Part shown: positions 1-58,993 of the stretch, piece after piece | Layout: each line of letters opens with the position of its first letter | How positions within the stretch are numbered: position 1 is the stretch's first letter | From: an uncultured Eubacterium sp. | Lineage (GTDB): Bacteria; Bacillota; Clostridia; Lachnospirales; Lachnospiraceae | Assembly (NCBI GenBank): GCA_948470065.1 | Contig: CAOKNO010000007.1 | Location: 1 to 58,993, forward strand | Direction of reading: 5' to 3' | DNA length: 58,993 nucleotides | Program-made: the position numbers and the translations under genes | The notes under the pieces: model-generated | What the model saw: only the letters and a program-made list of their open reading frames with translations | Database searches by the model: none | Told to the model about the DNA's origin: nothing

Positions 1-1
1 C

Positions 2-190
2 ATCCACGACCTCCGTCACGCGAACGCCTCGCTCCTGATAAACATGGGCATACCAGCGAAAGTGATCTCCGAGCATCTCGACCACTGCGACACCCGGACA
101 ACGGAAAATATCTACGCCCATGTGTTTGCGGAGACGCTGGCGCAGACTTCGGACGCCATCAGCCAGGCACTGGCAGGGGCGGGCGAGTAA
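2..190 (+). CDS. Tyrosine recombinase/integrase, C-terminal end (partial)
   Basis: The frame is open from the window edge to TAA at 188-190 and gives 62 residues. It holds the C-terminal half of a phage/ICE-type tyrosine recombinase catalytic domain: an HDLRH box with the second catalytic arginine, an EHLDH segment in the place of the usual LGH box, and the nucleophile tyrosine in a IYAH context. Such enzymes cut and rejoin att sites to integrate or excise mobile elements. The N-terminus lies outside the window, so the gene may be intact or broken. The tnpV, relaxase and excisionase-like remnants downstream fit an integrated element. Confidence 0.85.
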   Translation: MHDLRHANASLLINMGIPAKVISEHLDHCDTRTTENIYAHVFAETLAQTSDAISQALAGAGE

Positions 191-221
191 GGCACACAGC
201 ATCAGCTTTTTCAGGCACAGA

Positions 222-271
222 AAACACCAGGGTTCCCACACAGGTACAGAATGACGGGAACCTTGGTGTTT
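222..271 (+). terminator. Hairpin after the integrase
   Basis: The two arms AAACACCAGGGTTCCC (222-237) and GGGAACCTTGGTGTTT (256-271) pair over 16 bp with a single wobble. The hairpin begins about 30 bases after the integrase stop. The following tract is only moderately T-rich. A Rho-independent terminator is the simplest reading. Confidence 0.55.
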
Positions 272-377
272 ATTGGTTGTTTAAATCCCCAAAACGAGCC
301 AGTACGAAGTGGAACGAAACACATCTTGTAGTGCCACGAAACCGCATGAAACGGGGATTTTCAGACGATAGGAAACC

Positions 378-728
378 CTATGAATGATTGGAAGTGGTGC
401 TTCTAAAAGTATCCCTATATACCTTAAACATCTCCAAGATTACATAGTTCCTCTTTGTACTTGGTCTGAACATATTGTCAAACTCTCCGTAAACGTCCCA
501 AAAAACCACTAATTCCTGCATCATCTGCCTTGATAGTTTCCTCGATTGTTTCCCTCTGTTAAAAAAGTTGCCGATTAGCCCTCTGGTGCAAGGATATGCG
601 CCCATCCTCTTTTGTATTTCGTCATTACATTTCCCTAATGCCTTTAATACTGCCTGACGTGAGAAATCCCCATTCAAATTCTCCAAAAATAATTCAGATA
701 AATAAGTATTCTTTTTCCTCTTGTCCAC
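378..728 (-). CDS. Hypothetical protein, 116 aa, divergent from the XRE pair
   Basis: I do not recognise this family. The start is GTG at 728, preceded by a strong AGGAGGGTG ribosome binding site. The protein is basic, with a KRKK motif at its N-terminus and no membrane segment or signal peptide. It is transcribed divergently from the XRE gene at 843. A TATAAA-like box lies just inside the shared intergenic palindrome (763-780), so the same operator could control both directions. An accessory protein of the decayed mobile element is plausible, but no function can be assigned. Confidence 0.6.
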   Translation of the reverse strand: MDKRKKNTYLSELFLENLNGDFSRQAVLKALGKCNDEIQKRMGAYPCTRGLIGNFFNRGKQSRKLSRQMMQELVVFWDVYGEFDNMFRPSTKRNYVILEMFKVYRDTFRSTTSNHS

Positions 729-762
729 GGTTCACCCTCCTTAAGTTAATTTATTTTATAGG

Positions 763-780
763 GGTTCCGAATATGGAACC
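763..780. promoter_or_regulatory. Palindromic operator, copy 1
   Basis: GGTTCC-N6-GGAACC lies between the divergent genes at 728 and 843. Its right edge touches the presumed -35 of the rightward XRE gene, and on the minus strand it covers the -35 position of the leftward gene. The same palindrome occurs exactly 300 bp downstream in front of the second XRE paralogue. That spacing makes it a good candidate binding site for the XRE proteins themselves. Confidence 0.65.
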
Positions 781-781
781 T

Positions 782-809
782 TTCGACAACTAAATAATAC
801 TGCAATAAT
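782..809 (+). promoter_or_regulatory. Extended -10 promoter of the first XRE gene
   Basis: A TTCGAC box at 782-787, a 16-base spacer, and TGCAATAAT at 801-809 (extended -10) precede the ATG at 843. The second XRE gene has the equivalent TGCGATAAT at 1101-1109, at the identical distance from its own palindrome. Confidence 0.5.
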
Positions 810-842
810 AAAAGAAAATCAAGAGAAAGAGTTCGATGGATT

Positions 843-1133
843 ATGATAAAGTTTGACAAATTATGGGAAATGGCTAAAGCGAAGGGGATATCAAATAATG
901 CCCTCCATGAAAAATACCATATCAGTAAGGCGCAACTCTCCAGATTGCGTCACAACGAAGGAGTGACCACTTGCACGGTTGACCGTCTTTGCAATCTTCT
1001 GGGATGTGATATTTCCGACATCATGGAACATATACCAGACGATAATTTTTTTAGCCTTTTAAGGTTCCAAATATGGAACCTTATAGCCTGCTTTCTTTCC
1101 TGCGATAATAGAAAAAAAGTAAAGAAGGGCTGA
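843..1133 (+). CDS. Small XRE-family regulator, with read-through C-terminus
   Basis: This is a Cro/CI-type helix-turn-helix protein of the compact one-domain class. Residues 1-70 (MIKFDKLWEMAKAKGI to HIPDDNFF) align almost throughout with the next gene, including the recognition segment ISKAQLSRLR and the DRLCNLLGCDISDIM end. The paralogue stops right after DNFF. Here the frame reads on for 26 residues through the second operator, because a run of T at this point has 7 bases. With 8 T the frame would end at TAG, giving a 70-residue product. A one-base slip in the homopolymer probably created the tail. The likely role is autoregulation and control of the divergent gene through the palindrome at 763-780. 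Confidence 0.8.
   Translation: MIKFDKLWEMAKAKGISNNALHEKYHISKAQLSRLRHNEGVTTCTVDRLCNLLGCDISDIMEHIPDDNFFSLLRFQIWNLIACFLSCDNRKKVKKG
1063..1080. promoter_or_regulatory. Palindromic operator, copy 2
   Basis: A second GGTTCC-N6-GGAACC lies exactly 300 bp after copy 1 and is extended by AA/TT on the flanks. It sits inside the read-through tail of the first XRE gene and 55 bases before the second one. The extended -10 TGCGATAAT follows at 1101-1109. Confidence 0.65.
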
Positions 1134-1134
1134 C

Positions 1135-1347
1135 ATGATTAAGTACGACAAACTATGGGAGACGGCAGAAAAAAGGGGCATCTCAAAATCAATGCTAACG
1201 AAAAAGTATAATGTAAGCAAGGCTCAACTTTACCGTTTAAGATACAATCAGCCGGTAAGCACAAATACGCTTGACCGCCTTTGCAATATTTTAGAGTGCG
1301 ATATTAGCGACATAATGGAACATATACCAGATGATAATTTCTTCTAA
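1135..1347 (+). CDS. Small XRE-family regulator, second tandem copy
   Basis: A 70-residue helix-turn-helix protein, about two-thirds identical to the upstream copy and equal to its first 70 residues in length, so this is probably the ancestral form. The recognition region reads VSKAQLYRLRYNQ. The differences fall in the helices that would contact DNA or partners. The palindrome and extended -10 in front of it are spaced as in copy 1. The gene starts 1 base after the stop of the previous frame, so it may be translationally coupled. A hairpin at 1378-1409 follows. Confidence 0.85.
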   Translation: MIKYDKLWETAEKRGISKSMLTKKYNVSKAQLYRLRYNQPVSTNTLDRLCNILECDISDIMEHIPDDNFF

Positions 1348-1377
1348 ACGGTAAATTTCTTGTTTATAATTATTGAT

Positions 1378-1409
1378 AGGTGGATAAGCATTTTGGGGCT
1401 TATCCGCCT
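1378..1409 (+). terminator. Hairpin after the XRE pair
   Basis: The arms AGGTGGATAAGC and GCTTATCCGCCT pair with one wobble around a short loop, 30 bases after the stop codon. There is no clear T tract after it, so it may be a weak terminator. Confidence 0.45.
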
Positions 1410-1604
1410 TGATTGCTATAAGGCAGAACGGACTTCTGTTGTCTGTTTCATTATGTTATGTAAGTATTTTACAGAGTTTTTTGTTTATCATATTATCTGA
1501 TATTTACATAAGTTATTCGTGAACAACGATAAATATTTCCCTAATATCAGCACAAGATGAAACATTTCTATTGTTTGGCTATATAGTTTTTTAGGATTCA
1601 GAAA

Positions 1605-1633
1605 GAGCAGAGGGTAATTTCTTTCCTCTGCTC
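1605..1633 (-). terminator. Terminator of the tnpV pseudogene
   Basis: The arms GAGCAGAGG and CCTCTGCTC form a perfect 9-bp stem that begins 11 bases past the tnpV stop. A T-rich stretch follows on the minus strand. Confidence 0.6.
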
Positions 1634-1643
1634 AAAACTTTTC

Positions 1644-2016
1644 CTATGTGTAAATGATTTCTTTATTTACAATCTCCCTCGCACAAGCCCTTATGTTGTC
1701 CATTCTTCCTGTCCATTCTAAGGTGTTTTCTTCCTTCAACTGTTCCGTTGCCCTGTGCTTGTTTCATCCCCTCTATAAGGCTTTTAAATCTTTCCTGTGC
1801 TTGTCTATCAATATCGGCAAGGTAAACACCTAGCCTGCCGCTTGTGAGAAGATTAGTGTATGTAATCCTGCGGTACTGCTTCAAATAGTCCAGATACCGT
1901 TGTCCCTATGTGCCTATCGGCTGTTCTTCTTTGATAGGTACAGATAAGCACGCTATTAACTAATCACCTTGAACTTCATATTTGTCGCCTAATTTCTCAA
2001 AAATTGTTTTTGACAT
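1644..2016 (-). pseudogene. tnpV: TnpV-like transposon protein, inactivated
   Basis: TnpV-type proteins are small accessory proteins carried by Clostridial transposons and mobilizable elements; their function is not defined. Reading begins at an ATG at 2016 with a GGAGG site in front (MSKTIFEKLGDKYE...). Two in-frame stops interrupt the N-terminal third. The middle is clear (YRRITYTNLLTSGRLG, YLADIDRQAQERF). A one-base frameshift then moves the conserved end (ENTLEWTGRMDNIRACARE, then EIIYT) into another frame. With these three lesions restored, the length matches a TnpV of about 120 aa. The intact piece from 1884 to 1663 is not a separate gene. Confidence 0.8.
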
Positions 2017-2299
2017 TTTATAATTCCTCCATATGATTTGAATTTGCCTACAATTCAATCATTCTGGCTGATTGCAAAATATAAGGAAAACAACTTCCTC
2101 CATGTCATAAAAACCTTGTAAATAAGTTGTCTAAAATTTTCTTTAGATTGCTTGATTACTTTGCCCAAAGTGCCAGAAGCCAGTCAAGACAAGGGTTTCA
2201 GCCTTTACGGACTTTTAGCATTTTGATAACATTCATTATGGTAGTCCAGACGACTTACACACATAATCTGACACTCTCTGACAAACCCCATTATCCATT
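2017..2299. other. Intergenic stretch in the mobile remnant
   Basis: This region lies between the tnpV pseudogene and the zinc-finger gene. I see no convincing start signal or family motif on either strand. The open frames here lack ribosome binding sites. Confidence 0.4.
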
Positions 2300-2515
2300 T
2301 TATTTTTTCTTATCTTCATTTTTTATCTTGACATAGCACCTTTTACAAATCTTTCCAAATCCATGACCTTTAGGAACAGGCTTTGCACAATTCTTACAAA
2401 ACCATCTTCCACAAAATTCACATTTATCTTCCAAATTCCCTAACGAAAATTTCTTCCTGCAACAGCCACAAAGTGCATATCCGCGCTCATCTAAATCTTT
2501 TGAATTTACTCCCAT
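2300..2515 (-). CDS. Small cysteine-rich zinc-binding protein
   Basis: A 71-residue protein with four cysteine pairs: CGCC near residue 17, CEFC near 32, CKNC near 40 and CKRC near 56. The arrangement resembles a cross-brace zinc finger of FYVE/RING type and predicts two bound Zn ions. A lysine-rich tail follows. No catalytic motif is present, so it is probably a protein- or nucleic-acid-binding adaptor. It lies 18 bases downstream of the gene at 2534-2767 and is probably cotranscribed. The exact family is unknown to me. Confidence 0.6.
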   Translation of the reverse strand: MGVNSKDLDERGYALCGCCRKKFSLGNLEDKCEFCGRWFCKNCAKPVPKGHGFGKICKRCYVKIKNEDKKK

Positions 2516-2533
2516 TATATTTTCCTTTCTTTA

Positions 2534-2767
2534 TTATCTTCTACTTTCAAGTTCATCTTGTAATGCTTTCCTTTTTGCGGCTTTTTTAAATTTATCACCA
2601 CCCGTTTGACCTTTTAAATTTTCAATTTCCCTCTGTAGTCTTTCATCTGACATACATTCATAGCGTTCGCTATTCTTACTATAACTGTCATTATAAGTTT
2701 CTGCACATTCGGTTAATTTTTCTGTCCCCAATTCTACCAAAGAACCTACAATATTCCAAAATCCCAT
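2534..2767 (-). CDS. Hypothetical protein, 77 aa, helical
   Basis: The ATG at 2767 has a strong site (AAAGGAGGAAGAC). The protein begins with a short hydrophobic helix (MGFWNIVGSLVELG) and continues as a charged helical region ending in basic residues (KKAAKRKALQDELESRR). It is the first gene of a two-gene minus-strand unit with the zinc-finger protein. I do not recognise a family. A small accessory protein of the integrated element is the likely origin. Confidence 0.6.
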   Translation of the reverse strand: MGFWNIVGSLVELGTEKLTECAETYNDSYSKNSERYECMSDERLQREIENLKGQTGGDKFKKAAKRKALQDELESRR

Positions 2768-2908
2768 ATGTCTTCCTCCTTTAAATTTACATACATTCTT
2801 TTATATAATGAATCCCTTCACACTGTTTTGCTGCTTTATCAAATCTAATAATCAAACTGTCCTTACTTTATCCCATTTATTTTCCCCTTTCCTCTGTTGT
2901 TTTTATCT

Positions 2909-3058
2909 TATGTTTACATTATATATCTTTTACATAAGTTATTCAAGAGTAATTTTTCCAGTATAATTACCAAAAACTCGGAATCCTGTTTTTTATTCCA
3001 GATTCCAAACACAAGAAGACATAATATGGTACGTTTACGCATACCGGAAATCTTAGAA
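2909..3058 (+). repeat. Duplicated promoter and start of an XRE gene, copy 1
   Basis: About 150 bp match 5673-5820 at roughly 80 percent by eye. The shared part includes a promoter (TTATTC at 2939-2944, 17-base spacer, TATAAT at 2962-2967), the leader, and the first codons of the XRE gene at 5789 (MVRLRIPEILE). After 3058 the similarity ends abruptly, so the copy is a truncated gene start. Confidence 0.75.
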
Positions 3059-3188
3059 TGCCACAGCCGATGCTTAACACTGCGATTTCCAAATCTTTCA
3101 TTGCGTCCACCTCTTCCATCGTGTGTTGGTTTGCTAGATTTATGGTTCCCTGCATTTCTATGACTGTACTGTTCTCGGTTTTACACAT
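2967..3188 (-). CDS. Small ORF with altered C-terminus
   Basis: The ATG at 3188 follows a good AAAGGAGGG site. The first 43 residues (from MCKTENSTVIEMQG on) look like a genuine small protein rich in charged residues. From about 3058 downward the frame enters the duplicated XRE leader in antisense, so the last 30 residues are probably not original. The gene was likely truncated when that segment was inserted. No family is recognised. Confidence 0.3.
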   Translation of the reverse strand: MCKTENSTVIEMQGTINLANQHTMEEVDAMKDLEIAVLSIGCGILRFPVCVNVPYYVFLCLESGIKNRIPSFW

Positions 3189-3356
3189 CCCTCCTTTCTG
3201 GACATAAGAACAGCAGGGAGTTTTTATCCTCCCTGCCTGGTATAGTTTCATTATTATGATATGTAACTGAATTTTTGGGTTCTTCAAATTTCTATAATTA
3301 TCCTACCCTATATATACTTATTATATGATTCCATCCATGGGCATAACACCGACAAG

Positions 3357-5123
3357 TCACTGTATCAGACTATATTTTGCATTTGTCATGTCATCAAATA
3401 GTCTGCTATCCATTCCCGTAAATTCACCAGAAGATACTGCCGTCACCTCGGTTTCACTATCCCAGGTTAGTGTAACAATAATTCCTTCATATTCTTCTGC
3501 TACTTGTATAGTCCTGTCATCTATTTTAAACCCATACAAATTAATCCCGTTTAGCCGTGGCTCTGTTAAAAATTCCACTCCGACTTCATCACCCTCATAA
3601 TAAATAAGTTTCATTAATGCCTGATGTCCTTCAAATAGTTCATTATTTACATATGTGCCTGATGGTATAATAAAGCCATCTGAATCTTGTTCATCTCCTA
3701 TATTATTCACCTCACTTTCTAGCCCTTCAATTAATTCTATATTCTTCTTTTCGAAATCATTAAATACCACATCCATGTTAAACTCTTCTGACGGAACCGA
3801 ACCTTTATACCATGACATATTGCTAAAATATTGCCTTAATTCTTCGTCATTGAATATATAGCCATGCCTTGCAAAGATTTCATTTCTTGCAATTCTGAGC
3901 TTATCCACCCCCACGCTTCTTACTTCTTCTTCAGAAAGATATCGATTGCCACTGTCAGCAAAAATATATTCCTGATTGTCTGAGACCTCATTGTCTAAAA
4001 CCTCGCCATCCGGCTCCCCACCTTTTTCACCTGTTTTATCCTCTCCATCCTCCAGTACAATAATAACTGCCTCTATATATGGTGTACCTCCTATATCTTC
4101 TCCGCCATATCTTCCTGCCACATACCCATAATCACCCGACATTACATTGCCAATAACGTTTCCTTGCGAATCAACAGCTTTCCCATCATATACAATTTTT
4201 ATAATTCCACTATCTGTAAACCAATCCAATACAATAGAACCAGCTAATATATTAAATTTTCCTTCCATTTTTATATCTTTACCTATATATTCTTCTGCAT
4301 TCCTAGCTAATTGCTCCCCAGTAACTTCCTCACAATTATTAAGATACTCTTCCATGGAAATATTTTCTTCCACGGAAGAGTTATCTTCTGAACTATTGCT
4401 CTGTTCTGAAAAATCCAGTGTTTCATCTATATTTTCCTGCATCACCTGTTCATCTTTCTGATTATGCATACTCTGTTCCCTTAAGTAAAATCCGAAAGAC
4501 ATTGTTGCTGCCACAATACTAAACATTATTTTAGTTAATGTCGCTTCTCTTTTAAGCCATTTTTGTTGCTCTATCTTTTTCAAGTTATTCTTTTCAATTT
4601 CAGTTGGAGAATAATCTAATTCTTTTAAAAATTCAGATGCATCTGCTTTCTGACAAATAGGTATTTTAATCACCATTCCTGAATGTAATTTAATCCTTAT
4701 ATGTCTAGATATCATGATTCTGATACTATACAAAACTGCAAATATACTTAATCCATAAGTAATGAGCATCAATACTCCAAACACCGCAAGACGGAAAAAA
4801 TCTGATGCTTTCCAAATTGGCAGTAATGGTAAGTCTATGCTTTCCACATCATTTTTACAAAACTGCTTCTCAGAAGATGGCTTACCAGGTTTAAATACTT
4901 TTATTTTGTTACCCTCCAGCTTTACATTTGTATGTATCCCTATCTTTTGACCTCCATCTTCACCCCCTGCATCTTCACTCTTCCCATTTCTTCTTATTCC
5001 AATAAAATGATATTCTTTAGCCATAGAATTCATATTTTCTTCCGTTTCTTCAGGCTTAATACCACAATTAGGACAGATTTTCCATCCTTTCTGCATTTCT
5101 TTTCCACAGTTCGTACAAACCAT
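3357..5123 (-). CDS. Zinc-ribbon membrane protein with C-terminal YARHG domain
   Basis: 588 aa with a strong site (AAGGAGAAAG). Residues 3-20 form a CxxC...CxxC zinc ribbon (C3, C6, C17, C20). About residues 100-145 contain a long hydrophobic stretch, probably a membrane hairpin or pair. A second membrane segment near residue 200 (IMFSIVAATMSFGFYL) is followed by an acidic, serine-rich linker. A middle domain around residues 265-365 may be an OB-like fold. The YARHG domain lies near 415-485 (RIARNEIFARHGYIF, then WYKG). The layout predicts a cytoplasmic zinc ribbon anchored to an extracellular YARHG module, found in Clostridial surface proteins of unknown function. It lies between the two duplicated XRE leader segments. 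Confidence 0.75.
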   Translation of the reverse strand: MVCTNCGKEMQKGWKICPNCGIKPEETEENMNSMAKEYHFIGIRRNGKSEDAGGEDGGQKIGIHTNVKLEGNKIKVFKPGKPSSEKQFCKNDVESIDLPLLPIWKASDFFRLAVFGVLMLITYGLSIFAVLYSIRIMISRHIRIKLHSGMVIKIPICQKADASEFLKELDYSPTEIEKNNLKKIEQQKWLKREATLTKIMFSIVAATMSFGFYLREQSMHNQKDEQVMQENIDETLDFSEQSNSSEDNSSVEENISMEEYLNNCEEVTGEQLARNAEEYIGKDIKMEGKFNILAGSIVLDWFTDSGIIKIVYDGKAVDSQGNVIGNVMSGDYGYVAGRYGGEDIGGTPYIEAVIIVLEDGEDKTGEKGGEPDGEVLDNEVSDNQEYIFADSGNRYLSEEEVRSVGVDKLRIARNEIFARHGYIFNDEELRQYFSNMSWYKGSVPSEEFNMDVVFNDFEKKNIELIEGLESEVNNIGDEQDSDGFIIPSGTYVNNELFEGHQALMKLIYYEGDEVGVEFLTEPRLNGINLYGFKIDDRTIQVAEEYEGIIVTLTWDSETEVTAVSSGEFTGMDSRLFDDMTNAKYSLIQ

Positions 5124-5672
5124 TATTCTTTCTCCTTCTATACTCTGCTCTCTGTTCTTTTAATTTCATAAATTTGGATTCTAAATATAACAAATTTTAT
5201 TTCATTTTTTATTTTCCAGTACATGACCATTTTTATTTCATTGTCATAGACTATACTTCTTTGAAATAAACATATTCCTCTAATATTTTAATAAATATCA
5301 TTTCTTACACTAATGCTCAAGGTATTAATATCAACCCTAAAAGCCATGCTGCAATAAGTCTTTCCATAAATAAGCCTTTTCTGTTTCTATCCAAATTTCA
5401 TTTGCATAAATAGTCTTTCTAATTAGCCAAGCACTCCGCGATTAAGTATACCATATCAGTAATATTATCATTTATCCTCCTCCATTCTTTCTAAAATAAT
5501 TGAATTGCCCCAACTTTCGTCCATATCTTGCTAAAATTTCTACTGCCTCCATATATCTGTCTCAGCCTGTTTCTGATTTCTCCACTTATTTTAACAGACG
5601 CCTTAGACATATCCTGCCATTCTGTAAATTTTCCTCCCTTCTTTTTTCGTATTTTATCATTTTTTGTCATCT
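5124..5672. other. AT-rich intergenic region
   Basis: About 550 bp upstream of the zinc-ribbon gene and before the second leader copy. No protein family, RNA gene or strong hairpin is visible. Its left end must contain the promoter of the minus-strand gene at 5123. Confidence 0.4.
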
Positions 5673-5820
5673 GATGTCTACATTATATATTCTATACATC
5701 AGTTATTCAAGAGTAATTTTTCCAGTATAATTACCAAAAACTCAGAACCTGGATTTTATCCCAGTTTCTGGACTCAGGGAGGCATATCATGGTACGTTTA
5801 CGCATACTGGAAATTTTAGA
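5673..5820 (+). repeat. Duplicated promoter and start of an XRE gene, copy 2
   Basis: The counterpart of 2909-3058. It contains TTATTC at 5703-5708, a 17-base spacer and TATAAT at 5726-5731, then a GGGAGG site and the ATG of the intact XRE gene. It is the functional copy. Confidence 0.75.
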
Positions 5821-6022
5821 AGAACAGAACCACTCCAAATACTGGCTCTTCAAGCAGATGGACTTAAGCTACCAGAACTTCAACCGCATGGTCACGAACC
5901 AGACCAAATCCATCCGCTTTGAGAACCTCGACACGCTCAGCAACCTTTTAGGCTGCACGGTTGGCGACCTGTTTGAAAAAACCAATGCGCCTGATAGTGA
6001 ACAGACAGGAGGGATATCTTAA
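5789..6022 (+). CDS. Small XRE-family transcriptional regulator
   Basis: A 77-residue Cro/CI-type helix-turn-helix protein. The HTH covers residues 8-60, with helix 2-3 around KYWLFKQMDLSYQNFNRMV and the family-typical end (LDTLSNLLGCTVGDLFE). The ATG at 5789 is preceded by CAGGGAGGC. A perfect promoter-like pair lies upstream. It is probably an autoregulated repressor of the mobile region. A hairpin overlaps its stop codon. Confidence 0.85.
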   Translation: MVRLRILEILEEQNHSKYWLFKQMDLSYQNFNRMVTNQTKSIRFENLDTLSNLLGCTVGDLFEKTNAPDSEQTGGIS

Positions 6023-6042
6023 AAAGATTTCCCAAGATATCC
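6012..6042 (+). terminator. Hairpin overlapping the XRE stop
   Basis: GGATATCTT and AAGATATCC form a perfect 9-bp stem spanning the stop codon. No T tract follows, so it could equally affect mRNA stability. Confidence 0.45.
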
Positions 6043-6075
6043 TAACCGTTTCCTATGTATTTCTATACACAAGCT

Positions 6076-6336
6076 TCAGTCCTCCGTAAACCCATCCCGC
6101 ATACATTCTGCAAACAGCCAGGACGCATACCGGAATCCCTTTACGAAGCCATCCTCTTGTGCGGCACAGGCAATGAAATATAGGGTGTCCCTGCACTCTT
6201 CACGCTCCTGCCCTTCCAGTTTCTCCATCCCTTTGAGCATATTCAGGATTTCTTGTTCTACTTCTTTCCCAATCCTCCCTTTCCCTCCATGCTTCTGCAG
6301 CAGGCTGTTATAAATGTCCCGAATCCTTCCGTCCAT
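6076..6336 (-). CDS. Small helical protein, DUF6809-like
   Basis: 86 aa from the ATG at 6336, which has AGAGGGAAAGG just in front. The longer open frame up to 6645 has no start signal and overlaps a relaxase relic, so I reject it. The sequence MDGRIRDIYNSLLQKHGG followed by a predicted helical bundle and a GFRYASWLFAECM end resembles small Lachnospiraceae proteins of the DUF6809 type. Function unknown. Confidence 0.55.
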   Translation of the reverse strand: MDGRIRDIYNSLLQKHGGKGRIGKEVEQEILNMLKGMEKLEGQEREECRDTLYFIACAAQEDGFVKGFRYASWLFAECMRDGFTED

Positions 6337-6497
6337 ATCCTTTCCCTCTCTTTCCGCGCCTCTCCTGGCGCATCCTTTCCTTAAATTATAGTTTCTGGCA
6401 TAGAAAAGAACTGGGATGCTACTGTCCCAGTTCCCTGCCAATGCCAATCTTACAATACCAGCCACAGATACTGCATTCCCCAGTATGAAAACACATT

Positions 6498-6734
6498 TTA
6501 TTTTTCTGCTACAATCCCTACTTTCCTTAATACGGCTTCCTGCCGTTTCTTTTCTGGCAGGCTTGCAGCATAGCGGTTCCATACCAGCACATCTGCATAT
6601 TGCTTCATTTCCTCCAAATCCCCCTGTCCTTTCCCACATGCGCACCCATTTTCATAAGACGTTGTATTTACATTGAAATGGATATGCAGGCTGTCCGTAT
6701 CGGTATGTATCCCGAATACCACCTGCCATCCCAT
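6498..6734 (-). pseudogene. Relaxase/mobilization nuclease fragment
   Basis: A 78-residue open piece carrying the metal-binding core of a MobA/VirD2-type relaxase: WQVVFGIHTDTDSLHIHFNV, where HxHxF-type histidines bind the divalent ion, followed by a NTTSYENG segment. Relaxases nick oriT to start DNA transfer. Intact members are several hundred residues long. Both the N-terminal catalytic tyrosine region and the C-terminus are missing here, so it is a relic of a mobilizable element. Confidence 0.7.
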
Positions 6735-7171
6735 ATAATTTTTTTACCCTCCTTACATCGAAACTCAACTTTAACATCCTTCTTTCCCACCTTCCATAAT
6801 TTTCTTTTAACGGATGTTTCCGTTAGTTACCCTTCCTTACCAGTCCTTTGCTTCCATTATTTTTTATCTGTAAACGATTTCATTATCTATAATATTTCTA
6901 TTGCCCTATAGAATATTTGTCCATACATATATTTCCCTGTTATCTTCTAAATTCTATATATAGTGTTATCTTTCCTTTCTTTTATATTGTTAGGATTTAT
7001 TCCAATCTGTTCTTCTTTAACTGTTTTTATCTGAAAGGAACAAATGCCAGATGCATTTTTCCTTATAGTAACAAGATTACAGAAATGTCGGACAATTTAT
7101 CAGGAATGATATAAGATTAACAACAGAACTAACAATAGAATAAACCGTTATAAAAGATTGGAGGAATCCCC
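6735..7171. other. AT-rich intergenic region before the excisionase-like gene
   Basis: No coding frame with a start signal is seen. An inverted repeat AAATGC/GCATTT occurs at 7042-7058. The right end carries the leader and ribosome binding site (TTGGAGGAATCCCC) of the gene at 7172. Confidence 0.4.
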
Positions 7172-7357
7172 ATGTACCAGAATGACCTTTCAGATTTGAT
7201 AACCGTAGAAGAGCTTTGCGAACTGCTTTTCATTGGGAAGAATGCCGCATACAAACTGTTAAACACAGGGGAGGTAAAAGCGTTCCGTATTGGCAGGGTC
7301 TGGAAAATCCCCAGGGAAGCCGTGTGCGAATATGTCAGGCAGAAAAGCCGCCTATAA
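7172..7357 (+). CDS. Excisionase-family (winged HTH) DNA-binding protein
   Basis: 61 aa with a strong site (GGAGG). The whole protein is one MerR-like winged helix: LITVEELCELLFIGKNAAYK, then KLLNTGEVKAFRIGRVWKIP and REAVCEYV. This is the standard pattern of Xis/AlpA-like helix_turn_helix_17 proteins, which bind arm sites next to att sites and steer integrase toward excision. The integrase C-terminus at the left edge and the 11-bp repeat array at 9467 fit that role. It could also be an independent small regulator. Confidence 0.8.
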   Translation: MYQNDLSDLITVEELCELLFIGKNAAYKLLNTGEVKAFRIGRVWKIPREAVCEYVRQKSRL

Positions 7358-7388
7358 CAATCACCAGGAAAATCTCTGAGAATAGGAA

Positions 7389-7419
7389 AATCCCCGGAAG
7401 GTTTTCTCTTCCAGGGATT
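7389..7419 (+). terminator. Terminator of the excisionase-like gene
   Basis: AATCCCCGGAAG and CTTCCAGGGATT pair over 12 positions with one wobble. The hairpin sits 32 bases after the stop. Only a moderate pyrimidine tract follows. Confidence 0.5.
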
Positions 7420-7467
7420 CCCCGATTTAAAATTACACATATTTTCTATTTGGGAATTATTCCATTG

Positions 7468-7489
7468 GGATTCTGGGCTTCCAGAATCC
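7468..7489. terminator. Perfect hairpin between convergent genes
   Basis: GGATTCTGG, loop GCTT, CCAGAATCC. It lies between the convergent excisionase-like gene and the Rpn gene. No long T tract is present on either strand. Confidence 0.4.
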
Positions 7490-7519
7490 TTGGTATTGCG
7501 TCTGGGATATCACAAAAAG

Positions 7520-8467
7520 CTACGCAAGCTGTTTCCCATATTTTTTCAAATAAGATGCCGCCTGCTCCTGGGACAGCCCTGCCTTATCCTGCAGCCTTTT
7601 TAGGATGGCTGCATCATCAAGCCCAACATCCTGACCCATCTCAATGATTATCTGTATCCCCTGCTGTATCCCTTGCTGTATCCCCTGACGTATCAGTTTC
7701 TCCGATTCTGTCTCAATTACTGTCCCTCCCATAACATTCACCAGCCTTTCTTCATTTTTGTTTCCATTTGTAATATGGGTAATAATAGTATTCACAAATC
7801 CCATCAAGTCTACGATTTCATCATCTGACAGCGTACCTTCCTTATGCAGGCGCAGCATTTCGTCGCGGAAATATTCCAAATCCTTTACCGCATCTTCTAT
7901 GCCGCCCCCAGACGTTATCTCTTTCTCATACCTTGCAATATAAAAAGGGATATAAGGGAACAGCCGCTTCTCTACCATATATTCCTTTGTGAGTTCCTCC
8001 AGGATGACATTTGCGGACTCATAGTCTATGCTCTGACCATCCGGGAAAGTAAAGGTAACCTTCGTCGTCCTTGGCGTCCTTCCCGTCCTCTTAACATAGA
8101 TTACCGAAAACCTTGGCATTGGGATGACCGCATGACCGATATCCCACGTTGCGGACTGCCTTGCAACAATAAAAGCGTACTCGGCAATCCTGACCGCCAT
8201 AGAGCCGTCATCGTAACTCTGGCACTCAAGCAGGTAGACTTCGCCCCCAACTTTCATCAGGAAATCCGACACCTGCTCCTTTATGTCTTTTCCCCCATCT
8301 GCCGTCCCATCCTCCGTCAGATACCCTTCTGAGGGCAGGACTTCGACCTGGGTATCCATTGGGTAGTCCTTTCCGAAAATGTCATTAATGACCGAAATGA
8401 AGAGGCGCTTATGCTTGCTCTTCATCGTCTTGAACACATTATCATAATCCGGCGTCTTCTTCTGCAT
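7520..8467 (-). CDS. Rpn-family recombination-promoting nuclease / transposase-like protein
   Basis: 315 aa with a GGGAGG site before the ATG. It begins with the family-typical DYDNVFKTMKSKHKRLFISV. It has a PD-(D/E)XK-type core with D68 and E81-C-Q83 (DFLMKVGGEVYLLECQS). The C-terminal part carries a repeated RQGIQQGIQQGIQ stretch, encoded by 12-bp repeats, as in many Rpn proteins. Rpn proteins are DNA endonucleases linked to RecA-independent recombination and, more recently, to phage defence. Repeat-number variation near the C-terminus is a known feature of the group. The N-terminal core is complete, so the gene may be functional. Confidence 0.8.
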   Translation of the reverse strand: MQKKTPDYDNVFKTMKSKHKRLFISVINDIFGKDYPMDTQVEVLPSEGYLTEDGTADGGKDIKEQVSDFLMKVGGEVYLLECQSYDDGSMAVRIAEYAFIVARQSATWDIGHAVIPMPRFSVIYVKRTGRTPRTTKVTFTFPDGQSIDYESANVILEELTKEYMVEKRLFPYIPFYIARYEKEITSGGGIEDAVKDLEYFRDEMLRLHKEGTLSDDEIVDLMGFVNTIITHITNGNKNEERLVNVMGGTVIETESEKLIRQGIQQGIQQGIQIIIEMGQDVGLDDAAILKRLQDKAGLSQEQAASYLKKYGKQLA

Positions 8468-8566
8468 ACGTCCTCCCTTCCACGAATACCCTCTCTGTTC
8501 AGGAGATGGGATATCCTGTTTTTATTATATCGGTAAACCCCAGCCATTGCAATAGCAAATAACTTT

Positions 8567-9067
8567 TCAGGGGCGTCCCCTCTTTTCCCTGCCCATTTTC
8601 TTTTTCTCTGAAAAGCTGAAATAACTGCCCCTGGTTACGATGATATGGTCACAGAAGAGAACGCCCATCAAATCCGAGGCTTCCCGTATCCTTTCCGTCA
8701 CCCGGTAATCTCCTTCTGATGGTTCCGCCTGCCCGCCGGGATGGTTATGGACAATGACAATATCCGAAGCCCCGCAGAGCAACGCCCTTACAAAAACCTC
8801 CCTCACGCCCACCAAAGCAGTATTGCATGTCCCATGCGACACTTCAAAAAAACCGATTGGTCTGCACCCTGCCGTCATGCAGATAAGGTACATATATTCT
8901 TCTGCTTTATCCGACAGATGGAATACATCCTCCATAACCTCCACAATCTTATCGGGGCTGTCCAAGGCATCATAACCCATATAGTCTTTTGAATATTTTT
9001 CTATTAAGACATTCCTGCAGTCCCCATCAAGGGCAATACAGTATTCGCATATCTTCATCCCTGCCAC
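8567..9067 (-). CDS. Short RadC-like JAB-domain protein
   Basis: 166 aa. The zinc metalloprotease-like JAMM signature is complete: E75 upstream, H107-N-H109-P110, and S117/D120 in HNHPGGQAEPSEGD. The N-terminal helix-hairpin-helix of full-length RadC is absent, as in mobile-element members annotated as JAB domain proteins. The GTG start at 9067 is preceded by AGGAGGAAAGG. RadC-like proteins on integrated elements are often near the anti-restriction and conjugation modules. Their biochemical role is unproven. Confidence 0.85.
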   Translation of the reverse strand: MAGMKICEYCIALDGDCRNVLIEKYSKDYMGYDALDSPDKIVEVMEDVFHLSDKAEEYMYLICMTAGCRPIGFFEVSHGTCNTALVGVREVFVRALLCGASDIVIVHNHPGGQAEPSEGDYRVTERIREASDLMGVLFCDHIIVTRGSYFSFSEKKKMGREKRGRP

Positions 9068-9328
9068 TTCCTTTCCTCCTGAAAACGGACATAAAAAGGG
9101 GGATGTTACCTAAAGATAGTTTTATAAACATCCCCGTTCCAATCTTTTCACATTATAAAACCGAAGGCGATTACCTCCGGTTCCTGTCATATCCTTACTT
9201 AAATAATAGATTTTTTATATTTTGTATATTGACTCAAATTCTGGAATGCCTATATTTCAGTTTTCCCTTTATTTCCGGGTTTTCTTTGGCTTCTGGTTCC
9301 TCTTTGGCTTCATAGGCAGAATTGGAAT

Positions 9329-9368
9329 GGCTGTCTGTATTGGCATATATCCCAAACCCCTCCTGCCA
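9329..9368 (-). pseudogene. Very short relaxase relic
   Basis: About 40 bp match the DNA of the relaxase fragment at 6498-6734. The translated piece WQEGFGIYANTDS corresponds to WQVVFGIHTDTDS there. The similarity ends after the DTDS codons. It is a second, more degraded copy and not a gene. Confidence 0.5.
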
Positions 9369-9380
9369 TAGATAAAAATC

Positions 9381-9400
9381 GGAGGCAGTTCCCTGCCTCC
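9381..9400 (-). terminator. Strong hairpin, minus-strand terminator
   Basis: GGAGGCAG, loop TTCC, CTGCCTCC, followed on the minus strand by GATTTTTATC. It lies about 150 bases beyond the lysS stop and is the first good terminator for the lysS transcript. Confidence 0.6.
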
Positions 9401-9466
9401 TGAAAACCTGCAGGATGCAGCATTGCCCTATCCTGCGGAAAGTGTCCATAACTTTTCAAAAATCCC

Positions 9467-9508
9467 TTCAAAATTGGTTCAAAATTGGTTCAAACCAGGT
9501 TCAGAACC
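9467..9508. repeat. Tandem 11-bp iteron-like repeats next to lysS
   Basis: Two perfect units TTCAAAATTGG are followed by TTCAAACCAGG and a partial TTCAGAACC, all in 11-bp register. The array starts 40 bp after the lysS stop codon. One helical turn per unit suggests cooperative binding by a small protein such as an excisionase or integrase arm domain. Confidence 0.65.
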
Positions 9509-9547
9509 TCCATTAAAATGGCTGAAACCATTGATTTTACGGCATTC

Positions 9548-11038
9548 CTACTTATCCAAGTTCTTAAGGGTCGGGAACAACAACACATCCCTTATCGCTG
9601 GTGAATCTGTCATCATCATCACCATACGGTCAATCCCGTATCCAATCCCGCCTGTTGGCGGCATTCCAATCCGTAGGGCGTTCAGGAAGTCTTCGTCCGT
9701 GTGGTTCGCTTCATCGTCGCCGGCTGCCAGCAGCGCTTCTTGTGCTTCAAAGCGTTCTTTCTGGTCAATCGGATCATTTAGTTCGGAATAGGCGTTCGCC
9801 ATCTCCCAGCCGTTCATAAAGAACTCAAACCGTTCTACATACTCTGGATTCTCTGGCTTTTTCTTTGTCAGAGGGGAAATCTCAATGGGGTGATCCATGA
9901 CAAAGATCGGTTGGATCAAATGTTCTTCTACATATTCCTCAAAGAACAGGTTTAAGATATCCCCTTTCTTATGCCTGTCCTCATATTCAATATGATGCTT
10001 GTCTGCCAATGCCCTTGCTTCCTCTATCGTCTTAACCTCATGGAAATCAACGCCTGCATACTTCTTTACAGCGTCCACCATAGTAATACGTTCAAATGGC
10101 TTGGACAAATCCATTTCGTGGCCGCCATACGTAATGATTTCAGATCCTGTCACTTCTTTTGCCACATAGCGGTACATATTTTCTGTCAAATCCATCATGC
10201 CATGGTAATCGGTATACGCCTGGTACAATTCCATTAATGTAAATTCCGGGTTATGCCTGGTATCTAGCCCTTCGTTCCGGAACACGCGCCCTATCTCATA
10301 CACACGTTCCATACCGCCTACAATCAAGCGCTTCAAATAAAGCTCCAGGGAAATACGTAGCTTCAAATCTTCATCCAATGCATTAAAGTGCGTTTCAAAG
10401 GGCCTTGCTGCCGCGCCTCCTGCATTGGATACCAGCATTGGAGTCTCTACTTCCATAAATCCCTGGCTGTCCAAAAACCTGCGGATACTGCTAAGGACTT
10501 TCGATCGTTTTACAAAGGTATCTTTTACCTCATTGTTCATAATCAAATCCACATAACGCTGGCGGTAACGGAGATCGGTATCTGTCAGGCCGTGGAACTT
10601 TTCTGGTAAAATCTGAAGGCTTTTGGAAAGAAGCGTTACTTCTTGCGCATGGACAGAGATTTCTCCTGTCTTTGTCTTAAACACCTCTCCTTTGATCCCC
10701 AAGATATCCCCTACATCGTATTTTTTGAAATCCTTATAACTTTCTTCCCCAAGATTGTCCCGGGCAACGTATGCCTGGACATTCCCTTGCAGATCCTGTA
10801 CATTGCAGAAAGAAGCCTTCCCCATGACACGCTTAAACATCATCCGGCCTGCCACGCTGACTGTCTGCCCTTCCATGGATTCAAAATTATCTTTGATTTC
10901 CTGGCTATGGCAAGTTACATCAAATTTCGTAATCTGGAATGGATCTTTCCCACTTTCCTGCAATTCCTTTAGCTTATCATAACGAACCTTTAACAACTGA
11001 TTTAAGTCCTGTTCTTGCGACGGATTGTTCTGCGCCAT
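9548..11038 (-). CDS. lysS: Lysyl-tRNA synthetase, class II
   Basis: 496 aa from ATG at 11038, preceded by GGAGGAAAAAG. The frame upstream to 11065 has no better signal. The N-terminal OB fold binds the anticodon. All three class II motifs are present: motif 1 region [20 protein letters not shown], motif 2 [18 protein letters not shown], and motif 3 [20 protein letters not shown]. It charges tRNA-Lys in the cytoplasm. Its length is normal for the bacterial family. It lies 69 bases downstream of greA, an arrangement common in Clostridia and probably one operon. Its 3' end faces the mobile remnant. Confidence 0.97.
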
Positions 11039-11106
11039 CTTTTTCCTCCATTCTGTCCTTTGCACTGGGGAGTCAGGTTCCCGATTGCTCCATCTTCCCT
11101 GTTTTC

Positions 11107-11586
11107 TTAATTGGAACGTTCAATCCCCAATACTTTGTATTCCAATGTGCCTGCCTGGGTTTCAATGCTAACGGTATCGCCAACTTTTGCCCCAATCAAC
11201 GCCTTCCCTACAGGGGATTCATTGGAAATCTTACCCTGCAGGCTGTTTGCTTCTGTCGAGCCGACAATCTTATATTCTAGTTCCTCTTCAAATTCACAGT
11301 CATAAATTTTTACACAACAGCCTACGCTGATTTTATCCAAATCCACTTCATCTTCAACGACGACTTCTACATTTTTTAAAATTTTCTCAATTTCTTCAAT
11401 CCTAGCTTCAATATCGCGCTGCTCGTCCTTTGCAGCGTCATATTCCGCATTTTCGGAAAGATCCCCCTGTTCCCGTGCCTCTTTGATCTTCTGGGCAACC
11501 TCTTTCCGCCGCACGACCTTTAAGTCATGCAATTCTGTTTCCAGCTTCTGCAATCCCTCATACGTTAATAAATTTTTCTTTTCCAT
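11107..11586 (-). CDS. greA: Transcription elongation factor GreA
   Basis: 159 aa, full length. The N-terminal coiled coil (residues 1-75) carries the typical [20 protein letters not shown] loop, whose acidic tip (D, E) reaches the RNA polymerase secondary channel. The C-terminal FKBP-like domain ends with [20 protein letters not shown]. GreA stimulates transcript cleavage by backtracked RNA polymerase. The start has GGAAGGTG in front. It is followed by lysS on the same strand. Confidence 0.96.
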
Positions 11587-11625
11587 AATGCTTACACCTT
11601 CCTACCTTTACATTATATTAATTAT

Positions 11626-11853
11626 TCATAAACCGCTTGGCGCCCGTAAGGTTTTCCAATCGGCATGATTTTCAATTATACTTCCGTCATCTACCCTGAT
11701 ACAAGCCGGCAGGGTATGATTTCGTTTTTCCTCAAGTACCACCAGAAATCTGCACCCAAAGAGCCTTTCATCCCTTGCAAGTCCTTTTCTCTCTACCATT
11801 GAAAAACCCCTAAACTTCCCATCATCTATGCCCCTAATACAGCAATCCCCCAT
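11626..11853 (-). CDS. Hypothetical ORF, 75 aa, overlapping the 66-bp repeat array
   Basis: An open frame with weak start signals. Its N-terminal segment GIDDGKFRGFSMVERKG is encoded by the last unit of the 66-bp array. The remainder (RLFGCRFLVVLEEKRNHTLP, then ACIRVDDGS) reads like real protein. No family is recognised. The frame could be a short gene, a decayed end of a longer repeat protein, or chance. Upstream units in the same strand are interrupted by stops. Confidence 0.3.
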   Translation of the reverse strand: MGDCCIRGIDDGKFRGFSMVERKGLARDERLFGCRFLVVLEEKRNHTLPACIRVDDGSIIENHADWKTLRAPSGL

Positions 11854-12235
11854 TCTCTCTATATCGTAAAATTTCTGGCTTTCTTAACTGGAAGAATCCC
11901 TGATCATGTATCGCAATCATTTTTCCATATCGCAAAGTCCTTAGCCTTCCCAATTTCAAACAACCCCTATCTTCGATAAACCCATCGTTTCTATAATAGA
12001 AAAACCCCTGGCCATCCTAACTACAAGATTCCCTTATGCTGACGCCACCTATTCCTTTTTATGTTAAAATCTCCGGTCTTCTCAACCTTACAGTTCCCTT
12101 ATCCTGCATGACACTCATTCTTTCTATATCGCAGGGCCTTTAGCCTTCCTAGTTGTATCCCCCTATCATCTACACGAACTGGTTCTTTCTACATTGTAAA
12201 ACCCAAAATTCCAAACCTTCCCAGTTATAAAGGCT
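11787..12235. repeat. Seven degenerate tandem repeats of 66 bp
   Basis: Units begin near 11787, 11853, 11920, 11985, 12052, 12118 and 12184, each 65-67 bp. Each unit starts with a version of ATTCTTTCTATATCG, passes CCTTAGCCTTCC and ends with CCCYTATCNTC plus a variable tail. Units are contiguous, with no spacers. On the minus strand a 66-bp unit equals 22 codons. Some units give related peptides (for example GRLRTLRYGKM and GRLKALRYRKN), but stops interrupt every continuous frame. Confidence 0.65.
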
Positions 12236-12277
12236 TCAAAATACTGAATTATTTCCTTCTACCCTTTAAACAAACTG

Positions 12278-12787
12278 TCAAACTTTTACAATCACAGTAT
12301 TATAACCAATGGGTATGGAAATGTCAAGATTTTGAGCCATTTCTACTCTCTCCCAAGGGCGTTTATAGATTGGAAGGTAAAGAATCCCTTCTTGTATATA
12401 CTTTCGGCTACAGTTTCCGTTGTGTTCCATATCCAATATGACATTCACTCCTGACAAAGAAACCTGGCTCTTCTCTTCTGTCTGCACCACAAGCCCAGTA
12501 TCCTCATACATTCTTTCAATATATGCCTGAAAATATGCAGGACGGTCGGTGGCAATTTTCAAAAAATTCAAATCTCCAGAGATTTGTTCTAAGACTAACG
12601 CCACGTCGTCGATATCCAACATGGACTCTGGCGGTGTGTCCGTATCAAGCAGAAGCGGGCAGAAACATTGGTATTCCATGTCATATGCTTCCAGAACCTG
12701 CGTTAAAATCGTCCGCAATTTGGGCAAATACGGGTTTCCTTCCTGTATTTCTTCCTCCTGTTTGGGGAACTCTGTCTGTCTTCCCAA
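12278..12787 (-). CDS. Conserved Lachnospiraceae-type protein of unknown function
   Basis: 169 aa from a TTG at 12787, but the open frame continues to 12865. There a TAGGAGG site is followed 8 bases later by an in-frame ATC instead of a normal start, and the extra 26 residues (RKNTYKRRGIIYQVAYQLQ...) look like authentic protein. A start-codon loss or a nonstandard start is possible. The body reads NPYLPKLRTILTQVLEAYDM, then CFCPLLLDTDTPPESMLD and PIYKRPWERVE. It is soluble and acidic, with no known catalytic motif. A promoter at 12976-13004 serves it. Confidence 0.6.
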   Translation of the reverse strand: MGRQTEFPKQEEEIQEGNPYLPKLRTILTQVLEAYDMEYQCFCPLLLDTDTPPESMLDIDDVALVLEQISGDLNFLKIATDRPAYFQAYIERMYEDTGLVVQTEEKSQVSLSGVNVILDMEHNGNCSRKYIQEGILYLPIYKRPWERVEMAQNLDISIPIGYNTVIVKV

Positions 12788-12975
12788 CAGCTTTGTTACC
12801 TTTTTCTGTAATTGATACGCTACCTGATAAATGATTCCTCTTCGCTTATAAGTATTTTTACGGATAAAACAAGCCTCCTATTTTTTAACAAATATATGAG
12901 CATTAAACTCCTCATATTCCAGGCTATTTTGAGCAAGTTTTATCCACCTCAATATTGCAACGGCTCATTTATTCC

Positions 12976-13004
12976 ATTATAAATAAGATACATTTCCCTG
13001 TAAA
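12976..13004 (-). promoter_or_regulatory. Promoter of the unknown gene at 12278
   Basis: On the minus strand: TTTACA (12999-13004), a 17-base spacer and TATAAT (12976-12981). It leaves a leader of about 100 bases before the AGGAGG site near 12876. The rest of the gap 12788-13090 shows nothing else convincing. Confidence 0.55.
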
Positions 13005-13090
13005 AACACGCCGTATACTAGAGAAAACAGGCTCTCATTTTTTTACCAATGGTCCTACATATGACATCCGGCGGTTTTAAATTTCCCATG

Positions 13091-14068
13091 TCATGCTTTG
13101 TAACAGTTCAATCGTTCAGAAAAAAGCTCCTCCAATTGCTGGTATGTTTCGACTTTGTTTATCTCCCCACGGAGTTTGGCTGAATTGCGGTAGCCGCTGG
13201 TATACCAGGCTGCATGTTTGCGCATCTCCCGGATTCCTGCTACTTCTCCTTTCAGTTCGGCTTGGTTTCTGGCATGGCGCAGTAACAGGGCTGCTACCTC
13301 CTGCAAGGATGGCTTGGGCAGTTCCTTCCCGGTTTCCAAATAGTGTTGGATCTGGGCAAAAATCCAAGGATTGCCTTGGGCTCCCCTGCCAATCATAAAG
13401 CCGTCGCAGCCTGTCTGCTGTTTCATACGCAGGACGTCCTTAGCATGGAGGATATCGCCGTTCCCAATGACAGGGATGGAAACGTTTTCCTTCACCTGCC
13501 GGATAATATCCCAGTCTGCAGTTCCGGAATAGTATTGCTCCCTGGTCCTGCCATGTACCGCGATAGCCGCCGCGCCTGCCTCCTGCGCCACCTTAGCGAT
13601 TTCCACGGCGTTCACATGTGCGTCGTCAAACCCTTTTCGTATTTTTATGGTCACTGGCTTCTGGATTGCCTGGACTGTCTTGGAAATAATTTCATACACT
13701 AATTTGGGATCCTTCATCAAGGCAGATCCTTCTCCGTTGTTTACGACCTTGGGCACGGGGCATCCCATATTGATATCCAGGATATCAAACGGGCGCTCTT
13801 CGATCCGTTTTGCCATTTCGCTTATGATATCTGGATCTGCTCCAAAAAGCTGAAGCGATACCGGGCGCTCTTCGGACGTTGTAGCCAATAATGCTTCGGT
13901 ATTCTTGTTATGGTAGTAAATGCCTTTTGCGCTTACCATTTCCATACATAAAAGCCCTGCGCCTTGTTCTTTGCACAGCACACGGAATGGCAGGTCACAT
14001 ACCCCTGCCATTGGCGCCAGCACTAGATTATTTTCCAGTGTAACATTTCCTATTTTTAACGTCTCCAT
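13091..14068 (-). CDS. dusB: tRNA-dihydrouridine synthase B
   Basis: 325 aa from the ATG at 14068 (AGGAGATCA in front). This is an FMN-dependent TIM-barrel enzyme that reduces uridines in tRNA using NAD(P)H. Signature pieces: VLAPMAGVCDLPFRVLC at the start, DINMGCPVPKVVNNGEGSAL with the catalytic cysteine, VHGRTREQYYSGTADWD, and GDI...GRGAQGNPWIF in the phosphate-binding end. It is full length. It begins a series of minus-strand housekeeping genes in which coaX precedes it. Confidence 0.95.
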   Translation of the reverse strand: METLKIGNVTLENNLVLAPMAGVCDLPFRVLCKEQGAGLLCMEMVSAKGIYYHNKNTEALLATTSEERPVSLQLFGADPDIISEMAKRIEERPFDILDINMGCPVPKVVNNGEGSALMKDPKLVYEIISKTVQAIQKPVTIKIRKGFDDAHVNAVEIAKVAQEAGAAAIAVHGRTREQYYSGTADWDIIRQVKENVSIPVIGNGDILHAKDVLRMKQQTGCDGFMIGRGAQGNPWIFAQIQHYLETGKELPKPSLQEVAALLLRHARNQAELKGEVAGIREMRKHAAWYTSGYRNSAKLRGEINKVETYQQLEELFSERLNCYKA

Positions 14069-14168
14069 TGATCTCCTGATTCCTTTTGTCCTTTTCAGCA
14101 TTTCGTGTATCGACCACTTGATAGCCAGGCGGCCAATACACGAATCCAGCCCCGTCTCAGATGGCTGA

Positions 14169-14945
14169 TCATTTCCCTCGGTTCTGCTTGTTGTAAATCA
14201 GCCGAAGCCCTTGCAGGGTCAGCGTCGGGTCATAGATGTCTATTGCATCTGTCTCATTTGCAATGATTTTCCCTAATCCCCCGGTTGCCACGACCTTTAA
14301 ATCTTTGCAGCCGAACTCCTTCTTTGTCTGTTTTATAATATATTCGGTCTGCCCTATCTGGCCGTAAATCAGGCCGGCCTGCATACTGCTGATGGTTTCC
14401 CGTGCAAGGATGCTGGGCGGTTTGCGGATTTCAATTTCAGGCAGCCGCGCCGCGTCTTCCCACAATGCCTTTGCAGCCGTGCGGATCCCTGGCGCAGTCA
14501 CGCCAGACAGAAACGTACCTGTCCCATCTACCAAATCATATGTAGTGCCTGTCCCAAAATCAATGACAAATACAGGCCCGCCATATAATTCGTACGCTGC
14601 GGCTGCGTCTACAATACGGTCTGCCCCTAACTGCCTGGGATTCTCCGTAGCAATGCGGATCCCGGTCTTTATCCCTGGCTCCACGACAACCGGATGGATT
14701 GAAAAATATTTGATAAATGAATTTAACAAGGAATGCATAACATTTGGGACGACTGACGCAATAATCACATCCTGGATTTCTTCTGGCATAATCCGGTTGT
14801 GCGCAAGCATATCGCGTACGGATATCCCATATTCATCTGATGTCCGCTGAAGCTTTGTGGTCATCCGGAAATTTGCTTCTAACTGTTCCCCGTCAAACAC
14901 GCCAAATGTAATATTCGTATTTCCTACATCAACAACTAACAACAT
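14169..14945 (-). CDS. coaX: Type III pantothenate kinase
   Basis: 258 aa, first step of CoA synthesis (ATP plus pantothenate). It is an ASKHA-fold enzyme with [19 protein letters not shown] (phosphate-1 loop with the catalytic aspartate), the [18 protein letters not shown] segment, and [15 protein letters not shown] (phosphate-2). Length is normal. It follows the DUF6145-like gene with a 3-base gap, so the two are coupled. birA, DUF6145-like, coaX and dusB probably form one cofactor and tRNA-modification operon. Confidence 0.95.
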
Positions 14946-14948
14946 CGT

Positions 14949-15299
14949 TTAACCCTCCGACTCTTCTTCTGGCAGGTCTTGCCCCAGGAAAAATACTTTA
15001 AAATACAGTTCCAAAGACTCTAGTAATTCCTGTTTCGTCCGCTGGAGCTTCCGAACCTTCAGTACGCTTCCAATCTCATCGTAGAGCAGATCCCCGTCGT
15101 CTGCGTCTGTCTGGAACGTCAAATTCCCTTCCTGGTCAAAATACAGCGTCAGCGTGCCTCCAATATCCTCGGTAAAGAGCACGCACATAATTTTCAGTTC
15201 CTGTCGGATCCCCTCTGGCAAGGCCGCAAACGCTTGGTTCAGATAATATTTCTTCGTGTATGCGCTGGAACCACATAAAATAACGTCATCCTGATACAT
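14949..15299 (-). CDS. DUF6145-like conserved protein
   Basis: 116 aa. The sequence MYQDDVILCGSSAYTKKYYL, then ALPEGIRQELKIMCVLFTED and YDEIGSVLKVRKLQRTKQEL, matches my memory of a Lachnospiraceae-specific family (DUF6145) normally placed between birA and coaX. It is acidic and soluble, with no catalytic motif visible. Function unknown. The fixed neighbourhood hints at a link with biotin or CoA metabolism, which is inference only. Confidence 0.75.
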   Translation of the reverse strand: MYQDDVILCGSSAYTKKYYLNQAFAALPEGIRQELKIMCVLFTEDIGGTLTLYFDQEGNLTFQTDADDGDLLYDEIGSVLKVRKLQRTKQELLESLELYFKVFFLGQDLPEEESEG

Positions 15300-15308
15300 T
15301 TTACTCTC

Positions 15309-16316
15309 CTATACATAACCATAAATGCCCCGGACAGACACCTCGCCAGAAGATACGGCTACGACCTCTTTGCCACGTTCCACCATAAGCTGCCCACGTG
15401 CTTCAATCCCAAGCGCCTTCCCTTCATATTCGCCTAATGGATCCAGCACGCGTACCTTCCTTCCGCAGTTGATTAGGCAGGCGTTGTATTCCTCTGCCAG
15501 CATGGACAAATCCTGGGTTTCCATAAATACCCCGTAATAATGCTCAAATGCTTCCAAAACAGCCCCCAAAAGGGCTGCGCGGGACACCATGGGTTCTAGC
15601 CCTTGGCGTTCTAACTCCAAATCCAAGGATGTTGCTTTGTGGGCAAGCTCCTCTGGAAATTCTCTGTAATGCACATTGATCCCAGTGCCAATGACAATAT
15701 AATTGACATAATCAATCTGGGCGCTCATCTCTGTAAGTATGCCTACGACCTTTTTCCCATGAATCACAATATCATTCGGCCATTTCACGGCTGTTTTAAG
15801 GCCAGAGGCTTTCTCTATCCCCTTTGCTGCAGCTAACGCCATAACTAATGTAAGCATTGAGGCATTGGACGGCTCAACCTCCGGTTTCAGCAGTATGGTA
15901 AAGAACACCCCTTTCCCATGTGGGGATTCCCAACCCCTGCCGCGCCTGCCGCGCCCGTCGCTCTGCTTATCTGCGACAACGACGGCGCCATGGCCTTCCT
16001 TTCCTTCCATTTCTTCCCCAAGCCGTTTTGCCTGCGTATTGGTAGAGTCAATCTCATCGTAATAATAAACGGGATGTCCAACCCATCTGGTAGGCAAAAC
16101 GCTCTCAACCTCACTTTTGGAAAGGATATCTGGCGCGGACAGCAAGCAATACCCTTTGTTCTGTACGGCCTCAATCACATACCCCTCTTCTTTAAGCTGT
16201 TTGATATATTTCCAGACGGCAGTCCGTGAAACGCCAAGCTGCCTGCACAGTTCCTGGCCGGAACGGTACGTCCCCTCTCCCTGCTGGCGCAGCATCTGCA
16301 ATATCTTCGTTTTCAT
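15309..16316 (-). CDS. birA: Biotin operon repressor / biotin-protein ligase
   Basis: 335 aa with the bifunctional layout. An N-terminal HTH (GQELCRQLGVSRTAVWKYIK, residues 20-40) is followed by the ligase domain with DSTNTQAKRLGEE, the biotinyl-AMP loop GRGRRGRGWESPHGKG, and KWPNDIVIHGKKVVGILTE, and a C-terminal SH3-like domain. It makes biotinyl-5'-AMP, biotinylates carboxylases and represses biotin genes. Start MKTKILQMLRQQGEG is normal. The stop lies 9 bases before the next gene's start. Confidence 0.95.
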   Translation of the reverse strand: MKTKILQMLRQQGEGTYRSGQELCRQLGVSRTAVWKYIKQLKEEGYVIEAVQNKGYCLLSAPDILSKSEVESVLPTRWVGHPVYYYDEIDSTNTQAKRLGEEMEGKEGHGAVVVADKQSDGRGRRGRGWESPHGKGVFFTILLKPEVEPSNASMLTLVMALAAAKGIEKASGLKTAVKWPNDIVIHGKKVVGILTEMSAQIDYVNYIVIGTGINVHYREFPEELAHKATSLDLELERQGLEPMVSRAALLGAVLEAFEHYYGVFMETQDLSMLAEEYNACLINCGRKVRVLDPLGEYEGKALGIEARGQLMVERGKEVVAVSSGEVSVRGIYGYV

Positions 16317-16346
16317 TTCAATTCTCCATTTTGGGCTGCTTTCGCA

Positions 16347-17333
16347 CTATTTCAGCGTCGCATACAGAATGGCCTTTATGCTATGCATCCGGTTTTCTGC
16401 TTCATCAAATACAACGGATTGGCTGCTTTCGAATACCTCGTCTGTCACTTCCATTTCCGTTATCCCAAATTTCTCGTGGATCTGCTTTCCTATCGTGGTA
16501 TCCAGATCATGGAACGCTGGCAGGCAATGCATGAAAACCGCGGTTTCTTTTGCGTTCTCCATTACCTTTTTATTCACTTGGTACGGCGTTAACGCGCGGA
16601 TCCTGCTTTCCCAGACCCCCTCCGGCTCGCCCATCGATACCCACACGTCGGTATAAATAACGTCTGCATCCTTCGTACCAAGGGCTACGTCTTCGGTCAG
16701 CGTAATGGTTGCCCCTGTTTCCTTTGCCACATCCTGGCAGTAATCCACCAATCCCTGTTCTGGGAAATACGCTTTATCCGTACATGCTACAAAATGCATC
16801 CCCAGCTTTGCGCAGGCTACCATTAAGGAATTTCCCATATTGTAGCGGGCGTCCCCCATATAGACAAATTTAAGCCCTTCCAGACGGCCGAATTTCTCCT
16901 GCACGGTCAGCATATCGGCAATCATCTGGGTTGGATGAAATTCGTTCGTCAGGCCATTCCAAACAGGGACATTTGCATACCGCGCCAATTCCTCTACAAT
17001 CTCCTGGCCAAAGCCACGGTATTCAATCCCATCATACATCCTTCCAAGCACCCTGGCGGTATCGGCAATGCTTTCCTTCTTACCAATCTGGGATCCAGAA
17101 GGATCCAGGTATGTAACGTGCATCCCAAGATCATAGGCCGCTACTTCGAACGAACAGCGTGTGCGCGTGCTTGTCTTTTCAAAAATCAATGCAATATTCT
17201 TCCCTTTCAGGACATCATGGGCAATGCCCTGTTTTTTCTTCTCCTTTAATTCCGCCGACAACTTGATAAGATATTTGATTTCCTCTGTCGTAAAATCCTT
17301 TAATTTCAAAAAACTCCGTCCTTTTAACACCAT
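16347..17333 (-). CDS. argF: Ornithine carbamoyltransferase
   Basis: 328 aa from ATG at 17333 (site AGAGGGAATT). The 44-codon upstream extension lacks a start signal. Carbamoyl-phosphate loop [28 protein letters not shown], and HCLPAFHD carry the substrate residues, so it is an OTC and not an ATC. It converts ornithine to citrulline for arginine synthesis or the reverse for the deiminase pathway. No other arginine gene is nearby. It may be read with birA, 31 bases downstream. Confidence 0.95.
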
Positions 17334-17559
17334 AATTCCCTCTACTTTCTCTATTTTCTCTATTTTTTGATAGGCAGCAAGGCAAAACGCCGCAGCGATA
17401 CGAACCGCCCGTCCTCTTTTGCATATCGGATAGGATACATAAGCCAAGTATCGAAAGCGAACCATCTTCCTGCTGATTTATGCCTGGCATCTCTTAACCT
17501 GGCGCTGACAGGAAGGCAGGCTGCCTTTTGAAACGGCAGCCTGATGTATGCTTCCTAAT

Positions 17560-18492
17560 CTACATTTCTCTTGCGGTTTCTGCAATTGCCTTCGTCAATC
17601 CAGCCACTCCCTGGATTTCAGATGGAATAATAATCTTTGTTGCCTTTCCATCCGCAGCTTTTGCAAAAGCTTCCAAGCTCTTTAGCTGCAGTACGGCTGC
17701 ATCCGGGGCGGCTTCCTTTAGGAAACGGAGCCCGTCTGCATTGGCACGCTGGATCCGCAGGATGGCTTCTGCCTGGCCTTCCGCTTCACGCATCGTCGCC
17801 TCTTTCTTAGCCTCGGCACGCAAGATCGCCGCCTGCTTCTCCGCTTCGGCGTCTAGGATTGCAGATTCCTTCTTCCCCTCTGCCACAAGGACAGTCGCGG
17901 TCTTCTCCCCTTCCGCCTGGGTAACGGCAGCACGCCGCTCACGCTCCGCCTTCGCCTGTTTTTCCATTGCATCCTGGATCTGCTGGGGCGGGATAATATT
18001 TTTCAGTTCCACGCGGTTTACTTTAATGCCCCAAGGATCTGTCGCTACATCCAGGGAAGCGCGCATTTTCGTATTAATCAATTCGCGGGATGTTAACGTT
18101 TCATCCAATTCCAAATCGCCGATAATATTCCGCAATGTTGTTGCCGTCAGGTTTTCAATCGCCATAATCGGATTTTCCACGCCGTACGCAAACAGCTTTG
18201 GATCGGTAATCTGGAAATATACCACGGTGTCGATCCGCATGGTTACGTTATCTTTTGTGATCACTGGCTGCGGCGCAAAGTCTACAACCTGCTCTTTTAG
18301 CAGGACGCGCTTTGCAATCCGGTCAATAAACGGCACCTTGAAATGTAGCCCTACGCCCCATGTCCCTTGGTAGCCGCCCAGACGTTCAATTACAAGAGCG
18401 TGCGCCTGCGGTACGATTTTCACACAAGATGCTAATATCATCAAGAGAAATATAACTAGTGTAAATATCACGATAAGCCCTACATATTCCAT
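17560..18492 (-). CDS. SPFH/Band 7 membrane protein (stomatin-like)
   Basis: 310 aa. An N-terminal membrane anchor (YVGLIVIFTLVIFLLMILA) is followed by the SPFH domain (KIVPQAHALVIERLGGYQGT, then FKVPFIDRIAKRVLLKEQ) and a long alanine/glutamate-rich coiled coil with QAEGEKTATVLVAEGKK. It belongs to the paraslipin/QmcA type that forms membrane oligomers in functional microdomains. It is 12 bases downstream of an NfeD gene, the standard partner. The coiled coil produces a long antisense open frame on the plus strand, which is a shadow. Confidence 0.92.
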   Translation of the reverse strand: MEYVGLIVIFTLVIFLLMILASCVKIVPQAHALVIERLGGYQGTWGVGLHFKVPFIDRIAKRVLLKEQVVDFAPQPVITKDNVTMRIDTVVYFQITDPKLFAYGVENPIMAIENLTATTLRNIIGDLELDETLTSRELINTKMRASLDVATDPWGIKVNRVELKNIIPPQQIQDAMEKQAKAERERRAAVTQAEGEKTATVLVAEGKKESAILDAEAEKQAAILRAEAKKEATMREAEGQAEAILRIQRANADGLRFLKEAAPDAAVLQLKSLEAFAKAADGKATKIIIPSEIQGVAGLTKAIAETAREM

Positions 18493-18504
18493 TCCGTTCC
18501 CTCC

Positions 18505-18963
18505 TTATTCCGTTCCTTTGTTTTGGCTAGAGAACGCTGCGTTTTCCCTTACCAAAAGCTTCACGCCGCTAATCCCCATAATTTCCACCAAAGCATCTTT
18601 GGGGATATCCGCGCCTCCTTCTGCCCGAGCCGTCCATTCCTGTCCGTTTACGCTGACTTTCCCCTGTGCTTTTATATTATTGATCTCCTCAAGGACGATT
18701 GCCGTCTTCCCAATCAGGCTCTCTGCATTGGTCTTTTCCCTGTCCTTGTTAAAAAATGTTACGGCCAAAGGCCTTGTAAGCGCTAACAGCAAGATCGATA
18801 CTGTAACGAAAAGGATTCCCTGCACTAGTATGCCTGCGCCAAGAAGGCACGCTACAAACGCAACTAACGCCCCGCCTGCAAACCAGATTGTCGTAAGGCC
18901 AAGGGTGATAATCTCTATCACGGCCATAATAATAACTACAAGTAACCAGAAAATACCTTCCAT
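18505..18963 (-). CDS. NfeD-family membrane protein
   Basis: 152 aa. Two to three membrane segments in the first 75 residues (IFWLLVVIIMAVIEIITLGL, then GILVQGILFVTVSILLLAL) precede a C-terminal OB-fold (IGKTAIVLEEINNIKAQGKV, then KLLVRENA). This is the short NfeD form that pairs with SPFH proteins, probably as an assembly or anchoring partner. A strong inverted repeat separates it from hpf. Confidence 0.9.
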   Translation of the reverse strand: MEGIFWLLVVIIMAVIEIITLGLTTIWFAGGALVAFVACLLGAGILVQGILFVTVSILLLALTRPLAVTFFNKDREKTNAESLIGKTAIVLEEINNIKAQGKVSVNGQEWTARAEGGADIPKDALVEIMGISGVKLLVRENAAFSSQNKGTE

Positions 18964-18998
18964 AAAGGATTCCCCTTTCCTATCGCTTTTATGCCAGA

Positions 18999-19095
18999 AG
19001 GGCTACCGGATTATGCAAAAGCTAGGCGGAATCATATAATGCCCATGTCCAGAGCAATGGATTCCTTGCCAAGCCTTTGCTAATGCGGTAGCCCT
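18999..19095. repeat. Long inverted repeat between nfeD and hpf
   Basis: The arms beginning AGGGCTACCG (18999) and ending CGGTAGCCCT (19095) match over about 28 positions with few mismatches. The centre holds a second small inverted pair (GGAATC/GATTCC). The element ends just beyond the hpf stop codon on the minus strand and could act as its terminator. No target duplication is evident. Confidence 0.6.
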
Positions 19096-19104
19096 GTCTT
19101 ACCC

Positions 19105-19632
19105 TTAAAACTCAGGTTCAATCAGTCCGTACGTATTTCCTTTTCTCTTGTATACAACGTTAACCTGCTCTGTTTCTGCGTTCTGGAAGACAAAGAAGTT
19201 ATGTCCCAAAAGTTCCATCTGTACGCAGGCGTCCTCTGGATACATGGGCTTCATGCCGAAACGCTTCGTCCGGATGATTGCAACCTCATCTTCGTCTTCG
19301 ATCTCCTTTTCGATAAACTCCTTCTGGAAATTCGTTGCAGACTGTTTACGGTCAATAATCTTGTTCTTATATTTTTTCAACTGCCGCTCGATTACTTCTT
19401 CTACCAAGTCGATGGAAACATACATGTCGTTGCTCACTTGTTCGGAACGGATGATGTTTCCCTTGACTGGGATTGTTACTTCAATTTTCTGGCGTTCCTT
19501 TTCAACGCTTAAAGTTACGGTAACATCCGTTTCTGGCGTAAAGTAACGTTCCAGCTTAGACAGCTTCTCTTCTACGGCTTTCCTCAAGCCTTCTGTGATT
19601 TCAATGTTTTTTCCACTGATTGTAATACGCAT
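19105..19632 (-). CDS. hpf: Ribosome hibernation-promoting factor, long form
   Basis: 175 aa from ATG at 19632 (AAAGGGG 9 bases upstream). The longer frame to 19707 has no signal. The N-terminal domain MRITISGKNIEITEGLRKAV binds the 30S decoding region. The C-terminal domain (RTKRFGMKPMYPEDACVQME, then HNFFVFQNAETEQVNVVYKR) is the dimerization module that makes 100S ribosomes in Gram-positives. Expression usually rises in stationary phase. It lies upstream of the NfeD/SPFH pair. Confidence 0.95.
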   Translation of the reverse strand: MRITISGKNIEITEGLRKAVEEKLSKLERYFTPETDVTVTLSVEKERQKIEVTIPVKGNIIRSEQVSNDMYVSIDLVEEVIERQLKKYKNKIIDRKQSATNFQKEFIEKEIEDEDEVAIIRTKRFGMKPMYPEDACVQMELLGHNFFVFQNAETEQVNVVYKRKGNTYGLIEPEF

Positions 19633-19789
19633 GGTGTCCAACCCCTTTACTATTTTATTTTTATTATAAATGATGGTTAATAAGTGTTCGGTGTACTGTG
19701 GTAACACGTCTTGGGTGCAACAGGCGGGCTAGAATAAGGTAGGCAAACGATGACATTTGCTGTATGTGAATAATGGGGAAAGCATTGGA

Positions 19790-19921
19790 ATGGCACAGGG
19801 TTTCAATATACCGGCTGGAAACGCCATGGCAACGCTTGGTGTATGCACAGGGCTTTGTAGCGGGCTGTCTTTAGGTATAACAGCGTTTTGGCTATTTGCA
19901 CGCCGTAAAATGCATTCATGA
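19790..19921 (+). CDS. Possible small membrane protein, 43 aa
   Basis: The plus-strand frame from ATG 19790 to TGA 19921 reads MAQGFNIPAGNAMATLGV, then CTGLCSGLSLGITAFWLFAR and RKMHS. It predicts one glycine-rich membrane helix followed by a positive tail (ARRK), a standard inside anchor. The in-frame extension upstream (NNGESIG) also reads like protein, so the true start may be an alternative codon near 19758-19767. The ribosome binding site is poor (GGGGAAAGC, 13 bases away). It is too short for a family call. Confidence 0.35.
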   Translation: MAQGFNIPAGNAMATLGVCTGLCSGLSLGITAFWLFARRKMHS

Positions 19922-19984
19922 ACTAGTTTTATGGAATTTGCCTTTATATGGGTGATTTGCACGTTGCTTCGTGTGGGTTAGGTT

Positions 19985-20360
19985 TTACGCTGTGCACATT
20001 TAAGAGCCTGCGGCTCTTTCATTCACGGGTGTTCGCCCTATCAAAACTTACAATAGGTAAATTTGTCTGCTCTCTGTCGGAGGGCTTGCTTTGCTTTCTT
20101 TGTGGCTTTGCATTTTGGTGGGCGTTAAAGTTTACGCTGTGCACATTCAAGAGCCTGCGGCTCTTTCATTCACGGGTGTTCGCCCTATCAAAACTTACAT
20201 AGGTAAATTTGGCTGCTCTCTGTCGGAGGGCTTGCTTTGCTTTCTTTGTGGCTTTGCATTTTAGTTTGTATTGGAGTGCCGCTGTGCACATTCAAGAGCC
20301 TTCGGCTCTTTCATTCACGGGCATTCGCCCTATCAAAACTGCTATAGGCAAATTCGGCTG
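19985..20360. repeat. Tandem repeat of about 146 bp, 2.6 copies
   Basis: Units start near 19985, 20132 and 20278. Each begins ACGCTGTGCACATT, then has a hairpin AAGAGCC-N3-GGCTCTT, then TTCATTCACGGG, CGCCCTATCAAAACT and a TAGGTAAATTTG segment. The third copy stops after GGCAAATTCGGCTGC and carries TTC in the hairpin loop instead of TGC. Both arms of the hairpin are kept in all copies. No start signals support the open frames in it. Confidence 0.75.
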
Positions 20361-20596
20361 CAAGCAGTCGATTTCCCTCTTGCAGTTTTGGCACCGCTCA
20401 TTGCTTTCGCGAACATTATACCATACCCCCTTTTTAAATACAAGGATTTATCTTTCATTGACAGGGGGGAAATGTATATGGTAGTTTACTGTTATTACAG
20501 TTGGATAGCCTTGTTTTCCCTATAAGAGTTTTTCCGTGTTTTAAGACGATTTGGTAGGGATTATTTTGTGACGATCATTTTTTCAAGGAGGGTATT
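20361..20596 (+). other. Leader region of the SDR gene
   Basis: A TTGACA box at 20458-20463 is the only promoter-like element noted; its -10 partner is weak. An AAGGAGGG site ends the region. Otherwise nothing is seen between the repeat array and the SDR start. Confidence 0.35.
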
Positions 20597-21331
20597 ATGC
20601 AGGTAAAAGTTGTGTTTGTTACAGGGGCTTCCCATGGGATTGGGGAAGCGGTTGCTTTGGAATTTGCCCGGAAGGGATATGCGCTTGCGATTAATTGCTT
20701 GTCTTCGAAGGATAAATTAGAACGCTTGGCACAGGTGATTACGGAAAGGTTCCATGTCCCTTGCCTGCCGTTGGTTGGTGATATTAGTGATGAAACGTTT
20801 GTGGAAAACGCGTTTGGGGCAATCCGGGAGAAGTTTGGGCGGATCGATGTTTTGGTGAACAATGCTGGGATTTCTTATATTGGGCTGCTTACCGATATGC
20901 GCCTTGCAGAATGGGAACGTGTGATGCAGGTGAACCTCACTTCACTTTTTTGCTGCTGTAAACATGCCATCCCGTTAATGCTGCGTGAGAAATCTGGGGC
21001 AATCGTTAACATATCATCGGTATGGGGCAACGTCGGGGCTTCCTGTGAAGTGGCGTATTCGGCTTCTAAGGGCGGCGTCAATGCATTTACAAAGGCGCTG
21101 GCAAAGGAACTGGCTCCAAGCGGCATTTCTGTAAACGCTATCGCCTGTGGGGCAATCAATACCAGGATGAACCAATGCTTTTCCCAAGAAGAACACCAGC
21201 AGCTCGAAGAGGAAATCCCTGCCGGGAGGTTTGGGACGCCAGAAGAAGTGGCGCGCCTTGCGGCTTCCATTGCAGAAAGCCCCTCCTACCTGACGGGACA
21301 GGTCATCTCCTTGGACGGGGGATGGCGCTAA
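20597..21331 (+). CDS. Short-chain dehydrogenase/reductase, FabG-like
   Basis: 244 aa with a perfect AAGGAGGGTATT site. Classical SDR: TGASHGIGEAVALEFARKGY binds NAD(P)H, NNAG motif near residue 88, catalytic serine in VNISSVWG, YSASKGG with catalytic Y and K, and C-terminal YLTGQVISLDGGW. The FabG type (3-oxoacyl-ACP reductase) is the closest, but the gene stands alone with its own terminator and not in a fatty-acid operon. A role in reducing another keto substrate is equally possible. Confidence 0.9.
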   Translation: MQVKVVFVTGASHGIGEAVALEFARKGYALAINCLSSKDKLERLAQVITERFHVPCLPLVGDISDETFVENAFGAIREKFGRIDVLVNNAGISYIGLLTDMRLAEWERVMQVNLTSLFCCCKHAIPLMLREKSGAIVNISSVWGNVGASCEVAYSASKGGVNAFTKALAKELAPSGISVNAIACGAINTRMNQCFSQEEHQQLEEEIPAGRFGTPEEVARLAASIAESPSYLTGQVISLDGGWR

Positions 21332-21350
21332 GATGGCAGCCTTTGCCATC
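21332..21350 (+). terminator. Terminator of the SDR gene
   Basis: GATGGCA and TGCCATC form a 7-bp stem right after the stop codon, followed by CTCTCTTGCTTTTTCTC. Confidence 0.65.
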
Positions 21351-21519
21351 CTCTCTTGCTTTTTCTCTTAATTCCATACAGATTCTTATATCCGTTCTTC
21401 GCTATCAGGAATTGCGATTCGCGTTTGTATATCATGTCCGCGTTTTGTGTTTTTCCACTGATTTCCAGAGAGTTTTTCGTAAAATACTACCATCATACTT
21501 ACCAAAGAGGACTATTTTT

Positions 21520-21864
21520 ATGAAATTCTCCGACCGCTTGGCTAATCTTTTAAAAGAACACGGCATTACCCAGAAAAGATTGTCTATGGAACTTCATATC
21601 GCACCATCTACGCTGAACGGATACCTGAGAAGAAATCGTGAACCGGATTTCACGATACTGGTTAAAATCTCGAACTACTTTGAAGTAACGGCCGATTACC
21701 TCTTAGGCGTCACCAACATCCGCAACCCTTACCGCCACAATGAATGTTATGACGACAAGGAAGAAGACTTGCTGGATACTTACCGTGCGCTAGAAGCGCC
21801 GGAACAAACTTATCTTATTTGTCAGGCACATATCTACTACCGCCGTAAACAGAGGAATTTCTAA
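21520..21864 (+). CDS. XRE-family regulator, first of a paralogous pair
   Basis: 114 aa from ATG at 21520 with AGAGG upstream. HTH covers residues 5-62 (LANLLKEHGITQKRLSMELH, IAPSTLNGYLRRNREPDF, YFEVTADYLLGVT). The C-terminal 45 residues form a helical tail that probably dimerizes. It resembles the SinR/SlrR-like small repressors of Firmicutes. The next gene is a paralogue with the same HTH. Both have separate leaders, so each probably has its own promoter. Confidence 0.85.
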   Translation: MKFSDRLANLLKEHGITQKRLSMELHIAPSTLNGYLRRNREPDFTILVKISNYFEVTADYLLGVTNIRNPYRHNECYDDKEEDLLDTYRALEAPEQTYLICQAHIYYRRKQRNF

Positions 21865-21987
21865 ACTGCAAGCAACCCAAAAACTCAGATTGCGTATAAT
21901 TTTATTCACTACGCGTATTTTAGTTCTCGACGGGCATACTTCTATTAAGATAATATCATTGGATTTTCTTAAAAGGGAGGCGCTTTT

Positions 21988-22347
21988 ATGGATTTCAGCA
22001 TACGTCTGGAAAACCTGATCGAAGAAAAAAATATGACACAGAAAGAATTATCTCTAGAACTCCACATTGCACCCACGACGTTAAACGGATATATCAACAA
22101 TTACCGGGAACCAGATTTCCGCACTTTGATCCGGCTTGCCCGCTATTTCGACGTATCTACCGACTATTTGCTCGGGCTTTGTACCGAAAAAAAACCTGCG
22201 CCCTCTTCTTTAAGCCCTGCGGAAGGGGCTTTGATCCACCTCTACCGCACCCTGGGGGCAGAACGGCAGGAACTGCTGCTTGAACAGGCAAAATTTTACC
22301 ATAGCCTTGCTTTGAAAAGGGCAAAGAAAACAAATAAAGTAAAGTAA
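21988..22347 (+). CDS. XRE-family regulator, second of a paralogous pair
   Basis: 119 aa with an AAAAGGGAGGCG site. The HTH (MTQKELSLELHIAPTTLNGY, then FDVSTDYLLGLC) is close to that of the preceding gene. The tail (LIHLYRTLGAERQELLLEQA) is also homologous but ends in a basic run (KRAKKTNKVK). The pair probably arose by tandem duplication and may recognise related operators or heterodimerize. Confidence 0.85.
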   Translation: MDFSIRLENLIEEKNMTQKELSLELHIAPTTLNGYINNYREPDFRTLIRLARYFDVSTDYLLGLCTEKKPAPSSLSPAEGALIHLYRTLGAERQELLLEQAKFYHSLALKRAKKTNKVK

Positions 22348-22472
22348 AACAAATAAAGTAAAATAAACTACTAGGCATTGCAGCCGTACCATATGACTGC
22401 TGCAATGCCTGCGCCGCACCTTCTTTCCATTCTTGCATAATTATAAAAAAACAGAAAAAATAAGGTTTGTTT

Positions 22473-22958
22473 ATGAATTATGATTCCTTAATCCCCATCA
22501 CCGGGATTATCCAAAACATTTCCCAAACTCCGAACGACTGCTGCCACCAGTTTATTACCGTCCGTACGCCAAATGGCATAAATCATTTCGTGGTATCTCC
22601 AGACACCATAGTAATCGGGAATACCAGGCTCCGTCCCCGGATGCCGATAGCAGCGTTTTACGATGCAAGCTTGCCCGTACCGCTTATTTTCCCACCGCAA
22701 TACCAGGCGCAGCTTCTTGCCCCGTTGCGTGGGAACGAAACCGTCATGTTAAATTTCTTCCAGAGGAACCTGACTGCCGCCGACAATTCCCTGCGCCTGA
22801 ACCTAGACAGGAGCACAGAAATCTCTACGGTAAACGGACAGCCCTATCCCTGTTCCCCTGGCAACCAATACCTGCTTGTATACTATTCCGCCACCACAAG
22901 AAGCATACCGCCACAGACAACGCCGCGGAAAATCATAGTGTTATGCCAGGGCACATAG
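22473..22958 (+). CDS. Conserved protein of unknown function, beta-rich
   Basis: 161 aa from ATG at 22473 (AAGG upstream). The sequence begins NYDSLIPITGIIQNISQ and contains HFVVSPDTIVIGNTRLRPR, MPIAAFYDASLPVPLIFPPQ and YYSATTRSIPPQTTPRKIIV. I remember similar Lachnospiraceae proteins with the same PITGII, VSPDT and PPQY blocks, without a function. The content looks like two small beta domains. There is no signal peptide or membrane helix. It is monocistronic. Confidence 0.6.
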   Translation: MNYDSLIPITGIIQNISQTPNDCCHQFITVRTPNGINHFVVSPDTIVIGNTRLRPRMPIAAFYDASLPVPLIFPPQYQAQLLAPLRGNETVMLNFFQRNLTAADNSLRLNLDRSTEISTVNGQPYPCSPGNQYLLVYYSATTRSIPPQTTPRKIIVLCQGT

Positions 22959-23003
22959 CGCGGCTGCTTGGCTAAGCGCCCTTTGCGTGCACTGCCCGCA
23001 GGA
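22957..23003. repeat. Truncated copy of a palindromic intergenic element
   Basis: AGCGCGGCTGCTTGGCTAAG and the following CGCCC...TGC.CTGC.CGC.GGAA match 36240-36286 with a few changes. It starts at the stop codon of the gene at 22473. Two longer members are at 26257-26368 and 36203-36290. Confidence 0.5.
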
Positions 23004-23020
23004 AGCGCCAAGACATAAGC

Positions 23021-23281
23021 TTATGGCTGCTGTGCCGCCTCAAAAGCGGCGCGGCATGCCTTCGCAAGCTGATCCCCGCAAGACGTAGGCCTGCCGTTGC
23101 AGGAAATGCCGCCAATCTTCGCTTCCACCTGCTCTACCGTCAATCCCTCCACCAATTTTGGGATCGCCTGAAGGTTGCCATTGCATCCTCCGGTAAATTT
23201 TACATCCTTTACAATATCTCCTTCTAATTCCACCTCAATCATCGTAGAGCAAGTGCCTCTTGTCTTATATAAATAACCCAT
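23021..23281 (-). CDS. TSCPD-domain protein (TIGR03905-like)
   Basis: 86 aa from ATG at 23281, 6 bases after GAAAGGAAGG; the ATG at 23287 directly abuts that site and is less likely. The layout GYLYKTRGTCSTMIEVELEG, then FTGGCNGNLQAIPKLVEGL and CNGRPTSCGDQLAKA matches the small stand-alone TSCPD family. The related domain sits at the end of vitamin B12-dependent ribonucleotide reductases and helps bind zinc through its cysteines. The function of the free form is unknown. Confidence 0.85.
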   Translation of the reverse strand: MGYLYKTRGTCSTMIEVELEGDIVKDVKFTGGCNGNLQAIPKLVEGLTVEQVEAKIGGISCNGRPTSCGDQLAKACRAAFEAAQQP

Positions 23282-23465
23282 ATCCATCCTTCCTTTCTTC
23301 CATCATTTTGCTATCTGGCCAGGCCATACGGACCGCCTGTCTGCAAGATTAGCTTGCCGCACGTCCCATGCCAGAACATACCAAGTGCCCACATTATAGC
23401 ATAACCGCAGATTACGTGGAAGGGAATTTCATAAAAAATTCATAAATCGTTCATGCTAATAACTA

Positions 23466-23494
23466 TTGTTTCTAAAAACATAAAGTGATACAAT
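23466..23494 (+). promoter_or_regulatory. Promoter of secA
   Basis: TTGTTT (23466-23471), a 17-base spacer and TACAAT (23489-23494). It gives a leader of about 140 bases before the secA start. The ribosome binding site is AGGAGC. Confidence 0.55.
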
Positions 23495-23643
23495 GTAAGA
23501 AGTTGTCTGCAAAGACAGGAAAACGTTCCGTTCCACTCCATACCCATCGCCACATTCAAATACGCAGAAAAACAGCAGGAGTGGGCAGCAACGAAATAAC
23601 AGCAGCAGGTTTATTGCTGGGACGAAAAATAGGAGCATAGAAT

Positions 23644-26208
23644 ATGAGTATTGTGAATAAGATATTCGGGACACACAGCGAACGGGAGTTAAAACGGGTC
23701 AAGCCAATTGTAGATAAGATTGAGTCTTACCGTCCATCCTTGATGGAATTGTCAGACGAAGATCTCAAAGGTAAGACGAAAGAATTTAAAAAACGGCTGG
23801 AAGAAGGCGCGACCTTAGATCAGATACTTCCGGAAGCATATGCCACTGTAAGGGAAGCTGCCCGCCGGGCATTGGGGATGGAGCATTACCGCGTACAGTT
23901 GATTGGCGGCGTTATCCTGCACCAGGGACGTATTGCAGAAATGAAAACGGGTGAAGGTAAGACGCTGGTTTCCACCCTTCCTGCTTACCTGAATGCTTTG
24001 GAAGGAAAAGGCGTCCACATCGTTACCGTCAACGATTACCTGGCGCACCGTGATGCGGAGTGGATGGGGAAGGTCCATGAATTTTTAGGGCTTACCGTAG
24101 GCGTGGTTTTGAACTCCATGGACAACGACGAACGGCGGGAAGCATACGGCTGCGATATCACGTATGTGACAAACAACGAACTGGGGTTTGACTACCTTCG
24201 TGATAACATGGTCATCTACAAGGAACAGCTTGTCCAGCGCGATTTGCATTACGCGATTATTGACGAAGTGGACTCCGTTTTGATTGACGAAGCCCGCACC
24301 CCTTTGATTATTTCCGGCCAGAGCGGCAAATCTACCAGCTTGTATGAAGCTTGCGACATTTTAGCTAGGCAGATGGTACGTGGGGAAGATATGCCAGAAT
24401 TTTCCAAGATGGACGCCATTATGGGCGTCGTACACGAAGAAACCGGGGACTTCGTGGTCAATGAAAAGGATAAGATTGTGAATCTGACCGAGGACGGCGT
24501 TCGGAAAGTAGAGAAATTCTTCCATATCGAGAACCTTGCAGACGCCGACAACCTGGAAATCCAGCATAATATTATCCTTGCCCTGCGCGCGCATAACTTG
24601 ATGTTCCGCGATCAGGATTATGTCGTACAGGACGAAAAAGTCTTGATTGTAGATGAATTTACCGGACGTATCATGCCAGGCCGCCGTTATTCCGACGGGC
24701 TGCACCAGGCAATCGAAGCAAAAGAGCACGTAAAGGTAAAGCGAGAGAGCAAAACGCTGGCAACGATTACGTTCCAGAACTTTTTCAATAAATATTCCAA
24801 AAAGGCAGGTATGACAGGTACTGCTTTGACCGAAGAAAAAGAATTTCGCGATATTTACGGCATGGACGTAATTGAAATCCCCACCAACAAGCCTGTGATC
24901 CGTAAAGATTTACAAGACGCCGTTTATAAGACCAAAAAAGAAAAATTCCGCGCCGTTGTCGATGAGATCGAAAAAGCGCATGAAAAGGGACAACCTGTCC
25001 TGGTTGGTACGATTACCATTGAAACCTCCGAGCTGCTTAGCGGGATGCTGAAACGCCATGGGATCCAGCATAAGGTATTGAACGCTAAATTCCATGAACT
25101 CGAAGCTGAAATCGTTGCCGAGGCCGGACAGCATGGCGCAGTGACAATTGCAACGAATATGGCCGGCCGTGGTACGGATATCAAATTAGATGACGACGCG
25201 AAGGACGCTGGCGGCTTGAAAATCATCGGTACGGAACGCCATGAATCAAGGCGTATTGACAACCAGCTCCGCGGACGTTCCGGACGGCAGGGCGATCCAG
25301 GGGAATCCCAGTTCTTTATTTCTTTAGAGGATGATTTGATGCGCCTGTTCGGTTCTGAGAAGCTGATGAATATGTTCACCACCCTGGGCGTGCCGGAGAA
25401 TGAACAGATCCAGCACAAGATGCTGACAAATGCCATTGAGAAAGCGCAGACGAAGATCGAGGGCAACAACTTTGGGATACGTAAGAACCTGTTGGAATAC
25501 GACCAGGTTATGAATGAACAGCGCGAAATCATCTATGCAGAACGGCGCCGTGTCTTAGACGGCGAGAGCATGCGCGACGTTATTTATAAGATGATTACCG
25601 ACCGTGTGGAAAATACCGTCGACACCTGTATTTCTGCCGACCAGGAAAGCAGCGATTGGGATTTGAAAGAACTGAACCAGCTCTTGCTTCCGATTATCCC
25701 GCTCATTCCGATTGAGCCAGACGATGTAAAGAACCTCAATTCCAACGAATTGAAGCACAGCCTTAAGGAGCAGGCAGTCAAAGCTTATGAAATGAAGGAA
25801 GCGGAATTTCCAGAACCGGAAGCGGTCCGTGAGCTAGAACGTGTCGTCTTGCTGAAAACCATTGACCGGAAATGGATGGATCATATCGACGATATGGATC
25901 AGCTCCGCCAGGGCATTGGCCTGCAGGCTTATGGGCAGCGCGATCCACTGGTAGAATACAAGATGAGCGGATATGATATGTTCGACAATATGATTGCGAA
26001 TATCCAAGAAGAAACCGTGCGTCTGCTCTTCCACGTAAGGATTGAACAGAAGGTCGAACGTGAACAAGTCGCAAAAGTAACTGGGACAAACCGGGACGAC
26101 TCCTTACAGCGTGGTCCGAAGAAACGGGAATCCTCCAAGGTATACCCCAACGATCCATGTCCCTGTGGCAGCGGCAAAAAATACAAACAGTGCTGTGGTA
26201 GGAAATAA
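23644..26208 (+). CDS. secA: Preprotein translocase ATPase SecA
   Basis: 854 aa, full length. It is the motor that drives preproteins through SecYEG. Walker A is in [17 protein letters not shown], Walker B/DEVD in [15 protein letters not shown], the second ATPase half has [16 protein letters not shown], and the C-terminus binds zinc with [13 protein letters not shown] (C839, C841, C850, C851), which contacts SecB-like partners or the ribosome. A bidirectional terminator follows. It is a single-copy housekeeping type and not SecA2. Confidence 0.97.
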
Positions 26209-26256
26209 TCCTGCATAACGTTTTTTCATAGGAAAGAGCGGTCTGCAAAGCAGTAA

Positions 26257-26368
26257 TTTCCCTACCGCGAGCCGCGCATCCTCCCGGAGGGTTTTTGTTC
26301 TATAGGATGCACATACCTATAGAGTCAAATACCCCGCCCCTAGGGATACATTGCTCGCGGGAATAAAA
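26257..26368. repeat. Palindromic intergenic element, copy A
   Basis: The element begins TTTCCCTACCGCGAGC and ends GCTCGCGGGAAT, so the two ends are complementary. The centre has CCTCCCGGAGG and an internal CTATAGG/CCTATAG pair. The ends match those at 36203-36290. It lies between secA and the convergent rubrerythrin gene. Confidence 0.65.
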
Positions 26369-26413
26369 GAGGCTGGCGCATAGGAAGCATTCCTTTTGCA
26401 CCAGCCTCTTTTT
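26365..26413. terminator. Bidirectional terminator, secA / rubrerythrin
   Basis: AAAAGAGGCTGG and CCAGCCTCTTTTT form a perfect 12-bp stem with T tracts on both strands. It serves both convergent genes. Confidence 0.85.
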
Positions 26414-26432
26414 ATGCTATTGGGGGAATGCC

Positions 26433-27041
26433 CTAAAAGCGCCCTTGCCCGCAGTATGGCGCAAGTTCAATCCTTACAAACCATCCTTGCTCATGATCGC
26501 ATACTGGGCAGCTTTTGGGAGCCTCTTTCCCTTCGTACACATAACCGCAGTTCAGGCACATCCATTTCGTTTCGACTTTAGATACAAACAATTGGTTTTC
26601 TTCTAAAAGCTTTGCAAACGCACCGAAACGATCCCCATGCAATTTCTCAATCTCTGCAATCTTGTGGAACTTCATGGCTGCTTTCCCAAACCCTTCCGCC
26701 TGGGCGGTATCTCCAAAATGCTGATACACGTCATCATGCTCTTCATATTCATTATGCTGCGCCATTTTCAGCAATTCCGCTGTATTCGGGTTCAAATCCA
26801 CTGGATACGTCCCGTCAATCTCAATGGTTTCCCCAGCAAGTTCTTTTAACTGGTTATAAAAAACCTCTGCATGTTCTTTTTCCTGATCCGCGGTAAACTG
26901 GAAAATCTTCTCAATTACATAAAGCCCCTGCTGGTGCGCCTGGGAAGCCGCAAATGTATAACGGTTCCTCGCCTGGCTTTCCCCCGCAAAGGCTCTCATT
27001 AAGTTTTTCATCGTTTCACTCTGTTTAAAATCGGTTGCCAT
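26433..27041 (-). CDS. rbr: Rubrerythrin
   Basis: 202 aa. The N-terminal ferritin-like four-helix bundle carries the di-iron ligands (FAGESQARNRY with the first ExxR, FTADQEKEHAEVF with ExxH, and a later E-EIEKLHGDRF with E..H). The C-terminal rubredoxin domain has two CxxC pairs (CLNCGYVYEG and CPVCDHEQGW). It is a peroxide reductase of strict anaerobes, using NADH through rubredoxin. The start MATDFKQSETMKNLM is normal and has AAAGGCAGGGTATTG in front. It is monocistronic. Confidence 0.95.
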   Translation of the reverse strand: MATDFKQSETMKNLMRAFAGESQARNRYTFAASQAHQQGLYVIEKIFQFTADQEKEHAEVFYNQLKELAGETIEIDGTYPVDLNPNTAELLKMAQHNEYEEHDDVYQHFGDTAQAEGFGKAAMKFHKIAEIEKLHGDRFGAFAKLLEENQLFVSKVETKWMCLNCGYVYEGKEAPKSCPVCDHEQGWFVRIELAPYCGQGRF

Positions 27042-27139
27042 AGCAATACCCTGCCTTTCTTTTTTCTTAAAGGCAGTATGCGCAAATGGCTCTGATTCTA
27101 TTCTATGTCCCGAAAGATTCCACCGCCTGCTTCTGTAGC

Positions 27140-27490
27140 TTAGCTAATCTTAATCCTGCAATCCCCGCGCATCCGGAGCGGGCATTCGTAACCGCTGGCC
27201 CCACCGTTTTCCACAAAAGAAATCGGGCATTGCCTGCAATCGCCAGGGGTAAATCCAGCGGATACCTCAAATTCCAGTACTGCCTTTTTCATCCCGCCTT
27301 CCCCTTCTTTCTTCTCAATGTTCTTCCAGCTTAAAATCTGCCCGCAGCCGCCGCATTTATCCATCCCCTTCGACAACATCCGGTTGCAGGTCGGACAAGA
27401 ATAACATACTTCGTTAATGGACGCCCTGGTTTCCATAACTTCTGCTGGAAATTGCTTGATTAATTCTGCCCTGATATCATCTCTTTGCAT
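27140..27490 (-). CDS. Cysteine-rich zinc-ribbon protein of unknown function
   Basis: 116 aa. A central CPTCNRML...CGGCGQ zinc ribbon (residues 32-50) is followed by a second cysteine group (CRQCPISF, YECPLRMRGDC). The second group could bind another zinc or an iron-sulfur cluster. The N-terminal 30 residues are helical. It lies 11 bases after the fumarase beta subunit gene and is probably cotranscribed with it, but a functional link is only inferred. I do not recognise the family. Confidence 0.6.
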   Translation of the reverse strand: MQRDDIRAELIKQFPAEVMETRASINEVCYSCPTCNRMLSKGMDKCGGCGQILSWKNIEKKEGEGGMKKAVLEFEVSAGFTPGDCRQCPISFVENGGASGYECPLRMRGDCRIKIS

Positions 27491-27501
27491 GTTCTTTCCT
27501 C

Positions 27502-28035
27502 CTAATTAGAAACTTCATATAGATTATTACCTTCACAGTCAACCACTACAATTACCGGGAAACGTTCCACTTCAAGCTTTAATACAGCCTCCGCGCCTAA
27601 ATCCTCATAGCAGATGATTTCAGAACTGCGGATACATTTTGAAAGCAGCGCCCCTGCGCCTCCTACTGCTGCAAAATAAACCGCCTGGTTGCGTACAACC
27701 GCATCCAAAACCTCTTGGCTGCGTTTCCCTTTCCCAATCATTGCCTTCTGCCCTAAGTCCAACAGCCTAGGGGCGTATTTATCCATACGGCTTGACGTAG
27801 TAGGCCCTGCGGAACCAATCGGGCGGCCTTCGCGCGCCGGGGACGGCCCCATATAATATATGGTAGAATCCTGAATCGGGAACGGTAACGCCCCATCCTT
27901 ATCCAGCTTTTCCATAAAACGCTTATGCGCAGCATCCCTCGCCACGTAGACAGTCCCTGACAGGAACACGTAATCTCCTGCACGTAGCTTTGACGTTACC
28001 TCTGCGGTAATGGGCGTCGTAATATAATGCTCCAT
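27502..28035 (-). CDS. Fumarate hydratase, beta subunit (class I, Fe-S)
   Basis: 177 aa, the C-terminal half of a class I hydro-lyase. Signature GPTTSSRMDKYAPRLLDLGQ and the start MEHYITTPITAEVTSKLRAG are typical of the FumC-terminal domain. Pairs with the alpha subunit 10 bases upstream to bind a [4Fe-4S] cluster and hydrate fumarate to malate. L-tartrate dehydratase has the same fold and cannot be excluded by sequence alone. Core metabolism favours fumarase. Confidence 0.9.
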   Translation of the reverse strand: MEHYITTPITAEVTSKLRAGDYVFLSGTVYVARDAAHKRFMEKLDKDGALPFPIQDSTIYYMGPSPAREGRPIGSAGPTTSSRMDKYAPRLLDLGQKAMIGKGKRSQEVLDAVVRNQAVYFAAVGGAGALLSKCIRSSEIICYEDLGAEAVLKLEVERFPVIVVVDCEGNNLYEVSN

Positions 28036-28045
28036 ATTGCACCTC

Positions 28046-28891
28046 CTATATCTCGCGTACTACATGGCGGTTCACATGGCAGCAGATATTTACTGCAACT
28101 GGAAGACCGGCAATATGGGTCGGATATGTATTGATATTGACGGCAAACGCCGTAGTCCTGCCTCCAAGCCCTCCCGGTCCAATGCCAAGTTGGTTGATTT
28201 TATCTAACAGTTCCAATTCCAGTTCCCGGATATGTGCTATCTCAGAACGCACATTGGCTGGCCTAGCTAACGCCATTTTCGAAAGCAGAGCACATTTTTC
28301 AAACGTACCGCCAATCCCTACCCCCACGACCATCGGCGGGCAGGCGTTCGGCCCTGCGTCCTTGACGGCCGTTAAGACTGCGTCCTTCACGCCTTCTATC
28401 CCATCCGCCGGCTTGAGCATAAAGACACGGCTCATATTCTCGCTGCCAAAGCCCTTGGGCGCAAGGGTAAGACGTACCTTATCCCCGCTGGCCATCTGAT
28501 AATGTATGACGGCAGGCGTATTATCCTTTGTATTCTCCCTAAGCAGCGGATCCCCCACGACCGATTTCCGCAAATAACCTTCCGTATAGCCCTGGCGTAC
28601 GCCCTCGTTTACTGCATCTTCCAAAAACCCCCCTTCCACGTGCACATCCTGGCCGATTTCGGCAAATACAACCGCCATTCCCGTATCCTGGCAGATTGGG
28701 ATCATCTCTTCCCCAGCAATCGCTAAATTCTCCTGAAGCTGAGCCAGGATTTTCTTCCCAAGAGGCGATTCTTCCTTCCCTGCCGCCAGATCCAACGATT
28801 CCTTCATATCTTTGGGTAAATAATAATTGGCCTCTATACACATCTCCTTGATATTCCTTGTGATTTCCTCTGCCAAAACTGTACGGATCAC
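28046..28891 (-). CDS. Fumarate hydratase, alpha subunit (class I, Fe-S)
   Basis: 281 aa from a GTG at 28891 with AAAGGAG in front. CQDTGMAVVFAEIGQDVH carries a cluster cysteine; others are in NACPPMVVGVGIGGTFEKCA. It is the N-terminal subunit of the two-gene enzyme. A MITE-like element is inserted a short distance upstream (copy at 28921-29063), between this gene and its probable promoter, and may separate or replace the promoter. Confidence 0.9.
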   Translation of the reverse strand: MIRTVLAEEITRNIKEMCIEANYYLPKDMKESLDLAAGKEESPLGKKILAQLQENLAIAGEEMIPICQDTGMAVVFAEIGQDVHVEGGFLEDAVNEGVRQGYTEGYLRKSVVGDPLLRENTKDNTPAVIHYQMASGDKVRLTLAPKGFGSENMSRVFMLKPADGIEGVKDAVLTAVKDAGPNACPPMVVGVGIGGTFEKCALLSKMALARPANVRSEIAHIRELELELLDKINQLGIGPGGLGGRTTAFAVNINTYPTHIAGLPVAVNICCHVNRHVVREI

Positions 28892-28920
28892 ATTGCCACT
28901 CCTTTCACCTCGATTTAACC

Positions 28921-29063
28921 TAGGGAATTGCGAAACGTTCTCTGCAACAGACGCGTTTGTTTAATCCATACAAAAGCGGACTCCAGATGCCGTCGCAAGT
29001 CGCCCTTATTTTGTATAGATTGAACAACCGCTGTTCCTAGATATTGAGTTTCTCAAACGCCCA
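28921..29063 (-). mobile_element. MITE-like element, copy A
   Basis: 143 bp, homologous to 36414-36555 in the opposite orientation. Its ends are TAGGGAATTGCGAAAC and the degenerate complement ...CAAACGCCCA. The flanks are CGATTTAACC (28911-28920) and CGATTTAAAC (29064-29073), a 10-bp target duplication with one mismatch. It encodes no protein. The inner region has the same GCAAGTCG...TTTTGTA core as copy B. Confidence 0.8.
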
Positions 29064-29075
29064 CGATTTAAACTC

Positions 29076-29102
29076 TAGGCAATTGCGAAATTCTTTCTCT
29101 GG
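29076..29102 (-). mobile_element. Isolated end of the same MITE family
   Basis: TAGGCAATTGCGAAATTC followed by TTTCTCTGG repeats the terminal sequence of the element two bases after the right target duplication of copy A. The rest of an element is not recognisable beyond it. It is probably a truncated copy. The remaining gap to 29213 shows nothing. Confidence 0.45.
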
Positions 29103-29213
29103 AACTACCTAAGTACTTTCTTAAAAATTGTACCATGGAATAGCCATATCTGCAATCCTGTTTTTCCCAGCTTCTATCTGCAAAACATACCAACAGCTCC
29201 TATCCACTCCATA

Positions 29214-29903
29214 TTACTGCCCTGCCCGGGACATCCAAAACTCCGCCATTGCGAAATCCATCGCGTCGTCAATATCCACCGACCGCTCCTTTGGCATCAA
29301 GTATGCATACCCACGTTTCCCATAAAGAGAGCCATGCTCCATCAAGACCTCTGTTTTCACGATATAGATTGCGCCGTTGATCCGGTAATACGTCCCAAGC
29401 CTCTGCCTTGGCCCATTTACCTCTTCCCGGATAAAGCCTTCTAAGCATTGATCCTGCGGGAGCGTATTCATCCAAAGAGGGGAATGCTCCGCCTCGCACA
29501 CACTAATCACCGAATCAGCTTTGTTCTGCCCAAACAGGCAAAACGCGCCTTGGATATCTTCTGCGGAACGAAGCGGGGAAGTCGGCTGCAATACCGTTAC
29601 CGTATCAAATTCCTTCCCACGTTTTCCATAAGCGCCTATCACATACCGCATGGCGTCCCAAGTAGTGGCTGTATCAGAGGATAATTCAGAACCTCTCAGG
29701 AATGGGGCTTCCGCCCCGTAATCTTCGGCTATTTGGGCATACGCCGCACTATCGGTCGAGACATGGACGCAGTCGAATAAGCCCGTTTGCCGCGCGGCCT
29801 CAACCGTATATGCCAACAAAGGCTTACCCCGCAGCATTTTTATATTTTTATCCTTTAATCCCTTAGACCCGCTACGCGCCGGGATTACCGCCAAATGTCC
29901 CAT
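29214..29903 (-). CDS. neuA: CMP-nonulosonate cytidylyltransferase (NeuA-like)
   Basis: 229 aa from ATG at 29903 with GGGAGGCGGACA in front; the gene overlaps the end of neuC by 32 bases. N-terminal nucleotide motif LAVIPARSGSKGLKDKNIKM, then VLQPTSPLRSAEDI and the metal-binding tail SVDIDDAMDFAMAE. It activates sialic acid or legionaminic acid with CTP; which one cannot be told from sequence. Block 2 at 54 kb has no CMP-transferase, so this enzyme may also serve the second NeuB. Confidence 0.85.
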   Translation of the reverse strand: MGHLAVIPARSGSKGLKDKNIKMLRGKPLLAYTVEAARQTGLFDCVHVSTDSAAYAQIAEDYGAEAPFLRGSELSSDTATTWDAMRYVIGAYGKRGKEFDTVTVLQPTSPLRSAEDIQGAFCLFGQNKADSVISVCEAEHSPLWMNTLPQDQCLEGFIREEVNGPRQRLGTYYRINGAIYIVKTEVLMEHGSLYGKRGYAYLMPKERSVDIDDAMDFAMAEFWMSRAGQ

Positions 29904-31083
29904 TGTCCGCCTCCCATTTGATATCATAAAATTTCTTTCCTAAACAGATCTTCCCTTCTTGGAAAACCCTCTTCAAAATCTGGACGATCCGCCCGGAAGT
30001 CCCGCCATTCCCATATGGGCTTTCACATACGCCATGCTCCTTATACATGGCAATATCCATTGCATTCAGGATAGAACTGCGCTCTGGCTTGCAGCATATA
30101 ACGCTGTTTGCCAGGATCCGCCCACCCTGGCGGCTTCCAATATTTACCGTCGGGGTGCCAAGCGCCGGAGCCTCGATGACGCCGCTCGAAGAATTGCCAA
30201 GGACAAACCTTGCATGATTCACCGCCGACAAGTAACGTTTCATGCCAAGGGATGATACCAGCTTCATATTTGGGAACTTCGCCGTTTCCTGTTCCATAAA
30301 TTGGTTGATAAGATCCCCGCCCGCATCCGCGTTAGCCTTTGTCACAAGGTAAAAGAAATCTGCCCTCTCACGCATTGCCGCGAACAATTCCTGGACCTGC
30401 TCCTTCACCTGTTCCCATTCTAAGGTTACCGGCTGGAACGTAACCACCACATAATCCTGGCTAGCAGGGAAGCCGACGTCCTCTCCCAACGCTTCTATCG
30501 TCATCAGTTCCTCATTCCGGATATTTTCCACACCTAACGCCCCTACGTTAAATACCCGTCCTGGTTCCTCTCCCATTTGGATAATCCTGTTCCGGTACTC
30601 TTCTGCCGCTGCAAAATGAAGATGGCTCAATTTCGTAATCGCATGGCGCATACAATCATCGACCGCCCCAAACGTCAGCTCTCCTCCATGAATATGCGCA
30701 ATCGGGACATGGGCGTTCACCGCTGCAAGGCAAATTGCAAGAAGCTCCGTACGATCGCCAAGCACAACCAGCAAATCTGGACGCTCCTCCTGGAAATAAC
30801 GGCCAAATCCTACCAGTGCATTTGCCATAATCTGCGAAATATCAAATTCTGTATTCCCCTCGGTATTAATCGGGATTTTCTTATGGATCTGGATCCCATC
30901 TTGTTCAATCTCCCGGTAAGTATCCCCCAGCTTCCCCACAAGATGCGCGCCCGTCACCACAAGCTGCGTATCCCATCCGTCTACCTCTTCCAGCCTTCGG
31001 ATTAACGGCTTTAAAATCCCATATTCCGCCCGGGTCGCAGTTACCACACAGATTTTAATACGCTGCTGGTTCTCTTTCTTCAA
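29872..31083 (-). CDS. neuC: UDP-N-acetylglucosamine 2-epimerase, hydrolyzing (NeuC/LegG-like)
   Basis: 403 aa from TTG at 31083, 7 bases after GGGAGGGGG; an ATG at 31101 overlaps the neuB stop but has no site. GT-B fold: CVVTATRAEYGILKPLIRRL, VLGDRTELLAICLAAV, IAHIHGGELTFGAVDD and VLGNSSSGVIEAPALGTPTV. It forms ManNAc from UDP-GlcNAc (NeuC) or the 2,4-diacetamido analogue (LegG). No LegB or LegC is in the window. Confidence 0.85.
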   Translation of the reverse strand: MKKENQQRIKICVVTATRAEYGILKPLIRRLEEVDGWDTQLVVTGAHLVGKLGDTYREIEQDGIQIHKKIPINTEGNTEFDISQIMANALVGFGRYFQEERPDLLVVLGDRTELLAICLAAVNAHVPIAHIHGGELTFGAVDDCMRHAITKLSHLHFAAAEEYRNRIIQMGEEPGRVFNVGALGVENIRNEELMTIEALGEDVGFPASQDYVVVTFQPVTLEWEQVKEQVQELFAAMRERADFFYLVTKANADAGGDLINQFMEQETAKFPNMKLVSSLGMKRYLSAVNHARFVLGNSSSGVIEAPALGTPTVNIGSRQGGRILANSVICCKPERSSILNAMDIAMYKEHGVCESPYGNGGTSGRIVQILKRVFQEGKICLGKKFYDIKWEADNGTFGGNPGA

Positions 31084-31100
31084 ATAAACGCCCCCTCCCA

Positions 31101-32096
31101 TCAAAGCACAATCAGATCATCTGGTTCAAAATCCTTCGGAGATTCCTTCCCCATCAGGTTTGGCCACTCCATCGGGGATATTCCATTCCCAGGGCGTTTC
31201 GTCGTCAGGTTCTGCTCGCTGAACCGCTCCCCTTTTCGGATGGCGCATTTTGCCACAATGCTCTTTCTAGCAGCCGCCATGTTCTTTTGCTCTGACTTGG
31301 ACGGCTCTTTGCGTCCAGTTCCCATTGCCGCTTCTATATTCCGGATCGCCTGTACCATATGGGCAAACTCCTCTGGTTCAAGGCTCGCTTTATGATCGGG
31401 TCCTTCTAAGCTACGGCTTAACGTAAAATGCTTCTCAATCACGACTGCTCCCAATGCTACTGCTGCAACTGCAACTTCTATCCCATTGGTATGGTCAGAA
31501 TACCCAACAGGCAGATGGAACGCTTCTCTCAGCGTTGCCATTGCATTTAAATTTACATCCTTCATCGGGGTAGGGTACTCTGTATTACAGTGCAGTAAAG
31601 TAATTTCACCCGCCCCAGCCTCTCTCATACGAATAACCGCGGCTTCTATCTCATGCATCCTGCACATCCCCGTCGACATCACGATTGGCTTTCCTGTCTT
31701 AGCGATCTCAAGCAGATACGGCAGATCCGTAACGCTCCCAGAAGGCAGCTTCCAGAACTCCATTTCCAACTGGTTTAAGAACGCAATGCTCTCTAAGTCA
31801 AACGGCGTCGATAAAAAACCAATCCCAAGCTTCTTACAATACGCTTCTAACTCCAAAAAACCTTCCTGCCCAAGCGCAAGGCGCTCTAACATCTCCAATT
31901 GGCTCTCGTGTTTCCCTGTCGTCTTCTTCTGATACTCTGCTTTCTGCGCAGAAGAAGCCACCAAATGTTTCGGGACAAACGTCTGGAACTTGATGTAATC
32001 CGCCTTCGCAGCCGCAGCCGCTTCTACCATCTGCTTTGCCAGCGCAAGGCTTCCATTGTGGTTCACGCCCGCTTCTGCAATGATCTTTACTGCCAT
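31101..32096 (-). CDS. neuB: Nonulosonic acid synthase (NeuB family) with SAF domain
   Basis: 331 aa from ATG 32096 (CGGAGGGTTAGA). TIM barrel: IIAEAGVNHNGSLALAKQMV, KFQTFVPKHLV, STPFDLESIAFL, HCNTEYPTPMKDVNLNAM, and SDHTNGIEVAVAAVALGAVV. The C-terminal SAF (antifreeze-like) domain is present (SIVAKCAIRKGERFSE). It condenses PEP with ManNAc-type sugars. The full-length form differs from the short, SAF-less paralogue at 54024. Confidence 0.9.
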   Translation of the reverse strand: MAVKIIAEAGVNHNGSLALAKQMVEAAAAAKADYIKFQTFVPKHLVASSAQKAEYQKKTTGKHESQLEMLERLALGQEGFLELEAYCKKLGIGFLSTPFDLESIAFLNQLEMEFWKLPSGSVTDLPYLLEIAKTGKPIVMSTGMCRMHEIEAAVIRMREAGAGEITLLHCNTEYPTPMKDVNLNAMATLREAFHLPVGYSDHTNGIEVAVAAVALGAVVIEKHFTLSRSLEGPDHKASLEPEEFAHMVQAIRNIEAAMGTGRKEPSKSEQKNMAAARKSIVAKCAIRKGERFSEQNLTTKRPGNGISPMEWPNLMGKESPKDFEPDDLIVL

Positions 32097-32097
32097 T

Positions 32098-32802
32098 CTA
32101 ACCCTCCGTAATTCCTGATTTATTCTGATAATCAAACTTCCGCTTTGCCGGAACGCCCGCCGCCATGCAGCAAGCCTCAATATCCCGGATCACCACGCTG
32201 CCAGCGCCCACCACAGTATGGCTCCCCACGGTAATCCCCTGGATCAGATTTGCTCCCATCCCAATATCACAGCCTTCCCCAATCGTAACCTGCCCGGCTG
32301 CTGTAACCCCTGGGCTTATGGTCGTATAGCTTCCGATTTTCCCATCGTGGCAAATCCTAGCGCCCATATTTACAAAAACAAAATCGCCCAGCGACACATT
32401 GGTAGATATCCTAGAGTCCATAGACACGATACACCCCTTCCCAAACGTTACGTCCTGGCACACCCTGGCGTTATCCATAAGTAAGGTTGGGAACTTAAGG
32501 TTCGGGTTTTCCAGCAACCTCTGTGCAATCTTTTTACGCAAGCCTGGTTCCCCCACGGAAATGGCAACATTTGTTTCTTGCCGCCTGTCCAATAAATAAC
32601 AATCGTCCCCCAGATAAGGGTAACGCCTTCCGCCCACCCAAAGATCAGACGAACCATGTGTGATCGCAGGATGCAGATCCACATATCCCTGAACCGCCCA
32701 GATAAGCGTATCCGCCCGTTTGTTTTGTTCCTCTATCTGCCACAGAAGTTCCCTCATACAACCTCCAGAGCCAATTAAAATCAAATCCTGCGTCGATCCC
32801 AT
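32098..32802 (-). CDS. neuD: NeuD-type sugar acyltransferase
   Basis: 234 aa from ATG 32802 (GGAGG 10 bases upstream). An N-terminal PglD-like Rossmann segment (LILIGSGGCMRELLWQIEEQ) is followed by a left-handed beta helix with hexapeptide repeats (TISPGVTAAGQVTIGEGCDI, then GMGANLIQGITVGSHTVVGA). Such enzymes acetylate amino or hydroxyl groups of sialic-type sugars using acetyl-CoA. It starts one codon before neuB and is coupled. Confidence 0.85.
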   Translation of the reverse strand: MGSTQDLILIGSGGCMRELLWQIEEQNKRADTLIWAVQGYVDLHPAITHGSSDLWVGGRRYPYLGDDCYLLDRRQETNVAISVGEPGLRKKIAQRLLENPNLKFPTLLMDNARVCQDVTFGKGCIVSMDSRISTNVSLGDFVFVNMGARICHDGKIGSYTTISPGVTAAGQVTIGEGCDIGMGANLIQGITVGSHTVVGAGSVVIRDIEACCMAAGVPAKRKFDYQNKSGITEG

Positions 32803-32826
32803 TCCTTCCAAAGCCTCCAGCGCTCT

Positions 32827-34158
32827 TTACGTTTCTCCAACCGCCTCCCGTATCCTATCCGCCATAAACGTAAGCTTCTCAGGCGTCATACCTGGATACA
32901 CTCCGATCCAAAAACTGCGTTCCATAATAAAATCCGTCTGTTCCAAGGTTCCAATGACACGGTATCCCTCTTGTCTTTTACGCATTTCGTCAAAGCATGG
33001 CTGTTTCAGCAAATTACCAGAAAACAGCATCCTGGTCTGGATCCCATGCGCTTCCAGATGCCGGACTACTTCTCCCTTATCCACGCCTTCCTTACAGGTA
33101 ATTAAAAAACCGAACCAGGAAGGATTGGAATCTGGGCAAGCCTTTGGAAGGATAAGCTTTTCTTCCAAGCCAGATAGCCGTTCCATTAAAAAGGCAAAAT
33201 GTTCCCTTCTCTTCGCCACAAATCCTGGCAGGCGTTCCAACTGGGCGCAGCCTATCGCCGCTTGCATATCTGTCGCTTTTAAATTATAGCCAAAATGAGA
33301 ATATACATATTTATGGTCATACCCAAGCGGGAGTTCCCCATACCTTCGGTCAAAACGATGCCCACATAGATTGTCCTTCCCAGAAGGACACATGCAGTCG
33401 CGCCCCCAGTCACGGAGCGAGCGGATAATTTTATGTAACAGTGGGTTATCCGTATATACCGCGCCCCCTTCGCCCATCGTCATATGATGGGGCGGATAAA
33501 AACTACTTGTCCCAAGATCCCCGATGCTCCCTGTTTTCTTCCATACGCCATCCATACAGTATTCGCTGCCCAATGCGTCGCAATTGTCCTCTACCAGCCA
33601 CAGCCCATGCCTGTCGCAAAATTCGCGTACAGCCTTTAAATCAAACGGGTTGCCCAAGGTATGGGCAATCATAACCGCCTTGGTCTTTTTAGATAACGCT
33701 TCCTCCAACTGGCTGACGTCAATATTATACTCCGGAATTGACATATCCAAAAACACGGGTACGGCGCCATACTGGATATACGGCGTTACCGTCGTCGGGA
33801 ACCCAGCCGCAACTGTAATCACCTCGTCGCCGCGCTTTACCTGCCGTTCTCCCAACAATGGCGAAGTAAGCGCCATAAACGCCAGCAGGTTTGCCGACGA
33901 ACCGGAATTAACCAAAGAACAATACGTTACCCCAATGTATGACGCAAGCCCCTTTTCAAACTGCTCTGTATAACGGCCAGAAGTAAGCCAAAATTCCAAC
34001 GCGCTGTCCACAAGGTTTTTCATTTCTTGCGCACCGTAAACCCTAGACGCATAGGAAATCCTGTCCCCTGGCTCAAATCCCTGTTCCTCTTTATGAAACT
34101 TCTGGTAGTATCCATCCACCATAGCAAGGAGCGCGTTCCGCGCTTCTAATTCTGTCAT
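32827..34158 (-). CDS. rfbH: CDP-4-keto-6-deoxyglucose 3-dehydratase (RfbH/DdhC)
   Basis: 443 aa from ATG 34158; a TTG at 34170 is also possible. It is an aminotransferase-fold (DegT) enzyme in which the PLP lysine is replaced by histidine: SFYPPHHMTMGEGGAV. That change marks the PMP/[2Fe-2S] 3-dehydratases that remove the C3 hydroxyl. Cysteines C-M-C, C and a later C in DCMCPSGKDNLCGHRF are candidate cluster ligands. The product is the glucoseen intermediate of CDP-3,6-dideoxyhexoses. The usual reductase partner (RfbI/E3) is not in the window. Confidence 0.92.
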   Translation of the reverse strand: MTELEARNALLAMVDGYYQKFHKEEQGFEPGDRISYASRVYGAQEMKNLVDSALEFWLTSGRYTEQFEKGLASYIGVTYCSLVNSGSSANLLAFMALTSPLLGERQVKRGDEVITVAAGFPTTVTPYIQYGAVPVFLDMSIPEYNIDVSQLEEALSKKTKAVMIAHTLGNPFDLKAVREFCDRHGLWLVEDNCDALGSEYCMDGVWKKTGSIGDLGTSSFYPPHHMTMGEGGAVYTDNPLLHKIIRSLRDWGRDCMCPSGKDNLCGHRFDRRYGELPLGYDHKYVYSHFGYNLKATDMQAAIGCAQLERLPGFVAKRREHFAFLMERLSGLEEKLILPKACPDSNPSWFGFLITCKEGVDKGEVVRHLEAHGIQTRMLFSGNLLKQPCFDEMRKRQEGYRVIGTLEQTDFIMERSFWIGVYPGMTPEKLTFMADRIREAVGET

Positions 34159-34244
34159 TCCCTCAAACAATCCCAAACCCTCCAATCTCTAACGATATTC
34201 CATTTCCCTAATTTCTCACCCAACCACTATTTCCTAGGATTCTC

Positions 34245-35030
34245 CTATTCCAGAGACGGCTCTACGCCCCACGGCGCGTCCCCCGCATTCCATAGCTTCT
34301 CCAGATAATCCCTGTCATGGATATTGTCCATCGGGGACCAGAACCCTTCGTGACGGTACGCCGCCATTTCCCCATCTGCTGCAAGACGCTCAAACGGCTC
34401 AGCTTCAAGCATCGTGCTTCCATCCCCAAGATACGGAAATACGCTTGGCTCCATGACCATAAACCCAATATTTACCCAAGGCTGATCCTTGCGCGCTTTC
34501 TCCTTAAAACCTGTGACCAGGCTCTTTGACTCATCCAGCCGCAGCGCGCCAAACCGCCCCTCTGGCTGGGTCGTTGAAATCGTAACTGTTTTCCCGCATT
34601 CCTTATGGAACTGGATCAGCTTGCAAATATCCACATCCGACACCCCGTCCCCATACGTCAGCAAAAACGGCTCCTCCCCAATATAATCCTTTATTTTTAA
34701 AATCCTGCCTGCCGTCAGCGTTTCTAACCCCGTATCCACCAAAGTAACCTTCCAGGTTTCAGGGCTTGGCGTCAGTACCTTTTGTTTCTCATCCCTTAAA
34801 TGGAACTCGATCTGGCTGTTATGCTGGTAATAATTCACAAAGTATTCTTTAATCATATGCCCTTTGTAGCCGCAGCATACGATAAATTCTTCAAACCCAA
34901 ACGCAGCGTACTGACGCATAATATGCCACAAAATAGGCCTGCCGCCGATTTCTACCATGGGCTTTGGACGGCTCTTAGATTCCTCACTAATCCGCGTGCC
35001 CTTCCCGCCTGCCAAAATCACTACCTTCAT
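34245..35030 (-). CDS. rfbF: Glucose-1-phosphate cytidylyltransferase
   Basis: 261 aa. MKVVILAGGKGTRISEESKS has the complete nucleotidyl loop GGxGTR. KPMVEIGGRPILWHIM, YGDGVSDVDICKLI and the C-terminal MDNIHDRDYLEKLW are as in DdhA/RfbF. It makes CDP-glucose from glucose-1-phosphate and CTP. The ATG overlaps the stop of rfbG by 4 bases. A second homologue with an altered loop is at 43768. Confidence 0.93.
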   Translation of the reverse strand: MKVVILAGGKGTRISEESKSRPKPMVEIGGRPILWHIMRQYAAFGFEEFIVCCGYKGHMIKEYFVNYYQHNSQIEFHLRDEKQKVLTPSPETWKVTLVDTGLETLTAGRILKIKDYIGEEPFLLTYGDGVSDVDICKLIQFHKECGKTVTISTTQPEGRFGALRLDESKSLVTGFKEKARKDQPWVNIGFMVMEPSVFPYLGDGSTMLEAEPFERLAADGEMAAYRHEGFWSPMDNIHDRDYLEKLWNAGDAPWGVEPSLE

Positions 35031-36073
35031 CGCTTGATAAACTCCTCAATCTGCTGCTCCATGCAAGCCCTGACGTCTCCGCCGTCCTGATAAACCTTCG
35101 CCCATTCTACCGTTTTTTCAACAGCCTTATGGATATCCCACTTCGGCGCCCAGCCAATGCGGCGTTTTATCCTCGCACAGTCCAGCTTTAAAAAGGAAGC
35201 TTCATGAGGCCCCGGATCACAGATATCCATCCAGGAAGCGCCTTTTCCCCAATATCTACAGAACAGATCCGTCAATTCCCCAACGGTGATACAGTCCTGT
35301 TCGTTTGGGCCAACATTGTAACATCCCTGCTTCTTTGGATCGGCAGCCTGCGCTTCCAAAATCATCAGGTACGCCCACAGCGGCTCTAACACATGCTGGA
35401 ATGGACGTATTGAAAAAGGGTTGCGCAGGATGATTTCCTGCCCCGCCAAAACAGCTCGGATACAGTCCGGAATAATCCGATCCTTTGCAAAATCACCGCC
35501 GCCGATTACATTCCCAGCACGCGCTGTAGAAATGGGAATCCCACTGGACTTGAAAAACGACTTTTGATAACTGTGCGTGACAAGCTCGGAACAAGATTTG
35601 CTGTTCGAATATGGATCGTACCCATCCAAAACATCCTCTTCACGGTATCCCCATTCCCATTCTTTATTTTCATAGACCTTGTCCGTTGTGACATTTAACA
35701 CAGATTCAACGCCTGGCATAGCCCGGATGCACTCTAAAACATTCACAGTGCCCATAACGTTCGTCGCATATGTGCCAACCGGATCTTCGTAGCTTTTACG
35801 TACAAGCGGCTGAGCCGCCATATGGAGCGCCAAGCTAGGGCGATACTGCTCAAATACAGATTTTAACGATTCCAAATCCCTAATATCGCCTTCTATGGAA
35901 ACCATACCCTGCCCTGCTTTAGACAATTGGAATAAATTTTCACCCTCCGGCGGCTGCAACGCATAGCCAATCACCTCAGCGCCCGCCATCTGAAGCATGA
36001 CGCTCAGCCAGCTTCCCTTAAAGCCGGTATGTCCCGTAATTAATATTCTTTTGCCTTTATAAAACTCTAACAT
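35027..36073 (-). CDS. rfbG: CDP-glucose 4,6-dehydratase
   Basis: 348 aa, extended SDR. The NAD loop is GHTGFKGSWLSVMLQMAGAE; the catalytic triad lies in NVTTDKVYENKEWEWGYRE (T, D, K) and DPYSNSKSCSELV (Y and K). It makes CDP-4-keto-6-deoxyglucose, the substrate of RfbH and possibly of the C-methyltransferase at 44541. It is the first gene after the promoter at 36309-36337. Confidence 0.93.
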   Translation of the reverse strand: MLEFYKGKRILITGHTGFKGSWLSVMLQMAGAEVIGYALQPPEGENLFQLSKAGQGMVSIEGDIRDLESLKSVFEQYRPSLALHMAAQPLVRKSYEDPVGTYATNVMGTVNVLECIRAMPGVESVLNVTTDKVYENKEWEWGYREEDVLDGYDPYSNSKSCSELVTHSYQKSFFKSSGIPISTARAGNVIGGGDFAKDRIIPDCIRAVLAGQEIILRNPFSIRPFQHVLEPLWAYLMILEAQAADPKKQGCYNVGPNEQDCITVGELTDLFCRYWGKGASWMDICDPGPHEASFLKLDCARIKRRIGWAPKWDIHKAVEKTVEWAKVYQDGGDVRACMEQQIEEFIKR

Positions 36074-36202
36074 AAAATCTTAAAGCCTCCTGCTCAATCC
36101 ATGTTACAGCCAGATCCTCCTAACCCTCGATCCCTACGGAACCGTACCATCCAGACTGCTACAATCCTTGCCATCCTGGCAAGAAGTTACATTTCTTTAT
36201 GC

Positions 36203-36290
36203 TTTTCCCTACCGCGGCATTCGCCAAATATCCGCGCGAGCGCGGCTGCATGGCTAAGCGCCCTAGGAGTGCATTGCTCGCGGGAATAAA
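36203..36290. repeat. Palindromic intergenic element, copy B
   Basis: Ends TTTTCCCTACCGCGG and TTGCTCGCGGGAATAAAA match those of the element at 26257-26368. The central part contains CCGCGCGAGCGCGG and GGCTAAGCGCCC pairs. It lies in the leader of the rfbG operon between promoter and start, so its transcript would form a strong stem-loop. Confidence 0.65.
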
Positions 36291-36308
36291 AAACATCTAC
36301 TGCCCACA

Positions 36309-36337
36309 AATATAGCATATTCATATTTCAGGTTCAA
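36309..36337 (-). promoter_or_regulatory. Promoter of the rfbG-rfbF-rfbH-neuD-neuB-neuC-neuA operon
   Basis: On the minus strand TTGAAC (36332-36337), 17-base spacer, TGCTATATT extended -10 (core 36309-36314). The leader is about 230 bases long and includes the palindromic element and a CTTGCCA/TGGCAAG hairpin at 36167-36183. Confidence 0.65.
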
Positions 36338-36413
36338 GTATTTTACCATTTTCTATTGACAAAACGGGGTTTTTCCGAAAGAATAGAATTATCTATTGAT
36401 ACCATAACATTTG

Positions 36414-36555
36414 TAGGCGATTGCAAAACTCCCTTTCTAGAAACAGCGGATGTACAATCTGTACAAAAAAGAGCGACTTGCGACGGCGTCTGGAGCCCGC
36501 TTTTGTATGGATTGTACATCCGCGTCTGTCCCAGAGAGGGTTTCGCAATTACCTA
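36414..36555 (+). mobile_element. MITE-like element, copy B
   Basis: 142 bp. Ends TAGGCGATTGCAAAACTCCC and, complemented, TAGGTAATTGCGAAACCC. Perfect 10-bp target duplication ATAACATTTG at 36404-36413 and 36556-36565. The interior has a 13-bp perfect stem GCGGATGTACAAT (36446-36458) / ATTGTACATCCGC (36511-36523). No protein is encoded. Confidence 0.85.
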
Positions 36556-36586
36556 ATAACATTTGAACGGAAAGGAACACCATACG

Positions 36587-37096
36587 ATGCTACATCCAGA
36601 TAATGTCTATCAAGAAGCAAAACGCAAAGAAGATGAAAATTACAAATTCCGCACTTACCTGAAAATGCATGCAGATGAAATGGAACTAGATCGGCAGTTC
36701 CAGCGCCTACACCGGGAATTGTTCGCTGATTATGACTGCAGCCAATGCCGCAACTGCTGCAAACAGTACTATGGAATTATCCCAGAAGAAGATATTGAGA
36801 AAGACGCCGCGCACTTAGGGATTTCCACAGAACAGTTCATTGACTTCTTCCTGAAAAAAGAACGCGTCGGACTTGATTACCATACGAAACACAAGCCCTG
36901 CGACTTCTTATTGGAAGATGGGTCTTGCAAACTCGGGGACTGCAAGCCAGATGATTGCAAGAACTATCCCTATACCGAGCAGCCGGAACAGTTATGGAGC
37001 CTTCTCAGTGTTCTAGAAGCCGTAGAAGTCTGCCCGGTCGCCTTTGAGATTTACGAACGGTTGAAAGAGGAATATCGTTTCCGTGGGAAACGTTAA
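36587..37096 (+). CDS. YkgJ-family cysteine cluster protein
   Basis: 169 aa from ATG 36587, site AAAGGAAC 8 bases before. Cysteine motif CSQCRNCCKQYYGIIPEED, then CDFLLEDGSCKLGDCKPDDC with further cysteines and VCPVAFEIY at the end. This is the zinc- or Fe-S-binding domain of the YkgJ family, function unproven. It is the only plus-strand gene between the two sugar blocks and is adjacent to a broken Uma2 gene that overlaps its last codons. Confidence 0.85.
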   Translation: MLHPDNVYQEAKRKEDENYKFRTYLKMHADEMELDRQFQRLHRELFADYDCSQCRNCCKQYYGIIPEEDIEKDAAHLGISTEQFIDFFLKKERVGLDYHTKHKPCDFLLEDGSCKLGDCKPDDCKNYPYTEQPEQLWSLLSVLEAVEVCPVAFEIYERLKEEYRFRGKR

Positions 37097-37605
37097 ACGC
37101 ATTTACGCAAGAAAAAATCATATAATGGATGATATCTACAATTTGCTGGAAGGCAGCAGAATAGAACTGGTTAACGGGCATCCATCCAGGATGCCTCCAC
37201 CCAACCGCAAGCATTCGGAAATTACAGGGGCGCTCTTTAGAACCATCTGGGAATATTTCCAGAAGAAACGGACTATGCAGACCTTACATCGCCCCATTTG
37301 CGTTATTCTTAAATACAGATAATACAAACTACGTCGATCCTGATATCTGTACCATATGCGACAAAAGCAAGCTTACAGACAAAGGCTGTTTGGACGCACC
37401 AGACTGGATCATAGAAATTGTTTCACCCAGCAGCAAGCGGATAGGCTATTATATAAATATGTTTAAATACCATACTGCCGGGGTTCGGGAATATCGGTTC
37501 GATGATCCAGACAAACACCTCGTCCTTGTTTATAATTTTGAATCAGATTGCACCGACGGTTATACTTTTTCCGACTCTGTAAAAGCTAGCATCTATGACG
37601 ATTAG
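37083..37605 (+). pseudogene. Uma2/DUF820-family endonuclease, frameshifted
   Basis: The two open pieces 37083-37322 and 37390-37605 belong to one Uma2 protein. The first reads LLEGSRIELVNGHPSRMPPP. Near 37285 the frame changes: the other frame continues YIAPFALFLNTDNTNYVDPD, ICTICDKSKLTDKGC and then joins LDAPDWIIEIVSPSSKR of the second piece. PD-(D/E)XK residues D and E-x-V are retained. One single-base change would restore it. It may be a pseudogene, a recent mutation or a sequencing error. Confidence 0.75.
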
Positions 37606-37903
37606 CATATCCATTTTTCCAACATTGCAAAACTGCTGTAATATCCAAATCCAAAAAGGATTAGATAAAACCTGATAAAACAGAAAAATAAAGGCGCAAT
37701 AGGTGTACATAGCCATATAAATAACATCCCGATACTTCCCTCCAACCTTCCCTGTTCCATTTAGGGAATTTTATTCATGATCATAGAGGTTTCACAATCG
37801 CAGACGTTCCTAGTTGATTAAAATCGACCTGCTTTCTATCATTGCATCATTTTTATTTCAAGAACATAGGATAGTAACTCTTATCTCACACATTGCTTCT
37901 TGT
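37606..37903. other. Boundary between GC-richer and AT-rich blocks
   Basis: No gene, RNA or strong hairpin is visible. The base composition by eye becomes AT-rich from here to the right. A weak resemblance to the MITE ends near 37790 is not convincing. Confidence 0.45.
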
Positions 37904-38542
37904 TTAGCTTTTCCTTACTATAATAGTAAAATCATATAATTTATAATCATGCAATAACGCTACATTATTTGAAAAATTTTGTTTACAGTAGTCAAACAGA
38001 AATAACGGATCAGAATAATATAAATCTTCACTTTTTTTATCCGGATCAGAATAACTTGTCAATGCATTAAAAGCAAATCCTTTTTTGCTGTTTTTGTCAA
38101 ATTTTTGAATCGTATTCAACATAAAAAGGTTGAAATCACTTGTCGAAATTCCCATTTTCAAATTAAAAATTCCACTTGATATTATATAGTCATAAGTCTC
38201 ATTGATTTCTGTACTATGTAGAAATTTAAAATATTTATTATTTTCTCCATAAATTGACTTTGCAGCTTCTATCATAGAAATAGAACTATCTATTCCAACA
38301 TATGTTCCCTTCCAATTTAGGAAATACTCCTTTAGATAAGAAAGGAAATATCCATATCCACAGCCATAATCACAAATTGAAAAATTGCTTTTTTTCGTTT
38401 CTACTAATTTTATCAATTGGTCATAGCGTACTTTTTGTGCCTCTTCCCCATTCCATCTTACTCCTGCATAATTAGCGCCAAATTCCTTAACCGTCTGACC
38501 AAAATATTTTTCTGTTTTATCGAATAGTTCCTGTTCTTTCAT
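37904..38542 (-). CDS. Class I SAM-dependent methyltransferase
   Basis: 212 aa. Motif I FSICDYGCGYGYFLSYL and a following acidic residue (VGIDSSISMIEAAKS) bind SAM. The rest fits a small-molecule methyltransferase. It is the last gene of the AT-rich block, 49 bases downstream of the WbqC gene. With WecE and WbqC it may finish an aminodeoxysugar, for example by N- or O-methylation, but the substrate is unknown. Confidence 0.8.
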   Translation of the reverse strand: MKEQELFDKTEKYFGQTVKEFGANYAGVRWNGEEAQKVRYDQLIKLVETKKSNFSICDYGCGYGYFLSYLKEYFLNWKGTYVGIDSSISMIEAAKSIYGENNKYFKFLHSTEINETYDYIISSGIFNLKMGISTSDFNLFMLNTIQKFDKNSKKGFAFNALTSYSDPDKKSEDLYYSDPLFLFDYCKQNFSNNVALLHDYKLYDFTIIVRKS

Positions 38543-38591
38543 AATTTATTTACCTTTCATTTCCGGTTTTGTATTGTATACTAAAATCTTG

Positions 38592-39293
38592 TTATTCAAA
38601 GGAAAAACTTTTCATATATTCTTGGGTTTGATTCCCAAGATGGAATAACATATCTAGAATTGTGACTTCGTGTACAAATTGCCCATACATTTGTGGATAT
38701 TCAGGATAATTAGAATAATCCATATATGTTAAGGTTATATTGTCTAATTCAAAGAGTTTTTCGACAATATAATTTGAAGCTGCAGGTCCAGAAATGTATT
38801 CTTTCGCTTGCGCCTGCTTGCAGATACTCACTAAGCGTTCCGTCTTTCCAGATTCAAGAATATACTCTGAAGACCAAGAAATTTTTGTTTTTATTCCCAA
38901 AATATCGCAAATGGATTTTATAAAAATATAATTTACCTGGCTCAAGTACTTTTCTTCTTTTCCCCTACGATATAGTTCTTGGATATGTGAATAATATTCT
39001 TCAAAGTAAGGTGCTTTGGAATAATTACATTGAAGAGCCCTCCAATGTTTTTCTGCCCATTTTGATGTAATAATTTCCGTTTCTTTAATCTTCTGATGCA
39101 CTCTGCCTTTATGCAATACAGGAATGCTTAACCATTGAGTACCTTGTAGAGTTTTTATTTTATTTCGATTTCTCCAATCATTCGTTGTGTACTGGACATC
39201 ATCATATAGAATAAATTCATCCACCATATTTATTAAATCAAAATACCCTTTCCAGGGAATATAATTAGATTGCAAAATTGCTACTTTTTTCAT
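38592..39293 (-). CDS. WbqC-family protein
   Basis: 233 aa. Start KKVAILQSNYIPWKGYFDLI, then DEFILYDDVQYTTNDWRNRN, and conserved IYYDS-type and YISGPAASNYI segments are typical of the WbqC family found in O-antigen clusters. The biochemical role is not settled; a frequent association with 4-amino-6-deoxysugar genes suggests acyl or aminoacyl transfer. Here it lies between a WecE homologue and a methyltransferase. Confidence 0.85.
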   Translation of the reverse strand: MKKVAILQSNYIPWKGYFDLINMVDEFILYDDVQYTTNDWRNRNKIKTLQGTQWLSIPVLHKGRVHQKIKETEIITSKWAEKHWRALQCNYSKAPYFEEYYSHIQELYRRGKEEKYLSQVNYIFIKSICDILGIKTKISWSSEYILESGKTERLVSICKQAQAKEYISGPAASNYIVEKLFELDNITLTYMDYSNYPEYPQMYGQFVHEVTILDMLFHLGNQTQEYMKSFSFE

Positions 39294-39525
39294 AAACTTT
39301 CCTCACTTTTTGCTTGCCTGCTCTAATCTATTTTTAGAGTATAAATAATAGATGAACCCTTCCTAATATAGTTAATAGCTTTCAACCATTTTTCATGGTA
39401 CTCTTTTGTAAATACTTACTGGCATATAAATTTCCCCCTTCTAAAAGTTGGTTGAACCATCAGATCCTAGCGCCCTTATCCTTACTCTTAATAAACTCTA
39501 AGACTACTTTTTACCTTCCATCATA

Positions 39526-40659
39526 CTACCTTCCAGCATAGAAGTTCCGTATTTTATCTGCCACATATACAACCTCGTCTTCTTTTAATGCATAAAACAT
39601 TGGCAGCCGCACCAGACGTTCGCTTTCCTTTGTCGTGTACCTATCCTCTCCTACAAATTCCCCATATCTCCTGCCTGCTGCAGATGAATGCAAAGGTACA
39701 TAGTGAAACACTGCTTTTATTCCCATCTCTGCCATATATTGTATTAACTCTGTACGCTCTTCTAAATTCTTCGTTTTTATATAATACATATGGGCATTAT
39801 GTTGACATTCCTCTGGGATATAAGGCAATTCAACCTTCCCTGCATCTTTCAGAGATTTTAATTCCCGATCATAGCAGTTCCACAATCTCAGACGCTTTTG
39901 ATTAATTTCTTCTGCAATCTCTAGCTGCGCTAATAGGTAAGCCGCATTCATTTCACTCGGCAAATAGGAAGAACCCATATCTACCCAACTATACTTATCC
40001 ACTTCGCCACGGAAAAATTCTGTACGGTTCGTTCCTTTTTCCCGGATGATTTCTGCCCTCTTCACATACTCCTGGTTGTTAATTAAAATCAGCCCGCCCT
40101 CTCCCATTGTATAATTTTTCGTTTCATGAAAGCTGTATGTACCAAAATCCCCAATCGTTCCTAAATCCCTTCCTTTATAAGTAGCCATCATGCCTTGCGC
40201 CGCATCTTCCACCACTGAAATATTATAATCATTTGCAATTTGCAAGATCTTATCCATCTCGCAGCTTACTCCGGCATAATGCACTGGAACAATGACCTTA
40301 GTTCGCTCTGTGATCGCATCTATCAACAACGTTTCATCCATATTCATGGTATCCTTCCGGATATCAATAAACTTTATCTTCGCACCGCGAAGCGCAAAGG
40401 CATCTGCTGTAGACACAAATGTAAAAGAAGGCATAATAACCTCGTCGCCTGGCTGAATCTCCAACAATAAAGCTGCCATCTCTAAAGCATGGGTACAGGA
40501 TGTTGTAAGCAGGACTTTCGTATTTAATTTCTCTTCAAACCATTTCGTACATTCCCTCGTAAACGGTCCGTCGCCATTTAATCGTTTATTCTTCAGAATT
40601 GCCTCTGAAATATATCCGATTCCTTTTTGTGTATACACAGGTTCATTGAATGCTAACAT
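39526..40659 (-). CDS. NDP-4-keto-6-deoxyhexose aminotransferase (WecE/RffA-like)
   Basis: 377 aa, DegT/DnrJ/EryC1 fold. The PLP lysine is kept (FGTYSFHETKNYTMGEGG) and is followed by the WecE-type sequence with SSYLPSEMNAAYLLAQLE. It transfers an amino group to C4 of dTDP-4-keto-6-deoxyglucose to give a dTDP-4-amino-4,6-dideoxygalactose. The 232-base gap downstream of it is unusual within this otherwise tight operon and may hold a promoter for wbqC. Confidence 0.88.
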   Translation of the reverse strand: MLAFNEPVYTQKGIGYISEAILKNKRLNGDGPFTRECTKWFEEKLNTKVLLTTSCTHALEMAALLLEIQPGDEVIMPSFTFVSTADAFALRGAKIKFIDIRKDTMNMDETLLIDAITERTKVIVPVHYAGVSCEMDKILQIANDYNISVVEDAAQGMMATYKGRDLGTIGDFGTYSFHETKNYTMGEGGLILINNQEYVKRAEIIREKGTNRTEFFRGEVDKYSWVDMGSSYLPSEMNAAYLLAQLEIAEEINQKRLRLWNCYDRELKSLKDAGKVELPYIPEECQHNAHMYYIKTKNLEERTELIQYMAEMGIKAVFHYVPLHSSAAGRRYGEFVGEDRYTTKESERLVRLPMFYALKEDEVVYVADKIRNFYAGR

Positions 40660-40679
40660 TGTCTTGGCTCCTGTTTCTC

Positions 40680-42215
40680 TTATTTTTCAATAATATCAAT
40701 GATGCCCTCCAACATTTCAGTTACAAAACGATGTAATTTTTTCTCTGTATTTTCCTTCTTGTACGTTTCTGCACATTTTTTCTTGGCGTTATAAAACTTA
40801 GAATCTGTAGCGTAACGGCAAACGGTATGCAGCATTTCTTCATAATCCTGAACAATAAAATCCTCTCCACAATTATATGCCACATCACAATCTGGCAATG
40901 TTACAACGGGGAGCCCTGCAATCAATGCCATTGCGCTGCTGAAGCCGCCTCCTTTCCGCTCAAGGTTCAGATATAAATCCATTACGCCATATACTCCTAT
41001 TAATTCTTTACAATATCCAAGATAAAATATGCGTCCATTAAAAACTTCATTTTTAAAATACTCCTTTACACCTTCACTATTTCCAATAATAGCAAACGAT
41101 ATTTTCGGTATTTTATCTAACATCCGTTTCATTTCAGATACAAATCTATCATTAAACTCCGACTGCAAACGATTTCCCACAATAGCAATCAGAAATTGCC
41201 CTTCTGGAAGATTTAATTCTGAACGTGTATAACTTTTCGAAACTGTCTCAGGAATTACCGGGAACCTCTCTTTCATAAAGAGTTGAACTTGGTTTTTGCC
41301 TAACATTTCTTCATATCCTTGTTCTGTTGCGTCATCCTCTTTTCCAAGCCGGATTAAAATTTCTCCTTCTGAAATTGGGCATTCCACCGACATTCTCATA
41401 GACACAAGCGTCGTGTATGTGCCTATAAGTTCAACTATCGGATTAATTGTGCCACAATTCAGCACAAACAGTGGATTCCATGCATGGATAAAGGAAAGCA
41501 TCATACCATATTCCTTCCATCGTAATTCGCCCATATTGATTTGAAATCCTTTAAAAACTGTATCCTGGTATGCAATGGCCGCCATCTTATCCCTATAATA
41601 ATCAACTGTAACTTCACGAACCAGTCCATGCCAAAGTGCCAGGTCTACTTCCCGCCAATCACAAGGACATATATAAAAGAACACTTCATATCCCAAATGC
41701 TCTTGTAAGGTATACGCCATATTTAGTATCATTTTTGTAGGAGCATTCTCCAAACTCACAATTTGTCCAGCAATTATTACAATACGTTTTTTATTCCGTT
41801 TCTGTGGTGGTAAGAAAGGATATTCCATTTCTGATAACTTCTGTGAGAATTTTTCTATATTTTTCCTACGAAAAATCCGTTTTCTCTTATATTCACCTAC
41901 TACAAAAGACATTGCTTGATACTCTAACATAGCCCTTGTATCACAATCAAAATCACTCATTATCAAACAGTCCATTAAATTTTTGCGAAATTCCTTACCT
42001 TCTGTATATCTGATCAAAACAGAAAATACATAGATCAGATCATTGATTTCAAATTCTTCTTTCATTAGAACCATGATTTCTCTTTGTATTTGAGGTGAAT
42101 ATGCGTAATACTGAGATTCTAACTCAATAAATTGCCTTCTTTTCTCATTTTCAGTTTCAAATGAAGCCATGCACAATTGAACCGCTGTCTTAACCCACTC
42201 AATTTTCGTTCCCAT
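40680..42215 (-). CDS. GT-B glycosyltransferase
   Basis: 511 aa. A helical N-terminal region (1-140) precedes two Rossmann-like domains. Donor-site features: FLIAIVGNRLQSEFNDRFVS, FAIIGNSEGVKEYF, IFYLGYCKELIGVYGVMDLY and RKGGGFSSAMALIAGLPVVT. The C-terminal half resembles GT4/GT41-like enzymes. It probably adds a sugar to the flagellin glycan or to flagellin itself. It follows another glycosyltransferase with a 10-base gap. Confidence 0.8.
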   Translation of the reverse strand: MGTKIEWVKTAVQLCMASFETENEKRRQFIELESQYYAYSPQIQREIMVLMKEEFEINDLIYVFSVLIRYTEGKEFRKNLMDCLIMSDFDCDTRAMLEYQAMSFVVGEYKRKRIFRRKNIEKFSQKLSEMEYPFLPPQKRNKKRIVIIAGQIVSLENAPTKMILNMAYTLQEHLGYEVFFYICPCDWREVDLALWHGLVREVTVDYYRDKMAAIAYQDTVFKGFQINMGELRWKEYGMMLSFIHAWNPLFVLNCGTINPIVELIGTYTTLVSMRMSVECPISEGEILIRLGKEDDATEQGYEEMLGKNQVQLFMKERFPVIPETVSKSYTRSELNLPEGQFLIAIVGNRLQSEFNDRFVSEMKRMLDKIPKISFAIIGNSEGVKEYFKNEVFNGRIFYLGYCKELIGVYGVMDLYLNLERKGGGFSSAMALIAGLPVVTLPDCDVAYNCGEDFIVQDYEEMLHTVCRYATDSKFYNAKKKCAETYKKENTEKKLHRFVTEMLEGIIDIIEK

Positions 42216-42225
42216 TCTAGCCCTC

Positions 42226-43743
42226 TCAACAGATAAAACCTGTTTCCTCTAACAACAATTTGCCCATCAATGCTCTACACTGCATCGAAAAAAATTCTGC
42301 AGCGCTTCCTGGATATTCTTTATTCAAATCAAATAAGTACTCCCGAATGTAACGATTCATTTCTACCCCATCTAGCCGCTTTGAAAACTGATTATCAAAC
42401 CGTTCAAACTTCTTCAACAGAAACCTTATATCCTCATCGGACAGCTTTTCCAATTTTCCAAGATCGTTACCTGATATATCAGCCATCCGCTTTAATTCAT
42501 AAATTGCATCCAATCGAACGGTTTTTTCGTCTGGATACTCAATATCAAACTCCAGTTCCTTTCCCTCTCCATCTTGAATCATAACAATACCAAAATCTTC
42601 TTCAATCTTTCTTAACATATCATAAACCCTGTGATACCATTTATGATTTTGTACTTTCTGATATCCGTATTCTGCAATTTTACTTGCCTCCTCTGGATGT
42701 GCCAACAAATATTTGATACGCTCTGCAAGAGCATCAATATCCTTTAAAGAATAAATGATAATTTCTTTATCATTTTCAAAATTCTCCACAGTATATTTAC
42801 TTTCGTCTGTTACTGCAACCGTTTTACTTAACATAGCAGATGCGAGCCTTTCTTGGAACGCATCTTTAAACCAAGGCATAATATTTAACGCGATTTTAGC
42901 TTCTGCTAATGCCTTGCTGGCTGCATATGTCCCTCCCTCATGGATAATAAGCCTCTCCTTCCACTCGGACTGAAAGTCTTCCCAATTATATCCAAATACA
43001 TGTATCTCCAAACCTGCATTTAATAACGTACGGATCACCTTGTCCCGATAGAAGGAACGCGCATACCAATCCACCAAAGAAAACTCCTCTATCAATTCAT
43101 CAAACTCCATGTCACTTACACATTGATTGTATTTCTTTAATACCCTGGATAAGCACTCTGGCAAAGTAAACTGCGGGTAAGAAATAATATCCTGCATCAT
43201 GTCTTCAACAAATTCACCCAAGACGCTACCCTGAAACCGATTCATTAACTCTTCTCTTATTTTCATAGGATCGTTATAAGTCCCAGTAAATATAATATCC
43301 AATGTTCTTTCTTCATAGGGAACCTGTATTGGATAAGCCTCTCCTGATAATGGTACAAATTGCCCATGCTTTACCATAGGATAAAATTTCATCATATAGT
43401 CGCATAATTTATTATCACAAGCAAAGATAATCGTCCTATCATCCGCCTGTTTCAACCTTTTGCTATGCTGGTAAGGCGGATCGCATAAATATATTCCATA
43501 TACGACTTCAGGCGGCATTCTTTTTGTAATCCCATAGCCAAATAAAGTGCCATTAACATCAAATACCATATCAAATTTACTCGAAGATAATACCTGGTTA
43601 TATACCATAGGTGACGCCAAAGAATACCCATCCAACACACATGTATTACAACCTAATTTCCGCATGGCAGACGCCATGTCATCAATATAAACTCCACATC
43701 TATCATAATTTGATTTGCCCTTAACCAATAGTATATTTTTCAT
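42226..43743 (-). CDS. CgeB/GT1-like glycosyltransferase
   Basis: 505 aa. N-terminal domain KNILLVKGKSNYDRCGVYID, central DIIFTGTYNDPMKIREELM, C-terminal domain HVFGYNWEDFQSEWKERLII, NIMPWFKDAFQERLASAML. The C-terminal half matches the glycosyltransferase region of spore-maturation protein CgeB. A 95-residue tail follows, with no recognised fold. It is likely a flagellar glycan glycosyltransferase. Confidence 0.8.
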   Translation of the reverse strand: MKNILLVKGKSNYDRCGVYIDDMASAMRKLGCNTCVLDGYSLASPMVYNQVLSSSKFDMVFDVNGTLFGYGITKRMPPEVVYGIYLCDPPYQHSKRLKQADDRTIIFACDNKLCDYMMKFYPMVKHGQFVPLSGEAYPIQVPYEERTLDIIFTGTYNDPMKIREELMNRFQGSVLGEFVEDMMQDIISYPQFTLPECLSRVLKKYNQCVSDMEFDELIEEFSLVDWYARSFYRDKVIRTLLNAGLEIHVFGYNWEDFQSEWKERLIIHEGGTYAASKALAEAKIALNIMPWFKDAFQERLASAMLSKTVAVTDESKYTVENFENDKEIIIYSLKDIDALAERIKYLLAHPEEASKIAEYGYQKVQNHKWYHRVYDMLRKIEEDFGIVMIQDGEGKELEFDIEYPDEKTVRLDAIYELKRMADISGNDLGKLEKLSDEDIRFLLKKFERFDNQFSKRLDGVEMNRYIREYLFDLNKEYPGSAAEFFSMQCRALMGKLLLEETGFIC

Positions 43744-43767
43744 CTCTTCCTTCCCTTTTTATAAACA

Positions 43768-44544
43768 TCATGTTTCCCAAATTCTCCAGGGCGCATTTCC
43801 AGTTTTCCACATACTTTCTAACAACGTTTTATCGCGCACTGTTTCCATTGGCGTCCAAAACCCAAAATGGCAATACGCTGACACTTCATCGTTTGCTGAA
43901 AGCATACGTAGCATTTTCTCCCCCATTAAAGAATTGGCATCTGCTAAATATTGGAATATCTCTGGTTCAAACACCATACTACAGGCATTTACCCAGGGAG
44001 TCCTCCCATTATCAAGTGTTGCAAAAATATCAATTTCCCCTTTTTCATCAATTGGAAGTATCTTATTCCGTCCCGTCGGATATGCAACGGCAAAGGTTGC
44101 AATCCTTCTTTGGTTCTTATGCTGCTTTACCATCTTTAAGATATTAATATCAGAAACACAATCCCCATAAGTTACAAGAAATGTCTCTTCTTGAAGCATA
44201 TCCTTGATACGTAGTATCCGTTCGGATACGGAAGAATGAAGCCCTGTATCCACTACCATTACATTCCAGTCCTCTGTCTTCTTCCTGTGGATTTCTACGT
44301 GGTTTGTCTGCAAATCTACCGTAATATCCGACTGATATATGTAAAAGTTTGTGAAATAATCCTTAATCATCTCACCTTTATAACCCGTGCAAATCACAAA
44401 CTCCTTGTAGCCATAATGCGCATACTGTTTCATAATATGCCATAAAATCGGTCTTCCACCAATATCTGCCATGGGCTTCGGAATTTTCTCATCTTCTTCC
44501 ATTAATGTGCTTGGCAACCCACCTGCCAGAATAACTACTTTCAT
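43768..44544 (-). CDS. Divergent RfbF-like sugar nucleotidyltransferase
   Basis: 258 aa, homologous to rfbF (34245) along its length (KPMADIGGRPILWHIMKQY, TYGDCVSDINIL, FWTPMETVRDK). The nucleotide loop GGKGTR is replaced by GGLPSTL, so the invariant arginine and the second glycine are missing. The aspartate in TYGDCVSD stays. It could be active with another sugar-phosphate or nucleotide, or it may have become a noncatalytic partner. Coupled to the C-methyltransferase by a 4-base overlap. Confidence 0.85.
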   Translation of the reverse strand: MKVVILAGGLPSTLMEEDEKIPKPMADIGGRPILWHIMKQYAHYGYKEFVICTGYKGEMIKDYFTNFYIYQSDITVDLQTNHVEIHRKKTEDWNVMVVDTGLHSSVSERILRIKDMLQEETFLVTYGDCVSDINILKMVKQHKNQRRIATFAVAYPTGRNKILPIDEKGEIDIFATLDNGRTPWVNACSMVFEPEIFQYLADANSLMGEKMLRMLSANDEVSAYCHFGFWTPMETVRDKTLLESMWKTGNAPWRIWET

Positions 44545-45683
44545 TGAATTTCTATCCCATCTTCCCGCAGTATGCCTACTGCTATACTTTTGTATTCCGT
44601 TTTTATAATCCTGGCAACTTCATCGGAATAACTCGCAGCCATTACTAACACAGCCCCTACATCCTCTTGATGCATCCCAAAATAAGCTGGCGATACGATT
44701 GGAATATGTGTACCAGGAGTAAACCTGTCTTGTTTAAAGGGCGCAGAATCGATCACAAACGCCACCTTATCCTTTAACTTTGCTAAAGCCAATATTGCCA
44801 ATGCCTGATGCCCTGCCCCCCATACTGCTACTTTTTTTCTGTCTGTTTCATGAAGATTTATAAACCTTTGAATCTCAGCCGTTATTTTATCAAGTTGCAT
44901 ATGAAATGTATCTAAAACAATATTTCCCCTCTTTCTCACTACGGCAGATAATACGTAATCATGCCAAACGCTTTCACAAGACAACACCTCAAATCCATTA
45001 ATCTCCAATAAGCTTCTTAAGCTTTGCTTCGTAAAATACATTAAATGATCACTGATAAACTCAGAAAACATCAGTTTTTCTAAAACCATATCCATATTTG
45101 GCACTTCAACCAATCCGACCGCCTCATCTTGTAGGTTATTCCGTAGCCCGGCCAAAAAAACAGATGGATTTGGTATATGCTCCAAAAAATTCATAATAAA
45201 AAATGCATCGTATGGTGCATTTTCTATCTCCGATGTTTCTCCCTCAATAAATCCCTGGTACACACGCAATCCCTTTTTGCGGCATTCTTCTACGGAGCAT
45301 TCTAAATGTTCTAATCCATAACAATCTGCGCCCGTTGTTTCCATAATAGATAAAAACTCACCACAGCCAGCGCCAATTTCAATTATTTTCTTTCCTTGTA
45401 AATGATAATCATTTACAAAATCCTGGAAAAAAGCTTCTCTGTATTTCCGTAATTCTGTTGATAAACCTGCCGTCCGAATCACATCTTTATAATATGGCAC
45501 TGGAGGCGCTAATAACTGTACCAGCCCACAATAGGGACATTGATACAAATTTAATTCCACGCCCTTTTCTCGCCCTACTTCTTCTTTTGTTGGAAAAAAT
45601 TGCGCTGCTTTGGGCATATTTTCATAATGGAGTATAGGCTCTCCCGTTATCTCCCTATAACAGCATCTACACAGCTTAGACAA
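44541..45683 (-). CDS. Zinc-binding sugar C-methyltransferase
   Basis: 380 aa from TTG 45683, 8 bases after GGAGGG; the ATG at 45722 lacks a site. Three domains: an N-terminal zinc-binding CRCCYRE...CPYCG region, a SAM-binding core (KIIEIGAGCGEFLSIMETTG), and a C-terminal Rossmann domain (KKVAVWGAGHQALAILAL). This is the TylC3/C-methyltransferase architecture that methylates C3 of NDP-4-keto-6-deoxyhexoses. It sits between the divergent nucleotidyltransferase and a reductase, which suggests a C-methyl branched sugar. Confidence 0.88.
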   Translation of the reverse strand: MSKLCRCCYREITGEPILHYENMPKAAQFFPTKEEVGREKGVELNLYQCPYCGLVQLLAPPVPYYKDVIRTAGLSTELRKYREAFFQDFVNDYHLQGKKIIEIGAGCGEFLSIMETTGADCYGLEHLECSVEECRKKGLRVYQGFIEGETSEIENAPYDAFFIMNFLEHIPNPSVFLAGLRNNLQDEAVGLVEVPNMDMVLEKLMFSEFISDHLMYFTKQSLRSLLEINGFEVLSCESVWHDYVLSAVVRKRGNIVLDTFHMQLDKITAEIQRFINLHETDRKKVAVWGAGHQALAILALAKLKDKVAFVIDSAPFKQDRFTPGTHIPIVSPAYFGMHQEDVGAVLVMAASYSDEVARIIKTEYKSIAVGILREDGIEIQ

Positions 45684-45700
45684 TCTTCTTACCCTCCGTA

Positions 45701-46570
45701 TCAGTAATCCCCTTCTAAACAATATGGCGTCGTTTTATAATATTCGATTAACTCTGCAATTGCCTGTTCCATGGGCGTAAATTCAAATGTCCCCATTTCC
45801 TCCAACCATCTTCGATTGCTCCCAGTATATTCCCGGTTCCATCCTGGTATTTCAATCTCAACTTCACATTTATTCCCAACCTGATTAACAATTTCTCTGG
45901 CAAGAGAAACAATATCCTGCGGTTTGCCTGTGCAAACATTATAACAACGCCTTTTCAGCTTATGTTCCACAAACCATGGAATTGCCCGGCAAAAATCTTT
46001 AATATACAAGTAATCAAACACTACATTTTGATGAATCACAATCTTATTTTTTAACAGAGCCTTACAAATGATGTTTGAAATAAACCTGTAATTATAATTC
46101 TCATAAGGTCCAAAAATGCCAAATAACCGCAAGTTGTAAATATTATTACTGTTTAATATTGTCTTTGACATAATATATTTAGAAAAACCATAATCGTCAC
46201 CTGGGATTACTGTATCAAACGCTTCCTCATCTACAAGGGACAATTCACATTCCTTACCATATTCCGCACCAGAACCTAACACTATTAATTTTCCATACGC
46301 AGCATGGCATCGTTCCAGATGAAAGAACATGCTTAAATTATTCTTTAATAGCGCCTGCTCGTACTCCTTCCCCCTCCCAAGAGTCCCCTGCGTCGCGGCA
46401 TGAATCACTACATCGATATCTTCTTTCTGGAACAATTTTTCCACTTGCCTTTGATCCAACAAATCTGCTTCTTTCCGTGAAATAGCTACCACGTTATATT
46501 CTGTATCCAGATATTCTGCCAGGTTTCGTCCAATAAACCCATTTGCCCCTGTAATTAGAATCTTTTTCAT
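45701..46570 (-). CDS. NAD-dependent epimerase/reductase (extended SDR)
   Basis: 289 aa. KKILITGANGFIGRNLAEYL binds NAD(P), and the catalytic tyrosine and lysine lie in DDYGFSKYIMSKTI. It is shorter than a 4,6-dehydratase and lacks the dehydratase TxD motif, so it probably reduces or epimerizes a 4-keto sugar. It follows the methyltransferase in pathway order. It could be the ketoreductase of a branched deoxysugar. Confidence 0.85.
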   Translation of the reverse strand: MKKILITGANGFIGRNLAEYLDTEYNVVAISRKEADLLDQRQVEKLFQKEDIDVVIHAATQGTLGRGKEYEQALLKNNLSMFFHLERCHAAYGKLIVLGSGAEYGKECELSLVDEEAFDTVIPGDDYGFSKYIMSKTILNSNNIYNLRLFGIFGPYENYNYRFISNIICKALLKNKIVIHQNVVFDYLYIKDFCRAIPWFVEHKLKRRCYNVCTGKPQDIVSLAREIVNQVGNKCEVEIEIPGWNREYTGSNRRWLEEMGTFEFTPMEQAIAELIEYYKTTPYCLEGDY

Positions 46571-46572
46571 AT

Positions 46573-47598
46573 TTACCTCAGACGCTCCACTGGAAATCCA
46601 TCAATGTTATCCCTTGTATAATAATCGTTATGCACCAACTCACAATTCCTACAGCTTGGGTTCTCATGTTTCCTGTTTTCTAACTGCATTTTCCGGAACT
46701 GGTACATATTCTCCCCATTCCAAATGTCCTTTATATTTTCCTGTAAGATATTCCCAAGGTTGGTTCCTCCAACCCAATCCACACAACAAGGGCTGACTGC
46801 GCCATCACTCCGGATCGCCAATGTAGTGAATGGCATCGGGCACGCAATCCTGTCGGACATCGTTTCTTTTAAATCCCGCTTTAAGGATTCCTCCTGCTCC
46901 TTTTTATACAAACTCCCAATAAAACTTTTTTCCTCATGAGCCACCCAATTGTGAGGTTTATCAATATATACTTCATCCGCAACAGCTGAAAATTTATCTA
47001 TAAACTCCTGGTTTTCCTCTGTAAATGTATCCAGCATCTTAGCGCTTACAAACGGCTTGTCCACGCCCTTCGCCTGTTTCAACCGCTGTATCTGCGCAAG
47101 ATTCTGGTATATCTCCTCAATATTAGCCTGCTCTGTATTCGTAATTTCCTCATACCGTTCCTGGTTTGCGCCATAAATAGAAACACGGATATAATCTATC
47201 CCATAGGCAACCAGCTTTTCAGCAACTTCCTCCGTAATCAAAGATGCATTTGTCGTCGTTTCTATCCGTTCTGCAATATCCGCCTCTTTCGCAATACGCA
47301 GCATTTCACAAAATTCTGGATGGATAAACGGCTCTCCATATAAACTCAGTTTTAATACTTTAAGTTTCTGCCCCGCCCAAGAACAGAACTGCTTTATAAT
47401 TTCCTGATACAATTCCATACTCATTAATCCTCTGTGTTCCTTTAAATAATTATCACATTGAATGCTCTGGAAACACTGGACGCATTTAAAATTACAATAA
47501 TTAGACGGCTCGATTAAAAGTGTAAACGGTTTTTGCAAAGGAATCACATCTATCAAATTTTGCCTTTTGTGGTTCTTTAATTCTGTATATTTGATCAT
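46573..47598 (-). CDS. Radical SAM/SPASM enzyme 1
   Basis: 341 aa from ATG 47598 with GAGGATATTGATC in front. The CX3CX2C motif is C35-N-F-K-C39-V-Q-C42. A C-terminal SPASM-type region has CPMPFTTLAIRSDG, SPCC, and CRNCEL. Such enzymes use extra Fe-S clusters for radical chemistry on peptides, sugars or cofactors. The substrate is unknown here. It lies between a FkbM methyltransferase and an SDR in a flagellin glycosylation operon, which is not a usual place for this class. Confidence 0.88.
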   Translation of the reverse strand: MIKYTELKNHKRQNLIDVIPLQKPFTLLIEPSNYCNFKCVQCFQSIQCDNYLKEHRGLMSMELYQEIIKQFCSWAGQKLKVLKLSLYGEPFIHPEFCEMLRIAKEADIAERIETTTNASLITEEVAEKLVAYGIDYIRVSIYGANQERYEEITNTEQANIEEIYQNLAQIQRLKQAKGVDKPFVSAKMLDTFTEENQEFIDKFSAVADEVYIDKPHNWVAHEEKSFIGSLYKKEQEESLKRDLKETMSDRIACPMPFTTLAIRSDGAVSPCCVDWVGGTNLGNILQENIKDIWNGENMYQFRKMQLENRKHENPSCRNCELVHNDYYTRDNIDGFPVERLR

Positions 47599-47621
47599 GA
47601 TCAATATCCTCAATTTATGAA

Positions 47622-48725
47622 CTATTCCGGAACATAAGCATACAGTTTTTTCCATTGATGCTTTATCACATATTCTGGTTCTATCTCTCTTAAAATGCCT
47701 TCCAATACTTCCGTATCATCTGGTAGATGGTACGTGCAAATAGAAAGTCTAGGATGAAAACGCTTAATCGTATCACTCGCTCCCCATAACATATTTCTTT
47801 CCGAGCCTTCTATATCAGCTTTTATATAATCTACACGTTCTAGGTTTTCCTTCTGTACAAATTGATCAATTGTTGTCACATTAACATTATATTCTTTATC
47901 AATTATGTTATTGTTTTCTAATAACGATGCTCCGATCAGATCATTATTCTGCACATGGAATACAGCTTTTCCTTCCTTGTCTGCCAACGCATATGGGCAT
48001 ATTTTTATATGTTCAGGAAATAACTCTCTCACTTCCTCTAAGTAACGTATTGCATCTGGCATAGGCTCAAATGCATAGCACATACATCCTTTCTGCGCAC
48101 CAATTGCAGAAAACAAGCCAATATTAGCCCCGCAATCTAACACAATATCTTTCTCTTTTAACTCAGTATGCTCTCGTTCATAGGAGCCTTCATCAATCCT
48201 ACTATAATCATTACATATTACAGGCAGAATCAAATCCCCTGCTTCGTATAGCCATGAAAGCAGATAATCATCCGGTCTGCAAAAAGGATTTAAAAATTGA
48301 TACCCATTTAAATCAAGGACGCCCTTCAAGCAATCTACTTGTCTTTTTTTGAAATAATCCAGATAATACGCTGCCTCAATCAATGTAATGTCCTTCGGAT
48401 AAGTAATAGGATAAACTCTTGTAAAAATATTCTGTAGCCTTTCATTTAATTGACCATCTTGATCCCGCAAGGCTACGAAGATATTTGCTTCCGTCTTGAT
48501 ATTTTCCATTTCGATAAGGGAAAATACAGGAATGCCTTCTTCTGTTTCAGTCTTTTTGCCCGTAACTACAAAACCTGAAACTTGAAATCCAAGCGCACAT
48601 ACTGCACACAGAAACTTTCTTCCCATCCATCCGCAGCCAAATATATAATTTGGTTTATCATTTCTTAAGACTTCCAGTAGTTCCTTTACCTGTAACTCAA
48701 TTGTATCCGCATTTCTACTTTCCAT
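47622..48725 (-). CDS. FkbM-family methyltransferase with N-terminal Rossmann-like domain
   Basis: 367 aa. The N-terminal part (YIFGCGWMGRKFLCAVCALG, then VVTGKKTETEEGIPVF) resembles a dinucleotide-binding domain. The FkbM domain follows: LDCGANIGLFSAIGAQKGC for SAM, and YIKADIEGSERNMLWGA with the conserved DIEG. FkbM enzymes O-methylate sugars or polyketides. It ends 24 bases before radical SAM enzyme 1. Confidence 0.85.
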   Translation of the reverse strand: MESRNADTIELQVKELLEVLRNDKPNYIFGCGWMGRKFLCAVCALGFQVSGFVVTGKKTETEEGIPVFSLIEMENIKTEANIFVALRDQDGQLNERLQNIFTRVYPITYPKDITLIEAAYYLDYFKKRQVDCLKGVLDLNGYQFLNPFCRPDDYLLSWLYEAGDLILPVICNDYSRIDEGSYEREHTELKEKDIVLDCGANIGLFSAIGAQKGCMCYAFEPMPDAIRYLEEVRELFPEHIKICPYALADKEGKAVFHVQNNDLIGASLLENNNIIDKEYNVNVTTIDQFVQKENLERVDYIKADIEGSERNMLWGASDTIKRFHPRLSICTYHLPDDTEVLEGILREIEPEYVIKHQWKKLYAYVPE

Positions 48726-48728
48726 AAA

Positions 48729-49988
48729 TCACCTTACCACTCCATCGATAAAATCTTCTTCTGAAAATGCTTCTTTGTAACTAATAGGCAATGGCTTTCC
48801 ATAGAATTTTGACATATATTCACGAATAAATCTCTTATTTTCCCCTGACAAACATAAACTATTCTTCTCTTTGAACCATTTAATCCTATTCCCACGTTCA
48901 ATAATATCTGCCAATGGCTCTTCAAAAATATTTCCAATTGCAATGTGTATAAACACACATGGAAGAACGTCCCCATATTTCGTAATGTGAAGATTCCTGT
49001 TAACACATCCACATTCCGCTTTTTTTCCATACGTTGGAAACGTATCCCTATGGACTTCTGGATACTTATTCCGTAAGTCAATCAAAAACTTATTGTCTTC
49101 AGGTGTAATTAAGACTTCTTCTTTCCCTTCCCACTCTCCGATTGCGCGGGCAATAAGGATATCAAGGTTAAAATTATTGTCATGTGCAAATTCAGCCAGC
49201 TTCTCTGTATCCTCAGAAATACAATTCTGATGGCTCATTACACTCTGTATCGTAGCCTGCAAGCCAGCTTCTCTGGCATGAAACAACGCCTGTATCGCCT
49301 TTTGATAAACAGCCTCCCCTTTCACCTGCCGCGTTTGATTGTATACTTCTGGATTAATACTATCTACACTGATACGAATTTTATCTATGCCGATTGATTT
49401 TAAATGCTCTGCTTTTTCCTTCGTTAATAATAAACCGTTTGAACTCATAGAAATATGGAACTTCTCTGGATTAATTGCTTTTACAATATCATCTAAATCT
49501 GGAAATACAAGCGGCTCTCCGCCTGATATATTAAACTGCGCAAGACCTAACTCATCTGCCTGCCTGGCAATATCAGCAATATCCTCTACCGTCATCTCCC
49601 TTTCCTTTTTTGCAAAAGATAAATTACAACAATGGGAACAATGCATATTACATTTATAATCATAACAAAAATCAATGATTGCCGTTGACTCACCTTTTTC
49701 TTCTTTTTCATCATATTTAATTATTTTTTCATATACCAAGGGCTTTTCTTTCTTTAATTTTTCCCTTCTAGCATGTTCAATTGGCTTTCGGGATTGTTCA
49801 TTAATTTCTTCCATTTGCTTTCCTCCGCTTAAATTATATTTAAAATGCTGCGACCAATATACTATTACATTAGATTTTTGCTTTGTTCTATATATACATT
49901 TTTTCTTCGTTAACTTTCTTTTTACAATTCCATGATACAGTTTTTTCTTTTTATCTATCAATTCCACAATATAATCTATTGTAGACAT
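48729..49988 (-). CDS. Radical SAM enzyme 2 with SPASM-like end
   Basis: 419 aa from ATG 49988 (AGAGAGGATT). A shorter start at 49814 has a perfect GGAGG; the 58 intervening residues are basic and stop-free, so I keep the long form. CX3CX2C is C113-N-M-H-C117-S-H-C120. GGEPLVFPDL and SMSSNGLLLT follow. C-terminal CGCVNRNLHITKYGDVLPC supplies extra cluster ligands. Reaction unknown. Downstream it is 3 bases from the first FkbM gene. Confidence 0.85.
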   Translation of the reverse strand: MSTIDYIVELIDKKKKLYHGIVKRKLTKKKCIYRTKQKSNVIVYWSQHFKYNLSGGKQMEEINEQSRKPIEHARREKLKKEKPLVYEKIIKYDEKEEKGESTAIIDFCYDYKCNMHCSHCCNLSFAKKEREMTVEDIADIARQADELGLAQFNISGGEPLVFPDLDDIVKAINPEKFHISMSSNGLLLTKEKAEHLKSIGIDKIRISVDSINPEVYNQTRQVKGEAVYQKAIQALFHAREAGLQATIQSVMSHQNCISEDTEKLAEFAHDNNFNLDILIARAIGEWEGKEEVLITPEDNKFLIDLRNKYPEVHRDTFPTYGKKAECGCVNRNLHITKYGDVLPCVFIHIAIGNIFEEPLADIIERGNRIKWFKEKNSLCLSGENKRFIREYMSKFYGKPLPISYKEAFSEEDFIDGVVR

Positions 49989-50108
49989 AATCCTCTCTTT
50001 ATAGCTACATCGCTCCAAAATAAAGATTATTTTATTCTCCAATCCAAAAGAAGAATTATTATTCTAAAAAACCATTAATCTAATGCCAAAAACATCAAAT
50101 GCTATCCC

Positions 50109-51176
50109 TCATGAAATTGTCGCATAACAAACCGTTTCTAGCATCATATCTGTATAATGGCGGATATATATCTTATATTCTGGTACAAGTTCCTTTATAT
50201 ATCTTGGAATTTCAAACATATCTTCTGGACTGTGATAAATACAAATCGCTAATTTCGGTTTCTGCGTTCTTATAATATCTGATGCTCCAACTAATGCCGG
50301 CATTTCAGAGCCTTCTATATCCATCTTAATAAAAGTAACTTTTTCATTGCGAAGAATATCATCCATCTTCCGGACATTGCCACATGTATCAAACGATTCC
50401 CCTATAGAAGAACTGCTATCTCCACTCAAAAATCTAACCTCTTTGTTCTCATCCGCCAAACCATATGGATAGCAAATTATTTTTTCCTTTTTTACTTTAC
50501 CCTCTCTAAAATTACTAATATTCTTTTCCAACTTTTGATATATTTCAGCATCCAATTCAAACAAATGCATTTTTTCATACTTATTATCGCAAAATTTCAG
50601 GTATTTTTCAGCCGTATCTCCAACATACGCGCCCACATCAACAAAAACTTCATCTATATCTCGTATTATAATCTGAGAATCAAAATACTGTTCTTTTTCA
50701 TATATAATTTCAAAATAATCATCTGGTATATCCTGCATCTTCCAGGCATTTATTAGATGCCTGAAAACTTCCTTAGACCTTTCATCTTCGAATATTCCCA
50801 TTATTTCATTTACATAGTTGTCCAAGTTTTCTCCATTTTTTTCTAAAAACTTATCCGTTAAATACTTTTCAGGAAAAATTCTTAAGATATTTTTAACTCC
50901 ATGTCCTTCTAAATCTCGTTTAATCTCTCTGTAATATAATGATTCTACTATTACTATTAATTGGTCTTGATCCATTTTAACCAACTGTTCTTTTGGAACA
51001 CATTCCTTCCCCTTATATTCCGTACCCCATAACGCTGGATTGCTATCCGAAAAGAAATCTATCTCAATACCATAGGCTTTTATTTTATCCATTGTAGCTT
51101 TTGCTGCAATTCCCATAGGATACAAGCATATTTTTTTATTAAAAATCTTTTCCTTAACCACATCTATATATCCCAT
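50109..51176 (-). CDS. FkbM-family methyltransferase with N-terminal domain
   Basis: 355 aa. The N-terminal half (KICLYPMGIAAKATMDKIKA, DFFSDSNPALWGTEYKGKEC) is an unusual Rossmann-like domain like the one in the other FkbM protein. The FkbM core has VFVDVGAYVGDTAEKYLKFC and FIKMDIEGSEMPALVGA. It is probably a sugar O-methyltransferase. It is 19 bases downstream of the ThDP enzyme. Confidence 0.85.
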   Translation of the reverse strand: MGYIDVVKEKIFNKKICLYPMGIAAKATMDKIKAYGIEIDFFSDSNPALWGTEYKGKECVPKEQLVKMDQDQLIVIVESLYYREIKRDLEGHGVKNILRIFPEKYLTDKFLEKNGENLDNYVNEIMGIFEDERSKEVFRHLINAWKMQDIPDDYFEIIYEKEQYFDSQIIIRDIDEVFVDVGAYVGDTAEKYLKFCDNKYEKMHLFELDAEIYQKLEKNISNFREGKVKKEKIICYPYGLADENKEVRFLSGDSSSSIGESFDTCGNVRKMDDILRNEKVTFIKMDIEGSEMPALVGASDIIRTQKPKLAICIYHSPEDMFEIPRYIKELVPEYKIYIRHYTDMMLETVCYATIS

Positions 51177-51194
51177 AACAACTCCTTTTTAAAT

Positions 51195-52961
51195 TTATTC
51201 AACCCTAGGCCACATCTCCTCTAATAAGGATGATTTCATACTTCCATCTGGAAGGCGGTAGCTTTTCGTCCTTGGCGAAACAGTTTCATCTGGAGATATC
51301 AATAATTCACATAATACAACTCCAGGATATCCTAAGATCTCTGGCACAACCTGTTCCATTTCTTCATTATTCTTTGCAAGAAAGACAGGAATCCCATACG
51401 CTTCCGCAACCTTACGGATATCAGGCATTTTTAAACCGCTGGATTCCTCACTGGCAACAAGCCTTCCATCAAAAGTGTTCTTCTGCATGGCACGAATACT
51501 TGCATATCCTTCATTATTCCAAATAAATATCTTAATGGGCAAATCTAAACGTCGCAGCGTTTCTAACTCTTGTATATTCATCTGAAATGCTCCATCCCCA
51601 TTAATGAGTACCGTCCGTTTTTGATGATTTGCCAAACACGCGCCAATTGCATAAGGTAAACCAAATCCCATAGAACCTAGTCCCGCAGCATTTTTCATCT
51701 TCTGCCCTTTTTTTACCCGAAACGCCTGATATGTAATTTCCCCAGCAGAGCCAGAACTTTCTGGTACAATAATATCTTCTGGTGTAAGGTTTTTACATAA
51801 AACATCTATAAAGTAATAAGCGCTTACTTTATCCTGCACTTGAACATGTTTTTTTGTCACAACTGGATATTTTTCCCTCAAGCCGTGGCATTCCGCTAAC
51901 CATTCTTTCCATTTTTTCTTCTGCTGTTCCCATATTCCAGATTTTACCGATTGCAACAATTTTTCTAGAAAAACCTTTGCATCACAAGCAACTTTATCTT
52001 CTATATGCCGTACCTTCATCCGATTTAATTCATTGGCATCAATATCAACAATAATTTTCTTGGCGTTTTTACCAAAATTACTTTCATTAAATGCAGTCAA
52101 GCTTGTGTCTAATCTACTTCCAATCGAAATCAAAACATCTGCTTTTTGTAAGATAAGATTGGCTCCTCTGTCCCCCATTGCCCCAGGATGCCCTACATAC
52201 AACCTATCGTCTTCCCCAAACATATCAATGGTTTTCCATGTTGTTTGGACTGGGATAGGCAAAATATTCAATATTTCATAGAAAATATCTTGTGCATTCG
52301 CAAGCTTGATACCATTTCCAGCTAATACCAACGGCTGATTCGAATTTTTTAAGAGTTCTAATGTTTTTTCAATTGCTTTGTCAATGTCTTGTGTTGCATC
52401 CAGTAAGGACTCTGTTTCATAGCCATGTAACGTTGTTTCATCTATAATTGCAGATTGTACATCCAGTGGAATAGAAAGCCAAACAGGTCCTGGCCTTCCA
52501 GTAGTTGCTTCCACATATGCCCGCTCTAAATGGTAACGGATTTCCTCTGGTGCTAAAATCTGAACTGCATATTTCGTAATGGGCTTCACCATATCCACAA
52601 TCTGTACCTCTTGCGATCCTATCTGGCGCACTCCCGTACCCCCTACTAAATCTGACCGTTTTGCTTGCCCTGAAAGGATAAACATCGGTGTGGAATCAAT
52701 CCACCCTGCCGTTACTCCAGTAATCGCATTCGTAGCTCCAGGGCCAGAAGTCGTCAAAGCAACCCCAATATTATTTGTATGCTGCCCATATGCTTCTGCT
52801 GCAATCGCAGCCGCCTGCTCATGTAGGCAACAAACATATTCTATCCCAGACGTTCCCAAAGAATCCACCAAATGCATTGCTCCACCACCTGGAAGCATAA
52901 AAACATGAGAAATTCCTTTTCCTTTTAAAAATTGAAAAATATAATCTGACACTTTGATCAT
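51195..52961 (-). CDS. ThDP-dependent acetolactate-synthase-like enzyme
   Basis: 588 aa with all three ThDP-fold domains. The catalytic glutamate is E48 in CLHEQAAAIAAEAY, and the pyrophosphate site has NGDGAFQMNIQELETLRRLD...WNNEGY. It resembles acetolactate synthase large subunit, but no ilvN small subunit or ilvC/ilvD lies nearby. Its neighbours are sugar genes. The family includes YerE and AviB1, which add an acetyl-derived two-carbon unit to a keto sugar to make a branched sugar. I infer that role; a true branched-chain amino acid function is not excluded. Confidence 0.8.
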   Translation of the reverse strand: MIKVSDYIFQFLKGKGISHVFMLPGGGAMHLVDSLGTSGIEYVCCLHEQAAAIAAEAYGQHTNNIGVALTTSGPGATNAITGVTAGWIDSTPMFILSGQAKRSDLVGGTGVRQIGSQEVQIVDMVKPITKYAVQILAPEEIRYHLERAYVEATTGRPGPVWLSIPLDVQSAIIDETTLHGYETESLLDATQDIDKAIEKTLELLKNSNQPLVLAGNGIKLANAQDIFYEILNILPIPVQTTWKTIDMFGEDDRLYVGHPGAMGDRGANLILQKADVLISIGSRLDTSLTAFNESNFGKNAKKIIVDIDANELNRMKVRHIEDKVACDAKVFLEKLLQSVKSGIWEQQKKKWKEWLAECHGLREKYPVVTKKHVQVQDKVSAYYFIDVLCKNLTPEDIIVPESSGSAGEITYQAFRVKKGQKMKNAAGLGSMGFGLPYAIGACLANHQKRTVLINGDGAFQMNIQELETLRRLDLPIKIFIWNNEGYASIRAMQKNTFDGRLVASEESSGLKMPDIRKVAEAYGIPVFLAKNNEEMEQVVPEILGYPGVVLCELLISPDETVSPRTKSYRLPDGSMKSSLLEEMWPRVE

Positions 52962-54022
52962 AATTCTTGCCTTCCACCATATTTTTTATATTCCACGTAT
53001 TCTGCAATCAAGTGCCCAAGAAAAATATGGGCTTCCTGGATCCTAGGCGTAATTTTGCTTGGCACACATACTAAGTAGTCTACAATCTCTGCCAATTCTG
53101 GGTTCTCAAACTCCCCCATTAGCACTACAGTGATAATCCCATGCCGATGGGCATATCGCAATGCTTCCAATACATTTTTTGATCTGCCGCTTGTGGATAA
53201 GCCTATCAATAAATCTCCAGGATGCGCTTTTGCTTCTACCTGTCTTACAAATACCCTCTCAAAGCTATAATCGTTCCCAACGGCTGTAATTGTTGACGTG
53301 TTTACATTCAAAGCTTCTGCATTCATAGCTGGACGTTCTCTGTAAAATCGACTGATAAATTCTGTCGCGATATGCTGCGCATCCGATGCGCTTCCGCCAT
53401 TTCCACATAATAATACTTGTCCACCCTTATCAAATAATGTGATCACTTGCTCCCCAACCGCCATAACAGTTTCCATTAATTTAACGTCTGACGCCATTTT
53501 CTTAAAAATGTCACTATGCTCCTCCAAACGCTGTAAAAAATAATATTCCTTACAAGCAGGCATGTTATATCTCGCTAAGAGTTCAACCACTTCCCACAAA
53601 CCGCCCTGGCCACCTGGATGTTCCAAAATAACATCCGCCGCTTGCTTTGCCTTGCCAATAGCATCCGCAGGACATATTCCCAAACCCGCATATTGCAAAG
53701 GTTCCACATCGTATTTACCATCCCCGATATAACAAATTTCACTTGCTGTAATCCCAGTCTGCTGTTCCAACTGAAGTATAACTTCCGCCTTATTTTTTTC
53801 TCCTGAATAAAAATAATCCCATGGAAACCTTTCCTGGAAAAAGCCTACAATCATTGAATTTTCTCCCGTAATTGCCGCCAAAAGAAATCCCCTACGCTTC
53901 AATTCAAAAATTGCATCCACATCTTTCATGTTTATCTTTTTTTGTTCTTTCCCCTGTGCATCCACAATAACGGTTCCATCAGTCAATACTCCGTCAATGT
54001 CAAATATTATTAACCGTATCAT
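52958..54022 (-). CDS. Fusion of KdsC-like HAD phosphatase and GmhA-like SIS isomerase
   Basis: 354 aa. Residues 1-165 form a KdsC-type HAD domain (IIFDIDGVLTDGTVI with nucleophile D8 and D10, then IGDGKYDVEPLQYAG). Residues about 175-350 form a SIS domain of sedoheptulose-7-phosphate isomerase type (CGNGGSASDAQHIATEFISR, TAVGNDYSFERVF, STSGRSKN). The two are normally separate genes. It overlaps the ThDP gene by 4 bases and ends a codon before the short NeuB gene. Confidence 0.9.
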   Translation of the reverse strand: MIRLIIFDIDGVLTDGTVIVDAQGKEQKKINMKDVDAIFELKRRGFLLAAITGENSMIVGFFQERFPWDYFYSGEKNKAEVILQLEQQTGITASEICYIGDGKYDVEPLQYAGLGICPADAIGKAKQAADVILEHPGGQGGLWEVVELLARYNMPACKEYYFLQRLEEHSDIFKKMASDVKLMETVMAVGEQVITLFDKGGQVLLCGNGGSASDAQHIATEFISRFYRERPAMNAEALNVNTSTITAVGNDYSFERVFVRQVEAKAHPGDLLIGLSTSGRSKNVLEALRYAHRHGIITVVLMGEFENPELAEIVDYLVCVPSKITPRIQEAHIFLGHLIAEYVEYKKYGGRQEL

Positions 54023-54023
54023 A

Positions 54024-54848
54024 TTATCCTCTTAATTTTTTCTTTACTTCTAACTCTGCTTGCGACAAAACCTTCTGACCAGTTCCAAGCATCTTTTCTA
54101 CATTGCGGATATCCCTTACTAATTGTATCAACTCATCTGGCTCCATAGAAGCCTTTTGATCGCTTCCATACATCCTTCTATCTAATGTAATATGGCGTTC
54201 GATAGATGTCGCACCTAACGCCACCGCACAAGTACTGACTAATAACCCTGTTTCATGCCCACTATAGCCTACTTTACAATGATACATATCCTTCAATACC
54301 TTGATTAAACTCAAATTCGCGTCTTCAAGCGGCATTGGATAAGTACTATTGCAATGCATCAATTCATAAGGGCACCCATGCTTCTCAAATATCGCTATCG
54401 CATGGTTAATTTCTTCAAACTCACTCATTCCAGTTGCAATAAACGTATATTTTCTCTCTTTTGCAATTTCCTCTAAAAGTTCATCGTTGACAAGCATAGC
54501 AGACGCAACTTTATTATATTTCAGTCCAAACTGTCTTAAAAACTTCTGAGATTCAATGTCCCAAGCAGATGCAAACCAATCAATTCCTTTCTCTTTACAA
54601 TATTTATCAATTTGTTCATATTCGCATTTGCCAAACTCTAGACCTTCCTTCTGATCTCTTTGCGTAGTTCCCCAAGGACTTTGTCTTGGACTATCTAAAT
54701 ATTCCTGTGAATAAACCTTATTAATTGTCCTTTTTTGAAACTTGACTGCATTACATCCGGCAATAGAGGCTGCATCAATAAGCTTCTTTGCAATATCTAA
54801 ATCTCCGTTATGATTAATCCCAATCTCTGCTACTACAAATGTGCACAT
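54024..54848 (-). CDS. Short NeuB-family synthase without SAF domain
   Basis: 274 aa from ATG 54848, 6 bases after AAGGAG. Barrel motifs: VVAEIGINHNGDLDIAKKLI, KFQKRTINKVYSQEYL, HCNSTYPMPLEDANL, VGYSGHETG, and IERHITLDRRMYGSDQKASM. The C-terminal SAF domain of the NeuB at 31101 is absent. Family knowledge includes SAF-less relatives that make 9-phosphorylated nonulosonates followed by a HAD phosphatase; the KdsC domain next door fits. Confidence 0.87.
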   Translation of the reverse strand: MCTFVVAEIGINHNGDLDIAKKLIDAASIAGCNAVKFQKRTINKVYSQEYLDSPRQSPWGTTQRDQKEGLEFGKCEYEQIDKYCKEKGIDWFASAWDIESQKFLRQFGLKYNKVASAMLVNDELLEEIAKERKYTFIATGMSEFEEINHAIAIFEKHGCPYELMHCNSTYPMPLEDANLSLIKVLKDMYHCKVGYSGHETGLLVSTCAVALGATSIERHITLDRRMYGSDQKASMEPDELIQLVRDIRNVEKMLGTGQKVLSQAELEVKKKLRG

Positions 54849-54890
54849 ATTCATCTCCTTTTTCATATAAAGTATATTTCAATATAATAA

Positions 54891-56573
54891 CTAACTTATT
54901 TTCGTATAGCTAATCAGATTTTCTAGAACAACCTTTTGCCAATCTGGATTGAGTTGTAATTCCTCCATTGCCTGTATCGTTTCATTCACTAGTTTCTCTA
55001 CCCACAATGGAAACTCATTTGTTTTATATATATCACGAACAATTTCCATAAGATACAAAGTTTTATTTATTAACTGTAACAATGCAATAGGTTTCAATTC
55101 ATCATCGGGTACAAAAAACGATTTAATTAAAATAACACATCCTCGAAATTGCTCTAATCTAGCCTTATACGTAGACGGAACTGGAATATTTGGATATTCC
55201 CAATCTATACTACCCTCTGCTAAACCTGACTCCTGTACATTATCAGCACGATACCTTAATGCTTCCTGTTGTAACACAGAATCCCCTTCACAGATCAAAT
55301 ATACATTATCTGTCGCATAATCACCTTTGAAGCTCATTAAAGCCTGCCACCACATATGGGGATATAGCCGATAAAATCCGTTATTATTGTACAACTTATT
55401 CCAATGTTCTATATTACACTCCATTAATAATTGGCGGTTGCAAATCAGACCAGATAAATAATTTTGTAGTAAGAATCCAGCTAAAAATGCCTCCTTTCCC
55501 TTTTTAAAATATTGGCTTTTATCCCATCCCTTATACTGTACAGTGGTTCTGCTTCTAAGTACCCCTAAATCCTCATGCGTACTTAAATATTTAAGATAAT
55601 GTTCCAATGCCTCCAGTATTACATCATCTTCATCACTTACAATCAGAACATATTTACCTTTTGCATTTTTTATAACATTATACCAATTTTCTGACATCGT
55701 AATCTCTTTGTTATAACCTTTGTAATTGATACGCGAATCTTTGATGCTTTCCACACTTTTATATTCTTCTTGAAAGTAATGTGTTCCATTTTTAGAAATC
55801 ACTATTTCGACTTCTGCATCATAAGGCATTTTTTGTAAATTTTCTAATCTTTGCAATAACAGATTTCCTCTGTCATGTGTCGGAATACCAATAGTGAGTA
55901 ATATATTCTGTGTGTTTCTTCCCTCCTCTGTAATTCGATACTCATGTTCTTGATTTATAATTTGAACTAATTCTTCACTCCCAACTATTATTTTGGGTAA
56001 ATAAATACTGGTATTATCATGAAAATATTCTTGCAATTCACATCGGCTAGAAAAAATCTTAAGGTTTTTAATATAATCAGCCAGTTCTGGTATTTTACAA
56101 AATGAAACTCCGCGTTTTATATCTGAGCAAATAATATATACCTTACGTTCCTTAGCGCTTACAAGAATACTTCTCTCCCTATTCCAATTCCACTCCAACT
56201 CTACTACTGCAGCGCTATATTCCATATCTTCTAGTAATTCATGACGCTTCGTTTCCTTCCACGCATCGAAAGAAAATTTTCCTCGAAATACACGCATTTC
56301 TTTATCAAAAATATAATATTCCCCGTCCCTATAAGGAATAAAATCAAGAATACACTCTTCAAAAGAAACATCATTTCTTATTCTTTGCTGGTTGTAAACC
56401 CTGCGGAATTCTTCTTCATTCCCGCCCATGTAACACTTATAAATATTCTCTATAATCCACTCTTTTTCATATCCCTTGCAATATGCTAATACAAATGCCT
56501 CCAACGCTTCATCATATTTTTGCTCCTGAAATTTGTCACAAGCATATTCTAATAATGCCTGTCCTTCGGACAT
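54891..56573 (-). CDS. GT2 glycosyltransferase with N-terminal helical region
   Basis: 560 aa from ATG 56573 (AGGAGG then AACAATT). The N-terminal 40 residues look TPR-like; residues around 235-360 form a GT-A core (ILLTIGIPTHDRGNLLLQRL, KGKYVLIVSDEDDVI with a DEDD metal motif). A long C-terminal region follows. It lies between maf and the short neuB and probably extends the flagellin glycan. Confidence 0.82.
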   Translation of the reverse strand: MSEGQALLEYACDKFQEQKYDEALEAFVLAYCKGYEKEWIIENIYKCYMGGNEEEFRRVYNQQRIRNDVSFEECILDFIPYRDGEYYIFDKEMRVFRGKFSFDAWKETKRHELLEDMEYSAAVVELEWNWNRERSILVSAKERKVYIICSDIKRGVSFCKIPELADYIKNLKIFSSRCELQEYFHDNTSIYLPKIIVGSEELVQIINQEHEYRITEEGRNTQNILLTIGIPTHDRGNLLLQRLENLQKMPYDAEVEIVISKNGTHYFQEEYKSVESIKDSRINYKGYNKEITMSENWYNVIKNAKGKYVLIVSDEDDVILEALEHYLKYLSTHEDLGVLRSRTTVQYKGWDKSQYFKKGKEAFLAGFLLQNYLSGLICNRQLLMECNIEHWNKLYNNNGFYRLYPHMWWQALMSFKGDYATDNVYLICEGDSVLQQEALRYRADNVQESGLAEGSIDWEYPNIPVPSTYKARLEQFRGCVILIKSFFVPDDELKPIALLQLINKTLYLMEIVRDIYKTNEFPLWVEKLVNETIQAMEELQLNPDWQKVVLENLISYTKIS

Positions 56574-56596
56574 AATTGTTCCTCCTACTTTACAAA

Positions 56597-58498
56597 TCAT
56601 GGTTTGTACCCTTGCTTCATTTTCTGTTTTTTGGCAAATGGTACAACAGTTTCATGTGCGATAGAAGCAATCTCATCGGCTCCAACTGATATCGCAAAAA
56701 GCATAACCTTTCCTTGCTCTGCAATATCCAACAGTTCATTATTCCGCTCCTTCTGCATTCTATAAATAGATGGCCTCAATACAGACTCTAACCCCATTAA
56801 ACTATCTGTAACCGTTTCTGCCATATAATCACCTTCCATGTAATTGTTTACCTTTTTTATCTTCACTAATATGTTTTGAATTTCTGACTCGCTTATTTGT
56901 GATTTTTTCAGGATAGTTTCCAGTTTTTTATAATATCTTAACCCTTCTCTCGCTTTCTTCCCTACTTCTTTCAGTTTTTTTTCTGAATCCTCAAAATAAT
57001 TTAATGCGATTTCTTTCCCCGCTTTTCCAAACAACCTTTTCGTATGATCGATATGCCATTTCACATTGTATTCTTTCCTACAATACTTTTGAATTGCTTT
57101 TTTTAACGTCATTATTTTGCTACCATGAATCAATGCCCCACCTTCCGTTGCATCAACTGTAGTAATATGCCCCCAAAGCTTAATATATTTTTCAAACCAA
57201 TCTAAATATAGTTTAAAATCAACTCTTGTAAGGACTTTTCCACCATCCACAGACTCTACCTCAAAATATTGCGGATCCTCTACATCAATTTCATCCATCT
57301 TTTCTTGAAAAGTCCCATCTGCATGGGTTCGGTTCTCTGTCAACGCCAAATCTTGCCCTACCAAAATGACCGTTTCTGTCCCCATATAAACCCCTAATGA
57401 ATACGCTGATGTCGCAACTGACCCCCCTGTCACCAGACATGGCAATATCCGGCTTCTTCCCTCTTTTTCCCCAAGTTCAAATAAAATTTTATGTTCAAGA
57501 GGGCATCCGCTATAATAAAAAAATTTTTTTCCTTTGTGATATTTCATTGGTTCAACCGAAACGCCCGTCATTGTCACCATTGGAACTTTGGAAATTTCTT
57601 TATGCTGAAATAAGATTCCTGGCTTTAATCCATCAATAATTACAAATAAATTTGGAACAATTCCTGCGTTCAGCAAAGGCTTCATCGCTGTATCTGTTGC
57701 TATAATACAAGCCTTGCCCACCGCTTTTTTCAATTCCGTTATATTGTGATTCAAAGAAGGACCTGCCGAAACAATTATAACAGGAATCTCTTTGGGCAAG
57801 ATACCTTGTAACTCTTCTATTGTATATCCCTCATATAAGTATGGTAAATTATAAAATGTATTATTTGCTTTAACATCTGTATATCTTACCAAAGTATTCC
57901 AATTCACATCCAATGCTTTTATATGTTCCCTCAACTTTTTAGTAAATTCCTCTACCTTTTCAGGAAATAACCCTGCATAATTTCCTGACAAATAACATTT
58001 CAATGATATCATATTATCATATGATATCATTAATTTAAAATACATATCCAATTCATAGTCATTTAAATCATCCACAATAATACCAACTGGTATATCTAAT
58101 TGATACAAAAATGATAAATCTACTTCTTCCATTGCTCTTCGAAATAGTTCAAAAGAGGGTTCATATATTAAGATATTTGATGTCTTTGGTACAGCTTCCA
58201 TAATACGTTGAATATGTATTCCATTTGAAATACCTATAATAACCATGGGTGAATATTCCTCTATTTTGCCTTGCTCAGATAACCATTTCTCCACAACCGC
58301 AGAAGGAGCGTATTTCCCACATAAATAACGTTCCTTGCCATTTAAAGCAACCTTTAAAATAGTATCTCCCATAATACTTTTTTCTGCAATCACATCGAAA
58401 TTCCGTTTTTTCTTTTTTATGTTTTTAATTCTTTGCGCCCATGCAGGATATTTTCTATTTAATGCATCCATATTCTTTTCATAAACTGGTTTATTCAT
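56597..58498 (-). CDS. maf: Maf/DUF115 flagellin glycosyltransferase
   Basis: 633 aa from ATG 58498 (GAGGAG). The central DUF115/MptE-like domain has VIIVSAGPSLNHNITELKKA, IIATDTAMKPLLNAGIVPNL, GVSVEPMKYHKG, and CLVTGGSVATSAYSLGVYMG, then VGQDLALTENRTHADG. Maf proteins attach nonulosonic acids to Ser/Thr of flagellin, usually in the cytoplasm before export. It follows a small helical gene and flagellin, the classical arrangement. Its sugar may be the NeuB product from either block. Confidence 0.92.
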   Translation of the reverse strand: MNKPVYEKNMDALNRKYPAWAQRIKNIKKKKRNFDVIAEKSIMGDTILKVALNGKERYLCGKYAPSAVVEKWLSEQGKIEEYSPMVIIGISNGIHIQRIMEAVPKTSNILIYEPSFELFRRAMEEVDLSFLYQLDIPVGIIVDDLNDYELDMYFKLMISYDNMISLKCYLSGNYAGLFPEKVEEFTKKLREHIKALDVNWNTLVRYTDVKANNTFYNLPYLYEGYTIEELQGILPKEIPVIIVSAGPSLNHNITELKKAVGKACIIATDTAMKPLLNAGIVPNLFVIIDGLKPGILFQHKEISKVPMVTMTGVSVEPMKYHKGKKFFYYSGCPLEHKILFELGEKEGRSRILPCLVTGGSVATSAYSLGVYMGTETVILVGQDLALTENRTHADGTFQEKMDEIDVEDPQYFEVESVDGGKVLTRVDFKLYLDWFEKYIKLWGHITTVDATEGGALIHGSKIMTLKKAIQKYCRKEYNVKWHIDHTKRLFGKAGKEIALNYFEDSEKKLKEVGKKAREGLRYYKKLETILKKSQISESEIQNILVKIKKVNNYMEGDYMAETVTDSLMGLESVLRPSIYRMQKERNNELLDIAEQGKVMLFAISVGADEIASIAHETVVPFAKKQKMKQGYKP

Positions 58499-58808
58499 TT
58501 TGCTCCTCACTCTGATACTTTGTAGCTATATAATAATAAACTTCCAGCAATCCATACCGTAAAACATCTAATAATAAAACTGAATCCTCATTTTCTATTC
58601 CAGCTACAACATCATCTAATATTTGAAGAAAAAAAACTTTTTCAACTTCAACTGCATACTTCTTTTCAAATATAGAAAGAGATAACTGATTAAGCAATGG
58701 CAAATAACCCCTCAGGTCAGCCATATAGGCATCTCCACCCTCGATCTTATTTACAATACTCTCTACCATTTCTATATTCTGATGTAATTCCTCTAAAATT
58801 ATATCCAT
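58491..58808 (-). CDS. Small helical protein between flagellin and maf
   Basis: 105 aa with a perfect GAGGAGGTCT site. All-helical, acidic (MDIILEELHQNIEMVESIVN, DVVAGIENEDSVLLLDVLRY, GLLEVYYYIATKYQSEEQNE). It overlaps maf by 8 bases and is translationally coupled. It has no FliS signature that I can see, but a flagellin chaperone or Maf helper is a reasonable guess. No family recognised. Confidence 0.65.
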   Translation of the reverse strand: MDIILEELHQNIEMVESIVNKIEGGDAYMADLRGYLPLLNQLSLSIFEKKYAVEVEKVFFLQILDDVVAGIENEDSVLLLDVLRYGLLEVYYYIATKYQSEEQNE

Positions 58809-58828
58809 AGACCTCCTCTATTCTATAA

Positions 58829-58857
58829 AAAGAAGCCAGCTAATGCTGGCTTCTTTT
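58829..58857 (-). terminator. Flagellin terminator
   Basis: GAAGCCAGC, loop ATTA, GCTGGCTTC followed by TTTTTAT on the minus strand. It lies between flagellin and the 105-aa gene, so read-through or a further promoter must serve the glycosylation operon. Confidence 0.8.
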
Positions 58858-58874
58858 CCAGAACCATCACCCTA

Positions 58875-58993
58875 TTACTGTAATAAAGATAATACACCCT
58901 GTGTAGACTGATTCGCCTGAGCTAACATTGATTGACCTGCCTGAGCAAGGATCTGGTTCTTGCTGTACTCAACCATTTCAGAAGCCATATCTG
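58875..58993 (-). CDS. Flagellin, C-terminal end (partial)
   Basis: The minus-strand frame enters from the window edge and stops at TAA 58875. It reads [18 protein letters not shown], then [19 protein letters not shown], the standard D0 C-terminal helix of bacterial flagellin with the LAQANQ motif. The N-terminal 200 or more residues lie outside. It places the right edge of the window at a flagellin locus and identifies the target of the glycosylation genes. Confidence 0.93.

Follow-up and report, generated by a model that had tools for sequence, protein, structure and literature searches.

On the evidence of gene context, we consider it rather likely that a predicted YerE-like ThDP enzyme of an uncultured Eubacterium sp. 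draws its donor from a NeuB-type synthase encoded beside it. In such a NeuB-fed route, a 3-deoxy-2-ulosonic acid made by neighboring gene products would be joined to CDP-4-keto-3,6-dideoxyglucose, giving a sugar of the caryophyllose class. A preliminary description of the window (the whole stretch of DNA that was analyzed, a contig of 58993 bases) had proposed pyruvate as the donor of a two-carbon branch. The genomic comparisons suggest that this is probably wrong, since loci of the ThDP protein's clade carry genes for a NeuB-type synthase together with a KdsC-like phosphatase, and aldolases occur at 10 of 18 other YerE-like loci. The genes concerned are as follows.

32827..34185, (-) strand: RfbH, CDP-4-keto-6-deoxyglucose 3-dehydrase (NF011936 699.6, cut-off 423), just outside the span 34245-52961 of the preliminary description
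34245..35030, (-) strand: RfbF, glucose-1-phosphate cytidylyltransferase (TIGR02623 354.3, cut-off 300.25)
35027..36073, (-) strand: RfbG, CDP-glucose 4,6-dehydratase (TIGR02622 439.9, cut-off 278.45)
43768..44544, (-) strand: RfbF2, a paralogue of RfbF (TIGR02623 297.0, cut-off 300.25)
45701..46570, (-) strand: extended SDR that may reduce the new ketone (PF01370 121.7 bits)
46573..51176, (-) strand: four genes between those of the SDR and the ThDP enzyme, two for radical SAM/SPASM proteins and two for FkbM methyltransferases (Pfam)
51195..52961, (-) strand: predicted YerE-like ThDP carboligase, 588 aa (match to JanthE 8rph, clade, pocket residues)
52958..54022, (-) strand: 354-aa fusion of a KdsC-like HAD phosphatase domain with a GmhA-like isomerase domain (PF13580 and HAD families)
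54024..54866, (-) strand: NeuB2, a short NeuB-type synthase, 280 aa, NeuB domain only (PF03102 250 bits)
54891..56600, (-) strand: GT2-type glycosyltransferase between Maf and NeuB2 (PF00535 32.6 bits; 47% relative in locus L067)
56597..58510, (-) strand: Maf-type flagellin glycosyltransferase (PF01973 124 bits, PF20157 33 bits)

Sequence analysis shows the genes and their families, the shared neighborhood, and the clade with its pocket residues; from these we infer all of the individual reactions, how long the donor is, and where the sugar goes. Starting from a ketose phosphate, for which sedoheptulose 7-phosphate is the likeliest candidate, the GmhA-like domain would form an aldose phosphate. 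NeuB2 would condense this compound with PEP, yielding a 3-deoxy-2-ulosonic acid that still bears the phosphate and that would be C10 were the aldose a heptose. Once the KdsC-like HAD domain had taken off the phosphate, the ThDP enzyme would decarboxylate the 2-keto acid and attach the resulting polyhydroxyacyl carbanion at C4 of CDP-4-keto-3,6-dideoxyglucose, the predicted product of RfbF, RfbG, and RfbH. Reduction of the new ketone by an SDR would then leave a CDP-3,6-dideoxyhexose whose C4 carries a long polyol branch, a sugar of the caryophyllose/erwiniose class that Maf perhaps delivers to flagellin here. Consistent with this scheme, the branch pattern of caryophyllose is, in the passages of PMC5706390 that bear on it, that of a 2-keto-3-deoxy acid donor. 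In its boldest form, which we offer only tentatively, a C10 3-deoxy-2-ulosonic acid (from heptose 7-phosphate and PEP) would be decarboxylated to a nine-carbon acyl donor and yield a fifteen-carbon C4-branched 3,6-dideoxy sugar, carried on flagellin here and on other surface glycans elsewhere.

The NeuB2 and HAD-GmhA genes lie directly upstream of the ThDP gene and were omitted from the finding of the preliminary description. NeuB2 scored 266.3 against the N-acetylneuraminate synthase model TIGR03569 (cut-off 399.65) and had no Pfam match for a C-terminal SAF domain; the eight positions aligned to the catalytic residues of Neisseria NeuB were kept in all 27 rows. The fusion protein scored 97.6 with the KDN-9-phosphatase model NF058599 (cut-off 180), 96.2 with KdsC TIGR01670 (cut-off 106.95), and 165.4 with GmhA TIGR00441 (cut-off 209.45). 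That NeuB2, HAD, and GmhA all fall below their cut-offs counts against the NeuB-fed reading. The best PDB matches of the GmhA-like domain were phosphoheptose isomerases, with motifs kept, and the HAD motif DxDG was present in 25 of 26 clade rows, the exception being L055, whose ORF begins within the domain.

Two trees were built. In the first, the ThDP protein and 25 relatives formed a single clade (26 rows, support 99), with JanthE, ALS II, and L043 as the long branches; the second, from which L041-L043 were omitted, contained a 22-row group around the window protein (support 98). Relatives were chosen through short peptides of the window ThDP protein, which biases the set toward close relatives. 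There were 33 matches for relatives, 11 of them without flanks in the set, and L069, on the same contig as L050, was excluded from the 26. Many loci are related, and the counts below are thus non-independent: L049/L057, L062/L063, L073/L074, and L079/L080 are near-copies, and the contigs of L064, L053, L051, L057, and L066 recur, judged by their equal lengths, as L140-L143 and L145. Locus L060 comprises only 3970 bases.

Within a few ORFs of the ThDP gene, all 26 clade loci had both a gene of the NeuB family and one for a KdsC-like phosphatase, and NeuB2 was found at none of the 18 other YerE-like loci, which argues for the NeuB-fed reading. DmpG-type aldolases make 4-hydroxy-2-oxo acids. Aldolases of this type (PF00682), sought by BLAST in the loci and by Pfam in the window, were within five ORFs at the 10 other YerE-like loci mentioned above and at none of the 25 fetched clade loci, which points the same way. 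So does Olsenella L061, a clade member with a different NeuB (37%) and a different HAD (33%) at the equivalent place. The phosphatase was fused to a GmhA-like isomerase in 22 of the 26 loci. The HAD gene lacked GmhA in L059, L061, L062, and L063, and the NeuB2 of L059 was only 217 aa long; both observations weigh against the reading, as do the transketolase halves additionally present in clade member L058 and the differing pocket residues of the L118 and L120 ThDP proteins (42-45% identity). Locus L118 carries NeuB2, found by sequence search and absent from the ORF calls.

Searches begun from the donor genes led back to YerE-like genes, again in favor of the NeuB-fed reading. With HAD-GmhA as an independent query across 150 genera, there were three matches, all of them no more than 5 kb from a YerE-like gene. 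Among 397 genomes of the family, NeuB2 had 12 close matches: nine with a YerE-like gene nearby, two with a CMP-sugar synthetase instead, and one that was cut. NeuB genes in general are common in such islands. A 28% NeuB-family gene stood beside a PseF-like gene in L070, and sialic- or Pse-type NeuB genes occurred in the flanks of L016, L072, L079, and L080; none of these is NeuB2.

Pyruvate would remain the donor of a two-carbon, yersiniose-like branch if the ulosonic acid from NeuB2 and HAD-GmhA were a separate, unrelated component of the same glycan and received its CMP from an enzyme whose gene lies elsewhere. We regard this as unlikely. YerE itself takes pyruvate, according to passages of PMC12247030. 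The pairing of NeuB2 with a CMP synthetase in L144 and L147 shows, as far as sequence can, that the NeuB2 product can be CMP-activated, and a clear match to PF02348 (CMP-sugar synthetase) was present somewhere in 18 of the 28 genomes with the NeuB2/HAD/ThDP module; both facts also count against the NeuB-fed reading. However, PF02348 was not found in four of the 28 (G062, G076, G083, and G179) and reached only 23.7-31.5 bits in G064, G077, G078, and G081; the genomes may be incomplete. Pyruvate as donor would also leave the near-constant NeuB/HAD/ThDP neighborhood, and the aldolases in the equivalent place of other YerE-like clades, as points against it. Moreover, the pocket positions of the ThDP protein (S116, M262, S287, and F291) are near-invariant across the clade and differ from the residues of acetolactate synthases. 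The four genomes with no PF02348 match and the near-fixed pocket are among our reasons for preferring a NeuB-made donor.

The acceptor genes were described correctly at the outset: RfbF, RfbG, and RfbH all exceeded their model cut-offs and make CDP-4-keto-3,6-dideoxyglucose a plausible acceptor. The reported replacement of the PLP lysine of RfbH was likewise borne out, as alignment with 3bcx (query 14-450) placed a His at that site, like 3bcx, where 3bb8 has Lys. Cysteines at chain positions 193, 251, 253, and 261, which we take to be cluster ligands, are conserved. The window's other DegT enzyme, a WecE encoded at 39526-40659, was rejected as the RfbH: it retains the Lys and scored 610 bits with the WecE model (cut-off 435). 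In a search for RfbI across the genome, which is 85.5% complete, PF00175 matched just twice, at about 22 bits each time, and we did not take these matches for RfbI. In RfbF2, the nucleotide-binding loop reads GGLPST, without GTR.

A NeuB2-derived acid might instead be used with something other than the RfbFGH product, be it another keto sugar, an aldehyde, or plain decarboxylation to a 2-deoxy aldose, an option that we find improbable. RfbF/G/H are non-adjacent in some loci and in the window lie about 15 kb from the ThDP gene; RfbG had no match in three of the 28 module genomes, and RfbH was below cut-off in two of 26. JanthE, in passages of PMC12188165, accepts many ketones. On the other side, RfbH exceeded its cut-off in 24 of 26 clade genomes vs 56 of 150 genera of the family, and RfbF-RfbG-RfbH directly adjoin the module in L051, L061, L062, and L063. 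For the NeuB-fed reading with the RfbFGH product as acceptor, the RfbH enrichment is a point in favor, while the genomes without an RfbG match, the 15-kb distance, and the lack of a convincing RfbI are points against.

Judged by its sequence, the ThDP protein is YerE-like and not an anabolic acetolactate synthase. JanthE (8rph) was its top PDB match (367.7 bits over 585 residues, ahead of 5ahk with 256.3 bits), which further favors the NeuB-fed reading. The intact cofactor site noted earlier (E48 and NGDG...NN) was confirmed: the alignment shows GDG at 455 and NN within FIWNNEG, and E48 is retained in all 26 clade rows. Phylogeny against acetolactate synthases, a check named in advance, grouped the protein with JanthE, which sits on a long branch and is the sole characterized YerE-like member included, and apart from acetolactate synthases. 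That an ordinary acetolactate synthase came to lie in a glycan region by chance is very improbable and was rejected: biosynthetic acetolactate synthase TIGR00118 was the best NCBIfam model, but its 375.4 bits fall short of the cut-off of 538.35; JanthE scored above every acetolactate synthase in the PDB list; the tree disagrees; and of two other genes in the genome that are acetolactate synthase-like, one precedes a 173-aa ORF resembling IlvN by eye. As first described, ilvN, ilvC, and ilvD are missing nearby: a Pfam scan of 39 window ORFs (of 93 with at least 100 aa) detected neither IlvC nor IlvD nor the small-subunit domain of AHAS.

The SDR at 45701, proposed earlier as the final ketoreductase, may possibly fill that role; relatives with 40-50% identity were present in eight of 25 clade loci. 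The radical SAM/SPASM and FkbM methyltransferase genes are candidate tailoring enzymes, and similar gene sets occur in L044, L063, and L068. Between 3357 and 28891, the scanned ORFs were housekeeping-like or of no known role. The view of the window as a flagellin glycosylation region held in part: Maf and GT2, located where the contig ends, provide a flagellar link, and a 63% Maf relative lies downstream of a flagellin in L067, but no flagellin was found in the window, the genome's eight flagellin matches all being on other contigs. Flagellin is a plausible destination of the sugar in this organism, given Maf and flagellin in a sister species. It is not a property of the pathway: five of 26 clade genomes had no flagellin match, which ruled out a general flagellin-specific claim. 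Flagellin or Maf was within the fetched flanks of four of 28 module loci (L047, L057, L067, and L146) vs eight of 18 other YerE-like loci.

More than 200 YerE-like enzymes are predicted, and the sugar structure is not known for the vast majority, according to passages of PMC12247030. Our survey suggests a rule: a donor-maker gene, whether a DmpG-type aldolase or a NeuB-type synthase, is often near the YerE-like ThDP gene, which might make it possible to guess the branch from neighboring genes. YerE-like chemistry with longer 2-keto acid donors is already known; no description of a NeuB-made ulosonic acid feeding such an enzyme was found in the portions of the open-access PMC literature consulted. 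If such an acid is the carbanion donor, a single pathway would bring together sialic-acid-type and branched-sugar chemistry, and gut bacteria would be expected to carry a class of large sugars. In the boldest form, ulosonic acids would have a second fate besides CMP activation, namely, carbon-carbon coupling to another sugar nucleotide.

The KDN pathway consists of NeuB and a KDN-9-phosphate phosphatase, and its acid is CMP-activated. The window resembles it in pairing a NeuB-type synthase with a KdsC-like HAD predicted to act on a sugar phosphate and differs in its adjoining ThDP gene and added phosphoheptose isomerase domain. JanthE (8rph, PMC12188165) is the closest solved structure to the window ThDP protein, but it has CDG and the pocket V/Y/P/Y, whereas the window protein has GDG and its clade the pocket S/M/S/F. 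YerE uses pyruvate to form the two-carbon branch of yersiniose A in Yersinia pseudotuberculosis LPS, as passages of PMC12247030 describe. The window shares with that system a YerE-like ThDP enzyme and RfbF/G/H for the CDP-4-keto-3,6-dideoxyglucose acceptor; it differs in its NeuB and HAD-GmhA genes, which suggest that the donor is a long ulosonic acid, and in the lack of a convincing RfbI match in a genome that is 85.5% complete. Nearer in outcome are ErwE (erwiniose) and MMAR_2332 (caryophyllose), YerE-like enzymes that, in passages of PMC12247030 and PMC5706390, use longer hydroxylated 2-keto acid donors to build a polyol branch at C4 of a 3,6-dideoxyhexose. Those passages name no NeuB-type donor synthesis, whereas in the window NeuB would seemingly form the donor, using PEP and a sugar phosphate.

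The enzyme class proposed in the preliminary description is right, as judged by sequence comparison: the ThDP protein is YerE-like rather than an acetolactate synthase. Its top PDB match (367.7 bits) was 8rph, which an excerpt of PMC12188165 identifies as JanthE, a YerE-like enzyme; the runner-up was acetolactate synthase II, 5ahk (256.3 bits). Against the acetolactate synthase model TIGR00118 it scored 375.4 bits, below the cut-off of 538.35. A quick tree of 52 proteins placed JanthE, on a long branch, in one group with the window protein and its relatives (support, 99); 5ahk, L043, and the genome's two other full-length acetolactate synthase-like paralogues fell outside that group. A 173-aa ORF follows the acetolactate synthase-like paralogue on contig C4 and, by eye, resembles IlvN. 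The ThDP motifs are intact, with E48 in 26/26 rows of the clade (the window protein and 25 relatives) and GDG at 455 followed by the NN motif. A second YerE-like paralogue (39%) is encoded in the same genome on contig C12 (L016; ThDP gene at 10782-12608), in another island with flagellin, Maf, and pseudaminic acid genes (PseB and PseI above cut-off).

Two neighbors missing from the preliminary description lie beside the ThDP gene:

51195-52961, ThDP protein, with all three ThDP domains
52958-54022, HAD-GmhA fusion, directly upstream of the ThDP gene
54024-54866, NeuB2, a short NeuB, directly upstream of the ThDP gene, beyond HAD-GmhA

The HAD part is similar to KdsC and KDN-9-phosphate phosphatase, and the GmhA part to phosphoheptose isomerase. 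Because NeuB2 and both parts of the fusion score below curated cut-offs, we read them as working like those enzymes, not as family members. Eight NeuB2 positions aligned to Neisseria NeuB residues, which we take to be catalytic, were kept in 27/27 rows, and two more in 26/27.

This neighborhood is conserved. Our sample comprised 23 relatives from a genome contig scan, two from the same genus, and the window; L069 was omitted because it shares a contig with L050. The 26 ThDP proteins formed a single clade (support, 99), whose hosts belong to the Bacillota except for one Olsenella (Actinomycetota) and two Lentisphaerota. A NeuB-family gene no more than three ORFs from the ThDP gene and a KdsC-like HAD were found in 26/26 loci. 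Identity to NeuB2 was 62 to 78% in clade loci with flanks and 37% in L061. GmhA was fused to the HAD in 22 of the 26, and the HAD stood alone in L059, L061, L062, and L063.

The converse searches covered the Lachnospiraceae. HAD-GmhA had three matches among 150 genera, and in all three a YerE-like gene lay 5 kb away or less. Among 397 genomes, NeuB2 had 12 matches of at least 67% identity and four at 49 to 50%; the latter had no HAD-GmhA or ThDP relative within the flanks examined, and one of them (L151) carries a PseF-like gene together with a 32% HAD. Nine of the 12 close matches lay about 6 kb or less from a YerE-like gene, and one was cut by a contig end. The other two (L144:8384-11042 and L147:8821-13636) carry a CMP-sugar synthetase gene immediately beside NeuB2 and have HAD and GmhA in the vicinity; the 19-kb stretch examined contained no ThDP gene. 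These two loci perhaps make a CMP-activated ulosonic acid from a heptose phosphate. These CMP-type NeuB2 proteins nest inside the ThDP-type ones with modest support, and the SDR and TIM-barrel genes of L147 look, by eye, like those of L146, L118, and L120. Our reading is a single ulosonic acid supply line with two fates.

A search for CMP-sugar synthetases (PF02348; E up to 1e-4) in the 28 genomes with the NeuB2, HAD-GmhA, and ThDP neighborhood gave no match in four (G062, G076, G083, and G179), weak matches of 23.7 to 31.5 bits, taken for putative cross-hits, in G064, G077, G078, and G081, and a single strong match, taken for a putative KdsB, in each of G079 and G080. Since the remaining 18/28 have a clear match, the evidence against CMP activation is limited to some of the genomes. 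The window has a separate sialic-acid-like set at 29214-32811, with NeuD (160.6 versus a cut-off of 160.8), NeuB1 and NeuC (both above cut-off), and a PseF-like CMP synthetase.

NeuB2 was found in 0/18 other YerE-like loci (L070 to L086 and the C12 paralogue); L070 has a NeuB-family gene (28%), and sialic- or Pse-type NeuB genes occur in some flanks. Ten of the 18 encode, no more than five ORFs away from the ThDP gene, a PF00682-type aldolase (six called by Pfam scan, four by BLAST to these), with a DmpF-type acetaldehyde dehydrogenase as well in L072, L079, and L080. Transketolase halves occur in L084 and L085, and neither was found in L016, L077, L081, L082, L083, or L086. No PF00682-type aldolase was detected in the 25 clade loci with flanks (BLAST) or in the window (Pfam). 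DmpG-type aldolases yield 4-hydroxy-2-oxo acids. We infer that YerE-like genes often have a maker of 2-keto acids nearby and that in the clade this place is taken by NeuB2 and the HAD. An excerpt of PMC12247030 gives the donor preference of ErwE as the 4-hydroxy-2-oxo acid type. L072, L079, and L080 carry the YerE-like gene, RfbF/G/H, the DmpG aldolase, and the DmpF dehydrogenase beside flagellin and Maf, and are predicted to make an erwiniose-like sugar for flagellin.

Important active-site residues of JanthE include V121, Y268, P293, Y297, and K567 (PMC12188165, in excerpt). The clade has Ser, Met, and Ser at the first three positions in 26/26 and Phe at the Y297 position in 25/26. Other YerE-like proteins vary at these four positions, the three acetolactate synthase rows show F, Y/H, R, and either A or a gap, and L118 and L120 deviate with N, V, A, and Y. 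Common to its members, unlike the others, the clade pocket is compatible with a shared donor other than pyruvate.

A putative acceptor supply is encoded in the window, where the ORFs named in the preliminary description are present:

32827-34185, RfbH, 699.6 bits (NCBIfam cut-off, 423)
34245-35030, RfbF, 354.3 bits (cut-off, 300.25)
35027-36073, RfbG, 439.9 bits (cut-off, 278.45)

Alignment with the solved CDP-6-deoxy-hexulose 3-dehydrase 3bcx bore out the His in place of the PLP lysine in RfbH and showed conserved Cys at chain positions 193, 251, 253, and 261, presumably iron-sulfur ligands. The other DegT enzyme (39526-40659) was ruled out as RfbH; it is WecE, with the PLP Lys present. RfbH exceeded the cut-off in 24/26 clade genomes (G077 and G083 have only fragment and sub-cut-off matches), against a family background of 56/150 genera, and RfbG in 25 of the 28 module genomes (exceptions, G073, G077, and G081). 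RfbF-RfbG-RfbH immediately adjoin the module in L051, L061, L062, and L063. There was no convincing match to an RfbI domain in the organism's own genome; related dehydrases reportedly function with general reductases. An RfbF paralogue, RfbF2 (43768-44544), has relatives in L016, L046, L048, L050, L053, and L054. Its nucleotide-binding loop lacks GTR (GGxxST/S) in 7/7 rows showing the N terminus, and GTR or GSR is retained in 21/21 RfbF1 rows; RfbF2 is possibly an inactive or regulatory subunit.

Flagellin, the proposed destination, is plausible in this organism: Maf and a GT2 lie upstream of NeuB2, and in a sister species (G010, L067) flagellin lies upstream of Maf-GT2-NeuB2-HAD/GmhA-ThDP. 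It is not a general target, however; 21/26 clade genomes had flagellin matches, the five without them being those of L051, L056, L061, L062, and L063.

The NeuB2/HAD neighborhood, the aldolases in other YerE-like loci, and the distinct pocket argue that the donor is probably not the pyruvate of the preliminary description. The proposal is least secure on chain length: the acid would be C10 if the GmhA domain uses sedoheptulose 7-phosphate. The stretch 46573-51176, which separates the ThDP gene from the SDR, encodes two radical SAM/SPASM proteins and two FkbM methyltransferases; these are candidate tailoring enzymes, and similar sets occur in L044, L063, and L068. According to an excerpt of PMC5706390, caryophyllose is a 4-C-(1,3,4,5-tetrahydroxyhexyl)-3,6-dideoxyhexose, so C4 branches of 2-keto-3-deoxy pattern do exist; here, the likely source of such a donor is a NeuB-type synthase.
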